Shown here one piece after another: positions 1-64,000 of a stretch of DNA of 64,000 nucleotides. The notes beneath the pieces were generated by a model, which was not told the origin of the DNA, ran no database searches, and saw only the letters and a program-made list of their open reading frames with translations. The stretch is from Apoda limacodes (lineage: Eukaryota; Arthropoda; Insecta; Lepidoptera; Limacodidae), in contig OX291544.1 in NCBI GenBank assembly GCA_946406115.1, forward strand, positions 26,367,521-26,431,520. The letters run 5' to 3'. The position numbers were made by a program, and so were the translations under genes. How positions within the stretch are numbered: the stretch's first letter is position 1; each line of letters starts with the position of its first letter.

Positions 1-27
1 TATTCAACGACTCGTTGCTCAGGATAT
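1..27 (+). CDS. E1, partial exon at window edge
   Basis: The window opens inside a reading frame that ends at a consensus donor GTAAGT (28-33). Read in phase 0 it gives YSTTRCSGY, which joins in frame to E2 at 417. The upstream part of the exon is outside the window. Confidence 0.55.
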
Positions 28-416
28 GTAAGTTTTCTTTTCATCGTCACTTTTAATTTTTTCACAATTATGCAACACACAATATTGTAGCAGTTACAAA
101 ATTATAGCAATAGTGTTAATAATATCTATATAAGAGTGGCTGTATAAGACGGACGAACACAGATAAACTAAAGCATTGAGCTAATTTATTTATAAACCGA
201 ATAACAAAACAAAAACATAATGTACATATCTTTTATATATTATGTTTCAATCTCGAGAATGGGGTGACTAGCGGCTGGATACACACACACTCATATCAAC
301 AATGGGGGAAAGCCACTATTCAGCAATCATTTAAGTCCCGCGTGACAGGTGATGAGCCCATTGCCGAATCACTTCTTTTGAAACAAGAGCTTAAACTGTG
401 TATATATTTTTTTTAG
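28..416 (+). other. Intron 1, the only phase-0 intron
   Basis: The intron begins GTAAGT and ends in a T-rich tract plus TTTTAG. About 232-385 is a dispersed repeat ('tagcggctggata' and 'cgcgtgacaggtgatgagccc') seen again near 32.2, 35.5, 42.5 and 48.0 kb. Nothing else was seen. Confidence 0.55.
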
Positions 417-513
417 ATTGGCCAACTCTCTCGTTTTTGGCAAACAGAAACACAAATGGAACATGAACAAATAAAGGATATGGACTTAAAGGAAATAGCT
501 ACTCCAAAAACAG
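417..513 (+). CDS. E2, phase 0 to phase 1 adapter exon
   Basis: The acceptor is TTTTTTTTAG and the donor CAG|GTATTG. The exon is open only in phase 0 (IGQLSRFWQTE...), since the phase-1 reading hits TAA. Its 97 nt shift the phase from 0 to 1, after which every exon is 1-1. It ends ATPKT plus a split Gly/Asp codon. Residues are acidic and Lys/Gln-rich. Confidence 0.7.
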
Positions 514-1298
514 GTATTGTTAAAAGAAAAACGTTTTGTGAAGAAAAGATTAATAAAGCGAAGATGTAATTTTATGATGTAGGAACCAAGGATGTTTAAG
601 TAGGAACTACAACTATATGTGGAAAATCTAATGAGAAAATAAATTTTCCTGTTTTTGGTTTTCAGTTTTATCAGGATTATTTTTCCTGTAATTAGTCATG
701 CCAATTTGGAAATTATGTTTTTTTATACATTCTGCTAAACAATGAATATACAGCTAAAAAAAGTTTATTTTTTTGCTTGTGAATTCTTAAATGTTAACCT
801 TTTTATATCCAACTTTTATTTAAGACTTAGGGTCAGCTTACACCGAGACGCGACTCGACGTCAAGCAGCTTTAAGATTTTTTGTTGTTAAGTTGGGCTGA
901 CCCTTTTTTCCCATGGGCCTTTTAATAGCATTTATTTGCAATATTTATTTTTCATTATAGTACCTAAGTTCTATACAAATCTATGTAAATGATCATTTAA
1001 ATGGTTATAAATTAAAGAAAATTTTATAAAAAAAAAATTTATTACTTTCTCCTAACAATTTGAATTCTTCGATGCCGTACCCAAACAAAATTTAAGTTCA
1101 TACTATGTAACATCCACTTCTATAAAAATAGAAACTAAGCTACGTCTTCGATAGATATTTTGTCGTAAACTATGAAATATATAAAAAAAACACAAGATAA
1201 CTTTTTTGGGCACTATATTACTTATTGTCTAAAGAACGTCAAAAATATTTCTAGGATTTTTTTCTTTGCAATATTTATAAATGGTATTTATTTTTTAG
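514..1298 (+). other. Intron 2
   Basis: This is AT-rich sequence with no gene or named repeat recognised. An ATG at 1172, with A at -3, is in frame with E3 through a hydrophobic stretch, and could mark an alternative first exon. Confidence 0.5.
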
Positions 1299-1427
1299 AC
1301 TCTTCAGATATTTATATTGATACAAAATGCAACTATGAACAAGATAATACAAAAGATGTCAGCGGAAAATCTTACGAAGAGTGTTTCTCTGAAATTCTAC
1401 AAAAGACTACAAATTTTGAAAAGGATG
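1299..1427 (+). CDS. E3, 43-codon exon
   Basis: The acceptor TTTTTTAG and donor G|GTACGT enclose 129 nt in phase 1-1. It encodes DSSDIYIDTKCNYEQDN..., acidic with two cysteines (CNYEQ and EECF). The same frame is open upstream to an ATG at 1172 through a hydrophobic run (RIFFFAIFINGIYFL). Most of that run is encoded by the intron's T-rich tract and may be accidental. Confidence 0.75.
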
Positions 1428-2053
1428 GTACGTAATCTATGTATACTAATATAATAAAAAAAGTAAAATTTGTTTGTTTGCATTTAGGGGTAAGCTCTTC
1501 ATCCATTGAACCGATTCCAAAAAATCTTTTACAAAATAATAGAAAACTACACTCTTTCATAGTCATAATAATAAGATTTCAGCCGAAGATCCTATTTATG
1601 GATTTGTAAATGAAGCCGGAAAAAGACGCTATTCATTTGCGTTGCGAATAACCATTCCAGTGACCTGACTTTTTGCGCTATTGAGAGATAATTCTCATGG
1701 GAATTATGTTTTTGCGAAGTACTATTTGTGACTACGTACGGTGTAAGTTGATTTTTAGCATCTAAATTGCTGTTCGGACAAAAAAGGATAAATATTACTC
1801 CTGTCCTGATCAAGAGTTTCTACGTTTCTTATTAGTAAAATAGAAAAAATAATGCATGTATAAAATCAGAAATACGTTCCCTAACTTTTCTTACCTTCTG
1901 ACCTTTTGTGTTTGGTCGCTAGTGCGGTTGTAAGTTCACACCATTTAAATGTAGCGACAGTAGTTCTGATTTTTGACCATCGTGTAAAAAAAGTATATAT
2001 CACTGTACAGCTGCCTAATAGTATTTACGTTTCGTTTTGCATTTTATTTCCAG
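1428..2053 (+). other. Intron 3
   Basis: AT-rich intron. About 1910-1970 resembles a repeat found again near 34980 ('tggtcgctagtgcggtt'). A weak exon-like stretch follows the AG at 1582 but has no phase-1 donor. Nothing else was seen. Confidence 0.5.
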
Positions 2054-2287
2054 TATGCGAATTTTCTGACACAACCAGCAGTTATTTGTTTTCTGATAAA
2101 GCAATCCACAAAGATGTACGCGGAAACAATCTAATAGAATGTACTGTTGATTACTGTCAACACACAGAGGAACACTGGGTAAATAGGGAAACTGGCGTTC
2201 CTACTGTTTTACCAGTACTCTCTGCGAGTAAAATGGGTGCCTCCTATATAAAATTGAATGTGAATTTACCTCAAAAAAAAAGTTCAG
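2054..2287 (+). CDS. E4, 78-codon exon, second largest
   Basis: The acceptor TTTATTTCCAG and donor TCAG|GTAAGA frame 234 nt in phase 1-1. It encodes VCEFSDTTSS... with three cysteines (one near the start, then ECTVDYCQH), a Trp, and an end KKKSSG. It is large and Cys-containing for this gene, so it may form a small folded part. No family was recognised. Confidence 0.8.
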
Positions 2288-3212
2288 GTAAGAAGCGAAC
2301 TATCGCTAACTTACTATTATTGTACAAAAATACTAAAGTTAATGCTGTTCAAAAGGCTGCTTTAATAGTAACTTTAAGTTATTTCATGTAGTAAACTCAA
2401 TAGAATTTAAGGACAAAACGCATACTTACAGCTGCTGTGAATAAAATGTGAATGTATATATATATATGTGCGCCTATGTCTACACTTAAGGCTATGGCAT
2501 ACTTTAGCAAAAGCGTACCGTTTCGACCAGTCTACAAAGATATAAAACGCTATTATAGCATACAAATAGACACAGCTACACGTACGATAGGCGCTAGCAC
2601 GTGACCGTACGTACGTCGATTTACTCGGTTTTTTATCGATATAAAATTCAAATATTTATTTAGAACTATGAAATCAGCAAATTCACTTGCTCATATTATT
2701 ATATATATTATGAAATAAGAATCAAGAGAAAATCACTTTTGGTTTTCCAAACAATTTGGATTAAAGCCCAAAAATACAGTGTTAGAAACATTTTTTTTTT
2801 CTAAATGTTTAAATAGCCAAATTATTACAATATAAGCAAATCCACTTAACTAAGGTTTGAACAACAAAATAAATATTTTTTCAGGTCAAAAAGTGTACTC
2901 AGGACTATAACAAATTAAACAAATTCTTGCAAGCTTACCTCGTTTGGGTATGCCATCATCTTAATTGTAATAAATAGCCTACGTTGTAATTTAAGTAACC
3001 AACAAGTTACCTACCATGATGAGTTTTGTTATGCTGTGTTTTTACTATTAAACATCAATATTTTTTTAAGGAACTAGGCAATTCATCGTTTATGTGGTTG
3101 CACTAGGAGAAATATTTTGACTATCTAAAGGAAAATCAGATTCTGCTGTTTTTATTTTCTTTAAATGTTCAATATTATAATTAGTAATTTAATATTACTG
3201 AAACATTTACAG
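2288..3212 (+). other. Intron 4
   Basis: AT-rich. An acceptor-like TTTTTTCAG near 2884 leads to only eight codons before a stop and has no usable donor. No repeat family was recognised. Confidence 0.5.
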
Positions 3213-3341
3213 GTAACAGAAAGAAAAAGTTAAGCAGAGTATTTCTAAGAAAAAAGGCCGAAGCAGGACAGATTGGGAATACTCGACTACAACACAGGAA
3301 ACGTCAGAAATTCAAAAGACTCGGGAAAAATCGACAAAAAT
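3213..3341 (+). CDS. E5, Lys/Arg-rich exon with weak donor
   Basis: After acceptor ATTTACAG the frame encodes a very basic stretch (NRKKKLSRVFLRKKAEAG...). A phase-1 donor AAAT|GTAAAA at 3342 makes 129 nt, and its final T pairs with CA of E6 to give Ser. The donor is weak. If unused, the frame continues to TAG at 3359-3361, making this a basic alternative C-terminus. Confidence 0.6.
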
Positions 3342-4215
3342 GTAAAAATTTAGTTATGTAGTATACTCATAACAATTCAATTTACGTTTCGGTTACATTT
3401 TTATTATTATTTATTTGATTGTTTATACTAAAGTAAGTAAACAAAATTTTATTGTGTACCTAAAATAGAAAGTAGGTACTAAATTACTTCTAAATAAAAT
3501 ATAAAAAGTATTGTATACAATATATATCTAGTAGTCGCCTTACTAAAGCAGAAAATATTGTACATAAATGTGGAAATTTACAAAAGGTCTCGGACGAAAT
3601 AGTATTGTGTTTTATTTCGAGTAAATATAGTATTAATAGTAAAAATAAGACTGCCTTATATTTCGATATAAGTCAGTCTAGTATTTCTCTTTATCGGAAT
3701 CAAGCGATACGATGGAAGTCCTAATAGGAATACCACTTAAAATAAGCTAGCTCGTTTTGTTTTTTTTGTCAACAGTACTGCTTATTCCCAGCCTATCCTC
3801 AATCCACTTCAATCTTGTGTTGGGCTCTTCTATAAGTAATAAGTCAAGTAAGTCTCCCTAAGTCAAGCATTCAGATTACCATATCTCTAATAAGCGTCTA
3901 CAGGGTTTGGTGACCCCTTAACAGGAGGGCCGTGAGTTTGTTTACCACCTAAGTGGTATAAACAAGAGGTTTCGCTTCAAATATCACTATTCTAGTTTAA
4001 TTTTCAGTCTATCAAGTCCAGCAATTAGATAATTTTTACCTTTATGAACACATTTTCTGCTTCCATAAAAGGTAATTATTTTTTTTGCCTTTGTTATTTC
4101 GCTTATCTTCAAATGGCTTAATCTATGGTTATTGATATAAGTACACTTAACTACACTACTTAGAAATTTTCTGATACATGAATATTTCTAGTTATGGTTT
4201 TGTAATATTTTGTAG
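3342..4215 (+). other. Intron 5
   Basis: AT-rich intron. 3900-3970 is a short 3' scrap of the non-LTR element ending in 'taagtggtataaa'. Nothing else was recognised. Confidence 0.5.
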
Positions 4216-4356
4216 CATCAACTCTTGGTGTAAGTTATCCTTTGGCAATGCCTGTGACAAATCGACAAAGCTCTCGTAGTCGCTGGAGTCGGATATGGAA
4301 GGTCACAGGACGAAGGTGGACAATGTGGTCAAGATCTTATACATTACGTCGGAACG
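4216..4356 (+). CDS. E6, Arg/Trp/Ser-rich exon
   Basis: The acceptor ATTTTGTAG and strong donor ACG|GTGAGT frame 141 nt, phase 1-1. The second half alternates Arg, Ser and Trp (RSRWSRIWKVTGRRWTMWSR), a strongly basic and aromatic motif unlike the other exons. It could be a nucleic-acid, membrane or polyanion contact surface. This is inference from composition. Confidence 0.75.
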
Positions 4357-5028
4357 GTGAGTCATACCTATGTAGGTAATAAATACATACAGTATTTTTA
4401 GGGTTCCGTAGCCAAATGGCAAAAACGGAACCCTTATAGATGCTTCATGTCTGTCTGTCTGTCCGTCCGTATGTCACAGCCACTTTTTTTCGAAACTATA
4501 AGAACTATACTGTTGAAACTTGGTAAGTAGATATATTCTGTGAACCGCATTAAGATTTTTATACAAAAATAGAAAAAAATCATTAAATTTTTGGGGTTCC
4601 CCGTACTTAAAACAGAAAGTCAAAAATTTTTTTTTCATCAAACCCATACGTGTGGGGTATATGGATATGTCTTCAAAAATGATATTGAGGTTTCTAATAT
4701 CATTTTTTTTAAACTATAAAATGTGTGTGTCTGTAACTTCTAAAATAAGAGAATGATAAAACTAAAAAAAATATATGATGTACATTACCATGCAAACTTC
4801 CACCGAAAATTGGTTTGAACGAGATCTAGTAAGTAGTTTTTTTTACGTCATAAATCGTAAACCGCAATTTTTACCTTTCATTCAATCACCTCAAATATAT
4901 ATTTTTTTTGTTTGTGTTTGTAGATTACATAAATGGTGTACGTACAGAACTCTAGGTGCACGAGTCCAACTCGCACTTGGCCGGTTTTTTTTTGGTCTTT
5001 ATAATTTTATTTTTTTATTTTTTTACAG
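4357..5028 (+). repeat. Intron 6, dispersed lepidopteran repeat
   Basis: From about 4400 the intron holds the family that begins 'gggttccgtagccaaatgg', carries a 'ctgtctgtctgtccgtccg' run, and ends with 'ccaactcgcacttggccgg' near 4985. Pieces recur near 14.2, 15.9, 26.3, 46.3 and 56.6 kb. It occupies nearly the whole intron. Confidence 0.7.
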
Positions 5029-5097
5029 GTCAGAAGCCTCATAATCAAAATAAACATAATGATGCACAGACGATAACTCCCCCTAGCCAGAGTACAG
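5029..5097 (+). CDS. E7, 23-codon exon with Gly1/Asn6 pattern
   Basis: The acceptor TTTTTACAG and donor ACAG|GTTAAA frame 69 nt, phase 1-1. It encodes GQKPHNQNKHNDAQ... then TPPSQST. Gly1 and Asn6 match the start pattern shared by nine other exons. Confidence 0.7.
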
Positions 5098-5624
5098 GTT
5101 AAATATATCTTTGTTTAAAACTGACTTTTATAATTTTTTTTAAGGAGTCCTATCTTCACGGTGAAAATGAATTATTGTAGGTCTTAAATTAACCACCGAA
5201 AAATCACAAACATAAAACCTTTCGATTACAGTGACAATTTCCTGTAAAAATATATAACAATATGACTTTTTTAATAAAAATTCTTGAAATTGAAAGTGTG
5301 AAGAAACATAAGGTGTAACATCTACATTGTGGAAAACAGTTTCTTATGTATACACTACCTTTTGTCAACCTCCACTCGTAATAAATTTAATTCCTTAGGC
5401 AACTCCATGATTATACTAAAGAAGTTTGATATGGCAAGCTATAGCTCTAGTGCTAGTTCGTTTAAGTGGAATTCGGGTTCAAGTGGATTTTGGGTTATAC
5501 TTATTCCCGCAGGAACTTTTCCGGGATAATAAGTAGCCTAGTAGAAAATTAGTAGTTCTTCTCCGTATCTTGGATTGAGTCAGAAACAAACAGGTAGGAA
5601 GTATAACTAGTAGGAAGGACATAC

Positions 5625-5856
5625 TTGTATTAAATAGCTTTCCTTGCAGACGTTGTTCTGACCTTTCTTCTTCTTTCGAATCAAATCGCTTGCCCGCGTT
5701 ATAACTCCATGTTTGCTTAGCGTTCTTTTTGCTCGGATCGTAAGGGTCGTAGCGTGATGTTAAATAACCTTCCTCAAGAATCAGGCTATCAAATGCAAAT
5801 TTATAATTTTGACTGACAGTTCCATTGATGAGCGCGTTCAAACTCTTTAGCTTCAG
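5625..5856 (-). CDS. Antisense exon of an unidentified gene
   Basis: On the minus strand, acceptor AATTTTAG and donor ACAA|GTATGT frame 232 nt, entering in phase 0 and leaving in phase 1. It encodes about 77 residues: LKLKSLNALINGTVSQNYKF..., then RYDPYDPSKKNAKQTWSY and KRFDSKEEERSEQRLQGKLF. Charged and helical character and higher GC than the surroundings argue that it is or was coding. I do not recognise the family. It could be part of a nested antisense gene or a captured exon. No companion exon was found. Confidence 0.5.
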
Positions 5857-6554
5857 CTAAAATTAATTATAAAATATAAGTTAAGAAATAGGATTAATGT
5901 AAATAAATAGAAATAATTAATATTCATAGCATAGGCATACCACCTAAAACATAGTAGGTATATGTATGAATATTTTTTACACATATATATATTCATTGAA
6001 ACATTTCTTGCACACATCTATATTCTTTTTATTTCGCACACATATGTGTATTATTTAAAAAAAAATTTACACACATAAATAAAGAATATATCTTTCATAA
6101 ATTTTTAGTACACACACACATATATACATATCTTTGATAAATTATTTTCACGCATATGTATATTCTTTGATCAACTGCAAATAAAAAGGACAATGACCAA
6201 GCCGCAGAAATAACCTCACCCGTCCTCATTTAGTTATGACGCTATATAACAAATTTCCTGTGTAACCAAACCAGTTTTATGACCTTCGGCGGTCGTTAAT
6301 TCATTAGCCTATAAATGCAAGGTCATTAATGTTTTATTTGATCAGCACTTTGCGTATACGCCTACGTAGGGAAGAATTGAAGGCCTACTTTGATCTTACA
6401 GCTACATCTTGGATTTCAGCGGAATAATGTCAAAATATTATGTTTTGATGATACTATTATAGGTTAATAAAGCTAAAAAATAGAATATCTATTTTAATTT
6501 TTACTGTATTAAATCTTATCTATATATATTAAAATTCTTATCGATTTCTAAATA

Positions 6555-6800
6555 AATATTTTTGGACATTACACACAGCGCCGTCTGGCCCCAAAGAAAG
6601 CAAAGCTTGTGTTATGGATATCAGACAACGGATACAAATACACATATATTACTTTTTTTTTGTAAATGCATACTAAATATACGCAGACTCAAGACAAACA
6701 CATTTTTTTATCGCAAAAATGTTAGTCCAGTGTGAGAATCGAACCCACACCCTCTGCACAGCAGCCGTCCACACTACCAACTACACTACAAGGGAGTCAA
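6555..6800 (-). mobile_element. tRNA-derived SINE (minus strand)
   Basis: The reverse complement starts with a tRNA-like head (GTAGTGTAGTTGGTAGTGTG and GGGTTCGATTC, resembling pol III boxes A and B). The body has 'tttgtatccgttgtctg' and a 3' end 'tggccccaaag...cgctgtgtgtaatgtcc'. A related copy lies at 29045-29260. Confidence 0.7.
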
Positions 6801-7226
6801 TATGTATTTAAGATCGATTAACTGCGATAACGTTTGACTGATCACCATTAAACTAGACTTGGCACATTAAAGTGCCTCAATCCATACCATATCCATTTCT
6901 AATAGTAAAAATGCGAAAATGCGTTCGTTTGTTGTCATTTCCTCAAAAAGAAGTTCCACAAGGAATTGCTGCAGGAATCCCACGCCGATAACCAAAGTTA
7001 GCTCGGACGAACCCTCGGATTTGGTTTTAAAAGTAGTAAAATAGATATCTACAAATTTGGTCGTAAACAACTTAGAAACAGTTTATTTTTACCAACTCTA
7101 ATCACAGTTCAAATGTTTGCACCAACAACTGTGATTGGTAACCAACAAATAAACTTCAGAAAATAAAATTTATTTGTATTGGACAACTGACCAAGAGTGT
7201 CAACTTTCATGATCATAATTTTTTAG

Positions 7227-7325
7227 AGACCAATATAGCAATAACGGAAATGAAGACAGCAGCTACTAATGCAACAAGAAATCCAAACTTGTCTTGTCCA
7301 AACTCCTACATACGAATGGAAACTG
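7227..7325 (+). CDS. E8, 33-codon exon
   Basis: The first AG of TTTTAGAG is used, because the second closes the frame. Donor ACTG|GTATGT. It has 99 nt, phase 1-1, and encodes ETNIAITEMKTAATNATRNP..., ending CPNSYIRMET. Thr/Asn-rich with several possible N-glycosylation sites (NAT, NLS). Confidence 0.7.
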
Positions 7326-8845
7326 GTATGTGTCGTAGTTTACATTTGTAACACTAATTGAGGTAAAATCTAATAAACTATTGATTACAATCAAATGGTA
7401 AGACATTTTACTGGAGTCATAGCATGACTGAACGAAAGATTTGAGGACTCGTTATCGTTACTGGATGACTAGTGTTTTGATGGTGGAATTCTGTTTAGTC
7501 ATGTCACTACTACACTGACGAGCAAACTTAAGAGGGCTCCCTTAACCCAAGGCTCCTATATGTTTGTTGTATGTAATACAGTTATAAGCTGAAATCGACA
7601 ATCTTAAACTTTAATAGAGCTCATTTTTCAGTGGCAAAAATATATTATAGATAGGCGAAGAGCTTAGATTAAAAAGTGGAAAATAATTAATTTCAGTTAT
7701 ATCGCATCAGATACAAAAATTTCAGTAGTTTTCTAGCTTTATAGTTACTTAAATTTCATGAAATAAATTATGTTCTCGCTACTAGTTGATAAGAAGTTAT
7801 GAATTAAAAATAGAAAAACGAGAGGTTTGGCCGTTATTTTTTTTAAAGCGTTAGTAATTTACTAGTTAAAGAATGTAGAAAGCCATGTTGTTTCTTTCCA
7901 GTCTCAAACTTGCAATATAACAGTGGAATCGTTTTAAAAACGAGCAGAAAACTGCTCATTCAAGTAGGGCGCAGCCTTAACTAGTGACTTTCATAGACGA
8001 CAATATTTTTTAAACAACTCATGTTAGCTCTATGAAGTCAAAGGAACATTGAAGCGTATTTAATCACTTATTTAATTATCTATGAGTAAAATAAAACTCT
8101 TTTTAATATACTTTTTGTTCCATGAAACTATATTTACTAGTTTATAAAATATCGTCGTTTATAAAAGTGACTAGTTGTTTTTGCTTGTCAGTTGTTAAAA
8201 CACACACAAAAGTCACCTCGTCAATAAACATCTACAGTATTATTGTGTTTTAAAAATTACTATTGCTGTCATCCGTGTTTTCAACCAGAATCAAAGTCAT
8301 CTAGACAACAAACTCTTACAGTATTATTGTGTCAAAATTTAAATTTGGCTAGTGATAATACACAGATAATTTTATATTGTAACAAACACAGTCCTGGATA
8401 CGAACGGTAAAAATAATAACAGAGCCACCATGATTCACAAAAGGTATAATATATGCTCGTGCTTGTGTCGAAATATTGGTGTGACTAGATTTTTATCTGT
8501 ATGATATAATGGTAATTCTTTTTCTGATTTATGACATGGAATTGTAGATCTGGAGCTCTGATATATTAGTCTGAATATTTCGGACCAAAAATGTGTGTAG
8601 GTTGGAATTCTATGGAATCAAAACAATGTCTATCCGATTTGCTCTGTTGTTTAAATTCCAATTAAATCCGAAATCTTATATTTGTATAAAAAAATATGAT
8701 TTAATTGTGAAAGTAAATGTTAAGGTTAATTTTATAATTTATGTTATTTTGAAAAATTTTGTAAGGTTTAGAATTTAGTTTAACGACGTTTTCGGGTTTG
8801 AGGAATGGTAATGGGAAAATCCTATATTAACCAAACTTCTTTCAG
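7326..8845 (+). other. Intron 8
   Basis: AT-rich. A strong acceptor TTCTTTCCAG at 7892-7901 is followed by 26 open codons to a TAG at 7981-7983 or by a poor donor, and was not called. No repeat family was recognised. Confidence 0.45.
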
Positions 8846-8917
8846 GTTATATAAGAACTCAAGAACCTAGACCAATAAAACTGGGGCCTTCTAGATACCC
8901 AATGCCTGAACCCTCAA
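8846..8917 (+). CDS. E9, 24-codon exon
   Basis: The acceptor TTCTTTCAG and consensus donor TCAA|GTAAGT frame 72 nt, phase 1-1. It encodes GYIRTQEPRPIKLGP... and ends MPEPS. Proline-rich. The final A makes the next junction codon AGA (Arg). Confidence 0.75.
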
Positions 8918-9916
8918 GTAAGTGATATGTCTTATATACCTACTCCATAGTTAAAGATGATAATCTTACACAATAATAATGTAACATTTACGGGAAAACA
9001 TTGATCATAAGATTATATATAAATACAAAATTACAAAGCCTTCAAAAAGGAAAAAAGAAACCTTACGACGCACATGTAACTTTGAGCTAAGGGCTTTCTT
9101 CTTCTTGAAGTCGAACGCCAAAAATGCTGGCAAAGATACGAGCCTTGCAAGCGTCCATGTGACCGCTTAGCGTCAGGCCGTCTGCTTGTTTGCCACCTCT
9201 GTGCCATAATTCGGCTCAAAATCATCGAAAATATCGAGTAACGTACATACAATAAGTTCCGTGTTAGTATTGCGTCTTTTAAACCAACGATGTTTAACCG
9301 ACGACGCGTTTTTTCCTGTAATTGGTACACACTTACTCGTAAGTCTATATTTTGAAAACTACGTAACCGATTTCTATGAAATTTGCAATTCTAACAATAT
9401 CACATACTTACGTGTCGAACTGGCAACCTAATTTTTTTGAAATCGGTTATATAAATATAGCTTTCTATGACATTGATTCAACTCAAATTCCACTTTTTGC
9501 TTTGTAAATCAATGTTCTATATATTAAAAGTGCTCATGTTCCACTTTTTGCGTTGTAAATCAACGTTCTATATATTCAAAATAATTAAGTTCCACTTTTT
9601 TCATTGTTAATCAATGTTCTATATATATTTAAAGTGCTACGGTTCCACTTTTTGCGTTGTAAATCAATGATCAATATAGTTAAAGTAGTATTTAATACAG
9701 AAGAGACTAAACAACTTATCAAAACAGAATCCGATTTAGCATTTGTAGCCAAAACACTACAATTGTTGTCTGCCTAAAATGATCAAATAGGCACCTAGAT
9801 TGCGTGTTTCTTACCCAAATTCATCTCAGTATTCTTCCCTTACATATTCTATTTATATCCTAAACCCTAAATATCTTTTGTAGAGTCTACATAGTAAAAC
9901 AATATTTTTATTTTAG
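8918..9916 (+). repeat. Intron 9, LINE scrap and short tandem repeats
   Basis: About 9100-9215 is a 3' fragment of the non-LTR family ('gcaagcgtccatgtgaccgc', 'ttgtttgccacc'). About 9487-9690 holds four degenerate ~60-bp tandem copies of 'ttccactttttgcgttgta' plus 'aatcaatgttctatata'. The rest is AT-rich. Confidence 0.65.
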
Positions 9917-10054
9917 GACAAGAGTCGACGACACAGCGAAAAGAAAATATCCATGAGAACAAAGTCGGCTGTTTCCATGTTTACAAAGCAAATACAAGCA
10001 AAGCCTCCAAAAATAAGTGTAACAAATCACAAGTTCTCAAAGAAAACAAAGCAG
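9917..10054 (+). CDS. E10, 46-codon Lys-rich exon
   Basis: The acceptor TATTTTAG and donor GCAG|GTACAT frame 138 nt, phase 1-1. It encodes RQESTTQRKENIHENKVGCF... and continues NTSKASKNKCNKSQVLKENK. Basic, with two cysteines. Confidence 0.75.
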
Positions 10055-10721
10055 GTACATTTGAGCATTTCTCTTACCTATAACGTAAATAATGTTTTGA
10101 AACAGAAAACAAATTTCCCGATTTATCATTGGGAAATTTTAGTTATCATTTTAGAGTATTTTAAATGATTTTGTAATTCTTTTAAATATTTTAGGGAATG
10201 TAAACAATAATCTATCTATACATATAAAATGCTTTGTCCTAAATGAGTGATTGACGGATCAACGCACAGCCTAAACTGCTGATCGTAGAGACCTGAAACT
10301 TGGAGGGTGTGTTCTTTGTATGACGTCGGCAGGCATCCGATGAGAAAGGAAAGGGTCAAGTGCGAGTCGGACTCGCGTAATAAGGGTAAAAGTTTCGGAA
10401 ATAGTTTTGAAACAGGATAATTTTTGTATTGATTGGTAACTGGTTTCGAAAAAAGAAGTAATGTTCTTATTTGGAAACCGGGTTTCGGAAGAAGAAATAT
10501 TTTTCTTTATTGAAAACCAGTTTCGAAACTTGGTTTCGAAAGCGGCCGAAGGGAAATCGCTAAAAGTCAAAAGCTGTAATTTTTTTAAGTCAGTATAGAC
10601 GGAATCGCTGGCAGAAGCTAGTCATAAATAAAATAAATTTATTAATACTGGTTCTTGTTTTGACAATACACTGAAATATAAATATTTTTATCTAACAATT
10701 CATTAAAATTTTGTTTTACAG
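10055..10721 (+). other. Intron 10
   Basis: About 10215-10380 has scraps of a dispersed repeat ('gtcaagtgcgagtcggactcgcg'). About 10385-10550 has reiterated 'gaaaccagtttcgaaac'-type motifs. No gene was seen. Confidence 0.5.
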
Positions 10722-10802
10722 GTTTTACACCAAAAGTAAAAAATAATGAAAATATTGAAAAGAGCACCAAATGTCACATAAAAGTTGTTGAAAATTGTAA
10801 AG
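10722..10802 (+). CDS. E11, 81-nt exon
   Basis: The acceptor TGTTTTACAG and donor AAAG|GTAGCA frame 81 nt, phase 1-1. It encodes GFTPKVKNNENIEKSTKCHI... and ends ENCK. One of seven exons of exactly 27 codons. Two cysteines. Confidence 0.75.
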
Positions 10803-10977
10803 GTAGCATTTTTTCTTTTTTTACTTTGAAAAAAGGCCAATTTCTCTGTAAATTGTTTTCCATATAAATTAGCTAAAAAAAGTAAGTCAAGCCAAGTTCT
10901 TGTAGGATTTCGCTAAAAAGTTAGAAAGTAAAGAGTAAACTAAAGTGCCACGTTTTGACCAGGTTATAGATATTTAC

Positions 10978-11132
10978 GTTGGGTTCGTGGCTCAGTGGGT
11001 ACTGACTCGACTGCTAAATCAAGGGGCGTGGGTTTGATTCTCCCACAAGACAAACATTTATTTGTGTTTGTCTTGAGTAGGTATTTTTTTATTTATAATA
11101 TGTACCTATGTATTTACAACAAAAAAAATAAA
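10978..11132 (+). mobile_element. SINE, left part, split by a transposon
   Basis: The tRNA-like head has 'ggttcgtggctcagtgg' and 'gtgggtttgattctccca' (boxes A and B). The body stops at the TA where the Tc1-like element starts and resumes at 13638 with 'catgtatttgtatccgttgt'. Confidence 0.65.
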
Positions 11133-11239
11133 TACAGTGGTAGCCATTTAATTACAGACACTCAAAGCATATTAAAATAACCAAGCTATTCCTTTGTATA
11201 TTTTTTATCAGACTACCATTGCTCAATAACTCATTAAGT

Positions 11240-11550
11240 TTTTGAAGGGTCGGCAACGCGCGCGTGGGACACTCCTGTCTGCCTAGTGTGAGTTTTTAAC
11301 GCTACTATCGCGTTCGCGTTAACGAAATACATGTATGGAAACGAAGGAGCGCCTCTAGCGGACGCATTTTGAGACGGTTTTTTCTTATAGGACTTTTAAT
11401 GAATATGTGAACGCGATAGTAGCGTTACATACACGCAAAAGCTCACACTCGGCACACTGGTGTTGCAAGCGTCCATAGGCTACGGTGACTGCTTACCATC
11501 GGGCGGACCGTAAGCTTGTTTGCGACCTTAGTGGTATAAAAAAAACTCGC
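11240..11550 (+). mobile_element. Non-LTR element 3' fragment inside the Tc1-like element
   Basis: It begins 'ttttgaagggtcggcaacgc' and ends 'gtaagcttgtttgcgacc...ttagtggtata', the same order as at 55600-55715. It is interrupted by unrelated sequence about 11285-11455 whose ends carry 'aacgctactatcgcgttc' and its inverse. Confidence 0.65.
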
Positions 11551-11979
11551 TACACAATATAAAATTATTTGTGTGGGTATTGCGTAATGTTAAAACAAAA
11601 TATTAACAAAACTTGCCTGTTCCTAATCTTTTATCCAGGTTATCCCAGCTGCAAGCAGTACAAACCTAACAACGATCCGGCCATATAATTAAAGACACTC
11701 CATTTGCTTATATTAGGAAAAATAAAAAAATATTGCTTTTATATAAATTATCCATATAGGAAATAAATCTTTACGCATTTTTAAAACATTTCGGCACGTA
11801 TGAATATTTGGTCGCATGTCCTTTTGTAGCAATAACAGCACGACATCTCTTTGGCATGGGAGTGATCAATTTTGCACAAGTATCAACCGGTATTTGCTCC
11901 CATGCTTCTGTAAAAACTGTACAGTTGTTCGACCTTTTATGTGCGCTTTGTTGCTACTGTCTTCTTCACCTGTTACCAC

Positions 11980-12720
11980 AAATTCGATTGGATTCAAATC
12001 CTGACTGAATGGAAGAGCTAATCCAAAACGTTCACACACAGCACACAGTCAGTATGGTTCCTCAAGTAGTCTTTTACTACTTTTGCAGAGTGTTTCGGAT
12101 CAATATCCTGCACAGGGCAGTATTTTTTTCTAAAATATTCTCATACTGGAATTTGGCCATGTTACCTTCTATCTTCCCGACAGGTCCTGAAAAACAAACT
12201 TTAATATTTCCGCCCCGAACAGATATTCTGATTACTTTCTTGGTGTACTTTGGATCCATTTCTTTGTTCGGTGGGCGTCTGATATATTGTTTTCCGTCAG
12301 TATTCATCATACTAATTATTGTTTCATCAGAAAAAAGCAAATTTTTTCACTCTCGTTCAGTCCAGTGTTTATATTTTTTAGCAATGTTAAAACAAGATTA
12401 GCGATCTTGTTTTAACATTCTGCTTTTTCAAAAGTGGCACCTTCAGAGATACTCTTCCGTACAAGTTTGCTTCACATAGTTACCGTCTAATTGTTCTTGC
12501 AGACACCGCCGTTGCACCAATCAACACCGTACGTATCAGTTCGAATCCCTTGAACGGCACTGTCTAAGAGTCTTCCCGCGGAGTAGTTATCCTACGTCTC
12601 GAGTTTCTCCATAATTTTCAGTCGTGTTGAACTTGTTGAAATGTTTATTGCATTCATAACCACGTTACGTCCTTGGAACAGTTCAAGTAGTTTGCGATTT
12701 TTCTTGTTTCGACGAATCGC
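11980..12720 (-). pseudogene. Tc1-family transposase remnant
   Basis: The minus-strand frame 12077-12340 gives about 87 residues with LFSDETII and a Gly-rich IRISVRGGNIKVCF core. The DLNPIE motif follows in another frame near 12000. The N-terminal DNA-binding region (12400-12720) is too degraded to read in one frame. Inactive by inspection. Confidence 0.7.
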
Positions 12721-13635
12721 AACTTTAATTTTTTCCCATATTAAATTGGTTTTGGTTTTTTTAAGTAATATCGATATTTTTTAAAATACAGCAGAACTAA
12801 AGAAAACAAAATGCTATATTTTTTTATTTCTTAAAATTCAGAACACAGCCTTTATTGTCCTTAATTAAGCTGGCCAGCTGAAAGTTCGTCAAAAAAGTTC
12901 GTGTTACGTTCTTATAGTAAACAGTGTCTAAACTGCTTTCGACCCTCATTTTAAGAATTCAATGTCATGTATGTATTAATAACAATCACACTTGATTTAA
13001 TACATATTTTAGCTATTGGTATACATGCCATGTACGTAAGTTTAGCGATGACCTTGAATGCGCAAAATTCATTTTTAAGATGTGTTTCATGTAGGGGCGC
13101 GCGGTGCAAGAGGTGCACTTACCTTTCAAATCATCGACACTTGGATGAACCGGGTTTACACACATTTTTCTTTTTATTTTAAATAACTTATTATGTTTTT
13201 TTTCATCATTTATTTGACAGAATCCAATTTTGTACTACCTTACATTTTATTTCAAATTTTTTTTTACATGTACATAAAAATGTTTTTTTTTTGTTTGTTG
13301 CTACAATATTTATTTAATCACGGCGCGGAGCGGCGTTTATTTTTCTTTAGTATTTTCTTTATATTGACATTTTTTAATTCGTAATATTTTTTGAATGGGC
13401 CGCCGATTTGACCGAAATTTTCAATTTTAAAAAGTTATCTACAGGTATTGAAACAGTTTTGAATACGAATTGGTTTATTTGGGTAATAAATAACTATTGC
13501 GTGCGCGACAGTACTCGTGCGCAAACATCCCTTCCACGTTTCGCTCCGATAGACTTATGTGCCGCGGCGTGTAATACCATAATAAAGTTGTTTTGAAGTC
13601 AATAGAGGGTGTCTTTAATTATGTGATCACCACTG

Positions 13636-13740
13636 TACATGTATTTGTATCCGTTGTCTGGTTTCCATTGCACAAGCTTTGCTTAGTTTGGGATTCTTTA
13701 TACTTGTTTAAATCTTGTTCACCATTTTTTCCGTTATTTG
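13636..13740 (+). mobile_element. SINE, right part
   Basis: 'gtatttgtatccgttgtctg' followed by 'cacaagctttgcttagt' continues the SINE broken at 11132. Together with the TA pair this fixes the transposon boundaries. Confidence 0.6.
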
Positions 13741-13793
13741 AAGAGGCAAGCTTTTTGATTTAGATAAGCATGTATTCACACATTTTTTTGCAG

Positions 13794-13898
13794 ACACTGA
13801 AAGTTTAATGATAACTGTAACGTCTCCGGGTACAGTCAAAGTGCTAGAGCCAGCTCAGATTGATGTCGAAACCCATACGGGTTCTACAACTGACTGCG
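13794..13898 (+). CDS. E12, 35-codon exon
   Basis: The acceptor TTTTTTGCAG and donor TGCG|GTAAAC frame 105 nt, phase 1-1. It encodes DTESLMITVTSPGTVKVLEP... and ends TGSTTDC. Thr/Val-rich. Confidence 0.8.
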
Positions 13899-15098
13899 GT
13901 AAACCATCTTTATTGATAACAAAACGGAATAATAATTTTTATTGATTTATAATTTTGTAAAAAGATAAACGTTTTAAAGACTTCAACTACTGAAAATAAA
14001 GAAAAAAATTGTTAAAATTTGTATGAGACATCATACAAGAAACGCGTTTTCGTTATTTTTGCTAAATCGTAAAACATTCAAATTGCCATAATTATATTGG
14101 AGCTCTAAAGTATTCAAATATAACAAATATTCAAAACCGCCCAGTGTGAAACGGGCCCGAGCAATTAACATCTTAAAGTCAGGTATTTTTATTTTTATTT
14201 TAGGTTATTGTTTGTGTTTTTAAATTACATAAATAGTGAAACTGAACCCATGGTAAGCTAGTCCGACTTGCACTTGACCGTTTTTTTCTACCAGAAATCG
14301 AATGTAAATATAATAAATAAGGAATAAACTTTTTACCTACCTTTTGGCACAGGCACTGCAATATTTTTGTTTGACTTTAAATTAGCTCAATGATCGGTCT
14401 ACTTTAGGGTTTGCTAATGGGTCACGAATCATTGTGCCAAAACCATTCACCCAACTCAAAACGCGGTAACGTGACAGAACTCTACCAGCCAACTTTACTA
14501 CACAACAAAAAGTGGGCAAAACAAACGCACTACAGACAAACCAAGACTCATCTTAAATCCCTGTACGAGAACCTCGGTCGAAGGGACGCCCCCGAGAGCG
14601 ACAACCCAAGCCGTGGCTCCCCCCGCGGGGAGCCCTTGAGCGTTGGGCGCTATATACGGGCTAAGGCTCCTTCAGAGTCTCGCCTAAAAAAGCCCAGTGA
14701 ATAATTACTGCTAATGGCTGCAACAGCCAACTGCAAAGTCAGTCAGAAAAGAAAAAGCTCTTACAACTCAATTGTAAAAACCTACGCTACCCAGTTGGCA
14801 TTATAACAAAATACACCAACGGGTAAAACTTTTTAAGAATCCACAAACCATAAGAGAGGCACTAAATAATATCAGATACCTCCTGGAATTCTGGACAGAC
14901 CTTAAGTGGTCTGAGTAACCAATGACATGTGAATCGGTTACCTACGCAAAATGACCCTCCTATGAGGCTTAGTGCGGAAAACAGACGCCCAACTAACTAG
15001 GGTTTTTTCGTTATCTACGTTTTCGGACAGATTTGCAATATTTTATTAACTTATATTTATATTTTGACAAGTATACTGAATTAAGTATTTTTTTATAG
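13899..15098 (+). other. Intron 12
   Basis: About 14200-14290 carries a 'cacttgaccgttttttt' repeat end. 14400-14760 is a GC-richer stretch ('ccccgcggggagccc') resembling part of an unidentified mobile element, with no intact gene. The rest is AT-rich. Confidence 0.5.
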
Positions 15099-15164
15099 AC
15101 ACTCAAATGACACCTGTGCCGTCCATTATAAAGAAAACACTTGGCATCTTTACATCTTGCTCTG
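15099..15164 (+). CDS. E13, 22-codon exon
   Basis: The acceptor TTTTTTATAG and donor TCTG|GTATTT frame 66 nt, phase 1-1. It encodes DTQMTPVPSIIKKTLGIFTS plus CS. Slightly more hydrophobic than most exons here. Confidence 0.7.
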
Positions 15165-15438
15165 GTATTTATTTTTTCAGTTCTCTCTCTTGAACCTATT
15201 TTTGATAAAACTCGTAAATGAAGCATAACATACGCTGCATTCATTGTAGTTTGGTTACTCAGCGTCATGAAATATCAAAAATCGTTTCAGATTTAAATCG
15301 ATATGTTACTTGATATGTCACATCTCTACTCTTCATAAACTCCTTTGTCTGCAACATGTACTGTTTCTTGAATATCAGTTGTAAGTATATTTACTCATAA
15401 ATTTATTTCAATATCATGGAGCGAGTTTTTGTTTTTAG

Positions 15439-15519
15439 GTATGTTGATGGCTGATAATGACCCTAAAAAATCTTCTCCTAGTAGACGACATCTAGCGCGT
15501 CTTCCTTTACAAGATACCA
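15439..15519 (+). CDS. E14, 81-nt exon
   Basis: The acceptor TGTTTTTAG and consensus donor ACCA|GTAAGT frame 81 nt, phase 1-1. It encodes GMLMADNDPKKSSPSRRHLA... and ends RLPLQDT. Confidence 0.75.
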
Positions 15520-16049
15520 GTAAGTGTTTTAACTATTAGTTGCTATAGACGAATGTCATCTTTATTTGTGTTTCGTTATTTTACGAATTTGCGAAAATGA
15601 AAGACTTTAGCAGTTATACAACAAAAAAACTATAATAATTAGTAACTAAATAAGTAAAATTCGTACAAATTCCATTGAAAATTACTTAAATGAAGTTGTT
15701 AGTTGTGTAAAACAGATAGTAAATATAAGTTTATGAATCAGGTATTATCAACATCTTTAATAATAGTAACATCTAAATCAATAACAATGTTTACGTTTGA
15801 ATTAAGCATTGGAGTGGGTTTTAAAAACACGGTGTACAAGTTTTTCAAATATCTGCAGTACTTCTCATTCTACGGAACCCTAACCTAATGCGTGCACAAC
15901 ATGAACTTGGCCGGTTTTACACATCGACGACGATACAATGATCACAGTCAGTATGCGCCAAATGTTTTTGCGGATTATTTTGGTTGCGTAACAAAATTAA
16001 CGATTATTTTCAATAAGCGCATTAACGCTATTTAATACTAATTTCAGAG
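15520..16049 (+). other. Intron 14
   Basis: AT-rich. A weak acceptor at 15715 opens 57 codons in phase 1 to a stop at 15886-15888, ending in a common repeat ('aacttggccggtttta'). It is not called. Nothing else was seen. Confidence 0.45.
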
Positions 16050-16175
16050 TCCCAAAAATATTTGGTGCGTACTGTACATCCTGTGAACTCTGGACACCAA
16101 AAGAAAGGAATATTCCACAAAGGGAAATTCAGCAAAGTTCTTTTACCTCGATGGAAATAGAAAGTCTTCAAACAG
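16050..16175 (+). CDS. E15, 42-codon exon, second AG used
   Basis: The acceptor is ATTTCAGAG. The first AG leads to an in-frame TAG, so the second is chosen. Donor ACAG|GTGACT. It has 126 nt, phase 1-1, and encodes IPKIFGAYCTSCELWTPKER... with a CTSC pair, ending EIESLQT. Confidence 0.7.
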
Positions 16176-16270
16176 GTGACTAACTCATATAGAAAGGATT
16201 GCATGAATTCTTACTAAAAAACATCCTGTGCGAGACTACATCATTGTTTTTTTTTTTTTTATTTTTTCAG

Positions 16271-16351
16271 GTATATCCACACACAATTTTAATGACAAGG
16301 TTTACGTTAACGCTAGTTTGAACTGTATTCATCTCAGTGTTCATGATATGG
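16271..16351 (+). CDS. E16, 81-nt exon with Gly1/Asn6 pattern
   Basis: The acceptor TTTTTTTCAG and donor ATGG|GTAATA frame 81 nt, phase 1-1. It encodes GISTHNFNDKVYVNASLNCI... and ends HLSVHDM. Gly1/Asn6 match the exon family. NAS is a possible N-glycosylation site. Confidence 0.8.
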
Positions 16352-17399
16352 GTAATATTTTTTTATTATATTCTAAACTGTTCTTTTTTCTCATTATATT
16401 TTGAGTACGGTAAAATTAGATACATTTTTAGGCTAAAAAAACATCTTTTGGTAAAGTTTTGAATTTTGGTGTACAAGACTTCCCGTTGAACATACTAAGT
16501 GCCCAAACAGACATAAAGGGGATGGGCGCGGGCTCGCGGGTCTTGGCGCCGTTTTGGCCACACCGTCAGCGCTCGAGTTTCTGGCGGGTCAGACATAATA
16601 AAACATTGGACAGTTTATATAATGGATAAAGAAGACATTTTATTAGTGGAAAATGCATACTTTCAATGGAAAATGAGTTATGTGAAATTTGGAATACATA
16701 ATATGAATAATTCAACACGATTTATGCTGATTTAAGGTTGCAAATTTTATAAATAGTCAAGAATATCTATAATTACCTTAGATAACATTGAAATAAATAG
16801 GCAAAAGATTACGTTATAAATTCCTATGTATTTATATCCATTTTTAGGCATCTAGATTAAATCGAAGTGGAAGTACGCTCACGCCTGTTCACAAACAAAA
16901 AATTCTAACGCGTCGTGATTTCCCTGGAGGCCTTCTTTGGTGACATTTTTGTACAAATTAGGGATGAGGAATTCAGATTTAAAAATAACGTAATACCTTT
17001 CCATCCAAATTTTTTTTGGAAAAGTGAAAGTTAAAAATATTATTTTTCGCTTTGGTTACGTGATATTTTGAAAATGGTAAGTTATTATGAAAAAAAAAAT
17101 ATTGGGGTGTAACTTTACTGTTGTAACCTAATACATAAATTGTGCTTAGAAAAATCCGAAACCCTGCGCGGCGTCGAGATCAAAAGACGCGATACACTTG
17201 AAAGGAAGTTGAGTAAAAGTTCACAAATTCCAGCTGTGGTTAATTTTTATTTAGAATTTTACATTATGTTACTATGGTAAAGTTCTCAGCTAATAATCTA
17301 AGTAAAATGAACTTATAAGCAGTAAAAAAGCAAGTACGCTTAATGATCTTTCTTCAAATCTAACTCCTGACTTCTCTCCTTTTACTTGTCATTAATTCA

Positions 17400-18380
17400 C
17401 TGATTGTGATGTTAGGAAGTGTGTTTTGGCTATATCATCCAGTGCTGTTGGTAGCCACTGCATTATCCATACTATGATTGCCCCTATCCTTGACCTGATT
17501 ACTCCTATTATCACTCATATCCTCAATTCTCCCATTACCTCAGGTATTTTTCACAATGCTTGGAAAAATGCACACGTCACTATTGCCCAAGAAACTTATT
17601 ACATCTGCTGTTCCTGATTTCCGTCCAATTACGATATTACTATTTCTCTCCAAAGTTCTAGACCAATCCTAGATCCAATTTGACCATTCTTTTTCTAACT
17701 GGCGTACCAAAATGTGGTGTGTTGTCCCCGCTTTTATTTGCTCTTCTCATTAATACAATTACTCTCAAGATTTCTTCTCCCTAACACCTTTATATACACG
17801 ATCTATAAATTTATGCAAGAAGACCTGTTGACCATATTAACAATGTTATTAAGTCATTAAATTCTGACCTTGAGAATATTGTGGAATGGAGCAAGTATTA
17901 TTATGACTTTAAAATATTAATCCTTTAAAATCACAAGCCATAATTATTGGTAGTCCCAAACTTACGTATAGGGTTTACTGGAATTACTTGCCACAAATGG
18001 AAATTAATGGAATTCTTATTTCATACAGTGACACAGTTAAAAATCTTGGAGTCTTAGTAGACAATAATTTGACTTGAATTCCACAAGTAAAAGTAATTAG
18101 CCGATTTTTTTGCCTCAGTTAGATCCCTAGTCTACGTAATCTTCCACCGTTTCCCACCAAAATGTAGCTCCACAATATTTGCTCCTTCCTGTCCTCGATT
18201 ATGCTGACGCTTGCTATACTAATCTTACAGAGAAGCAACTTAACAAACTTGAGAGGCTTCAAAATCTTTGCATTCAGTTTATATTTGGACTTAGGCTTGT
18301 TTTTTTCTCTTTCTTGTAGAAAAGCCATGTCTTGTATGTCCTCCCTATGGTAGCAGTCATAATGTTAAAATTCAGTTTAT
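17400..18380 (+). pseudogene. Degenerate non-LTR reverse transcriptase
   Basis: Frame-shifted pieces read in order like a non-LTR (jockey/CR1-like) reverse transcriptase: SGIFHNAWKNAHVT, VPDFRPIT, a GVP-like block with LFALLINTITL near 17710-17770, a LYTDDL-like polymerase block (degraded) near 17790-17820, then VKNLGVLVDNNLTW near 18030-18075. Many stops and shifts show it is dead. Confidence 0.6.
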
Positions 18381-18569
18381 TTATCAGTATGACCAGAACC
18401 TTGCGTTTGCCCTACGCAGGATAAATAGTCTAAGTCTTTATCGGAATCAGACACGATAAAGACAGACTGATAGCTGGTCCGTCTGGGCTATTCGTTATTC
18501 TTACCCATCAAGCAGACCCGAAAGACGTTTCGCCATGCTATACACATCATGTCGCATAATCTCCCGTTT

Positions 18570-18657
18570 GCTATCTCTCTCTCTCTCTCTCTCTCACTCA
18601 CTCTGTCTCTCTCTGTGTGTCTCTCTCTCTTTCTCACTATCTCTGTCTTTTTCTCTA
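18570..18657 (+). repeat. CT/GT microsatellite
   Basis: Runs of 'ctctctctctctctct' are broken by 'cactcactctgt' and 'gtgtgtctct', following the dead reverse transcriptase. Confidence 0.9.
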
Positions 18658-18811
18658 AATAGTCTGACGAAATAGGTTTTTGAAATTATATTTAAATAAT
18701 TTTGGAGTAAACAGAAACAAAACTGTATATCGACAGCAAAAATATAATAAAAATCCTGTCAATTTAGGATTATTGATAAAGTATTGAAGATACATAAATA
18801 ATACTAGCTGT

Positions 18812-19036
18812 CCCGGCGAACGTTGTTCCGCTGCCGTCCCTCTGTACCCGGCGAAAGTTGGTTTTTACCTATAGTGCCCGAGTCCGGCTCGCACTTGACA
18901 TATCGAGATAAAAACTATCCTATCTTTTAAGTTGGATCAAATAACAGATATTTACGAAGTTTGATCAAAATCGGTTCAGTAGTTTAGGAGTCCATTGAGG
19001 ACAAACATTGTGACACGAGATTTATATATATTAAGA
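18812..19036 (+). mobile_element. Non-LTR (RTE-like) 3' end
   Basis: It starts 'agctgtcccggcgaacgttg', includes 'taagttggatcaaat' and 'ttcagtagtttaggagtcca', and ends 'ttatatatattaagat', a common lepidopteran repeat tail. Copies lie at 44503-44650 and 45165-45310. Confidence 0.65.
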
Positions 19037-19159
19037 TATCCTAGCTTTTTTACAGGAAATTTAATTAGTTCAAGTTTTTGCTAATACCATTTGACCGTAT
19101 TAACAATTATTCCCGCGATATAAGCATAAAACTTAAAAAAAGTGTATCTTTTTTCTTAG

Positions 19160-19180
19160 GTGGCGGCGCGAGCACAACAG
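19160..19180 (+). CDS. E17, 21-nt micro-exon
   Basis: The acceptor TTTTTTCTTAG and donor ACAG|GTATCG enclose seven codons in phase 1-1 (GGGASTT). Without the donor the frame continues seven more codons to TAG at 19198-19200. It is short, so it depends on the strong acceptor and the matching phase. Confidence 0.5.
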
Positions 19181-19592
19181 GTATCGCTGGGAACTTTTAG
19201 TATGTTTAAAGGGGCGTTGTAATGAACACGTAAACTAAAAATTTAAAACTACTAATGAATGTTTTTTGTTTCTAATTTGATTGGACTATTTAACAAATTC
19301 AATTTTTTTGTAATATTGTAGTTGGTAAAATCGCTCGTTTATTGTTAAATAAAATAATGAATTACCTTTTGAATATAGCCAAAAATAAGCTACCTAGGTG
19401 TTGTGTTTAAGATTTATGGTCAGGATTTTCTTCAGCCAGTAGAAATACTAGTTAGCTCAATTGTTCACACCATTTGGATCGTATTCAAACGTTGCAGGTT
19501 CAAGTCCTGGCCTGTGGATAAATCGTTTAACTATATTTTTGCTGTGAAAATAAAATATTGCATTATATTTATATTTAAAATAAGCTGTTAAA

Positions 19593-19939
19593 CATTTATA
19601 AATGTATTTGGCTAATACTTGTAGGTACAGATGCAGAGTGTAATGGCGATGTCACAGAAAATACCCTTTTGACTGTTTGCACAGGTACTTGATCATTCTA
19701 TTTAACAAATAACTTTACATTAGCAAAAACACTACGGACTACGGAGTATAACTATTAATATGTTAATCCAATAGTTAATCTATTGAATGTATAGTCCAAT
19801 AGCTAATCTATTGAATGTATATTCCAATAGCTAATATAATTATGTTATGTTCTTTTTCCATATTATTTTTTTTTTGTAGAAATTGTCAACACAACTGCAC
19901 TGAACGCATTATCTCCAGTTTCATCTGAAGACCATACGA
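19593..19939 (+). repeat. Segmental duplication, copy 1 (347 bp)
   Basis: It matches 20689-21035 at an offset of 1,096 with only about one difference seen ('aatagctaat' against 'aattgctaat'). It contains E18 and the start of the alternative exon 19880-20124. Three 30-bp sub-repeats ('aatctattgaatgtata') lie at about 19763-19838. Confidence 0.9.
19625..19684 (+). CDS. E18, 20-codon exon (duplicate of E19)
   Basis: The acceptor ATACTTGTAG and donor ACAG|GTACTT frame 60 nt, phase 1-1. It encodes GTDAECNGDVTENTLLTVCT. It is identical to E19, so a transcript could carry one or both copies. Confidence 0.75.
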
Positions 19940-20124
19940 TCAAAAAATTAACTAATTGTTTTTTGTTGTATGTACTACATACTATTTTACTTATTACTGT
20001 GGTGGTTTCATGCAACTTTGTGATGCGATTACCCCGCACGATTTTCCTACGTCGAGCCGCCATTTGCAATCGCAATTACAATTACTTTTACCCTTTCTCT
20101 GTACTTCAAAGTTCAGAAAATTGA
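19880..20124 (+). CDS. Alternative terminal exon with transmembrane segment
   Basis: This is copy 1 of the E20 acceptor and first 20 codons (EIVNTTALNALSPVSSEDHT). At the duplication breakpoint (19939/19940) it runs into different sequence instead of the rest of E20. The phase-1 frame stays open for 81 codons in total to TGA at 20122-20124. The novel part holds a strong membrane span, CFLLYVLHTILLITVVVSC, followed by a basic tail (RLPRTIFLRR), as in a type I anchor. No in-phase donor was seen. I infer an anchored isoform. No clear AATAAA follows. Confidence 0.5.
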
Positions 20125-20688
20125 CAACTAACAATGTCTCAACCCCAGCCCTAATTTCAATGTCAGAGAATACAAAATTCATTGCACGGGCTTTACTTGT
20201 AAATATTTAAGGAAACCGCGACCTAAAGCTCGAGGCTAAAGTGAAAATACGAGTGATGAATTGAGCTGAGTGTAATTTTGAGATTCTTTTCTGAAAACTC
20301 GCTTGCTGATTGGCGGAGGTGCGCGCTGACGGGGACTTGTGATTGGTCGAACACTGAGCGGAAAAAATCCGGGCTTTGTGTTGACTCCAGCAATTTATTC
20401 ACAACTATTAGTTATGGTTGAATGGACCGACGCCTTAGGCGTAGTGATGTTCTGAAGCATATCGATACAATGCCAACTTTCAAAAGACTATCTATAGAGT
20501 TGCAATGAGAAATGAATACCTAGATGTACCTATTTTCTATATCCCCGTACTTTAATTCTCGTTTTATAAAGGGTGTAATTGCAACATTAAAACTCGAGCA
20601 ACGAGTAAACTGTCCTTAAACGAGATAGTGCAGCACGCTTCAGATAGATGGCGCTTATTGATAAATAGATTCCCATGTAATTTGCTTG
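19940..20688 (+). other. Spacer between duplicated segments
   Basis: This 749 bp separates the two copies. It carries the 3' part of the transmembrane terminal exon (to 20124). The rest has a GC-richer part about 20220-20390 ('gattggcggaggtgcgcgc') of unknown origin. Confidence 0.5.
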
Positions 20689-21035
20689 CATTTATAAATG
20701 TATTTGGCTAATACTTGTAGGTACAGATGCAGAGTGTAATGGCGATGTCACAGAAAATACCCTTTTGACTGTTTGCACAGGTACTTGATCATTCTATTTA
20801 ACAAATAACTTTACATTAGCAAAAACACTACGGACTACGGAGTATAACTATTAATATGTTAATCCAATAGTTAATCTATTGAATGTATAGTCCAATAGCT
20901 AATCTATTGAATGTATATTCCAATTGCTAATATAATTATGTTATGTTCTTTTTCCATATTATTTTTTTTTTGTAGAAATTGTCAACACAACTGCACTGAA
21001 CGCATTATCTCCAGTTTCATCTGAAGACCATACGA
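20689..21035 (+). repeat. Segmental duplication, copy 2 (347 bp)
   Basis: The second copy of 19593-19939 contains E19 and the first part of E20. Here the sequence continues into an intact E20 with donor, so this is probably the ancestral arrangement. Confidence 0.9.
20721..20780 (+). CDS. E19, 20-codon exon (duplicate of E18)
   Basis: The acceptor ATACTTGTAG and donor ACAG|GTACTT give the same 60 nt as E18, phase 1-1, two cysteines (DAECNGD and TVCT). Confidence 0.75.
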
Positions 21036-21077
21036 AAAATTTATCCAAAGACTGTAAGAAAAATTTAAGCCCTTCAG
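20976..21077 (+). CDS. E20, 34-codon exon
   Basis: The acceptor TTTTTTTGTAG and donor TCAG|GTGAGA frame 102 nt, phase 1-1. It starts EIVNTTALNALSPV and ends NLSKDCKKNLSPS. Its first 20 codons are duplicated at 19880. Confidence 0.8.
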
Positions 21078-21365
21078 GTGAGAAATTGTTTCAGTCAACC
21101 TTAGGTTTAGGTTAAGCACAAAAATCATTATTACATGGTGTTTTGGCCTAATTAATAGTTTTGTCATAGTAGGTACAAACTCTGTAACGATATCAAAAAT
21201 AGCTTTTAAGCGCGGTTCCTTCAAAATTAATTCACGAAAGTTTGTGTTTCCACCTCTTGTTTGTTGATTCTTTAGATTTTGTCTTAATTTTCTTTTAGTA
21301 ACATAAAAAAATGATTTTTTTCTCATTTATTAAGTTATCTTTTTTTGGTAATTTATAATTTACAG

Positions 21366-21461
21366 AGCTCAACAGACAAGATGCTGATGCGTTGAAAAAC
21401 AATTTAAGGACAGAGTTTTTGAATGAATTCCACCTACCTGAACCAGTTACGATGTGTTATG
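21366..21461 (+). CDS. E21, 32-codon exon
   Basis: The first AG of ATTTACAGAG is used; donor TATG|GTAATT. It has 96 nt, phase 1-1, and encodes ELNRQDADALKNNLRTEFLN... then LPEPVTMCY. Acidic and helix-favouring. Confidence 0.75.
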
Positions 21462-22728
21462 GTAATTTATCTTGTGACTTAACTTAATTTAAATGAAATG
21501 GACTTATAAACCTATGACCTTATACTGTACCTTAGCTTTTTTTCTAATATCCCTGATTTGGTCTTCAAACTAGTCTTCCACCGTTTTCGGTTTGTTTTTA
21601 TTCTTTTAAATAGCTATTGTAGTATTGCTTTTGTATACTAGACATACAACTTTTTTATGTGATCTTTATTCTTAGTTTTACATCTTAAGTTTTTTTCTGC
21701 CAAAGTGAACAACAAGCAATTTTATTCAAAGTGCCACCTTACATTTGTAGGCACATCACGATTTATCTAACCAAAGTTAGGGTTATACCCAATGTTTTTC
21801 TTTATTTCACTCTTGTTTTGATGTACAGTTCCTCCAGCATTTAAAATTTCAAGTGATATTCCTAAACATTAGTCTTTTTGTCTTCTATATATTGTTTTGT
21901 TTATTATTGACGTGTATATCTTATATGTAAAAGGTCTACCATCGTGCTTTACAGGATAATATTGCGTTTTCACATAAAATCACACTTTTCTATTAATTTA
22001 GTGGACCTTCAAGGCTGCAAATTGTTTTAATTTTGTAAGCTTTTCATTAAGAATATAACATTGAAACCGAACATCGCAGTCAAGCCTGCTTAAAATATCA
22101 ATAAAACAAGTCACTATTCATTTAAACACTAAAGTATGAAATAGCAACATGTTTAAATCTGGTTAACTGAAACGTATTGAGCATTTACAAAGTCTCTAAA
22201 TGATCTAATTTAGGTACATCATAGGTACTAGTTTAAGGATGATATACAGGCATAAAAATTCTGACAACATTTATACATACGTGTCGAATTGATGATCTCC
22301 TTTTCTGTAGTCGGTTAAAAAACAAATTATGGTAAAATAAGTACCTATTAATAATTTTACCCTATGGTTATACATGTATATATCAAGTTAATGATTTTTT
22401 CAAGTGTATGGATAACCATAATAATTAAAGGGCAATTTTAAAGTTCTTATGGCCACTAACTAATGCTAAACTTTATATTTTTTTTATTAGTAAATGTATT
22501 TTAGAACATTTCATTCATATTTTTTTAAACTTACCTGACTCTTATGGTTATTTCTGGACTCTCAGGAGGGAAAAACTATTAAGCTATCAAAAATCATTTT
22601 TTTTTATTTATATAGGTACAATATAAATTGTAAACTGAATAGAAAAACTGTAAAAAATAGAAACTAAAACACATTATCTAATTATTTTGCATACTAGATA
22701 ATAAAATAACGCCTATCACTTTACCCAG
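21462..22728 (+). other. Intron 21
   Basis: AT-rich with no repeat family recognised. A strong acceptor at 21821-21828 is followed by a possible 24-nt exon (21829-21852, VPPAFKIS) with a poor donor GTGATA, or by a stop at 21871-21873. It was not called. Confidence 0.45.
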
Positions 22729-22800
22729 GATCCAATGCCACAAATCACAATATTGAATGCCAAAATCTTACTTCTCAAACGAAAAATTCTGGACGTACAG
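22729..22800 (+). CDS. E22, 24-codon exon with Gly1/Asn6 pattern
   Basis: The acceptor TTTACCCAG and donor ACAG|GTAGAT frame 72 nt, phase 1-1. It encodes GSNATNHNIECQNLTSQTKN plus SGRT. Gly1/Asn6, one cysteine, two NxT sites. Confidence 0.75.
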
Positions 22801-23003
22801 GTAGATAATTCAAAACTAATTCAATTTTGATGTTTAAATCATTAGAAGTACTAGAAATTCTACTTAAGATATTAACTTATGTAGAATATGAGCACTATAT
22901 GTAATTAAATAACATAATTCGAGGTAAAGGATTGACCTGTAAATATTTCTTAAAGATTGTTAAGAAACTCAGTGTGTCAAATTAATTGGCAGGTCGTTTT
23001 CAG

Positions 23004-23084
23004 GAATAAATTATTTGAATGAATATACAAGCAAGCAAGACATGGAACAGTGCCATAAAACAAAGCCAATACCAATTTATTACG
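23004..23084 (+). CDS. E23, 81-nt exon with Gly1/Asn6 pattern
   Basis: The acceptor CGTTTTCAG and donor TACG|GTAAGA frame 81 nt, phase 1-1. It encodes GINYLNEYTSKQDMEQCHKT... and ends KPIPIYY. Confidence 0.8.
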
Positions 23085-23725
23085 GTAAGAAATCATTGTC
23101 ATCACAGCTAATAATCCGAAAACCACTTAAAATAACATTTCCTTTAGATATCCGAACTTAAGCCACTTTTCAAAGTATTCAGTAGATATGTATTGATCGA
23201 CTATTACGTTGCACGTTGATAGAGTGTCAGCCTGCCACTTTAAGAGTCTCAGGATCAATTACCGGTCAGGACTATAATGTCACAATTTCTGAATTATAAA
23301 ATAAGGTCTTAGGTTTGATTTGCGCCCTTATCAATTTGAGTAAAATATACGTTGAAATTCACCGAAGAACCAAAGTCACCGACATAGCTTCAGAAGTTAG
23401 TTATTTGAAGTGGCAATAGGCAGGCCACATTACTCGTCGAACCGATAACAGATGGGTGAGAAAGGTTCTCGAGTGGCTACCACGGATCAGCTTAGCATGG
23501 CCTTATGCCAGATGGACAGGTGAGCTGGTAAGAGCCAAAGATAGCCAGTAGAAGTAGGCGACTCAAAGACGTCTTCCGGCTAAGACAACGGTAAAAAGGT
23601 TAAAATTAGATGCTACGTAGAACATATTGTTTAGCTACAGCGATTGTAGACATCATTATTTTCAACTAACTTCTTGTGACTAATCGATGTTTAACTAGTT
23701 TTTTTAACATATTATTCAAAAACAG
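23085..23725 (+). other. Intron 23
   Basis: About 23330-23590 carries a degraded repeat ('gccacattactcgtcgaac', 'ccttatgccagatgga') resembling non-LTR coding remnants. No intact frame. Confidence 0.45.
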
Positions 23726-23806
23726 GGACTACTACTAAAAACAGTGATATAAATGGATGTCAGCAAACTAAACAAAATAATAGTAAAGCCTCGCTACAAC
23801 ACAGAG
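23726..23806 (+). CDS. E24, 81-nt exon with Gly1/Asn6 pattern
   Basis: The acceptor is CAAAAACAG, a weak pyrimidine tract; the donor AGAG|GTAAGC is strong. 81 nt, phase 1-1, encoding GTTTKNSDINGCQQTKQNNS and then KASLQHR. Asn/Gln-rich. Confidence 0.7.
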
Positions 23807-24156
23807 GTAAGCACCACTAACTTTTTTTACTAGTATAATGTATGTTACTAGTTTTAAGTAAGGGAATTCTATCTAGTCTAATACTGTAGCATACCTAAAT
23901 TTGAAAACTAATTATATTTATTTTTAAAATTCACAATAAAATCCTAATATGTGTGCAGATTCTTTAACTTAAGTATTCTTCTGTAAGATATACTTAATTA
24001 TTATGAAACAATATATGGTCCATAAAACCTACACAAAGTAAACAATATCACACTCTCAAGTAAGAAAAATTACGTTAATGTTAAAAATGTCGCATATATC
24101 ATCGTTATCATGTATTTATTTGAAATAGTTAACTTACGCTAGAATCTACTTTTCAG

Positions 24157-24237
24157 GTATATCAGCTTTAAACATGAGTGAACAATTTTCTTCTCGCTCT
24201 AACACGCACCGTTTACGCACCAGTTTTAGTGACGACG
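24157..24237 (+). CDS. E25, 81-nt exon with Gly1/Asn6 pattern
   Basis: The acceptor CTACTTTTCAG and donor GACG|GTAAAT frame 81 nt, phase 1-1. It encodes GISALNMSEQFSSRSNTHRL... and ends RTSFSDD. Ser/Arg-rich. Confidence 0.8.
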
Positions 24238-24350
24238 GTAAATGGCTTTTTGATTTCTTGATAAATTTATGTTAAAATTAGTTTACGTTATCCTACAGAA
24301 TTTAGCATTTTATTTCTTCTAGTGCTTGATTAAACAATTACCTTTTACAG

Positions 24351-24479
24351 GTATCGACATTGGAAACATTGGAGTGAACAAGGAACAAAATGTCGTTCAC
24401 CTGCAGCTTCCCATGCGCAGTTTCACCTGCATGCCTAACATGTCAATACACATCATTCTTCATCAGGCTTACCAAAAGA
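24351..24479 (+). CDS. E26, 43-codon exon, seed of a local repeat
   Basis: The acceptor CCTTTTACAG and donor AAGA|GTAAGA frame 129 nt, phase 1-1. It encodes GIDIGNIGVNKEQNVVHLQL... then RSFTCMPNM. Gly1/Asn6. A diverged copy of its first 90 nt lies at 24624-24718, and its last bases plus donor recur as an array to about 25140. Confidence 0.7.
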
Positions 24480-25140
24480 GTAAGAACAAAATTCTTCACA
24501 CATGAGTCAGCATCAACTTGCCAAAAAAGTAATAACGAAATCGCCATAAATATTACCCTGAATCTGACCGACTAAATAAGTAAAACAGATTTTACACATA
24601 CACAAAAACCCCTACCAAAGCAGATATTGACACTGAAAACATTGTAGTGAACGAAGATCAAAATGTTGTTCACCTGCAGCTTACCATGCAAAGCTTCACC
24701 TGCAAGCCTAACATGTAAACCTAAAAAATAATAGCAAAACACTCATGAATCTGCTTCAGACCTACCAAACAAGTAAAAAAGAAATCTATACACATAGACC
24801 TGCATTGGCCATATCGTACAGTAAGAACAAAATCAGCACACACAGGAATCGACATCAGCTCTACAAATAAATCAAAACAAAATCGCTACAAAAATCAACC
24901 TACAGTCAAATATAGAACACAATAAATAACAATCTTAATGATGCTGATAAAAATCCTTTTAAACATTAACCTACATTATTCAAATTTCCACACATTTTGA
25001 CCTACAAGAGACTCACCAAAAAGAGTATCATAAAAATCACACATTGACCTGCATCAGCCGTACCAAAAAAGTGAAAACAAACAAAACAAACCACCATACA
25101 TAAAATATAAACCTTCTCAACGCTACCAAAAAATTAAGAA
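24466..25140 (+). repeat. Degenerate ~50-bp array of E26 3' end and donor
   Basis: Imperfect units such as 'taccaaaagagtaagaac', 'gccaaaaaagtaataacg', 'accaaacaagtaaaaaag' and 'taccaaaaaagtgaaaac' recur. Each carries a donor-like GTAA or GTGA after an A-rich exon end, with a 'cctgcat/cttcag' part between them. Confidence 0.6.
24624..24718 (+). pseudogene. Diverged duplicate of E26
   Basis: After 'accaaagcag' the phase-1 frame reads about 30 codons, DIDTENIVVNEDQNVVHLQL and so on to KPNM, parallel to E26 with conservative changes, then TAA at 24716-24718. The acceptor has no good pyrimidine tract. It may be a dead exon or a rarely used alternative end. Confidence 0.55.
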
Positions 25141-25491
25141 ACAAACTTTTTTAGTGTGGTTTAACTGTTATTTTTGGGTCTTATACATGGAAACCAACAT
25201 ATACCGTTTGACTCTTAATGTTTCGTCCCGGTTGCACTAGCCGTGGTGACTATATCCGTGAAAACCGTATCAGCATAAGCCCACGGATTTCAGAAATTAA
25301 ATGTACAAAGAGTGTCAATTTTAAAAGTTTTAACTGTACCATTTCCCATATCCCACTTCATATTTGAAATCCCAGAAACATTAACTGCTTTAAATGGTTA
25401 GAATTTTAAAATCCAAGATAAAAACATAATGACTGGATATGACTAATATTTTTTGAGTTTGATCTAATCCTAACAAATTCTACATTTTCAG

Positions 25492-25593
25492 AAGTAACTA
25501 ACAACCGTGATCGTTCAGACGGTGAGCAGGATCTTGAATCTTCACCACCTCTACAAACCACGTGGGAAACAGAAACACCGCCTATTGTATATG
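25492..25593 (+). CDS. E27, 34-codon acidic exon
   Basis: The acceptor TACATTTTCAG and donor TATG|GTATTA frame 102 nt, phase 1-1. It encodes KVTNNRDRSDGEQDLESSPP... and ends ETETPPIVY. Confidence 0.75.
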
Positions 25594-26189
25594 GTATTAA
25601 TACATGGACTTGTTGTTTATTACTTAGTGGGGGCCAGTGCGCTACATACTATAGTTGACTCGGTAGTTAATAACGCAAGAATAGGGACAACGTGACACGT
25701 TCAAGACGCCTATCAATGCCTTGATGTGACTGACCTCTATAGTGAAATAAAATTGCGGCCGCAGAAACCCACTAAATGCAAATGGCTTAACATCGACCGT
25801 TGTATAGAAACATTAAAGAAAAGTAGGCGACTTTCCCAAACGTGGCAATATTTTATACAAAAATCGTCATAAATGACCAGTAGACTTAAAATAAATTTAA
25901 CTAGACACATGCGTCTGTTGACATAAATAATATGAACCCATTTAAACGGACTACTTCAGGGAATCAAATTCATAATTTCTATGCTGATAGTAAATCATAC
26001 ACTTCGATTAAAATTACATAATTTGATTTCAGGTTTTATGTATGTTTAGTTATACCACACTATAAAATATGATATATTATGTAGTTAAATTACTATATCA
26101 CAGTAACATGCTGTTATTTACACGTTATTTATGTGATTTTTCTTAATCTTTTGTTCCTGTTATTTTTGTCATTTGTATTTACCTTTCAG
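25594..26189 (+). other. Intron 27
   Basis: AT-rich. 25690-25890 has a short stretch of higher GC ('ttgcggccgcagaaaccc') of unknown origin. Nothing else was recognised. Confidence 0.45.
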
Positions 26190-26270
26190 GAACTTCTGAT
26201 TCTAACTCTGTTCACCCATCTACTTTGAATACTAGCCCGCGTCACTCTCAACGATGTTTTATCAATACTG
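26190..26270 (+). CDS. E28, 81-nt exon with Gly1/Asn6 pattern
   Basis: The acceptor TACCTTTCAG and donor ACTG|GTATGT frame 81 nt, phase 1-1. It encodes GTSDSNSVHPSTLNTSPRHS... and ends QRCFINT. Confidence 0.8.
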
Positions 26271-27677
26271 GTATGTAATTTTATGACTAAAGTAGTTAAA
26301 AAAAGTGTGAGTCCGATTCGCGAACGAGGGTTCCGTACCACCACAAAATACACGAGCCCGACTTGCACTTAACCGGTTTTCTTTGTTTGTTGTTTTACCT
26401 AAGAGTTATCATTATAATTATTCTCAATTAAAAGCTTATTTGTGCAACTAAAACATCTTTTAATGTATGGAGGAAGGCTCCAATAAATTTTTTTTTTTTA
26501 GTTTTTTAGATCATTTGTTAAGGAATCTACTATAATATCACATATTCTGTGAAATTTTCGGGCTTCATCTACTTCAGCCTAAATTATAGAGCCTATTAAA
26601 GACACACAGCGTGGGCTTAGTAATAGAATAGAATATTAATTTTAAGAAAATATTACACACTTTCATATGACACATGTTACAGGATCGGTTTTAGTACCTA
26701 GAAACTCAATTCCAGTATCTTTATAGAAGACTAATTATATAATAAAGGTTTGAGGTCATTAGTAAAATAATAATAAAGTATCTACTTATAATATTTGCAA
26801 CTAGTACAATCTACACACATATTAACAAATTTGTTTTAAAACCAATACTTTTAACAATTAGTGTTATTTATCCAGAGAGCAGTATTCAGTAAAAAGTTTA
26901 GTAAATTTAAAAAAATAATAACATATAACAATAAGGCTCCGTTGGCACCCTTTGGGTACGGTACTCTAAAAATCCTACTAAATTCCATTTAATAATTATT
27001 TGGAATAACTGGATAAATAATAATCTGGAAAATTCTTTAATTAACTAGCTATTTCTCGCGTCTTAACTCTTAAAGAATTAGAAATGTCACATAAATTTGA
27101 TACCCTAAGAATGATCCTACAGGTGCAAAATACTTACAAATTTTACTTTTGCATTTTGTTCATTTGTTGCTTTATTACCTTAATAATTGCCAAACGATTT
27201 GTAAGTAACTTTCACAAAAACGTAGTCCATACATTAATTATTGGTATAATCTTATGATTTATATAAGACTTCTGTGGAAATTGGGTTATAGTTAATTCTG
27301 AATTTGAACTACATACTTTTAACCTTTATTAACGTCTCTAGACATTAGACATAACATTCTTGAATATCATCTGCTGATACTTGAATACTAAATATTTTAA
27401 CTTCAGTATATCTATGGACATTTATCATAACATCCCGAATAACATCGTGATGTACTACAATACTAAATATTTTTAACTTCAGTATTTCTATGGGCATTTG
27501 ACGTAAGATTCTTGAATATCATCGTGCTATAATTAAAAACTAAATATTTTAACTTCAATATCTCTATAGAAATTAGACATAACATTCTCGAACATCATCG
27601 TGCTGTACTGAAATAATAAATATTTTAACTACAGTATGTCTATGGACATTATTCTAATGACCATCTTTCCTTTTCAG
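26271..27677 (+). other. Intron 28
   Basis: 26300-26385 is a dispersed repeat end ('acttgcacttaaccggtttt'). About 27345-27655 holds four ~77-bp tandem copies with 'actaaatattttaacttcag' and 'tatctctatggacatta'. The rest is AT-rich. Confidence 0.6.
27345..27655 (+). repeat. ~77-bp tandem repeat, 4 copies
   Basis: Each unit contains 'acattcttgaatatcat', 'actaaatattttaacttcag' and 'tctatggacatt'. Each therefore carries a weak AG acceptor-like site just before E29. Confidence 0.75.
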
Positions 27678-27746
27678 CTGTGTCAGCACATAATGGACCT
27701 TTTAGCAAGGGATCATGTCGTATTCATCATACTTCCCATAACACTG
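27678..27746 (+). CDS. E29, 23-codon exon, Ala1/Asn6
   Basis: The acceptor CCTTTTCAG and donor ACTG|GTGTGA frame 69 nt, phase 1-1. It encodes AVSAHNGPFSKGSCRIHHTS plus HNT. Histidine-rich, one cysteine. Confidence 0.75.
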
Positions 27747-27831
27747 GTGTGATTTTTATTAAATTGACAGTTTTAAGTGGTCCGTTTTTTGTGAAAACAT
27801 AGATCAATATCAATTTTTCTTGTTTTTTAAG

Positions 27832-27924
27832 GACTAAAAGATTACCGTAAAGAATACAAAAGTGGGGATGAATTATTCATTCACAGGCAATCACCTTCAT
27901 TGCAATTTGTAAAAACTTCTCAAG
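27832..27924 (+). CDS. E30, 31-codon exon
   Basis: The acceptor TGTTTTTTAAG and consensus donor CAAG|GTAAGT frame 93 nt, phase 1-1, after an 85-bp intron. It encodes GLKDYRKEYKSGDELFIHRQ... and ends LQFVKTSQ. Confidence 0.8.
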
Positions 27925-28658
27925 GTAAGTTTAATAGAAGTTGTATTTGTGTAAGAAGCGTCATGATATTCTTAAGACCGAACAAGTGATAACTTTGATA
28001 ACAATTTCATCAACAGTGGTACAGAGCTAGGTCTTAATATTGAAAATTGTGATTACCTATTTTGTGTTGTCAAAGCAAATAAGGTGTGTTGCCTATTTTG
28101 TAAAAGACGTGAATGATTGTTGATCGATTTGTTGATTGTTTCTTATTCTTGTTAAAATTTTATTTTCTCTTATTTTTGATTGCAACTTCAACTGTAATGC
28201 CTAACGCAACTGATACCATATCCACAAATCCATTATTACTAATACTTGAAATGCGACAGTAATTTTGTTTTTTTGTTTCTTTTTCTGTCCTTCATTCACG
28301 TCGCAACGGAGCATCCTTTTGAACTCAAAATTTGGCACTGATGGTTTAAATTTTTTAAACCCGGAAAGTTTAAATTTTTCCGTACGAATAACTACAAATA
28401 AATTCTACAAAAACAAGTGGTGGAACAGTGGATGTTTGGAGGCTTAACTATATGAAGATGACCATCATGATGACGATTTGAACGACTTCCAGTAGATCAT
28501 CATAAAATTCCAATTTTCTAACCTAAGCTAAATAGCTATTTTATGAGGATAAGGGTTAAGAAGATAGTTCTTTACTGGAGCTTTCTTCCAATCACAATAA
28601 GGTCTTATAAAAATTTCTTGTTGATATTATGAATCTTAACCATTTTTATAATCAACAG

Positions 28659-28771
28659 AGTGTAGAGTGACTGAAGTGTCCTCCTTCAATGGCGGCTCAC
28701 AGCACATTCTATGCAGCTTTAACAATACAGATAACTATTTTATGCCTATTAAAAAAATGTACATACACTAA
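28659..28771 (+). CDS. Possible alternative terminal exon (donor lost)
   Basis: After acceptor ATAATCAACAG the phase-1 frame encodes ECRVTEVSSFNGGSQHILCS... and runs to TAA at 28769-28771. At 28727-28736 the sequence reads ACAGATAACT where other exons have ACAG|GTAACT, as if the donor's first G became A. That would turn an internal exon into a terminal one. An AATAAA lies 122 bp downstream of the stop. Alternatively it is a dying exon, or the real end of a first gene. Confidence 0.5.
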
Positions 28772-28892
28772 GCAGGATAAACCTACAACACACCTAAAAA
28801 GATAGGAACTGAGACCCACGTCTAGCACATTTGCATGTATATCATGTACATCTTAAGTACCAAGTAGCTAATCAAAAAAAAAAAACAACAAA

Positions 28893-28898
28893 AATAAA
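28893..28898 (+). terminator. AATAAA polyadenylation signal, internal
   Basis: This AATAAA follows an A-rich stretch and is followed by 'acttttta'. It fits the terminal exon ending at 28771 but sits in AT-rich DNA where it could occur by chance. Confidence 0.4.
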
Positions 28899-29044
28899 GA
28901 ACACTTTTTATTGGTTTGCACTTTTACAGAATGATTAATTCACAACAATCTCTTTAACAGCAGCAATAAAATTAAAAGTTTATGAATGATAAAAATTAAA
29001 TTAAACAAATATATCATATATTCATTCACTTGACGAATCTGACG

Positions 29045-29262
29045 AATGTGGCTAGGTTGTAGTGTGGCCGGCTGCTGTGCAGAGGGTGTGGGTTACATTC
29101 CCGAACTGTACAAACATTTATGTGATAAACATCATGTATTATATGTATGGATTTACTAAAATATGTATTTGTATCAGTTTTCTGGTTTCATAACACAAGC
29201 TTTGAATACTTTGGGGCCAGACAGCGTGTGTGATGCCCAAAAATATTTATTATTATTATCAA
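29045..29262 (+). mobile_element. tRNA-derived SINE
   Basis: The head is 'ggctaggttgtagtgtggcc' with 'ggtgtgggttacattcccga'. The body has 'gtatttgtatcagttttctg' and the 3' end is 'ggggccagacagcgtgtgtg'. Same family as 6555-6800 in the opposite orientation. Confidence 0.75.
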
Positions 29263-30195
29263 ACTATTTAAAACTTTGTCATCTGACCTAAGGTATCAAA
29301 AGACATGCTAAATATCCATGATTAAACCATTTAAAATCTTGTAATTCTTTCTAAAGTAGTAAGAGGCATGCTAAATAGCCTGTGATTAAACTATTTAATC
29401 CTTGTTATCTCATCTAAACTAGCAAAAGGCATGCTAAATGGCCTATGATTAAACTATTTAATCCTTGTAATGTCATCTAAAGTAGCAAAAGGCATGCTAA
29501 ATGGCCTATGATTAAATTATATAATTCTTGTAATCTCATCTCAAGCAGCAAAAGGCATGCTTAATAGCTTATGATTAAACTATTCAAAACCTTGTAATCT
29601 CATCTAAATTATCAAAAGAAGACATGCTTATTAGCCGTTGATTAAACTTTTTAAAACCTAGTAAACTCATCTAAAGTAGCAAGAGGCATGCTAAATAGCC
29701 TGTGATTAAACTATTTAATCCTTGTTATCTCATCTAAACTAGCAAAAGGCGTGCTAAATAGCCTATGATTAAACTATTTAATCCTTCTAATCTCATCTAA
29801 AGAAGCAAAAAGCATGCTAAATAGCCTATGATTAAACTATTTCATCCTTGTAATCTCATCTAAAATAGCAAAAGGCATGCTAAATAGCCTATGATTAACC
29901 TATTTAATCCTTTTATTCTCATCTAAAGTAGCAAAAGGCATACTTAATAGCTTATGATTAAACTATTCAAATCCTTGTAATCTCATCGAAATTATCAAAA
30001 GAGGACATGCTAAATAGGCGTTTATTAAACTTTTTAAAACCTAATAAACTCATCTAAAGTAGCAAAAGGCATGCTAAATAGCCTATGGTTCAACTATTAG
30101 ATCTTTGTTATCTCTTCTAAACTATCAAAAGGCATGCTAAATAGCCTATGATTAAACTATTTATTCCTTGTAATCTCATCTAAAGTAGCAATACG
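29262..30195 (+). repeat. ~62-bp satellite-like array, about 15 copies
   Basis: Units repeat 'ggcatgctaaatagcctatg', 'attaaactatttaatccttg' and 'taatctcatctaaagtagca'. Divergence varies from copy to copy. It lies directly after the SINE tail. Confidence 0.9.
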
Positions 30196-31583
30196 CATGT
30201 CACATAAATATCCTATAGAACCTGATGTGCTATGAGAAAGTAAAGACCGCGGTCAGGACCTTTCCTTATTGCAAAATCAAACGAAACATATGACAATAGG
30301 AAACAGCTGGTATGATAATGATTTTTTCGTAATAATAGCAGGTATTGTCGGTTAATCAAGCCTGTAATAGATTGGCCAACGATCGCCGTCATGTAGATTA
30401 CTATTCCGCGTCCTGTGGTTTATTTTGAATGTCGTCCCTATGTACTATCGACACCATTAGATAGTACAAAGGAGTCAACTACTGATAATGTGATGTAAAC
30501 GAACTAAAGAAAGATGGATCAGTGCGAATAGGTTTCGTAGCGTGAGGATTCCAAACCCAGTAAGTAGTTGGAACGTAAGCAAGCCACCGTATGAAGAAAA
30601 AGTTTGTACTTTTATAGTCTCACATATCTAGATTTATAAATTTACTATTATTAGACTTTTTCTTTTACTTCGGCATTTCCCTGTTCCAAATTCCTAGAAT
30701 CAAGGTTAATGGTTAAGTATGTAAATAAGTGACTATAAGGGAGTCAGTATCATGAGCAAGCCCTTTTTTTGATTCAAGTAGGTTACGTAGAAAAATAAAT
30801 AATTTTGCATCCCGCATAGGTAAGTATGACTCTTTGAAACAATAGAATACATATTTCAGCTCCTGTCCTTTAAATATACTAGTAATAGTACATTGTTCAC
30901 AAAGGGGTGAAAGTGACTGATTACCGACGAGGGTGCAGTTTGAGGCCCGAAGCGCAGCTGAGGTCCTTAAAACACACGAGTTGGGAATCGTCTTTCATCC
31001 CGAGTGATACATAGTGCTTTACACTACAAATGCGAGGATAATAAATTATAATTAATTAAAGTTTTAATTTACTGAACAAATATCAATTCACTTTTATAAA
31101 CATAGATGGCGTTGTACCGAATAATTACAAGCTATAGTTATGTTTTCTGTTGTTTATAAACAGTAAGAATTTTTTTTCAAAGTGAAATTGGTCCGCTTTT
31201 ATAATCACAGATGGCACAGTGCCAAATAAAAAGAAGCTATTTAATTGTTTCGTCAGCTTTTATATAGAAAGTGCTCTTTTATTTTTACCTTTTTCTTCTT
31301 CCTTCTAAACGGGCAAGCAAATAATAATCTCTGCAAACACGTACTTTCAACTATACATGAAGGTTCTTTCAGAGCATGAGTAGTGTAAAAATATTTTTAG
31401 CAGGGATTATTGAACTGAGTTAAGAATTGAGTTAAATGATTATTTAGCAAGCTAAATTAAGCTTTCACGTCAAATGGATTACCATAAATATGTTTAGATG
31501 GACGGACTCACAAAATGAGCACAAAAGTTCTTTGTTCTTTTTTTATTACTGTTTAGGTTATAATAACTTTTTTTATATTTCAG
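30196..31583 (+). other. Intron 30, right part
   Basis: No gene was recognised. An ATG at 31490 is in frame with E31 across the T-rich tract (SLFFFYYCLGYNNFFYIS), so a first exon of a separate gene cannot be ruled out. Confidence 0.45.
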
Positions 31584-31655
31584 GTGTGTCGCCCTTTAAT
31601 ATAATTCCGTGTTCTTGCGATACACCTCAACCATGCCTTGAAGAGAAATGGAAGA
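31584..31655 (+). CDS. E31, 24-codon Cys-rich exon, Gly1/Asn6
   Basis: The acceptor TATATTTCAG and consensus donor AAGA|GTAAGT frame 72 nt, phase 1-1. It encodes GVSPFNIIPCSCDTPQPCLE plus EKWK, with three cysteines (CSC and PC). Confidence 0.8.
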
Positions 31656-31838
31656 GTAAGTACTCACTTTTATTGCACAGTATCTAATTCTAATCTTAAA
31701 AACCCCTTATTTTTTTTCATGTATGAGCCAGTTGACCGTCACGACAGGATTTGTGTAACAAAACGTAAATTTTAATATATTCAGATTCTTTAGATAGTCC
31801 GTTATACTTTTACTGATTCTAAATTATTATATTCTTAG

Positions 31839-31910
31839 GTGATGAAGAAGTAACATCATCAAGAAGCAGCAGTTTTCATCCTACACATACCGTTATGCTA
31901 GCTGGGATAG
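31839..31910 (+). CDS. E32, 24-codon exon
   Basis: The acceptor ATATTCTTAG and donor ATAG|GTGAAA frame 72 nt, phase 1-1. It encodes SDEEVTSSRSSSFHPTHTVM plus LAGI. Ser-rich. Confidence 0.75.
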
Positions 31911-33296
31911 GTGAAAAGGGTAATTTAACTTGTTTTCCATTCCCTGCCCAATTCTGACTTACCATTTTTAGAAATTTGCAATGGGGTATATTATTATGTC
32001 CCTTCTCTTTTATATTACCGCTTATTACTTAAAAGCTGGTAATTGACGTTCCCATATTTGGATAATAAACCACCTTAGTACAGAATGTCCAGATACACTG
32101 CAACCAAAGCAGAGTTGCGGAGATGGGCTCACCCCCCTCCCCCTTAGGACTAAAGTGGTTAGGAAAAAGAGGCTGCCCCCACATTACGATTAAGTATATT
32201 TTATAACGTCACGGTTTTTATTCCCCGGGTTTAACCAGCGGCTGGAAACACACCCACATCATAATGTGTATACCCACTATAGTCCTGCGTAGTTTTATAG
32301 TAATAAGGGGTAAAATGAAAGACCAGGGGCATAATATTATACCCCTTTGGCAATTCTAGACAAACAATAAGACCAAGAATCACAAGTGTACATAACTACA
32401 ATTACGTCAGTAAGCTACTAACTCTTCTGATGTCAAAGTTTCTAAAGTTTCATGATGTAAACACGCAACAAACCTATCACAATAATAATAACTATAATAT
32501 ATAGGTATATATCCCGGCGTGTATCAATTAGTCTTTTTCTTAATTTCTCAAGTATATTGATTGTTTACACCACTGCTTTTCGGTGAAGGAAAACATAATG
32601 AGTTAATCTGGATACATCTAACAAAGTAAAAAAGAAAAAGAAACATATGTGAATTCCACAATCCGCACTGGGCCTGCGTGTTGATTATGGCCCAAATCAC
32701 CCTTGGTGAAGGTAGCCCGGCGCCTCAACAGTAGGGACGTATGAGGCTGGTAAGAGATAATACTGACTTAATACTGTCATAATATTTTTTGCAAATTTGC
32801 AAGCAAATATAGCAACTTGCTTCTGATTGGCGCTCCGTCGTGTATCCGGTGACAACATCGAAAGCATTAAATTTTGACTTTACGTATTTGTTTCGATAAA
32901 GTTTACTCAAAATTTTCATAAGAATAAAAAAAAGGGAAAATATAAAGAAACTTGTTTTAAACGTATCACATCGCTTTAGACCGAGTAGTAGAGTAGTAGG
33001 TAGAGTATGGACTAAAAAATCTACAAAAAATATTGCAAAATGTCATATGCATTACAATGAGATGTTTTTTTTTCTCTTCAATTAATTTATTTTTTTAAGT
33101 GCATTATTGATTATTCACACTGGATCGTGATCCACATCGTGAACGGAACGGAAACCTACATACGTCAAAAAAACCTATGTAAAGTACACAATCCGCACTA
33201 GGGTCGCGTGTGACATTTTGTAGACAGTCTACATACAGGTCATGCTCAGGATGAGGCATTTTATATCATATTTTGAAAAGCTCGTTTTATTTTTAG
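31911..33296 (+). other. Intron 32
   Basis: 32030-32300 carries dispersed repeat pieces ('accagcggctggaaacac'). 32470-32720 and 33110-33230 have other scraps ('cacaatccgcactgggcctg') that recur inverted near 37.8 kb. No gene. Confidence 0.5.
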
Positions 33297-33365
33297 AATC
33301 AAAGTCTGCCGTGAAAACTGTGCCCAAATCACCCAGTAACGAAGATTACACCAACGCAGACTTCG
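33297..33365 (+). CDS. E33, 23-codon exon
   Basis: The acceptor TTATTTTTAG and donor TTCG|GTAACA frame 69 nt, phase 1-1. It encodes ESKSAVKTVPKSPSNEDYTN plus ADF. Confidence 0.75.
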
Positions 33366-33525
33366 GTAACACTAAACATAAATAAAATAATTTCTTTGGA
33401 AAAATAGTTTCAGTTTTGTATGATTAAACATGACTGAAAAGCAAATTATTGAAAAATTAAAAGTACCTATATTCATATTTGCTTTAAAGTTAAGACAATA
33501 ATAATATTATTTTACTTATTTTTAG

Positions 33526-33594
33526 TTAAACAAACTTCAAGCCAAGAACTCCAAAAAACAATTATCGTGGGGATGGCCAAGACTTCGAAAACAG
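33526..33594 (+). CDS. E34, 23-codon exon
   Basis: The acceptor TATTTTTAG and donor ACAG|GTATTT frame 69 nt, phase 1-1. It encodes VKQTSSQELQKTIIVGMAKT plus SKT. Confidence 0.75.
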
Positions 33595-34620
33595 GTATTT
33601 ATATTTTCTAACTAAGTTGTAGTAATTATATTCTTAATAGAACTATTATACATGTAATGTAGAGAAGCTCGTAGCCCTGTGACATTCGTCTTTCAAATAT
33701 GGGATGATAAGAATATTGGCACATTTTTCTGAGTTCCTCCATGTTTCGGAGGGCACGTAAATAAAATTGTCATATGATAGCAGTTGCTAAAAAAAGTTAC
33801 AGGCCATATGGGGTGTCTTGAAAACTGTGGCAGTCGTAAGGCCACTAGTTAGACAACGTCAGCCAACCCGTACTAGTCCAGCCGTTAGTCAATATAGACA
33901 CAATATAACAATAACACCTATTTACAATTTACATCGTTTTATATTTTCTGTTTACTGTGCCATGACAGTATTACATATTAGCGTCAAACATAATCCCCAA
34001 ACAAAATTAAATTAAGTAATGTAACTTTACTACAAAGTCGAGAAGTGAGCGCGTGCTAAGACGTCATGCAAAAACTTTTGAAGAAAAACAGAACACCAGC
34101 TAGTTGGCACTTATGTAATGTTTTCGTTTCTCGAACGTATGTTCTCTTCCCTCTCAAAACAAAACAGAACCTGCTTAGGTCCGTGCTTCCTTCAGTTGAC
34201 TTTTAAAAAAAAAAAATTAATAATTTTCGTACAATACCATAAATAAGAGAATAAGATTACCTGTATAGCTTCTGCCGTATGTTATTAGTTGCCAACTCCC
34301 ACGATATAAAACGCGGTGACTTCTACCCTCGCATGCATGTGGTGCGAAAAGGCGGTAGGTACTAAAAATAAAGTTTATTCTAAGTGCGTAAATGGTCCTT
34401 AGATACCTTTTTTGGTGTACTATTCAGGAACATGTAGGCGTAATAGAACAATCTATCTTTATTTAAGTTTTAGTATTGTGTATCACTTTACCAATACAAT
34501 AAAAACTCATGCTAAGCCCTCTACAGCCACTGCTCGCCAAAGATCATTGTCGAGCTGCTTCTGCTACCAATAAACTTTGTTCTTTCTTTTGTTTACCTCA
34601 TCTTATTTTTTTCCTTACAG
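33595..34620 (+). other. Intron 34
   Basis: 33690-33860 contains a repeat ('cctccatgtttcggagggca') that recurs near 46430-46520. The rest shows nothing recognised. Confidence 0.5.
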
Positions 34621-34632
34621 TGACACCAACCA
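34621..34632 (+). CDS. E35, 12-nt micro-exon
   Basis: A strong acceptor (CTTATTTTTTTCCTTACAG) and donor ACCA|GTAAGA lie only 12 nt apart, phase 1-1, encoding VTPT. Both sites are good and the phase matches. Exons this short need special recognition, so transcript proof matters. Confidence 0.55.
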
Positions 34633-35807
34633 GTAAGATTTTTTTAAATTCTATACCATAAGCTATGTACCTACTCTTGTAGTTTATAACTCGCTGTGTT
34701 CCGCAATTCTGGCTGTGGAAAACGCATTTTCGTGCTCAAGTTCTCTCAATTGAGATGAAAAACCTCTATTTATAGGTATGTCTATGCGTATATCTGTTCA
34801 GCTGTTTCAAACCCTATTCTAGACAAAGATCCACAAATAAGTAAATTCCAAAAATAGTGATTTGTATGCTAAGGTATTAGGAAAAAACATATTACACTTG
34901 GGTATTGGTTTTGCAGCAGTTTTAAATTACTTAGCGAGCTTTATAGTACAATAAACGTTTCTGACTATCTGGCCTTGGCTGGTGGTTTGGTCTCTAGAGT
35001 CGTTGTTAGTTCACAGCATTTCAATGTGGCCACTGCAGTTTCGATGTTTGACCACCAGGTTACACATTCACCTACCTAAACAAAACTTTTAGAACAATTC
35101 AACAATGTTCTACCACAGTCTAAACAATCATATAAATCGTACAGTCGGCCATCACATGTGTATAGACAGAACAATATGTAGGTATGGAGAGCGGCGAGAT
35201 GGAGGACGTCAGCCGGACTAGCCTATGTATTTACTTGTGGCTAGTCAGATGCTGTCGAGCCAGTCAGTCACAAGACAGTCATGATGCGGTGCCATGACTG
35301 TCTTGACGTTGTCGGATTTATCAAAGGCGATTACTGATTGTATTAATGTTTAGGCTGTTGTTCTGCTTTGATTAGAAGTATGCACTTCATGTAATTTTTG
35401 TACTATTTTAAAGTTTACTTGCCAATTTTTAAGCTTTTCAATAGGTAAATGAATTTTATTTAAAAAATACAAAATTCTTATGTTTTAAATGATTCCAGTT
35501 TTAATCCTTAAAATTTTATTTTATCTCCCAAAGGGGTCCACCAATGGATTGATACACACCCACATTATAATATGGGGGGGGGGCTCTTTTCAGTGACCTG
35601 CGTGACAGGTATTGAGCCCATCGCAAAACACACTGCTTCTGGCACTTTACAGTATATCTAGATTAAGGTGGTATTATATATGTTCTATACGTCGTAAATT
35701 ACCAGCTTTAAATAAGCGGTAATATATACCTACCGACTTTATCAGTCCTTGATAAACTACAAGAAACCTTATAATTTTTAATAAACTTTATTTTATTTTT
35801 AATTTAG
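34633..35807 (+). other. Intron 35
   Basis: 34970-35070 is a repeat scrap shared with 1910-1970. 35505-35745 is the 'gcgtgacaggtattgagccc' dispersed repeat with a G9 run near 35575. No gene. Confidence 0.5.
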
Positions 35808-35861
35808 AAGTTACAATAATAGCGCCAGCAGAATCTGCTTCAGCAAAAAGTGACGCAAAAA
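35808..35861 (+). CDS. E36, 18-codon exon
   Basis: The acceptor TTTAATTTAG and donor AAAA|GTGAGC frame 54 nt, phase 1-1. It encodes KVTIIAPAESASAKSDAK. Ala/Ser/Lys-rich. Confidence 0.7.
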
Positions 35862-36534
35862 GTGAGCTCAAGTTACTTCGTATCAATTATTTCAATGTAT
35901 TGTAATAGTGAGTTATTATATTAGTGCAGTAAGTTAGTTATTAGTTTTTACAAACGACTGTTTGTCTCGGGCCTTACCTTAGTCACGAGTTTGTAAATAC
36001 CAATTCCGCACGAATGTCATACAACGTTTTTCAACACATTTGCGAGAAAAATAATTAGAAATTATAAATTAGAAATTATACAGATTTAGTATTAAAGTGA
36101 GTCACACGTACGTTTAACTCACGCTTAAGGAAACGCAAGGCGCCATACAACGGAGCGTGCGGTGAAACAGGTAGTAATGTGAGATTACCGTTTTTATCGC
36201 ACGTTCCGTTGTATGGTGCATAGTTTTAACCTTTCAAACAATGTATACAAGCTTCGTAAATGCATATTTTGTGCAAATGCGTTGAAAAAGCATTTTTGTA
36301 ATAGTAATTTTCGTAATAGTATACAATACGTGGTCTCTAAGATTAATTTCACCCTGTGCAACTGTATTTCTACTATACTCCATTGCACATAATTATATTC
36401 TTAAGCCTCGTAAATAAGTCTCAATAACCTATGGCGAGAGCTGGTATGTTACATGTTTCTATAGGAGACCAAAGAGTCGCCGACATATTTCAAATAGTAA
36501 GCTGAAGTAATAAAAAATATTTTTGTTTCAACAG
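35862..36534 (+). other. Intron 36
   Basis: 36110-36230 has inverted short motifs ('caaggcgccatacaacgg', 'ccgttgtatggtgcatag') suggesting a small hairpin element about 36130-36225. No gene. Confidence 0.5.
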
Positions 36535-36546
36535 AGAGCAATCCAA
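36535..36546 (+). CDS. E37, second 12-nt micro-exon
   Basis: The acceptor TTTTTGTTTCAACAG and consensus donor CCAA|GTAAGT are 12 nt apart, phase 1-1, encoding KSNP. Using the next AG would shift the frame, so the first AG is chosen. Confidence 0.55.
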
Positions 36547-37058
36547 GTAAGTAAGAGATAATTTATTAAAATAAACAAAAACTCTACTTCAAAAAAATAC
36601 AAAACAGAAGTGAAGTACTGAGTACTTCCTTATCATCAGTTATATAGTTATCTTTACAGTTATGGTTGAAATAATCTAGCTACTTACGTTAGATTCGTAC
36701 CAAACTGAGGCTTTTGGGGATTATTTTTGTAAAGTTCAGTCACACGTCAATGTTGCATTCTTTTATTTACTAACGTACGATACTATACGCCTTAATAACT
36801 TGTCATTTATTTAAATATATCAGTATTCATTTGATTTTATAAACTGTTTGATTGGCCAACTACTTCTATCTTGATGCACTACTATACCACTTTTGAACAG
36901 TAAAGTATACGTTGTCAAAAAAGTAGTAAAAAAGTTGATCGACTGATAAAAAAAAACATAATATTTTTAAATTTTATGCAAATTTTCTTTGTTCTTCGAC
37001 AACGACTAGAACATCTAAAATAAACAAAATTATGTTTTTTCATCCAAATAAATTAAAG

Positions 37059-37100
37059 ATAGTAGTAGCAGCAGCAGCAAGCATAGCAGTACTTATGCTA
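37059..37100 (+). CDS. E38, 14-codon poly-Ser exon (weak)
   Basis: The acceptor AATTAAAG is weak, though T-rich sequence lies about 20 bp upstream. Donor GCTA|GTATTA. 42 nt, phase 1-1, encoding NSSSSSSKHSSTYA. The agt/agc runs could be a simple repeat, so this is uncertain. Confidence 0.35.
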
Positions 37101-38623
37101 GTATTATTTTAAGTAGCAATGTTTCAAAAAGGGAAGCTTTGGCCACTATCTGTATTAGAGACTTCCATTGCTACTTATCCTGTTTTTTTAATGCGTGCTC
37201 TACACTCGTACACGAACTGTATCGTGAATTTAAGACGCAATTAGCGCCATGAACTTCGCATAAAAACGTGCCCCTCCTTATGCAATGATACGCACGCGCT
37301 CTCCAGGAGAATGGACGGAGATTTTGCTACTTCTGACATAACTATATTTGTGCTGTAGCGTACTACAAAAACACGTATATTAAAAATTAGCATAATAAAC
37401 CAATAAATTTCAAGGCTACAATGCTTTAATTTTTTTGTAGGTTATGTAACTGGACAACAGAAATATTCATGACTTCTGATTCGCATTTACTAAATGCGAA
37501 TCAGATTATGTTTAGACTCCCAAATTATTGATTAGGCTTGAAAGCATTCAAACAGCAATAGCTCAAGTTCGTTGCTTTACGTAACTCAAAATTCTATAAA
37601 CAGGTTAAGAAAAATACACGACCACTCGTCACCGCATATTACCCAATCTCACGTGGGGAAAGAAGGGTTTCACCGAATATCACGTAATTTTATTTTTCGC
37701 ATAAACAGTATATATTTGCGATCTCTTGGCAGCCTTCATACGTCCCCACTGTTGGAGCACTAGTACTCATAAGCGAGGATTATTTGGGCCATAGTCCACA
37801 CGCGGGCCCAGTGTAGATTGTAGACTTCACATACGTCTTTTTTTTTGACGTATGCAGGTTTCCTCTCGATGTTTTCCTTTACCGAAAAGCCCGTGGTGTG
37901 AATTAGTGTACTTGAGAAATTAAGAAAACACTCATTGGTACACGCCGACTCCGGGGTTTGAACCTCTGCCACTTGGGACGTGAAGTGAAATTTAAACCCC
38001 TAGGCCACCACCGACTTTATGTTTGCGATAAAACTGCGTTCAATATGATATATATTTAATATGATGATGATGATGAAGCTATGCTGACGCCACAAAGTAG
38101 CAAATTATGTTTTCTTTTAATATATCCAACGCAATCAAGCACAGATTAAAGTATTTACACTAACGATACGAATTTAAAAAATCTCACATGAGATTAGGGT
38201 AGCAAAATCTTACGACATCTCACTAAAGAATCGCCAACATAACCTCACGTTATTTATGGACGCCCCCATATTCGCGTTTGCCTTTTGTCGCGGGATCAAA
38301 AACCGACGTCGATCGGGGAACGCAGAGAGCCGCGAGGAGCGAAGCCGCGGAACCAACCTCAGTCGCGTTTCGCGGCTTTCGTGGCCTTTCGCGCGTTTCA
38401 GGTACCGCGAGTGTAGAGTTTGTAGTAAAAACAAAAAAAGCAACATTTTTACAAACATTCACATGTATAACATTGTAGCGATTTATTATGCTAGTTTGTA
38501 TTTAACCGTGTGAAGTTATAATATAATCGAATTCTAAAAATGAATAAATGGACGTTTGCTTTATATATTTTTATGTAAATGACAAAGCAATAGTAAAACA
38601 TGACGGAAGTATTTAATTTCCAG
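37101..38623 (+). other. Intron 38
   Basis: 37740-38010 carries a repeat ('tttgacgtatgcaggtttcc', 'gggtttgaacctctgcc'). 38050-38075 is an 'atgatgatgatgatga' run. 38255-38415 is a CpG-dense block. A strong acceptor at 37440 leads to only ten codons before a stop. Confidence 0.5.
38255..38415 (+). other. CpG-dense GC-rich block
   Basis: This has many CG dinucleotides ('cgacgtcgatcggggaacgc', 'gtttcgcggctttcgtgg') in otherwise AT-rich DNA. Both strands are open in several frames because of base composition, and no gene family was recognised. It could be a mobile-element end or a regulatory island. Confidence 0.4.
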
Positions 38624-38677
38624 AAACCACTGGTACGCCTCCAAAAACTACACCTCCCGGAACACCTGAAAAAAAAA
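38624..38677 (+). CDS. E39, 18-codon Thr/Pro exon
   Basis: The acceptor TTAATTTCCAG and donor AAAA|GTAAGA frame 54 nt, phase 1-1. It encodes KTTGTPPKTTPPGTPEKK. Mucin-like Thr/Pro composition with likely O-glycosylation. Confidence 0.8.
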
Positions 38678-39838
38678 GTAAGATAAACGCCAATATGTGT
38701 TTTCTTCATCCCACTATGACATCCGAATTTTACGTTTCTAGACCCTCTTCAGCCAAGTGCGTGTCAACTAAGGGTTCCGTAGATTGAGACTTATTGCGGA
38801 TATCTAAAAAAATATTGTACTGAATTTGTACAAAAATAAAATCATAGGTATTTATAATGCCTTATTTATAGTGTTTTTTTTTTCAGATTTTTAGATAACA
38901 TGATTTAAATGTTAAATAGGGACACAATTTTATTTTTGGAATCCAATAACTCGCGAAATATAAATTTTAGCGATAAAATAGAAAAAGTATCTTAAACGCA
39001 TTAAACACATTTTACCTACCGAATGATTCCCCAGAAGATGAGGTGCAGGAAAAAATTCATTCCTCGGTTCAATTTATGGAGAGCTTATTTTTAAAGGGTC
39101 AGCAACTAGTAATGCCCTGGTGTTGCAAGCGTCCATAGGCTACGCAACCGCCTTAAATCAGGCGGATCCTGAGTTTGTTTTCCACCTTAATAGTTTATAG
39201 ATAAAAAATATTCAACTTTTTTTTACTACTCCATTTTAGTACCTGTATTTTTTGGAACTGTATTGAAAAATGTTCAAACGGGCAATTCGACTATAGCAAA
39301 TCTCGTTGGCAATTAGAACCAATTTTCACCCTTGTTTAAGAGCTGAACTATTTTATCAAAGTCTGAGTGAATCTCGCTCGAGCGGTCGAATATGTAATTT
39401 GAAAATGGAACGAACTTTTACAAACCAGAACATTGATAACTTAAGAGATAACTCATCAAGTTTTATTTAAATTTCGGACTGGCACAACACAAAGAATGCG
39501 CCATTAAATTAATTTAAAACTAAAAAAAGCGGCAAAATTACTTAATTTTAATCAGTATTTTATCAATACAGTTGTCAATAGAATTAGTTTATTAAATAAA
39601 CATGTAGATACGTTATAACGTTATTGTTTTAATTAACACTAATATTTAAGAAATGCACGATTCAAGCCTTGGCCACAACTGAGCATAACCGGACTTTGAT
39701 GCGTGGCTCGGCTACGCCTCGGTCCGTATACTCACTATATGCTGCGTTTGCGGGCCGCAGCAGTAATGTATTATTAACAAAAATGCAAGGCATTGAAATA
39801 AACATAATAATTTTGTAAAATAATATTTTGCATCCTAG
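38678..39838 (+). other. Intron 39
   Basis: 39100-39200 is a non-LTR 3' scrap ('gcaagcgtccataggctacg'). A strong acceptor at 39230-39239 opens 24 codons to TAG at 39314 but has no phase-1 donor. The rest is AT-rich. Confidence 0.5.
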
Positions 39839-39949
39839 AATCTTCAGGTACTTCAAGAGCTACACCTCCCAGATCTACACCTCCTGGAACTACACCTCCT
39901 GGAACTACACCTCCTGGAACTACACCTCCCGGAACACCTGGAAAATCAA
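39839..39949 (+). CDS. E40, TPPGT-repeat exon
   Basis: The acceptor TTGCATCCTAG and donor TCAA|GTAATA frame 111 nt, phase 1-1. After KSSGTSRATPPRS come tandem copies of TPPGT (four, from near-identical 15-nt DNA units 'ctacacctcctggaa'), ending PGKS. A homologous run is in E39. Mucin-like. Confidence 0.85.
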
Positions 39950-40128
39950 GTAATACGTAACATTTTCACAGATGTATATAATTCACAAATAGAAAGATTT
40001 TCTGAATTTCATCACCTTATTGTTACATTGTGTTAAAGTTACGTAGGGCAATTTTGGCGATTTTTCATTTTAGTTATTGCTTACCGCCTTAAAATCAATC
40101 AACTAAATAATTTAGAAAAATGATATCT

Positions 40129-40399
40129 AATTAATAATTTCAATTAATAAATTAAACAAAAAACTGACACACTAGACCACATGAATCAACATGAATAAGT
40201 GTAGACGGTAAGCATAGAAAATTTGGATATTTGTAACTAAAATTAAATTAATAAATTATAAATTGATTTTCGTATATATACGAAAAACAATTTATAATTT
40301 ATTAATTTAACTGTTCTGCTCACCGTATACACTTATTCATGGTGATTCATGTGGTCTAGTGTGTCAGTTTTTTGTTTAATTTATTAATTGAAATAATTG
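40129..40399 (+). mobile_element. Long inverted-repeat element (MITE-like)
   Basis: The arms contain 'aaaactgacacactagacca' and its inverse 'tggtctagtgtgtcagtttt', 'gaataagtgtagacggt' against 'accgtatacacttattc', around a centre at 'cgtatatatacg'. The whole 270 bp folds as one hairpin. Confidence 0.85.
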
Positions 40400-40901
40400 T
40401 GTCATTGGGATAGAAGTTCAGTTCGCTTCGCACTGTTTCAGAAGTCACATAGTTGCTGACGTGTTAGGCTGTTTGCTTTACAAATAAACCTGTAAGAATA
40501 GTTCAGGCTTAATTGGCTTTTGAGTTGCTTGCACGCAGAGAAAACCTAAACCTGTGGTCAAAATATCTAAGCGCTCTTAATTTAACTCGTGTTATCGCAA
40601 TTTAACTCTAATTCTTGCAAAAAAAAATCATATGTTACTTGCAGATAAAGTTATATTTTATGCACTAATATTATAAAGGTACAAAATCATTTCAAAATTG
40701 AATTTGGATGTAAGTAGTCGATGTCGTATATTTATATAAATAAAAGACTATTTTGGAATACGTTAACGTCGTCGGTCAGACATCCACTGACTGACCTGAG
40801 CATGGCTTGTCTTTATGGGTCATATATCATTCTCTATGATAGGTACTTTAGATAAAAGATTTGAACTTGATCTTTCATTAAATACTTGTGACTACTTTCA
40901 G

Positions 40902-40943
40902 AAACAGGCACTTCACCAGGGTCCACACCCCCGACGACTCCAG
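40902..40943 (+). CDS. E41, 14-codon Thr/Pro exon
   Basis: The acceptor GACTACTTTCAG and donor CCAG|GTATAC frame 42 nt, phase 1-1. It encodes KTGTSPGSTPPTTP. Confidence 0.75.
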
Positions 40944-41328
40944 GTATACTGTGTCGATCTAAACTTCACCTTTGTTTTATTTCCATACTAGTTACTTCGA
41001 GCGATAGGATTAGAGTCTGTTACGTTTTTCTTACTTTATTATTTTTAATGTATTTTGAAGATTAACCTAAAACTAAAAAACAATCAATAAATAACCTTAT
41101 ATATGCGACAAGGTATTGAGTAGTAGATATTGCTTGAGGCTGCACTTAGTAGATAATTATATGATGTTAAAATATATACCTACATAATGGTGAACAATTA
41201 CTTCTATATTTAATATTCTTATGTAATTACTTTGAATTTAGCTAGTCGCTTAAATGTTCTAAGTATTTACTTAAGCAAGTAATAATATTTTTAATTCCAT
41301 AATCCTGAATTGTTTGTTTTGCCATAAG

Positions 41329-41373
41329 GTAAAGAAGTACCACAGACAAGGAGTCTAACGACATCAGAAAAAG
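41329..41373 (+). CDS. E42, 15-codon exon
   Basis: The acceptor TTTTGCCATAAG and consensus donor AAAG|GTAAGT frame 45 nt, phase 1-1. It encodes GKEVPQTRSLTTSEK. Confidence 0.7.
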
Positions 41374-41686
41374 GTAAGTAATGAATTTACTTATAACAAA
41401 ATTTGAACTATATAATATCGGTTGTCTTGAAGAGATCGCTAATTAGCGATAAGACCGCCAATTTGTTACTACTTTTATTGTTTAATTGTTTTGTATTCTT
41501 TATGCGCAATAAAGTATATTATATTATATATTATATATAGTAGGGAATCTTACTTGTTGCTATAAAATATAATAAACTCTACATTACAGACACAATATAA
41601 CTCTTTATTGTGACATAAGGTCGTACAGTGCAAGTAAAATACACAGTGGATTTAAGACAAACTTATTAGAGCCAACTTAAGAGCCC

Positions 41687-42114
41687 ATGACACTAAACCT
41701 TGTTCGATAAGACTACCTGATGATGTACATATGTACATACACAATGAGGAATAGGTACGTCATTAATGGGGGAACACGAAGTGCCGATGCAGCAAAAAAC
41801 CTGGCAACGCAATTAAAACAAGAAGTTAAAAAAAAAATGGTAAGCGGTAGTATGATAAGACTTCCAAGTTTCGTTTGTTCCTCGGAACTATACGATAATG
41901 CAGTGCTGCAAGCCCCCCTTATCAGTGACAGCAGCATGATAATCGACGATCGATCTACTCAAAAAAACCAAAGCATCTGAAAGATTATCAATTTCTGTGT
42001 GAGAAAAACCACTGCTGCATTTTCCAAACAGCGTTTTCCATTTTCCATTTTGGAAAACATATGCGTCTGGTGGTCCACGAAAGAGAACGATGTACAATAA
42101 GCCTTAGTGTCACG
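41687..42114. mobile_element. Non-autonomous DNA element with short terminal repeats
   Basis: The ends read 'catgacactaaaccttg' and, inverted, 'cgtgacactaaggctta'. The minus strand inside has an open frame at 41888-42097 (DAYVFQNGKWKTLFGKCSSG...) of unknown family. Confidence 0.5.
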
Positions 42115-42341
42115 AGCTGCAGGCTAGACGGACGGATTAAAATATTTGGCTTCTGAATGCAGAATTGTCTTCAGTGTTAGTCAATATTAATATTTTTTCT
42201 ATGTATATATTTTCTCCCTTGTTTCTACTTAATTTAGGGCTTTAATACGGTTTTTTGTAGATAAGACAATTGTCACAATGGTAGCCCAAATAAAAATACA
42301 GAAAAGCCTTGACATTTTAATGATATGTTTTTGTTTTTCAG

Positions 42342-42383
42342 AACCCAGCAACACGAGCAAAGTGATTTTATCAAAAGGCCAGG
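42342..42383 (+). CDS. E43, 14-codon exon
   Basis: The acceptor TTGTTTTTCAG and donor CAGG|GTAGGT frame 42 nt, phase 1-1. It encodes EPSNTSKVILSKGQ. Confidence 0.75.
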
Positions 42384-43078
42384 GTAGGTTTAAAAAGTCT
42401 TTTATGATCTAAAGCCAAATTATGCCAAATTTTGCAAAATATACTCCTACTTAAATTACGTGTACTACGTGACAGGTGGTCAGCCCATCACTTTTGAGAG
42501 CAGTGCATCTAGACTAAGGTGGCGTTTTATATGTCCTATATATGTATTTAAACACACGTTCTAGGGCAATATCCCACAGCATCATTAGTTGCATGTTTCT
42601 GGTGACTTTAACTCCCACAATGGTGAGTGTCTCAGTTCTCGGACCAATAACTATGCAGGGATATCTGCTCACAAATTTGCTCTGAACTATGGATTCTATC
42701 AGCTGGACCTTTCTCCAACGAGAATACTTTATAGAAAAGCTACTTTGTCTGGGCCAACTAATTGGCGTTGCGTGTGTAAAGAGTAAAAGGTCGGCAACGT
42801 GTGAGTGCAAGCGTCCATAGGCTGCGGTGACTACTTACTATGAATCAGGCTTGACTTTTTTGCCACCTTAGTAGTATAAACAAATATTGTGAAGTGTAAA
42901 TAATTTTCTTATATATTTAAACGAGTTCTTATATATATATATATATTATATAGTTATATTATAGTCTGTGTCTCAGCCTTTTTTTATCCCTGATTTGAAA
43001 CTCACATGACTATTATGAGTAGGGTAGGTATTGGGGACTTGATACCTGCAGTAAAAAATATAAATGCTTTAATTGCAG
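42384..43078 (+). repeat. Intron 43, repeat scraps
   Basis: 42460-42550 is the 'acgtgacaggtggtcagccc' family. 42780-42880 is a non-LTR 3' scrap ('gcaagcgtccataggctgcg'). A TA run lies near 42930. Confidence 0.6.
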
Positions 43079-43135
43079 AGGGCTCTTCAACAAGTCAAAT
43101 CATGCCGGTTTCCCAGGACGAAGATGAAAATATCG
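43079..43135 (+). CDS. E44, 19-codon exon
   Basis: The first AG of TTAATTGCAGAG is used; donor ATCG|GTTAGT. It has 57 nt, phase 1-1, and encodes EGSSTSQIMPVSQDEDENI. Acidic end. Confidence 0.75.
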
Positions 43136-43772
43136 GTTAGTAATAACAATATCTTCTACTGTACAAGCATCTTTTTTAGTATTAAATGACGCTATTGCAA
43201 TAGCTACTTTTCTACTTTCATGAATTTAATACCTTTTAGGCTGGTCGCATATTTCGAAAAAAAAATTCAAAAGAAAAATTTTCGCGCACGCGTGGACGAG
43301 CCTGTACTAAAATTCTTATCTACAAATACAATGTACGTACTCACACACTAGCTTTGTTAAATCTTTGGAGTACTTATTTTTCGTTTGCCACAACCTTAAT
43401 ACACCGTAATTCTTTCATACATATACTGCTAATTTAACTGAATATATGTTGCAGCGAAGCCTAAGGTCCGCCTTACTGCAAGAGTACAAGCCTCTCCATG
43501 TAGAAGAGATCTTAGGCCAAAGTCCATCGCGCTGTCCCAGTGCGAATTGGCGGAAGGTAGTCGAGCTGTCAAAGTTTGAAGCCCAAACTTCTTTCTTTGC
43601 TTATATGACAATATAGCTAGGACTGACGATTTAATGTGCCTCCCAAAGCACTGTTGAATTATATTGGACTATAAACAATGCGTCACTAAATTATTGAAGG
43701 TTATTTTGCAGCTTAAATTTAAATTCCGATAAGTATATCAATATTGTTTTTACGAACTTATTTTTTTTCCAG

Positions 43773-43829
43773 AACCAACCACAGCAAGCCAAGTTATTAA
43801 AGCACCCGAATTAGAAGCCCGAGTATCCG
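43773..43829 (+). CDS. E45, 19-codon exon
   Basis: The acceptor TTTTTTTCCAG and consensus donor TCCG|GTAAGT frame 57 nt, phase 1-1. It encodes EPTTASQVIKAPELEARVS. Confidence 0.8.
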
Positions 43830-46053
43830 GTAAGTTGAACCGAGTAACTATTGCAAATAATAATTTCCTCATACCGCAATAAAATTTGCGTGGTTACAGC
43901 TCGCAGCAGGTCACGCCACTCGACTATGTTCTGGGACCTAATTCTCACTTCATTCGAAATACTTTCGAATTAGAAATTATCAAAAAGATACTATCTCGAA
44001 TATAAAATTAAGAACGTCGACATCATTTTCTAGCTTGCTACATTTTCATATAAATCAAAACAAACTTCGAACAAAATGTCGTTCGAAGCGGTGAAATTTT
44101 TCCATTGTGAACCGATTATGTTGCGGTATACGTGTGTGTTTCACATTTAAGAGCGTTTTTAAAAACGCCCACCTTAATATACTTCTTTTAACGTATTTAA
44201 AGGATTTTAAATTCCACAGATACTTGAAGCTACATTTCACCTGTATTTTATCAATAAAGAAAGATTAAGTAAAACTAAGTTTGTGAAATAAATTCTTATT
44301 CCTAATAATTGGTTCTAAATTTTAAAATGGAACATATTTAGATATAAATGAAAAAAATGTGCTTGTTTTAGTTATGTTCTTTTAATGTTTATTGGTTGAA
44401 AATTATAAGTATTTTTCAAAGGTAAAATGGTTTTTATAAATATGTTTACACGTGAAATTACAGTAAAGAGCAAGAAACTAGAGGAAGACTTATAATTTAC
44501 TTGCGGTCCCGGCGAACGTTGTTCCGCTGCCGTCCCTCTGTAACCTAGCGAACGTTGGTTTTTACCTACAGTGCCCGAGTCCGGCTCGCACTTGGCAGAT
44601 CGAGATAAAAACTATCCTATCTTTTAAGTTGGATCAAATTACAGATAGCTGAATCGCAGAACGTTGTTTCTCTTTTTTAAAACAACTGGTGTGCCACCTA
44701 TTTTGAAAGGGTGGTACTAATTCAGAAACCACAGCGTATGCTTGATCAATCTTTATTTCTCAAATACCTTCCCCGGCGGTGTGCACAACCATTTACCGAA
44801 ATTTCATTACAATAGGTTTACCAGTAGTGCGCAGGTCCGACTCCCACTTGACCCTTTTTTATTTCATATAAACGTTGCCCTAACAATAATAAATACAACT
44901 TAAATTATCCAATTCGGCGCATTCGTTTATATATATATATTTATAACAAAGCGCCATGTATTGAATACTTACTCAATCCAGTTAACAGATATGGCCATCT
45001 GTTAGAATCGTTTGGAGCTAACAGATAATTGTGACACATGTTGGTTATGCTATTAAATTGTAGCTTATATGAAACGTTTATATATTTAACATAGCGCCAT
45101 CTATTGAAGAATTGTTTCGAGCTGACAGACAATAGAATAATTTACAATAAAATAATATTGAGACTATAAATTCAGATGTAAGCTATCCTATCTTTCAAGT
45201 TGGATCAAATTACACAGGGTGTACAAATCAAATTTAAAATCGGTTCAGTAGTTTAGGAGTCCATCGCGGGCAAACAACGTTACACGTATTTTTTATAAAT
45301 ATAGATTATGAAAAAAAATACAGGTAAAAAAAAACTTCTTTGCAAATTCAAGTCTTTTTTTGCCTTTTTAATTACTCTGAGCCACGTTTTAGACATTGTA
45401 GATTTTAGTACATCATTTACAGCGAAAATTGTCACGATTCGAATGCAAAATGTAGTCTCGAATGGTCTTGACCACTCGAAGTAGTTCGAGCGGTTTGCGC
45501 TCGGGAAATGTCGGATACTACATTACCAAAATAGCTTAACTTTATTTTTATTCCAGAAAAGTTCGAATTTGTAGTTTATTTTGAATTCGTGATTAATTGG
45601 CTCCCTGAGTTTTAAGTTGATTCATACCTTTAAAGTATAATAATAAGTTTATTGTTATGTTTTTATTTTTATCTTTATTTTATCGAAACCAGCATTGTTG
45701 ACAGATCGTAAAGTAATTTAGTTAGTTGCTTCGGACGATTGAAATCCGTTTTTGGAAACCTATTGGAATAATTATAGTTTCGATTGATTGATTAAGTCAT
45801 ATTTTAGGGGGGAGGCCCTATTAGGGGAGGTCGTAGAGACTAATCTCGCTATCCGGACAGCGAGATCGTCATCTGGGGCCGTTAGTACGTGCCGAGGCAA
45901 GCCACCTAACTATAGTTTTACGACCATGCCATTGGTTGGTTGGTGGTTGGTCGGGCGGATGATACGTTGTGGATTGCACAATTAGTCGATTCGGGTACGG
46001 CTCTACGTACTGTGAATTTAATCAAGTATGTTAAAAAAGTTCTGTGGTTCCAG
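43830..46053 (+). repeat. Intron 45, repeat-rich
   Basis: 44503-44650 and 45165-45310 are RTE-like 3' ends matching 18812-19036 ('ggtcccggcgaacgttgttc', 'agtttaggagtccatcgcgg'). 44820-44860 is a repeat end, and 45810-45990 a GC-richer unidentified repeat ('gctatccggacagcgagatc'). No intact gene. Confidence 0.6.
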
Positions 46054-46232
46054 ACATAAACTACACCTCAAGCGAGCAATTACAAATTTTAACTTCAGCC
46101 AAATTCTCTAAATATCTGTGGCGTTGTTTATACTTCTATTACCGCAATTTCAATAATTGGGTTTTGGCGTGTTTATTTATTTTTCCATTTCTTTCATTTA
46201 TTTTTATTTATTTACTCGTAAATGTGATGTAA
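46054..46232 (+). CDS. Alternative terminal exon, C-terminal membrane anchor
   Basis: The acceptor CTGTGGTTCCAG leads in phase 1 to DINYTSSEQLQILTSAKFSK, a YLWRCLYFYYRNF segment, and then a hydrophobic span WVLACLFIFPFLSFIFIYLL ending VNVM and TAA at 46230-46232. That is 59 codons with the span at the extreme C-terminus, like a tail anchor or a GPI-type signal. There is no phase-1 donor. In the full gene model this exon is skipped in favour of E46. No AATAAA lies close by. Confidence 0.5.
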
Positions 46233-46641
46233 AACATTGTGTGTAATACTTGCGCGAGAGAAATAACAAACTAGGGTAGGGTAGGGTTGTCATTCTTCGG
46301 AACCATATTATTGCGTGTACTACACGCACTTGGCCGGTTTTCTAGATCGCGGCCAAATCATATTGATCTATCGGTAACAACGTCGGTCATGGTCAGTATC
46401 TGAATGGGTAACAAATTTTGTGACCTCCTCAGTGTTTCGGAGGGCACGTTTAACCGTTGTTCCTGGCTATTGTCTTATGAGTCGTTAAGCCAAGTTAGAG
46501 GCCTTATGAGCACCTTGAAAACTCTGACTGTCTAGCTGCTACTAGCTCGAAAACGTCCACCAACAAACATGGTTGACTGTGGTGTAAGTGTATAAGCTAG
46601 AGGCGAAATATGGTTATCTAATTCCTTTAAAACTTTTTCAG
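46233..46641 (+). repeat. Repeat scraps before E46
   Basis: 46290-46345 is the 'cacgcacttggccggttttc' repeat end. 46430-46520 matches the repeat near 33730 ('cctcagtgtttcggagggca'). Confidence 0.6.
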
Positions 46642-46683
46642 AAACCTCCCTATCACAAAAATATAGCGGACTCTTCAAACCAG
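46642..46683 (+). CDS. E46, 14-codon exon
   Basis: The acceptor ACTTTTTCAG and donor CCAG|GTAATT frame 42 nt, phase 1-1. It encodes ETSLSQKYSGLFKP. Confidence 0.7.
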
Positions 46684-46973
46684 GTAATTTTCGTATTATC
46701 TCTGTCAATGTTCCTTCTATTATATTCTTATCAATTTACCACCAGGGCTGGCCCTAGCTTTTCACGGAAATTGATTGTTGTCTATTTGCTTGCAAAACCG
46801 ATGCAGAAATATTTGAGATCCACAGGGTTTGTCATAAAAACACGTGGTCTACCGCCTTTTTACCATATATCGGTAAATACACACTAAAGGTTCTATGTCA
46901 ACTGGCCCAGTAACTCTTGTGTAAAGAGTAAACAAACAAACGGGCTTGCTTCACCTATTTCAATTTCCATCAG

Positions 46974-47224
46974 GTATATTTTTTTTTGTCTTTTCTATTA
47001 TGTTCACATACGATAGTAAGTATCCATTTAGCATCGGCGTTCGGCGATTTTGTGACTACATCGATGCTGCATTGTATTTTGGTGAATTGCTGCTTTTGAT
47101 CGGGGTATTAAAATCGCGGACATGGCTACTTTTACGACATGCTACAACACATTTCGAAGACTTTTCACGTAGAAAACGTGGTGTCAAATCCACTCAATCT
47201 CTGCATCGAGCTTCTGAAAAGTAA
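46974..47224 (+). CDS. Possible hydrophobic alternative exon
   Basis: The acceptor AATTTCCATCAG opens phase 1 for 83 codons to TAA at 47222-47224. It has two hydrophobic parts (IFFFVFSIMF and ALYFGELLLLIGVL) and a basic tail (FSRRKRGVKS). An internal consensus donor GATA|GTAAGT at 47016 would instead make a 42-nt phase 1-1 exon (GIFFFVFSIMFTYD) spliced to E47. Either form adds a hydrophobic piece. The T-rich DNA makes chance possible. Confidence 0.35.
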
Positions 47225-47287
47225 CTTAGTCACCGGTTGCCAATTTTTCTGTTGGTTAATTTTCAGGAAAAATATTTTTTTTTTCAG

Positions 47288-47362
47288 GCCCTCTCATTCA
47301 AACGCCTACTCTTACCACTAAAGGCATTTTTACCGAACCACCAGACATTCTGGATGTAGCAA
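47288..47362 (+). CDS. E47, 25-codon exon
   Basis: The acceptor TTTTTTTTTCAG and consensus donor GCAA|GTAAGT frame 75 nt, phase 1-1. It encodes GPLIQTPTLTTKGIFTEPPD plus ILDVA. Confidence 0.8.
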
Positions 47363-47493
47363 GTAAGTCCAGTTAGTAGTAACATTGATCTTCACTTTAG
47401 CAAGTTAACTATTGTGTGTATAACATTATGTCATGATTACAAAATATCAAATAGTTTCCCAACATTCGTTACACATGCAATTTTATTTTTCAG

Positions 47494-47580
47494 TATCGCC
47501 TTCGGAATCTTTAATAAACTGCAATCGGCTTGAAGAAGCTACCTTGACGGACCCCATACTTTACAGATATGTTGCGCTAG
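47494..47580 (+). CDS. E48, 29-codon exon
   Basis: The acceptor TTATTTTTCAG and donor CTAG|GTAATT frame 87 nt, phase 1-1. It encodes ISPSESLINCNRLEEATLTD... and ends YRYVAL. Confidence 0.75.
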
Positions 47581-48237
47581 GTAATTATGGCATCAAATTG
47601 AGCAAATTACTGTTACTCGTGTGAGGGGTGCACAACATTTCGATGCTTTTATTGAAAAGTAATCTCACTTATTTACCAAGTTACTTTATTTATTATTCAC
47701 TTATTCTTTAAAACTGATCAATTTTTAATACTTTACTTTTATGTATGTGCCATACCTAGTTACATAACTAGGCACGAATTACGAAAACAGTATTAATTGG
47801 ATCAATTAAATGACGGACTATTTACTTCTGTAGGGTATAAGTATATACGTCACGGTGTTAATCCCCAAAGGGGGATATAGGGGCGGGATATACACCTGCC
47901 TCTTTTTAACATAGACATAGAGAACTGGACACCGCATTTCTTAGCAAGCTTTTCTTTAGGATGATCAACAATGTGAGGCAATTGCGCAGTTCATATGATA
48001 GATTACAGAACTCAAATTCTATGCTGTTCTCCAAACAGTTTAGTCGTGCGTGATAGGTGGTGAGCCCATCGCTAAAACACAGGCCTTAACATTAAATGTC
48101 GTCGTAAATCTACCTGCTTTAAATATATAATAACAAACTAGAGACAGAATAATATGTCCCCTTTTCTTATTCTTGACGATCTGTATAAAGTAAGTATGTA
48201 TTGGAGAAGGAGAATATAACTTGAATATCATTTATAG
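47581..48237 (+). repeat. Intron 48, dispersed repeat
   Basis: 47850-48145 is the family with 'ccccaaagggggatatag', 'cgtgataggtggtgagccc' and a 3' 'aatatgtcccctttt' part. The rest is AT-rich. Confidence 0.6.
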
Positions 48238-48282
48238 AATCATATCTAAAAGCTGCAAAAGAAGAATGGAGATCGAGAAACA
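48238..48282 (+). CDS. E49, 15-codon exon
   Basis: The acceptor ATCATTTATAG and consensus donor AACA|GTAAGT frame 45 nt, phase 1-1. It encodes ESYLKAAKEEWRSRN. Charged and helical. Confidence 0.7.
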
Positions 48283-49217
48283 GTAAGTTTGACAATAATT
48301 AAGTCCTTAGTATGAGAAATCTCAGAGATAATAAGAGTGAAACTGAGTGTCTGTAGGTAACACTTTCCTTAAAATAGAGTTAATAAATCAAGGTAGCCAA
48401 GTTGTAAATTGAAGCTGTAGTAAATAGTCCTTGGAACTTAGCACCCGAAAACTATTGTAGGCCATCATTTTTGACTTCCACCACTGGACATAGGCTTTCA
48501 CTTACATTTTCAATATAAACTGATTTAAACCGCTCGCATTTAGCAACTTCCTACGGCGCAACTAAGCTGACAGTCTCTTAGTGTAACGCAGTGTGGGACA
48601 GTGTGTTTTTATGATCACGGACATCAATTTGCTATCTTGTTACTAAACTATGTAACCTGCCTATAGTTTCAGCTAAAGTTTATTCTAGTAGTTAGTTTAG
48701 TTTATTCTATATCTGCTACTTTAGTTCTCTTATCATCATCAGCTTATTTTGGGCCACTGCTAGACTCTTTAAGCCTTCTCCATGGCATGCCACTTTTGGT
48801 GGTGTTTCACCTTCGGCATTTAGGTACTTCTAGTACTTGTATGTTATTCCTTGATAATAATCTTATTACCTACTCTGGTTCTCAAATTGGTGACCATATA
48901 CTGAAAACTACTGAATACAATAATGTATATTTTTCACTTGGCTTTGACTGAAAAGAACAGTTATTAAAAGTAGCGACTACATAAAATTGATGAAGATTTA
49001 AATTTTATTTTAGGGTGTCAAATAGATTAAACTTTCTACCATCGAACCGCTCGCCACCGGCAGAGAATTCATTTTCACACCTAGAACCTAAATGGTCACG
49101 TACAGAGCGGTTTCAGAGGAACTTCCCCTCACGAACGCTTGGATTGTGGAATGAGCTCGGCCAAAAAAGTTTTACGAAATCCCGATTTATAAATCTTATA
49201 ACCTTTTTTTCCTTTAG
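48283..49217 (+). other. Intron 49 with LINE remnant
   Basis: 48480-48860 carries weak repeat scraps. 49030-49205 is a reverse-transcriptase C-terminal remnant, listed separately. Confidence 0.5.
49030..49205 (+). mobile_element. Non-LTR element C-terminal fragment
   Basis: It reads FSHLEPKWSRTERFQRNFPS then RTLGLWNEL, matching the frame at 55430-55545 in the longer copy. It is truncated on both sides and ends beside E50's acceptor, so part of that acceptor context may be element-derived. Confidence 0.7.
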
Positions 49218-49307
49218 TTGCGTGCAGAGGTATGGTTCTAGAGTGCATAGAAAAGCACGGACCCACCGAATCACAAAGCTATTATAAATACAAACCAATT
49301 ATCAGAG
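49218..49307 (+). CDS. E50, 30-codon exon
   Basis: The acceptor TTTTTTTCCTTTAG and consensus donor AGAG|GTAAGT frame 90 nt, phase 1-1. It encodes IACRGMVLECIEKHGPTESQ... and ends YYKYKPIIR. An earlier possible donor, AGAG|GTATGG at 49230, would give a 12-nt version. Confidence 0.75.
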
Positions 49308-50319
49308 GTAAGTGAAAAATTGTTGAAGTTGTACAAAGATCATAAAGTTATTCCACTGTGCAAGCAAAGAATAGTCCAAGTTTAAATACTAAAGTCTTTA
49401 ATTCTTATAATTTGTTTATTACGCTACTGGAAGCAAATAGAGCCCACTTTATTTTATATTTTTTTAGGTACTTCATGTATTTTAATATTTTATAGTTCTT
49501 AGAAACTTTTTTACTTTGTGGGTGAGGGAAAAATAGAAATGTTATGCTATATGATATAAGGCCTGTTTGAAATAAGACCACTGAATCAAGTTTCATTCGA
49601 TCGTTTTATGACTTTTCGTTTATATATTTCACACAGGATTTTTTTTAACAATAATACGTTAGGCCAGTACACGTTTAACCATACTGGCCCACGAATAACT
49701 ATAGCCGGTGGGGCTACTGGTGTTAAATAGTTAGCAATGGCCTATTCATGAGTGCAATAGCGATACTAAGGGTCGCTGCGACACACTTTAAATAAATCTT
49801 GGTGCACAGTGGCTTGCTTGTTTACAAATGGCCACACATTGAATCTGTCTCACACGTTCAACTGTCTAAGCTTATCGAATTGTATCAAAAAAAGCAATAT
49901 TTTTATGCGCTGCTGCAGTAGCTGTATCAACATCCAAATTCCATCAATCTCCATGCATAAATGGGGGATTGGCCGTTGCGCGTTGTATGAAAGCGGCACC
50001 GTGATGGCTCGTCGTGGCGCATTGCTGAGCGTGAGCCAGGATGGCCCATTGTGTACTGCTGCCTTTACCTGGGTTTTATAACCTACACTGCTGAAATCAT
50101 TTTATAGCTTAAAATCAGCATTAATTATTCTGACATATTTCAATTAAGAACATTTAAAAATTTTTGCTAAGAGTGTAATTTTTTTGGCCATTACTTAATT
50201 TGGTTCAGAGTTTACGTAGTGAGTGAGCCTTATTTAGCACTGGTTCTTTTGGAAATTTAAGCTAAAAAAAAGTGGAGTTTTAGAAAGCTTGCTATTGCAA
50301 ATCAATTTATTTATTGTAG
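49308..50319 (+). other. Intron 50
   Basis: 49660-50080 holds an unidentified GC-richer repeat ('gatggctcgtcgtggcgca') with fragments open on both strands. The rest is AT-rich. Confidence 0.5.
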
Positions 50320-50397
50320 ATATATCACAATACACGCAGTCTGATATTCCACCACTGAGGGATCAATGCACTGTTATCAGCCCTGAGGAGTCTACTG
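50320..50397 (+). CDS. E51, 26-codon exon
   Basis: The acceptor TTTATTGTAG and consensus donor ACTG|GTAAGT frame 78 nt, phase 1-1. It encodes DISQYTQSDIPPLRDQCTVI... and ends SPEEST. Confidence 0.8.
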
Positions 50398-50490
50398 GTA
50401 AGTCAGAAAGATTAAATGCATTTCTTTACTTTGCAATTTAGATAATTGATCGTGAGGTATAACAATGTAAAGATTGTGCTTAAGTATCTA

Positions 50491-51213
50491 CCAGCGTTGC
50501 CAGATATAATTTTTGCCAAGTCGCGATTTAGGACCTTTTTGAGTGAAGAAAGCGGGATACTTTCGTCGAAAGCGGGACATAGTAAAAAAAACGTAGGTAT
50601 ATAATCAAAATTTTTTGAATATACATCTTTTTATTTGAGTTCAAATTACGTTTACGTGACAATAAACCTAGGTACCTAGTAAAAATATCCATAGAAAATG
50701 TATTTTAATAAAAATTTGATATTTTAAATCAGATTTACCCTATCGTTAAATAGTTGAGTCTATTCGTCTTCTAAATAAAAAAAAATAAAAAAAAAACAGA
50801 AATCAAAATCAAAAAGTGTTACAAACAAAAAGTGTTACAAATTGCAACTTACAAAAGGAGAATAATTATTTATAAGAATTGCTTATTCATGATATTTTTA
50901 TGAAGATTAAACTTGTTTTAAAGTATCCTTTTTCTCTTTAATAAAGATGAAGAACTCTTCACAGGATAGCTGTAGATTAAACTGGATGAGTAATTCTGCT
51001 TTCATTAAATTTACTTAGCATTTATTTCTAGCATCCAACCATTTAAAATTCATCTACAAAAAAACGCGTTCAGGAAAGTAGTTTGATGTTGGGATACTTA
51101 ATATCTCAGTACGCTGCAGGCGCGGTCGAGTTATTCTCAAAAAGCGGGATTGAGCCTGTCCCGCGTGGGACATTTCATTTTGATTTAAAAGTCGGGACGT
51201 CTGGCAACGCTGG
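50491..51213. mobile_element. DNA transposon fragment with perfect 14-bp terminal repeats
   Basis: The left end CCAGCGTTGCCAGA and right end TCTGGCAACGCTGG are exact inverses. Subterminal 'gaaagcgggac' and 'tgtcccgcgtggga' motifs are also related. The interior is AT-rich without an intact transposase, so it is non-autonomous. Confidence 0.75.
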
Positions 51214-51305
51214 AGCTACATGTAAGTTTTTAAGGATCCCTCGATTAATGAGTCTCTCGCAATTTTTTCTTTGTACTTTAAATGTGTTTACATTTTGTTT
51301 AACAG

Positions 51306-51371
51306 ACGAAGACACTGATGAAGAAAGGCAAAAAGGAGTGTCTGGGGTTTCAAAAGCGCGGTCTATTAGAG
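51306..51371 (+). CDS. E52, 22-codon acidic exon
   Basis: The acceptor TTTGTTTAACAG and donor AGAG|GTAACA frame 66 nt, phase 1-1. It encodes DEDTDEERQKGVSGVSKARS plus IR. Confidence 0.75.
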
Positions 51372-51953
51372 GTAACATTTTATTACTTATACAGTATAAG
51401 TGATCATAAGTTATACAGTATTAAGTATAAGTATTGTCAAGTATGCTCTATTTATATCTCGTAAAATTAAATTAATTATTAAATGAGATGCCTTGATTTC
51501 CTTATAAATTAAACTAGAAATAAACAATAATTGAAATTATAACATATCCCAAAAAAATATTTTTTATCAAACAGTTTTTTTAGCTTAAAACTAAATCAAA
51601 GACAAAAATTATTTTTTTGTATACAAATTTTCATGATAAATTGTCAATATATTATCTAATATCATTTCTTACGGCATACAAAAATAAAATACGAAATAAC
51701 AAAATTAAATTGTTTTTCAACCAGATTAATAAATTAACCAGAACATTAATCTTATTAACTTTTGTTACGAATATATATTTAATTGAAATAAATTTATTAA
51801 CCATAAAAAAATTATTCCCGAGGTTTTCTAAAATCGTCTAAATTCTGAATTTAACGCCATTAGCGTTGATTTAAATAAAATGTCAAAGAGAAAACCACAT
51901 TATTTTTAATTATTTTTCAGTATAATCATTCTCCTTTTACATTTTCATTACAG

Positions 51954-52019
51954 AATCTCAGCAGAGACCATCACAAAGAATATCAAAACAAGCATCGTCA
52001 ACTTTGCACCCGAAACAAG
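51954..52019 (+). CDS. E53, 22-codon exon
   Basis: The acceptor TTTTCATTACAG and donor CAAG|GTATTT frame 66 nt, phase 1-1. It encodes ESQQRPSQRISKQASSTLHP plus KQ. Confidence 0.75.
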
Positions 52020-52733
52020 GTATTTTTTTGAGCCACAGTTCTGAAAACCATTTCCCTTTGATTTTTTTTTAAATGTGAGGTATCAAATTAAATGGCTTCA
52101 TAAGCCGTACCTAAAAATATACTATACTATTACCTTTCGACCACTTGTTTTCTAAAAATCCAAAAGGTATTTTCAAAACATACCAAGTTTGGGCTCGTCC
52201 AGATAGATGACGGCTTAGTAAATTTTGGTAAAATATACCATAAATGATAGATAATATCCTCATATTTAACCCCAAGAAAGTCATTTTCAAAATATTTTGA
52301 TTTATACATTTTTTTTATTTTTACAATGTCTTCTTTAAACTTGAGTATTTTTTGAAAATTATAATAAGTGTAATCGTCATGTACCTACTGGTAAGTACTT
52401 GGAATAAGCAAAAGGGGATAGTGATGATTCGTTTGATACCCCCTCAAATAGGGTTGTTCCATCTAACAACAAAGTAGCAGAATTGTTATCGGTTCGCTTT
52501 TCATTAGCTTTTGTTAGCAAAATCTGAATTTTAGCGTTTCCTTTAAGCAGTTTTCTTACGAAATATAACAAAAAAGACCCATGTCGGAAAGTGGATCGTC
52601 CTTATCACCGGAAACCACGAATTTTATTACGATTCGATGCCTAGCATCCGTGCTCGATAAAATGAGAAATAAACCCTTGAGTATATACCAGACTTTCAAG
52701 CTTATCAGTCATCAACTCATCACACTCTTACAG
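52020..52733 (+). other. Intron 53
   Basis: AT-rich, about 710 bp. No gene or repeat family was recognised. Confidence 0.45.
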
Positions 52734-52817
52734 AGTTGACGCCGACTCCGAGTCGAGTGGCTTCACCAGTAAAATCAACAACTAGGAAGTCCGAAGACAT
52801 TAATGATACAAGGACAG
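52734..52817 (+). CDS. E54, 28-codon exon
   Basis: The first AG of CTCTTACAGAG is used; donor ACAG|GTAAAA. It has 84 nt, phase 1-1, and encodes ELTPTPSRVASPVKSTTRKS... and ends DINDTRT. Confidence 0.75.
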
Positions 52818-53302
52818 GTAAAATGAACTGTATTCTAGATAAATATTTTCAAAAAAAAACACATTAAACACAATATAATATAATATTTAATACTGTTGAA
52901 TACTAAAACCAAATAACTTAGAGAGCGCCCTGACGGTAAGTTAGTATATCATCTTACATACTGGCGAATGTTCACGAAATTTAATTAGGGCTGTGGAATT
53001 TTGTAAACAAGGTAACTGACAAAAACGTGTACATGGACAATACTTCACCGTAAACCAGTCACATAATCTTCCTGTATGTTAATCAGGTTTAGCTTCATTG
53101 TCATAAACGAGTTTTTCGCAAAGATGTTCTTCTTATTGTATTCTTAGTACTTTGCGAAGAAATGATGAAAAACACATAAAGTTCACATGTAAAATAGATT
53201 CCACCTATTTCACCATATTCATATCACAATGAAATGGTCTAGGTTTTATACCACTAAAGTAGCAAACAAGCTCACCCGTGGATCCGCCTATCTATTATTA
53301 CT

Positions 53303-53712
53303 GCAAGGAAACTGCTAGTCTAAGATCAACAATTAGGAAGATATAGCTCTTTCTAGTTTGACAGCTGTCATCAAAAATAAAGATCTTGATGAGATCTGTC
53401 ATTTCTGCAAGGAAACTGCTAGTCTAAGATCAATAGTGAGGGAGATATAGCTCTTTCTAGTTTGACATCTGTCATCAAAAATAAAGATCCTGATGAGATC
53501 TATCATTTCTGAAAGGAAACTGCTAGTCTAAGATCAATAGTTAGTGAGATATAGCTCTTTCTAGTTTGACAGCTGTCATCGAAATAAAGATCTTGATGAG
53601 ATCTATCATTTTTGCAAGTAAACTGCTAGTCTAAGATCAATAGTGAGGGAGATATAGCTCTTGCTAGTTTGACACCTGTCATCAAAAATAAAGATCTTGA
53701 TGAGACCTATGG
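53303..53712 (+). repeat. ~104-bp tandem repeat, 4 copies
   Basis: Each unit contains 'aaactgctagtctaagatca', 'gagatatagctctttctag' and 'tcatcaaaaataaagatc'. Copies differ at only a few positions, so the array is young. Confidence 0.9.
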
Positions 53713-54440
53713 TTTTTATTGTAGTCAGTTAGTGTTCTGAAGTTTTCTTATCTTAAGTTATAAAGAGACAAACAAGTTGAATGGTCACTTAGTATTAAGT
53801 GGTAGGTACTGTATGTTATGTAACATTAGAAGGAAATTTTACTTTTCACTTTGATGAATGAATAAAATATACCTACCTATATTAAAGTACTTAGTGCGCG
53901 CCCTGTTCAAGAAACAAAAAAAAACTCAAAATACGGTTAGGGCTGTCGTATGTTTTAATAATTTCTTTGTATTATAAAAACTGTCAAAAACGTGTTCCTA
54001 TAGATCATAGATGTTTACTTTATCTTTGCTATAGATGTATACATGACGTCATCCAGTGACATAATCTATACGTCAAACATGGCTAGGTCTAGTCTTTCTA
54101 TATCTATGGTTAGGTCACAGAATATATATACGCTTAAATTACATAGGCAGTAAAAATATACATTGAACTCGGCTGTACAAGATGTAAGAGTGCGGCGAAG
54201 GGCTTAAAGCACTTAGTGTGGAGTGATTTTTTTTATATATTTATTATGTGGTTAGGTTCACTCGAGTTTTAATGCAATATTGAAGCGTCCCCTCACCGCA
54301 CCGCCTCACCACACTTTTGTCACCTGTTTTTCTCCAAAGATATTCTACTTATAGTATTCTAAGTACTTTTTCTGTATGAAGGTATACTGCGTCATCTTTC
54401 CTTGGCCTCTCCCAATCTGTTAAGGGCCCTCTTACAGTCC

Positions 54441-54667
54441 ACTAGCGCCGCCATTAGATATTCTCAATTTTCTCTTCGTCGAAAACGAATTTTTTAAATT
54501 CAAATGTTGCAAATATAAAACTAGTTATAAGCTATTTTTAGAAGGTTTTATATAGTTTCTAAATAATATATGTGAGTTGTAGTTGGCATTTCTGCTAAAA
54601 ACGGCCACTTTTAGCGGAAATGCCAACTACTAAGAGAAAATGAGGAATAACTAATGGCGGCGCTAGT
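54441..54667. mobile_element. MITE with 17-bp terminal repeats and inner hairpin
   Basis: The ends are 'actagcgccgccattag' and 'ctaatggcggcgctagt'. The centre folds on 'tagttggcatttc' against 'gaaatgccaacta'. 227 bp, no coding capacity. Confidence 0.8.
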
Positions 54668-55139
54668 TAGCTGCTATATGCGCCTTAAAGCGGATCATCA
54701 TCATCATATAACGCTCTACAGCGCCGTGTGCAGCATCTTTCCAAACCCATGCAAAAATAGCTTCAAATAAAAAAAAAAGTATCAATTAATAATAGATGTG
54801 GCACCTACTAAAGATAAATTGGTTTTTTTTAAATACTTCTTATTAGTTGACTTAGCAGACTTTGTTCTTATAGTTGCTTTTGCGCTGCAGCCAAAGAAAA
54901 TATATTCTAATAAACTGTAGCGCTATCTTTCGGCCCACCGCGTTTAATCGCTCACCCGCGCTATCTCTCCGTTTTCGCTTAGCTTTCTTTCTGGTTTTTT
55001 TTTCATTTGGCTCAGCTTCTGAGGGTTGTAGTTCTTAAATAGCCTACCACTTCCTCAAACATTGATCCGACTGGTTGCTACAAAGATTAGCGCGTTTCGA
55101 CAAAAAAAAACTTCTTTAGCTATAATATATTAGTATAGT

Positions 55140-55712
55140 GCTTCACGTCGGGGCAAAGGTTGTTACTTTACAAGTCGCAAGTTCGGCCCCATATAGAGTA
55201 CTGCTGCCATCTCTGGGCAGGTGCACCCGGATACCAGCTTGGCCCTTTTGACTCGGTTCAACGACGGGCTGTAAGAATTGTCGACGATTCCAAACTCACT
55301 TGCGGTATCGAGCCCTTAAGTCTGAGGAGAGACTTTGCCTCACTGTGTGTGTTCTACCGCTTGTACAATGGGTTGTGTTCTGAGGAATTGTTCGAAATGA
55401 TGCCCACGGCTACTTTCTACCATCGCACCGCTCGCCATCGGCAGGGAATTCATTCGCACACTTAAGAACCTAAATGGTCGCGTACAGTGCGGTTTCAGAG
55501 AAACTTCCTCCCGCGAACGCTTTAGTTGTGGAATGAGCTCCCTGCCAATGTTTTCTGCAAGGACTACAGTATGGAGTTCTTCAAGAAAGAAGTTATTAGA
55601 TTTCTGAAGGGTCGGCAACGCGCAAGTGAAACCCCTGGTGTTGCAAGCGTCCATAGGCTACGGTGACCGCTTACCATCAGGCGGGCCGTAAGCTTGTTTG
55701 CCACCTTAGTGG

Positions 55713-55746
<34 letters not shown>
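55140..55746 (+). mobile_element. 5'-truncated non-LTR retrotransposon with poly(A) tail
   Basis: The frame 55160-55465 reads YKSQVRPHIEYCCHLWAGAP..., VQRRAVRIVDD and DFASLCVFYRLYNGLCSEEL, the reverse-transcriptase C-terminus of a CR1/jockey-type element. After a shift it continues to the 3' tail 'gcaagcgtccataggctacg', 'ttagtggtatt' and a run of about 30 A. Its 5' truncation and A-tail fit target-primed reverse transcription. It identifies the many tail scraps elsewhere in the window. Confidence 0.85.
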
Positions 55747-55749
<3 letters not shown>

Positions 55750-56090
55750 TATACATAAACACTACAAAGATATAGCTGCTTAGTCCATTCAAAATGAAAT
55801 GTAATAGTAATTGATCAGAATTTAATTTGCATTAAATATGGTAACACTAAAATGCACAACGAAAATAATTGTCATTAAAACAGAATGCTAATTTAATGGC
55901 AAAAGACAAGTTATGCGCCTGTTAATAACAGTGTAAATTTCCTCATTGAAAGGATGAAATGTTTGCCATAAATGGGCTTCTCCAGTCTGCAGGAGCCCAT
56001 TTATGACAGACATTTCACCCTTATAATTATGACATTTACATATTTTAAGAGATCTAGCTCTTAAATTAATTGTCCTTTACATTTTTACAG

Positions 56091-56135
56091 TATCATTTAC
56101 TGGTAGTGGAAATGCTCCTCTGGGATCAAAAACTG
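56091..56135 (+). CDS. E55, 15-codon exon
   Basis: The acceptor ACATTTTTACAG and donor ACTG|GTATGT frame 45 nt, phase 1-1. It encodes VSFTGSGNAPLGSKT. Confidence 0.75.
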
Positions 56136-58130
56136 GTATGTTTCAACAATTATTTTTATCATGACTTAATTTCATTTTGTTTAATACTATATTATATATA
56201 CCAATGTTGTTGTTAAACATATATAGGTACAGATAAAAACACAATACTTGTTAACTACTCTTTAAGATAAGAAGTTTTGTAATAAGTACGAAAATCGAAA
56301 TTGCTGAATTTGTGTTTTCTTTACGTTTTGTGACATCGGGAATTGTCTGCTACTATTTACATTTACGTACCTGTAAAACCTTCTTTTTTTTTGATCGGGT
56401 ATCTTGAGAACAAATATATAGACCGATTTGCTTTATCGACATCGCAATCCATTCCCCTTCATTCGGAATCGAACTGATTAGTTTTTCAGAAATATAAAAC
56501 AAGTGGTTCGTTTCTTATCAATTAAAATCTTTTTAGTACATTTTCTTCTATATTGATGAAACTATGTGAGTTCTGTTAGGTTTTTAAGGGGGCTGAATTC
56601 AAATAGTTAATAATTAACCCTTCGTGCGCGAGTCCGACTCGCACTTGGCCTTGGTTTTTACATCATGCTTTGACCCTAAGAAAACCTTGGCATGCACTTA
56701 TTAACTATAATAAAATTTTACATTGTGCCGTATAGAATTAAGAGTTGGTAGGGTTTCAGGGGTGTGGGGAGAAAAGGGAAACAGCCCCTGTAAAGAGGAA
56801 ATGCGGCAACCACCCCCTTTCCCCATTTTTTAATCTTTTCAGGTTAGGTCGACCATGTATAGTAAGCACATTATAAGGAAGGGAAAAGCGCGAAGTACGA
56901 AGTTGTTGCCTTCCACTTAAGCATAGTCGTGGGAAATTACACTTGCGAACATGCCCGAAGCGCTGCAGAATCGGGGCAGCCATAACACTATACTGAATGT
57001 ATTATTATTAAACAGGACGCAGAGGTCGTTATAAGGTATATTTCTTCGTGTACTTAGGCCACAGGCTGCATGTTTAAAGGGATGTACAGTACGCTCTGAA
57101 GAGCACCTTCACCTCGGCAGAGTAACGTGCAAACCTGCAGACTATCATGTTTGCTCTTATTGATAAGGTTCTGCGCTCCCGCTCAATGTCAGCATCGCCC
57201 TTGAGGTCGGTGCTGACTATGTGCCCCAAGTACTTATTTCTTTGAAACATTTACTTATTATCATCTTTGAAAAAAGTTACCCGTGGTACAAATTCGTCGC
57301 TAAAGCTGGTGTATTTAAGATAACACACCATGCATAACATTTTACACATCCATGTATGTTTGAAAGAGCTTGCAAGCCGGTTTGAAAAGCTCTTAAGTTA
57401 CAATTGCCATTATAAGACATGTTTCCAATAGTTAATTCAGTTTTACTAGGTTGATATCCTAGTAAAACTGAATTGATTGTAATCGTTTAGTATTTACGCT
57501 TGATACTTTTAAGTTTCTTTTTTAAAAAATCTTCTACAGCCGCGTTTTAACAGAGTTTTAGAGGTGCCATTAACGGCATGCTTATGTACTATCCGTGGTG
57601 GTAGTACAACGATGTAGGCAAGGAATAGAAAGCTAAAGTGATTGAAAAGTATTTTTGAAATACTTTTTGTATATATTTTGTATATAAATGTAAACTGACT
57701 ATCCAGCTAATACCTAACTATTTTGGCAGCATATTCACAATTCATTTCTCAGAGTTTGTGCAGCTATTTCATTAAGTGTGCACTGGAATTGCCAGCATAT
57801 GCCGCAAAGAGCGCAGACATATTTGGCAGACAGAACGATCATATAAACACATTAAATGCATTCAAGTTTGCAAATAAAACGCACCTAAAGTAGTTCCGTG
57901 CATCAAGCTTTACCGGAGTTGTTATTTGTATAGGTTCGAAACTGTCTATATATACTTATGTATATCTAATGTCCTTAGCACTATCGCCGCGCCTACTCAT
58001 ATTGAACATGAATAGACAGTGAAATCATTTTTCTTTTAGTTAATCATTTTATTTGTTTCTTTACACTTGTTTTTCACTTAGCTACGTACAAAACAATATA
58101 ATATACCTTACTATTTTTTTGGTACAACAG
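56136..58130 (+). other. Intron 55
   Basis: 56625-56660 is a 'gactcgcacttggcc' repeat end. 57050-57240 is a GC-richer unidentified repeat. 57434-57474 is a perfect 17-bp hairpin. No gene. Confidence 0.5.
57434..57474. repeat. Perfect short hairpin
   Basis: AATTCAGTTTTACTAGG and its exact inverse are separated by a 7-nt loop (ttgatat). It is too short for a typical miRNA precursor and may be a relic of an inverted repeat. Confidence 0.8.
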
Positions 58131-58163
58131 AAGTCATGAAGGACTCGCCTACTGTCCGAAGTG
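58131..58163 (+). CDS. E56, 11-codon exon
   Basis: The acceptor TTTTTTTGGTACAACAG and donor AGTG|GTAACT frame 33 nt, phase 1-1. It encodes EVMKDSPTVRS. Confidence 0.65.
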
Positions 58164-60262
58164 GTAACTATGTAAAACCTTTATTTTCTACAAATAATTC
58201 TACAAAAAACAAAATTCTTGAACAATCCTTATACTTTATTAATGTTAATACTTTTGGAAATATTAAGTTAAGAAAGTTAATTCTTTAAATATCGTTTCGA
58301 ACAAACAAATGAAAACCAATAAATTAAAATAGGCCGGTTTTTATTATTTGTACTTTAGAGTTCACGCTATTTTTCACTGCAAGTTGAAAGTTAAATGTGT
58401 TACTGTTTTTACGATGGATCAAAAACAACGAAAATTTGTTTCTTGTATAAGGATTCTGCAAACAAATGTTTTACTGTGTTGTGAAGACTCTATTCCCCAG
58501 GGGAAGATAAATTATAAGATACGTGTAGTTCGAAAATACAATTTAATTATAGCTTCCTATACGATTTCAATCTCTATTATGCCATACACAATTTTATATC
58601 TTCATTTTGGAAATTATTCATTTTGCCGTCTTTTCTTTTTTTGACGACCGTATTGCAATTTTCACCCCAGTCGACTTTATTATCGCCACAGTTGGCAAAT
58701 CGTGGTACGATGAAATTAAGTTGTAAAATTACGACAATCTATGTCATCTCCATATATTTTCCGAATATACAAATTACGGAAAAGAAAATTCAATAAGGCA
58801 AAAAGGCCAATCCGCAAAAAATCAAGGTCTTCGTAGTTCCTATTAAGTTAAGCAGAATTATAGTACCTTCTGTGTGATTTATGGGGTAACTCACAAACCG
58901 TCGACGGATATTCTAGATCAAAATTCCTTATATGCTTTCCATTTGATCGAATCCGATCAAAAACATAGTTTCTTATATATGGTCTACGCAGATAAAGTTA
59001 CACCAGGTAAAATAATTAATTATCTTTATTTATTAAAAATTTCAAATTTCTATTTTTTATCTCTTACTTTAAGTAAATCTCAACCAGACTGACTTTGAAT
59101 ATTTTTCGATCTGTCATCTTTTTAAAATCAGATTTAAAAGTCTGTTGACGTCACTCAGTATGGCATTCCATGCCTGTATGGATATCGAATTTTACAATAA
59201 TTTTGACATAAACACGCAAAAGGGTAATCTAAAGCTACGTACACACTACATATTATAAATTAAAATAATTCACTCGCTACATCTTTAATACTATTGCTAT
59301 ATGGCGTTGTACTGGTAATTTAAAATGGCAATAGCTTCGGCCCGTCTCACAGTTGGCCGATTTTTATTATTTGCTGTTATACTTTGTAGTTTTCAGTATT
59401 TTTTTATTGCAAGTTTGAAGTTTTTTTGTATAACTTTTAACGATAGAGCAAAAACAACGAAAATGTATGGGCCCCCCTTAAACTTTGATTATAACACATG
59501 TTCTGTAAAAAATTCAGGCTTCTGCCCATTTCGGTCTAAAAGATAGAGCCTTTTAATGGTCAAACAGACAGACGGACTGACAGACAGACAGCTTAGGTTT
59601 AGTAATAGGGCTCCTAAACAAAGAGAGGTGCTGACTTTTTTTCCTTGTTGAACACCCTATCTCTTGAAGGTAGAGAGTTTAGGCCATACTCCGCCACGCC
59701 AGTAAACACTGCATGGAGAAACGTCTACTTTACTGCCGCCATAGCTGACTTGCCTTAACGGCTGCTGTCATGCTCATATACAACAGCCAGGACCGACAGT
59801 TAATGTGAGCAGAAATAAACTAAGCAAAATGTGCCACTAGGCGATCACCCATCCAATGACTGACCACAGCAGACATTGCTCATCTAAGCATACCGTTCCG
59901 GTTCACGAATGTAACTAGGTAACGTGCTTCTCCCAATATTACTTAAGACAATAGAAAACAAATAAATGAATAAAAAAAAAATATATACTGCTCCCAAACT
60001 AAGCAAATCTTTTTCTAAAGATACCAGATAACGGATACAAATACACATATACTTTTTCGTATTATACATAGAAAACATTTAGATCAAGGAACCCACGCCC
60101 CTCAGTTCAACAGACAGGTGAGCCACGGAGCCGGTTTAACATAGTTGTAGAGTAAAAGAAAGGTAAATATATACGGGAAAAACAAAAAAAAAAAAAAGGA
60201 AGATGGTCTTGAAATTTAAAGAATTGTTTTTAAATCAGTCATTAGATATTTTCTATGTACAG
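58164..60262 (+). repeat. Intron 56, two related repeats and a SINE
   Basis: 58330-58640 and 59340-59600 are copies of one family ('tttttattatttg', 'caaaaacaacgaaaat'). 59640-59870 is another repeat. 59985-60138 is a minus-strand SINE with head 'gtgggttccttgatct' and body 'tttgtatccgttatctgg'. Confidence 0.6.
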
Positions 60263-60319
60263 GAACAGCGTCAACGAAGCCTGTTGCGGTCAATGTTATC
60301 TCACAGTTCATAAGCAGTG
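60263..60319 (+). CDS. E57, 19-codon exon
   Basis: The acceptor TTCTATGTACAG and consensus donor AGTG|GTAAGT frame 57 nt, phase 1-1. It encodes GTASTKPVAVNVISQFISS. Confidence 0.75.
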
Positions 60320-60758
60320 GTAAGTTATACTTTTAAATAAAACTTCCTAAGTAGAGTTTTATTAAATGGAGGTTTTCTTATATGTGAATTTCGTAATGAG
60401 ATTATGTAACGTGCGCATGGTTTGACTATCAGTAGCACTAAGGCTGTACGCCTTAAGGTACCTGATAATAATTGTGCCATCCCTGATACTACTAAAGGAC
60501 CACCCATAAATAACGCTTCATGGTAAAAGTGATAGTATATTAATTATATTTTTTATAAAAACAAAAGTAATTGGAAAATTTTGATAAATTTTTCTACTCA
60601 TATTTTGGTAACTAGTGTCATATGGCCCCTGATGATCAGTGAACGACAATAAACATTCACTTCCTTCGATAAATAACACAAAAGAACAACCGCTAACTTT
60701 AAAAAAAGGGTTTTTTTTTAATTGAGCAATATATAAAATATTATTTTATTTATCATAG

Positions 60759-60848
60759 GGTACGCACGCAATTCACGGCTGCATGCTGAAACACAACTTG
60801 AGTATTTTAGCAAAAGTTTTGATGTCATGGAAAAGGTAAACCAGAAAA
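60759..60848 (+). CDS. E58, 30-codon exon
   Basis: The acceptor TTATTTATCATAG and consensus donor AAAA|GTAAGT frame 90 nt, phase 1-1. It encodes GYARNSRLHAETQLEYFSKS... and ends VMEKVNQK. An internal GTAAAC at 60835 is out of phase and not used. Confidence 0.75.
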
Positions 60849-61368
60849 GTAAGTATGAATAACTCTTGACTTCGGCCTCTTAGAATGTTTATACAATAAT
60901 CTTTAAATATCAAAAGCCAAGGGTGTACTGGACCCTAGTCAGTAACGACCACTCACGAGTGTCATGCCACATTTTTCGAAATACTTGGGCGCTATATAAA
61001 ACACATACTAATTACAGAAATATTTGTAAAAAACGCTGCGTTGATTTCATTTTTCGTTGAAGTAAACATACACTGTGACCAGCGAACGCAATAAAAGCCT
61101 ATATTTGCTCATTTAAAAAAAAGTGCGATTATTTAAAGTGAAAAACAAGTGTATTTTAAAAGCTGCATTACCCTACAAGGGGTGTAATAAAAACTACTTT
61201 TACTAGCAAGTGCATCGAAAAAAATATTATTTATGCTTATTTATCGTGTAAAAAGGATACCTCGCTTATTAATACATTGGTCTACATTTTAAAATAATAA
61301 ACAAGACACTTAAATGTTATTCATATGTAGGAACTTTTTGTCATTTCTTTTACATTTGTCCCGACAAG

Positions 61369-61437
61369 GTGTAACAACGTCTGTGTCTCGGAGTTCTCTG
61401 GTACCTGAAGATCCCGTAAAAACGTTACCCACAAGAG
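61369..61437 (+). CDS. E59, 23-codon exon
   Basis: The acceptor TACATTTGTCCCGACAAG is chosen because the upstream AG at 61330 runs to TAA. Donor AGAG|GTAAGT. It has 69 nt, phase 1-1, and encodes SVTTSVSRSSLVPEDPVKTL plus PTR. Read-through of the donor stays open 40 more codons to a hydrophobic end (FIFDIIIVNIGFLYY). Confidence 0.7.
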
Positions 61438-61878
61438 GTAAGTGGTATAATATTAAGTATGTTACAGAGAGACTTTGGAGGCCCAAATGGCGCATCGTCA
61501 ACATTCGCCATTTTATTTTCGATATAATTATTGTCAATATTGGATTCCTTTATTATTAAGCATGGTTTGTTGAAAGTGCTAATTCTGCTCGCCTCAAGTT
61601 AACCTACAGAGTGGTACATATAATTTGGTGAGGATATGATCATGGAAATCAGAGTCTTGTCTTTTAAGAACTGAAAATAAATCTAATAAAAATCAAAACT
61701 TTTTTTTATGAATACAGTCCAAAGCTCTGTTTGCTTAGATTTGACTATTAAGTAAATATTTAAATTTAAAGTCAGTTTCATTTCTTATTAAACTTTAATT
61801 TGACTTATTACAATTATAATTACGTTTTATTTAAGATGTCCAAATCATCACAGTTTTGTAAGTATTGTTCAATTACAG

Positions 61879-61977
61879 GTCAAGTGGCCCACATACACAG
61901 TATGAGGTTATTGGATTCGCAGACCTTTTTAAAATTCCGAAATGAAAGCTTTTTTGATACACTAAGAAAAAAATCAA
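61879..61977 (+). CDS. E60, 33-codon exon
   Basis: The acceptor TTCAATTACAG and donor TCAA|GTGAGC frame 99 nt, phase 1-1. It encodes GQVAHIHSMRLLDSQTFLKF... and ends DTLRKKS. The frame is open upstream to an ATG at 61834, so a late alternative start is conceivable. Confidence 0.7.
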
Positions 61978-62615
61978 GTGAGCCTATTCAAAGTATTATA
62001 AATAAAGTTACAGTTTAATATTTTATATCTTATTATTAATGTAAAGTACGCAAAAGGGACATAAAATTTTAACAAATTGTTAAAAATCTATTAACCAAGT
62101 ATATAAAATATCAAATTTAGAATTAAATCTTGGAATAAGTAAGGCTATAAATATTTATTAGCCATTTTACTATTTTTTGGATATAATGTCTTTTATTTTA
62201 ATTTTGTTTTGTATACCGCGTGTAACAAAAGGACTAAGCGGACATTTCCAGTAAGTGTTATAAGTATGTAGTCAATTAATATAGGATTAAATTCCAAACT
62301 TAAAAAAAAATCTTTTTGAACCAAAAAAAAATTATAACGCTAAAATCAGCGGTTGGGTTGAACCCCAATATAGTAATAACCTTTGTCTTAAATTCTGTTT
62401 TTACTATCTTTTCTTAATATTTACATTCTTTAAAGATATTCTGGTGATCTAATTAATGACCCTAATTTTGTCACAGCCTGTATATACGTTACATACTTTA
62501 TATTGTAAATATAACAAATAAATGTGTAGTACATTATTAATATAACTTACCTAATCCAATCATAGTAAAAAAATAGTTCTTATTTAATAATATTTAGAAA
62601 TATTTATTATTTCAG
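61978..62615 (+). other. Intron 60
   Basis: AT-rich with several AATAAA-like motifs. No gene or repeat was recognised. Confidence 0.45.
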
Positions 62616-62894
62616 GTACTACACCACCAATAGTACTCTTGCGAAGAAAAAATAAGAAATCTAAGACAATGCAGTCACCTAAAGATTCTGAAAATTTAGA
62701 CCCTAAATTGTCTGAAAGTTTAGATCCTAATCTGTCTGAAAGTTTAGATCCTAAACTGTCTGAAAATTCAGATCCTAAGCTGCCGGAAAATGTAGACCCT
62801 CAATTGTCCAAAAATTTAAAGGACAATTTGTCTGGAAATTTGGAACCTAAATTGTCTGAAAAGATAGTCATTCAAGAACCCTGCGATGCCCTAA
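62616..62894 (+). CDS. E61, largest exon, 8-residue tandem repeats
   Basis: The acceptor TATTATTTCAG and donor CTAA|GTAACT frame 279 nt, phase 1-1. It opens STTPPIVLLRRKNKKSKTMQ, then has seven tandem octapeptides: SENLDPKL, SESLDPNL, SESLDPKL, SENSDPKL, PENVDPQL, SKNLKDNL, SGNLEPKL, and ends IVIQEPCDAL. The 24-nt DNA units are clearly related. Acidic and probably disordered or coiled. Without the donor the frame reaches TAA at 62948. Confidence 0.85.
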
Positions 62895-62982
62895 GTAACT
62901 TCGCAGTTTACTGTATATTGTACAGACATAATATAAAATATTCATATTAAACCTATAATTTATGTACTTTCAACTGTTGCAG

Positions 62983-63087
62983 GTCTCCAAAAATCAATTT
63001 CAAGAATAGGTTATATGGCTCATTCCGACATAAGTTTACGTAAAAAAAAATACACAGATGGATCATCAGTACAAACAGCCTCTAAAG
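62983..63087 (+). CDS. E62, 35-codon exon
   Basis: The acceptor CTTTCAACTGTTGCAG and donor AAAG|GTAAAA frame 105 nt, phase 1-1. It encodes SLQKSISRIGYMAHSDISLR... and ends SVQTASK. Confidence 0.8.
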
Positions 63088-63140
63088 GTAAAACAATATT
63101 TATACTACTAATTTTAGAGATAACCTAGTTATTTTCACAG

Positions 63141-63301
63141 AGTACGATCCTGAACCGCTTTATTGTTACAAGTCTTTTTTGAACAATACAAGAGAAGGGG
63201 TAGAGCAAAGCCTGTCGGTCCAGCTAGTCAAATGGTTAATGATGAACTGCATTAAAAAGCGTCAACTTGATAACCTTATTGCAAACGGTTACTATTTTTA
63301 G
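63141..63301 (+). CDS. E63, terminal exon with stop
   Basis: After a 53-bp intron (acceptor TATTTTCACAG) the phase-1 frame encodes 53 residues to TAG at 63299-63301: EYDPEPLYCYKSFLNNTREG..., then SVQLVKWLMMNCIKKRQLDN and ANGYYF. It is amphipathic and more structured-looking than the rest, with two cysteines and no membrane span. This gives the long isoform a soluble C-terminus. Confidence 0.75.
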
Positions 63302-63360
63302 GAATCCATAGGTAAATGTGAAAAACGTAACTTTTCTAGTTTTGGTATGTCCATCCATCC

Positions 63361-63366
63361 AATAAA
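63361..63366 (+). terminator. AATAAA polyadenylation signal
   Basis: AATAAA lies 60 bp after the E63 stop, at a typical distance for an insect 3' UTR. Cleavage probably falls near 63380. Confidence 0.65.
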
Positions 63367-63385
63367 TATTTAAGGGAATTTAATA

Positions 63386-64000
63386 GTTTTATATTTATTG
63401 TTACATAAAGTGTCCATACTTTTATCTCGCACCTATGTACAGCCTAAATGTATTTTTTTTTTTTTATTTAGGAAAACAAACAGCATTTACAATATATGTT
63501 AACAAATAATTTAGTACATGATATAAAATAAGTACAAAGCCAGCATCGTTTACCTCAAATCAATATACAAATGTTAATTTAAGATTACAATCAAAAGAAT
63601 GGAAGCGGAACAGTAGCAATAACTAAATACATGTAATTAATTACGTGTTTTTACTTGATTATATATTCTTACTAATTGTAATATATTTTAATACTAACAT
63701 TGAAATCTGAATAAAAAAAAAAAAAAAAAAAAACACTAGTTCTATCCATAATAACAAGTTACAAGTTAAAAGTTAATAATAATAATAACAGTAATTAATT
63801 AGATCATTTATGTTATTCATCAACATTCATATTTGAAGTTCTTAACTGATTTTTTGTCCAAAATTTTGTAAATTAAAGCTTCCAAAGTCGTTAATTTAAT
63901 AATGCCGTTCTTCCATTGAATTTCTCATATGGATTACACACGGACAAATATAGAGACGAAACTAGTTTCGTATGAAAAAATTATAATATTGTTTCTTTTT
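63386..64000 (+). other. Downstream intergenic DNA
   Basis: AT-rich, with T-runs and A-runs (63452-63466, 63712-63733) and an 'aataataataat' stretch near 63776. No gene was seen to the window edge. Confidence 0.5.

Follow-up and report, generated by a model that had tools for sequence, protein, structure and literature searches.

The phase-1 exon train of a moth locus and the gene of about 81 kb that it may represent

Does the long succession of small exons in a stretch of 64,000 nucleotides from Apoda limacodes (the window) belong to one gene, and how could its introns have come to share a single phase? Our best reading is a fast-evolving disordered protein whose gene would have grown by exon gain in phase-1 introns. 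We assign a probability of about 0.6 to the joint proposition of one ~81-kb gene with about 75 coding exons, a disordered intracellular product, and a uniform phase due to phase-locked growth.

The phase-1 exon train

The first-pass annotation had considered the pattern non-random, and the scans bear this out. A splice-and-frame scan of the + strand restricted to phase-1 introns yielded a score of 577, compared to 87 and 73 for the other phases of this strand and 71, 78, and 79 for the - strand, while 20 order-4 Markov simulations had mean scores of 33–42 and a maximum of 73. The excess was retained with a held-out codon model, one half of the window being used for training and the other for testing (205.8 for phase 1 on the + strand vs. 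44 and 53 for the other + phases and 24–28 for the - strand; in the reciprocal half, 203.5 vs. 30 and 9, and 27–38), as well as in a scan with no codon model (109.5 vs. 37 and 29, and 13–15).

When the phase was left free in the range 400–81,600, with penalties of 20, 18, 16, and 13, class 1-1 accounted for 40/41, 56/63, 69/78, and 77/117 exons on the + strand, compared to 1/7, 2/15, 2/29, and 9/84 on the - strand. At penalty 13, 40 of the 117 exons were other than 1-1, and the loosest setting, applied to the window only, gave 63 exons of class 1-1 among 156. Exact recovery at penalty 18 covered 49 of the 75 exons of the model described below and missed 26; hence, about a third of the exons rest on weaker evidence.

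As claimed earlier, a train of 61 exons can be read on this strand: exon 417–513 is followed by 60 internal 1-1 exons between 1,299 and 63,087, all multiples of three and 12–279 nt long, and the joined exons keep an open frame. In a 63-exon chain that also counts 1–27 and 63,141–63,301, all donors (62/62) are GT and all acceptors (62/62) are AG. These exons were hand-picked with phase 1 and an open frame in mind, so the weight rests on the controls and not on the chain itself. The phase-1 optimum comprised 71 exons, of which 57 were kept (some with moved borders) and 14 were dropped because of weak sites, weak coding score, or mobile-element likeness; four exons were added by hand. The features, with positions in the window and strand, are as follows.

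1..27 (+): possible end of a 5' untranslated exon, weak; donor GTAAGT (28); lacks an in-frame ATG and is closely preceded by a TAA in the flank
417..513 (+): coding exon 1 with ATG 456; phase 1 at its 3' border; acceptor also possible at 448
1299..1427 (+): internal exon 1-1; alternative acceptor 1308
2054..2287 (+): internal exon 1-1; sole genome match is itself
3213..3341 (+): internal exon 1-1 of very basic composition; donor GTAAAA; hand-added, outside phase-1 optimum
4216..4356 (+): internal exon 1-1; low coding score
5029..5097 (+): internal exon 1-1, in phase-1 optimum
7227..7325 (+): internal exon 1-1, in phase-1 optimum
8846..8917 (+): internal exon 1-1, in phase-1 optimum
9917..10054 (+): internal exon 1-1; weaker score
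10722..10802 (+): internal exon 1-1, in phase-1 optimum
13794..13898 (+): internal exon 1-1, in phase-1 optimum
15099..15164 (+): internal exon 1-1, in phase-1 optimum
15439..15519 (+): internal exon 1-1, in phase-1 optimum
16050..16175 (+): uncertain internal exon 1-1; odd acceptor AGAG, in which use of the first AG (2 nt upstream) leads to a stop in the chain frame
16271..16351 (+): internal exon 1-1, outside phase-1 optimum
19593..19939 (+): 347-bp tandem duplication, first copy; holds exon 19625–19684 and, in truncated form, the exon that follows
19625..19684 (+): internal exon 1-1; peptide identical to that of 20721–20780
20689..21035 (+): 347-bp tandem duplication, second copy
20721..20780 (+): internal exon 1-1, inside second duplication copy
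20976..21077 (+): internal exon 1-1, in phase-1 optimum
21366..21461 (+): internal exon 1-1, in phase-1 optimum
22729..22800 (+): internal exon 1-1, in phase-1 optimum
23004..23084 (+): internal exon 1-1, in phase-1 optimum
23726..23806 (+): internal exon 1-1, in phase-1 optimum
24157..24237 (+): internal exon 1-1; alternative acceptor 24166
24351..24479 (+): internal exon 1-1; replaces 24421–24528 of phase-1 optimum
25492..25593 (+): internal exon 1-1, in phase-1 optimum
26190..26270 (+): internal exon 1-1, in phase-1 optimum
27678..27746 (+): internal exon 1-1; alternative acceptor 27687
27832..27924 (+): internal exon 1-1; AAG acceptor
31584..31655 (+): internal exon 1-1, in phase-1 optimum
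31839..31919 (+): internal exon 1-1, in phase-1 optimum
33297..33365 (+): internal exon 1-1, weaker
33526..33594 (+): internal exon 1-1, in phase-1 optimum
34621..34632 (+): candidate 12-nt internal exon 1-1; good sites, below testable length
35808..35861 (+): internal exon 1-1, in phase-1 optimum
36535..36546 (+): candidate 12-nt internal exon 1-1, below testable length
38624..38677 (+): proline/threonine-type internal exon 1-1
39848..39949 (+): proline/threonine-type internal exon 1-1; 15-bp repeat inside
40902..40943 (+): internal exon 1-1, proline/threonine type
41329..41373 (+): internal exon 1-1; AAG acceptor; hand-added, outside phase-1 optimum
42342..42383 (+): internal exon 1-1, in phase-1 optimum
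43079..43135 (+): internal exon 1-1, in phase-1 optimum
43455..43556 (+): internal exon 1-1, in phase-1 optimum
43773..43829 (+): internal exon 1-1, in phase-1 optimum
46642..46683 (+): internal exon 1-1, in phase-1 optimum
47288..47362 (+): internal exon 1-1, in phase-1 optimum
47494..47580 (+): internal exon 1-1, in phase-1 optimum
48238..48282 (+): internal exon 1-1, weak
49218..49307 (+): internal exon 1-1, in phase-1 optimum
50320..50397 (+): internal exon 1-1, in phase-1 optimum
51306..51371 (+): internal exon 1-1, in phase-1 optimum
51954..52019 (+): internal exon 1-1, in phase-1 optimum
52692..52817 (+): internal exon 1-1, in phase-1 optimum
56091..56135 (+): internal exon 1-1, in phase-1 optimum
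58131..58163 (+): internal exon 1-1, in phase-1 optimum
58992..59006 (+): candidate 15-nt internal exon 1-1, below testable length
60263..60319 (+): internal exon 1-1, in phase-1 optimum
60759..60848 (+): internal exon 1-1, in phase-1 optimum
61369..61437 (+): internal exon 1-1; AAG acceptor
61879..61977 (+): internal exon 1-1, in phase-1 optimum
62616..62894 (+): internal exon 1-1, the longest; SENLDPKL-type units encoded by a 24-bp tandem repeat
62983..63087 (+): internal exon 1-1, last inside the window
63141..63301 (+): terminal exon of the first-pass annotation, probably an artefact or an alternative end of minor use; AATAAA follows at 63361

The full model, which extends past the window, has 75 coding exons, 73 of them internal and all multiples of three (as they were chosen to be), with a median length of 81 nt and a mean of 83.5 nt. 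Its frame is open over 2,154 codons across 74 junctions, though the exons were selected for openness. Donors of the forms GTAAG, GTGAG, GTATG, or GTACG occur at 34 of the 74 junctions and other forms at the remaining 40. The initial label of micro-exons suits 13 of the 73 internal exons (≤51 nt), the rest being longer.

The phase-1 exon train is thus a statistical feature of the sequence, and the scans, held-out tests, and free-phase runs support the initial view of one gene-like, uniformly phase-1 train in a lepidopteran genome. From the DNA, we infer that the train is transcribed and that it represents one gene rather than two.

Extent of the proposed gene and its predicted product

The likely start is the ATG at 456, inside exon 417–513. 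The 3' end, originally placed at 63,301, is probably wrong, as the train runs on for 18 kb past the window (17.6 kb to the stop) and probably ends near 81,570. In the downstream region 63,310–82,000, phase 1 scores 146.8 vs. 47.6, 22.3, and 16–33, and the last exon of the extended train scores +17.3. The coding score of exon 63,141–63,301 is -0.65 over 52 codons, and equally long open stretches are found at 20 of 416 intronic acceptors. Most likely, a single coding gene of ~81 kb would span the region from ATG 456 to the stop at ~81,570, with phase 1 at all introns downstream of its first coding exon.

The predicted protein (2,154 residues) is rich in S, T, K, and P and has low hydrophobicity. 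It contains no 19-residue stretch with hydropathy >1.05, that is, no membrane segment was detected. By hydropathy, no signal peptide was detected in the first 60 residues from ATG 456, where no 19-residue stretch exceeds -0.27, and none of 12 upstream ATG exons (donor score ≥5, within 3.7 kb) is hydrophobic; this result presumes translation from ATG 456 or from a different first exon no more than 3.7 kb away. As neither a signal peptide nor a membrane segment was detected, the product would, with this composition, most likely be an intracellular disordered scaffold, both location and disorder being predicted.

No Pfam domain, including Ig or FnIII, was found in 2,070 of the 2,154 residues, and no repeating unit was seen in an exon-to-exon comparison. 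No homologue was identified in a protein database that includes lepidopteran proteins, by searches that need exact five-residue words and similar length, one of them scoring only the 8,000 best candidates. As a control, the neighbouring arrestin matched at least nine named lepidopteran records at 86–94% among the 120 matches listed. In the genome, no paralogue was found for the parts searched (the first 905 residues and exons 62983–63301 and 81260–81567), and all 30 matches of the first 905 residues lie inside the gene itself.

Proposed growth of the train and alternative readings

A very recent tandem duplication (19593–19939 and 20689–21035; 347 bp, 99.7% identical) carries an intact 60-nt exon along with a truncated neighbour. 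In addition, a 99-bp stretch of exon 24351–24479 recurs at 85% in the intron that follows (24621–24719), and three neighbouring proline/threonine exons at 38.6–40.9 kb resemble one another. When exon pairs were compared with six shuffled runs, the similarity of two pairs exceeded all six and that of two more exceeded five of six; most exons show no sign of having arisen by duplication in this comparison.

According to PMC8001218, only symmetrical exons move without breaking the frame, and class 1-1 predominates. Growth of the gene may have been phase-locked: an exon gained or duplicated within a phase-1 intron would preserve the frame only if it were itself of class 1-1, and each gain would split one phase-1 intron into two, so that the rule would persist. 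The uniform phase would then exist because growth by exon gain inside phase-1 introns forces it. We infer exon gain as the general growth mechanism.

A tentative alternative, compatible with phase-locked growth, is that an ordinary insect gene, e.g., for a nuclear or cell-cycle scaffold, has an orthologue here that diverges fast and whose disorder hides it from sequence search; the exon pattern would then be old. The protein has 48 SP/TP sites vs. 32 expected, four basic clusters, three KEN, and nine RxxL matches (the latter three counts without computed expectation). Such motifs fit a nuclear or cell-cycle scaffold, as does the lack of a detected signal peptide. On the other hand, there is no Pfam match over the 2,070 residues and no homologue, although the same database holds arrestin records from Lepidoptera, an argument whose weight is limited by the word-based search. 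It is rather doubtful that a lineage-restricted lepidopteran gene is being assembled in place, one exon at a time within phase-1 introns. In that case, nearly all of the 73 internal exons of a giant, disordered, intracellular protein would lack any relationship to each other or to known sequences, and intronic sequence would have been recruited many times as coding sequence under the phase-locking rule.

Another explanation, which we consider unlikely, is that selection maintains the uniform phase since exons are skipped in many combinations to yield many proteins. Combinatorial isoforms are allowed by the layout, as skipping any of the 73 internal exons (73/73) is frame-neutral; many donors depart from the common forms, and schistosome micro-exon genes (MEGs) pair exons whose lengths are mostly multiples of three with alternative splicing (PMC10526429). 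However, growth by itself imposes this layout, and no signal peptide was detected, unlike in the secreted variable proteins compared.

A tandem array of at least two genes, the first with its stop at TAG 63,299–63,301 and the second occupying ~64,005–81,570, seems quite unlikely: the open 161-nt exon with a fair acceptor and the subsequent poly(A) signal AATAAA would suit a gene end, but this exon is devoid of coding signal, 20 of 416 intronic acceptors are followed by an equally long open stretch, and the downstream train retains the same phase.

Improbable is the origin, in a lepidopteran lineage, of a secreted effector encoded by micro-exons in the manner of bicycle/megacycle genes or MEGs. 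Such an effector would agree with the intron phase of bicycle genes, with the gene and protein length of the Melanaphis sacchari megacycle gene (PMC9168663), and with the lack of sequence relatives in the database searched. At the same time, no signal peptide was detected at ATG 456 or in the upstream ATG exons, no repeating unit was seen, and the exons are longer. The published gene-structure classifier for bicycle genes (cut-off 0.72; PMC9168663) rejects the gene (z = -46.4, probability ~7e-21), while yielding 0.9996 for megacycle and 0.9998 for a typical bicycle gene in a check with partly assumed inputs. The only CYC-like match in the 2,154 residues is to a loose ad hoc pattern. From the analogy with bicycle genes drawn initially, the common intron phase 1 stands, whereas the classifier and hydropathy results speak against a bicycle gene. 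The hydropathy result, for a start at ATG 456 or within 3.7 kb, also speaks against a MEG. Finally, a decaying gene or pure chance, with functionless short open frames, might account for the truncated exon copy and some weak exon scores, but is highly improbable, as the scores far exceed those of the simulations and the - strand, also when held out and with no codon model.

Automatic annotation struggled with micro-exon genes (PMC10526429), and hence may overlook or split a gene such as this one, which is a practical warning. As its ~73 symmetrical exons correspond to no folded domains and form no clear repeats, the proposed gene would provide a test case for exon gain vs. selection for exon skipping; a testable expectation is that closely related moths differ by whole in-frame exons.

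Comparison with known systems

The PEVK region of titin consists of many small one-phase exons coding for disordered sequence. Unlike in titin, no Ig or FnIII domains were found here, and the composition is S/T/K-rich. Exon-shuffled modular proteins of class 1-1 include titin and projectin, and intracellular cases exist (PMC8001218). Our gene shares with them symmetrical class 1-1 exons; they reuse folded domain types, whereas for our gene the Pfam search found no domain and the exons show little similarity to each other, and by these two comparisons the exons are not recognisable recurring folded domains.

MEGs, according to PMC10526429, have 10–20 exons of 6–81 bp, mostly multiples of three, and a constant N-terminal signal peptide, the longest aligned protein having 189 residues; their internal exons are short and their introns long (PMC10526429; PMC7263636). 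Three MEG isoforms were termed disordered, yet hydrophobic (PMC10399815). The likeness of short internal exons in multiples of three is only partial, given the median of 81 nt here, and the ~75 exons, the 2,154 hydrophilic residues, and the lack of a detected signal peptide set our gene apart from MEGs as so described.

The first base of an aphid bicycle exon falls on codon position 2, corresponding to intron phase 1 in the standard notation, and as a relative of bicycle genes, megacycle would be expected to share this exon start. The megacycle gene of M. sacchari has 118 exons, ~100 kb, and 2,092 residues; its features include internal repeating units and a secretion signal, and megacycle is expressed in the salivary glands of three species. 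CYC motifs are not obvious in megacycle itself, according to PMC9168663. Compared with megacycle as described there, the gene reported here has no detected signal peptide and longer exons by the mean, and no repeating unit was seen in it. Like bicycle genes, it has internal exons starting at codon position 2, and like megacycle, it would be one giant gene of comparable gene and protein length, with many small exons.

The phase-1 exon train in the window and beyond

The predicted gene was assessed by a dynamic-programming scan that links an acceptor, an open frame, and a donor, with all introns held to one phase per run and with our own splice-site models built from the insect consensus. Phase 1 scored 577.1 on the window's + strand, vs. 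87.2 for phase 0 and 72.9 for phase 2; the three phases of the − strand yielded 71.0, 77.6, and 79.0, and 20 order-4 Markov simulations had means of 33–42 and a maximum of 72.7. Since the codon model had been trained on the chosen exons themselves, the scan was repeated on held-out sequence. Training on exons below 32 kb and testing on 32–64 kb gave 205.8 for phase 1 vs. 44.0 and 53.0 (− strand, 23.8–28.4), and with the halves swapped (training exons from above 32 kb, those past the window among them) phase 1 scored 203.5 vs. 30.2 and 9.3 (− strand, 26.8–38.3). A scan with no codon model scored 109.5 for phase 1 vs. 36.9 and 28.9 (other strand, 12.7–15.4).

Exons flanked by phase-1 introns on both sides (class 1-1) also dominate when the phase is left free. 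Over positions 400–81,600 of the + strand they make up 40/41, 56/63, 69/78, and 77/117 exons at penalties of 20, 18, 16, and 13, respectively (a higher penalty is stricter), vs. 1/7, 2/15, 2/29, and 9/84 on the − strand; for the window only, at the loosest penalty, the fractions are 63/156 and 11/131. Acceptor–donor pairs were also simply counted where they spanned 45 nt or more, stayed open in frame, and had site scores summing to more than 5: the + strand had 33 pairs of class 1-1 and 3–12 for each of the other eight classes, and the − strand had 2–7 for each of the nine. Thus, the uniform phase-1 train claimed in the first-pass annotation is upheld.

The same annotation ended the gene with an exon at 63,141–63,301, and this end is probably wrong. 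The exon carries no coding signal (score −0.65 over 52 codons), 20 of 416 comparable intronic acceptors are open as far, and the phase-1 signal goes on over 63,310–82,000 (146.8 vs. 47.6 and 22.3 for the other phases; 16–33 on the other strand). As an AATAAA lies at 63,361, 3′ of this exon, it may serve as a minor alternative end. In a block-wise scan of the downstream flank, the phase-1 excess is absent from 88 kb onward.

Predicted features downstream of the window (coordinates, strand, description)
64005–64028, +, predicted exon
64905–65030, +, predicted exon
68260–68319, +, predicted exon
68722–68826, +, predicted exon
69680–69778, +, predicted exon, among the two least certain
71007–71141, +, predicted exon
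73001–73084, +, predicted exon
74075–74122, +, predicted exon
74526–74573, +, predicted exon
75445–75537, +, predicted exon
76549–76668, +, predicted exon
77804–77869, +, predicted exon
80476–80568, +, predicted exon, among the two least certain
81260–81570, +, predicted terminal exon, coding score 17.3
about 97.6–99.9 kb, arrestin gene downstream of the train, Arrestin_C above its cut-off

Within the window, the model consists of exon 417–513 (ATG at 456) followed by 60 internal exons, all of class 1-1, that span 1,299–63,087. These window exons were hand-picked: the phase-1 optimum had 71 exons, of which 57 were kept, some with shifted borders, and four were added, starting at 3213, 16271, 24351, and 41329. 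Exons left out by judgement start at 3776, 4412, 12184, 14478, 18320, 21829, 23223, 23424, 24421, 34802, 38742, 51120, 55221, and 60106 in the window, and at 73410, 78162, 78451, and 78844 in the optimum for 64–81.6 kb. The pieces at 55221, 78451, and 78844 share strings with open frames elsewhere in the flanks and look retroelement-like. Acceptor 16050 was used in place of 16048, with which a stop arises.

The whole model has 75 exons, of which the 73 internal ones are all multiples of three (12–279 nt, median 81), separated by introns of 85–3,659 nt (median 871), and its predicted product of 2,154 residues contains no internal stops. Among 61 phase-1 junctions, glycine is the residue most often encoded by the split codon (21/61), followed by glutamate (12) and aspartate (7). 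Because only 49 of the 75 exons were recovered exactly by the free-phase scan at penalty 18, single weak exons may be wrong; the train itself is not. The start codon, some exons, and the status as a single gene are predictions of the model.

Flanking regions

The 80 kb upstream of the window (negative coordinates) show a slight phase-1 excess on the + strand (174.3 vs. 124.0 and 135.5; − strand, 79.1–113.9), owed in part to a few long exons from other genes. A 5′ extension via two large phase-1 exons (−21,678 and −12,819) and a small one (−3,825) was tried and not adopted. Exon −12,819 is part of another, small gene of three exons that has an ATG and a stop of its own (about −15,683 to −10,672), a basic N-terminus, and likewise phase-1 introns. 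Exon −3,825, which would make a stop when spliced to 448, belongs to a decayed tandem duplicate of that gene (about −6,078 to −3,711) that carries frame breaks. Neither copy has a Pfam match. The exon at −21,678 to −21,382 is a 297-nt class 1-1 exon with a strong coding signal and a single, sub-threshold Pfam match. A cysteine-rich, putatively CXC/tesmin-like open frame lies at −8,825 to −8,475 and is perhaps part of a mobile element.

Relatives of the downstream arrestin are named arrestin homolog or phosrestin-1. Among the matches listed for its product, which was assembled with rough exon borders, identity is 94% for Hyposmocoma kahamanoa, 93% for Battus philenor and Cydia fagiglandana, and 85–86% for two caddisflies, the lepidopteran Operophtera brumata likewise being at 86%. 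These identities mark the 800-Mb, 31-contig genome as lepidopteran. The gene is a synteny landmark useful for locating the locus in other Lepidoptera.

Predicted product and search for relatives

The predicted protein is rich in serine (12.3%), threonine (9.9%), lysine (7.9%), and proline (6.8%), with a mean hydropathy of −0.80, 284 basic and 235 acidic residues, and 48 SP/TP sites vs. 32.4 expected. Since its 19-residue hydropathy peaks at 1.05, and at −0.27 within the first 60 residues, it has neither a signal peptide nor a membrane segment by this measure; of 12 candidate ATG exons for an alternative signal-peptide 5′ end, lying up to 3.7 kb upstream and with donor scores of 5 or more, none is hydrophobic. 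The composition suggests a disordered protein, and together with the missing signal peptide it points to an intracellular disordered scaffold.

Pfam gave no match over 2,070 of the 2,154 residues, nor for two separate pieces of this gene or one further query, and another query had sub-threshold matches only; exon 63,141–63,301, the one PDB query, had no match. Among 5.8 billion proteins, no homologue was found at E up to 0.01 among 4,404 candidates for residues 1–1,759 of the first model, or at E up to 0.1 among the best 8,000 candidates for residues 1,550–2,070 of a version 2,070 residues long. The search demands identical five-residue words and a comparable overall length, which a fast-evolving or split relative would escape. 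The arrestin, as a control in the same database, retrieved 2,824 proteins; of the 120 matches listed, nine are named lepidopteran records. Genome matches fell inside the gene itself for exon 2054–2287 (1/1), the last two exons of the first-pass annotation (2/2), the terminal exon (1/1), and the first 905 residues (30/30, two tandem exon copies among them), these counts being lower bounds, as the search scores the best candidates only.

Proposed exon gain and comparison with known systems

A 347-bp tandem duplication (19593–19939 and 20689–21035, 99.7% identity) produced a second full copy of a 60-nt exon and, beside it, a truncated copy of the exon that follows. In the intron after exon 24351–24479 lies an 85% copy of a 99-bp stretch taken from this exon and its border; alongside this partial copy, the intron stretch 24480–25130 contains short degenerate repeats around ACCAAAAAAGTAAGAAC (by eye). 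Intronic tandem arrays lie at 29254–30199 (63-bp units), 53290–53710 (104 bp), and 27341–27650 (76 bp). Three consecutive proline/threonine exons at 38.6–40.9 kb are mutually similar (pair scores 62, 50, and 47); the best scores in six of ten runs with shuffled exons were 37–39, once 54, and the likeness may be an effect of composition. Other exon pairs score at most 37, save the recent duplicate at 103.

An exon entering a phase-1 intron would keep the frame only as class 1-1, and each exon gained would divide its intron into two phase-1 introns, so that exon gain would by itself yield a uniform phase. We therefore infer that the uniform phase is the outcome of growth by exon gain, which would account for the pattern without selection for isoforms while being compatible with them. 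Phase-locked exon gain would be equally compatible with a gene that is a diverged orthologue of a known one, and the two readings overlap. The requirement for symmetrical modules, given as an argument for exon shuffling in PMC8001218, applies here too, but without folded domains.

Among the papers listed in literature searches (10 of 66 and 10 of 17), none describes a lepidopteran micro-exon or uniform-phase gene, judging by titles and abstract openings, and a narrower search matched no paper. In the usual naming, an exon starting at codon position 2 follows a phase-1 intron. Nearly all internal exons of the aphid bicycle genes begin at this position, with about 17 exons on average, and the related megacycle genes, expressed in salivary glands, have more than 100 exons and encode about 2,000 residues with a secretion signal and internal repeats (PMC9168663). 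The bicycle classifier, with coefficients from the same text, gave z = −46.4 for our gene and −36.7 for its first-annotated version, vs. +7.9 for a megacycle and +8.5 for a typical bicycle gene, the inputs for these last two being partly assumed by us. The schistosome micro-exon genes (MEGs) have 10–20 exons of 6–81 bp, a constant signal peptide, and a longest aligned protein of 189 residues (PMC10526429). Our gene is rejected by the bicycle classifier and shows no signal peptide, and we place it in neither group. What stands of the initially proposed micro-exon analogy is the exon layout, which the gene has in common with both the bicycle genes and the MEGs.
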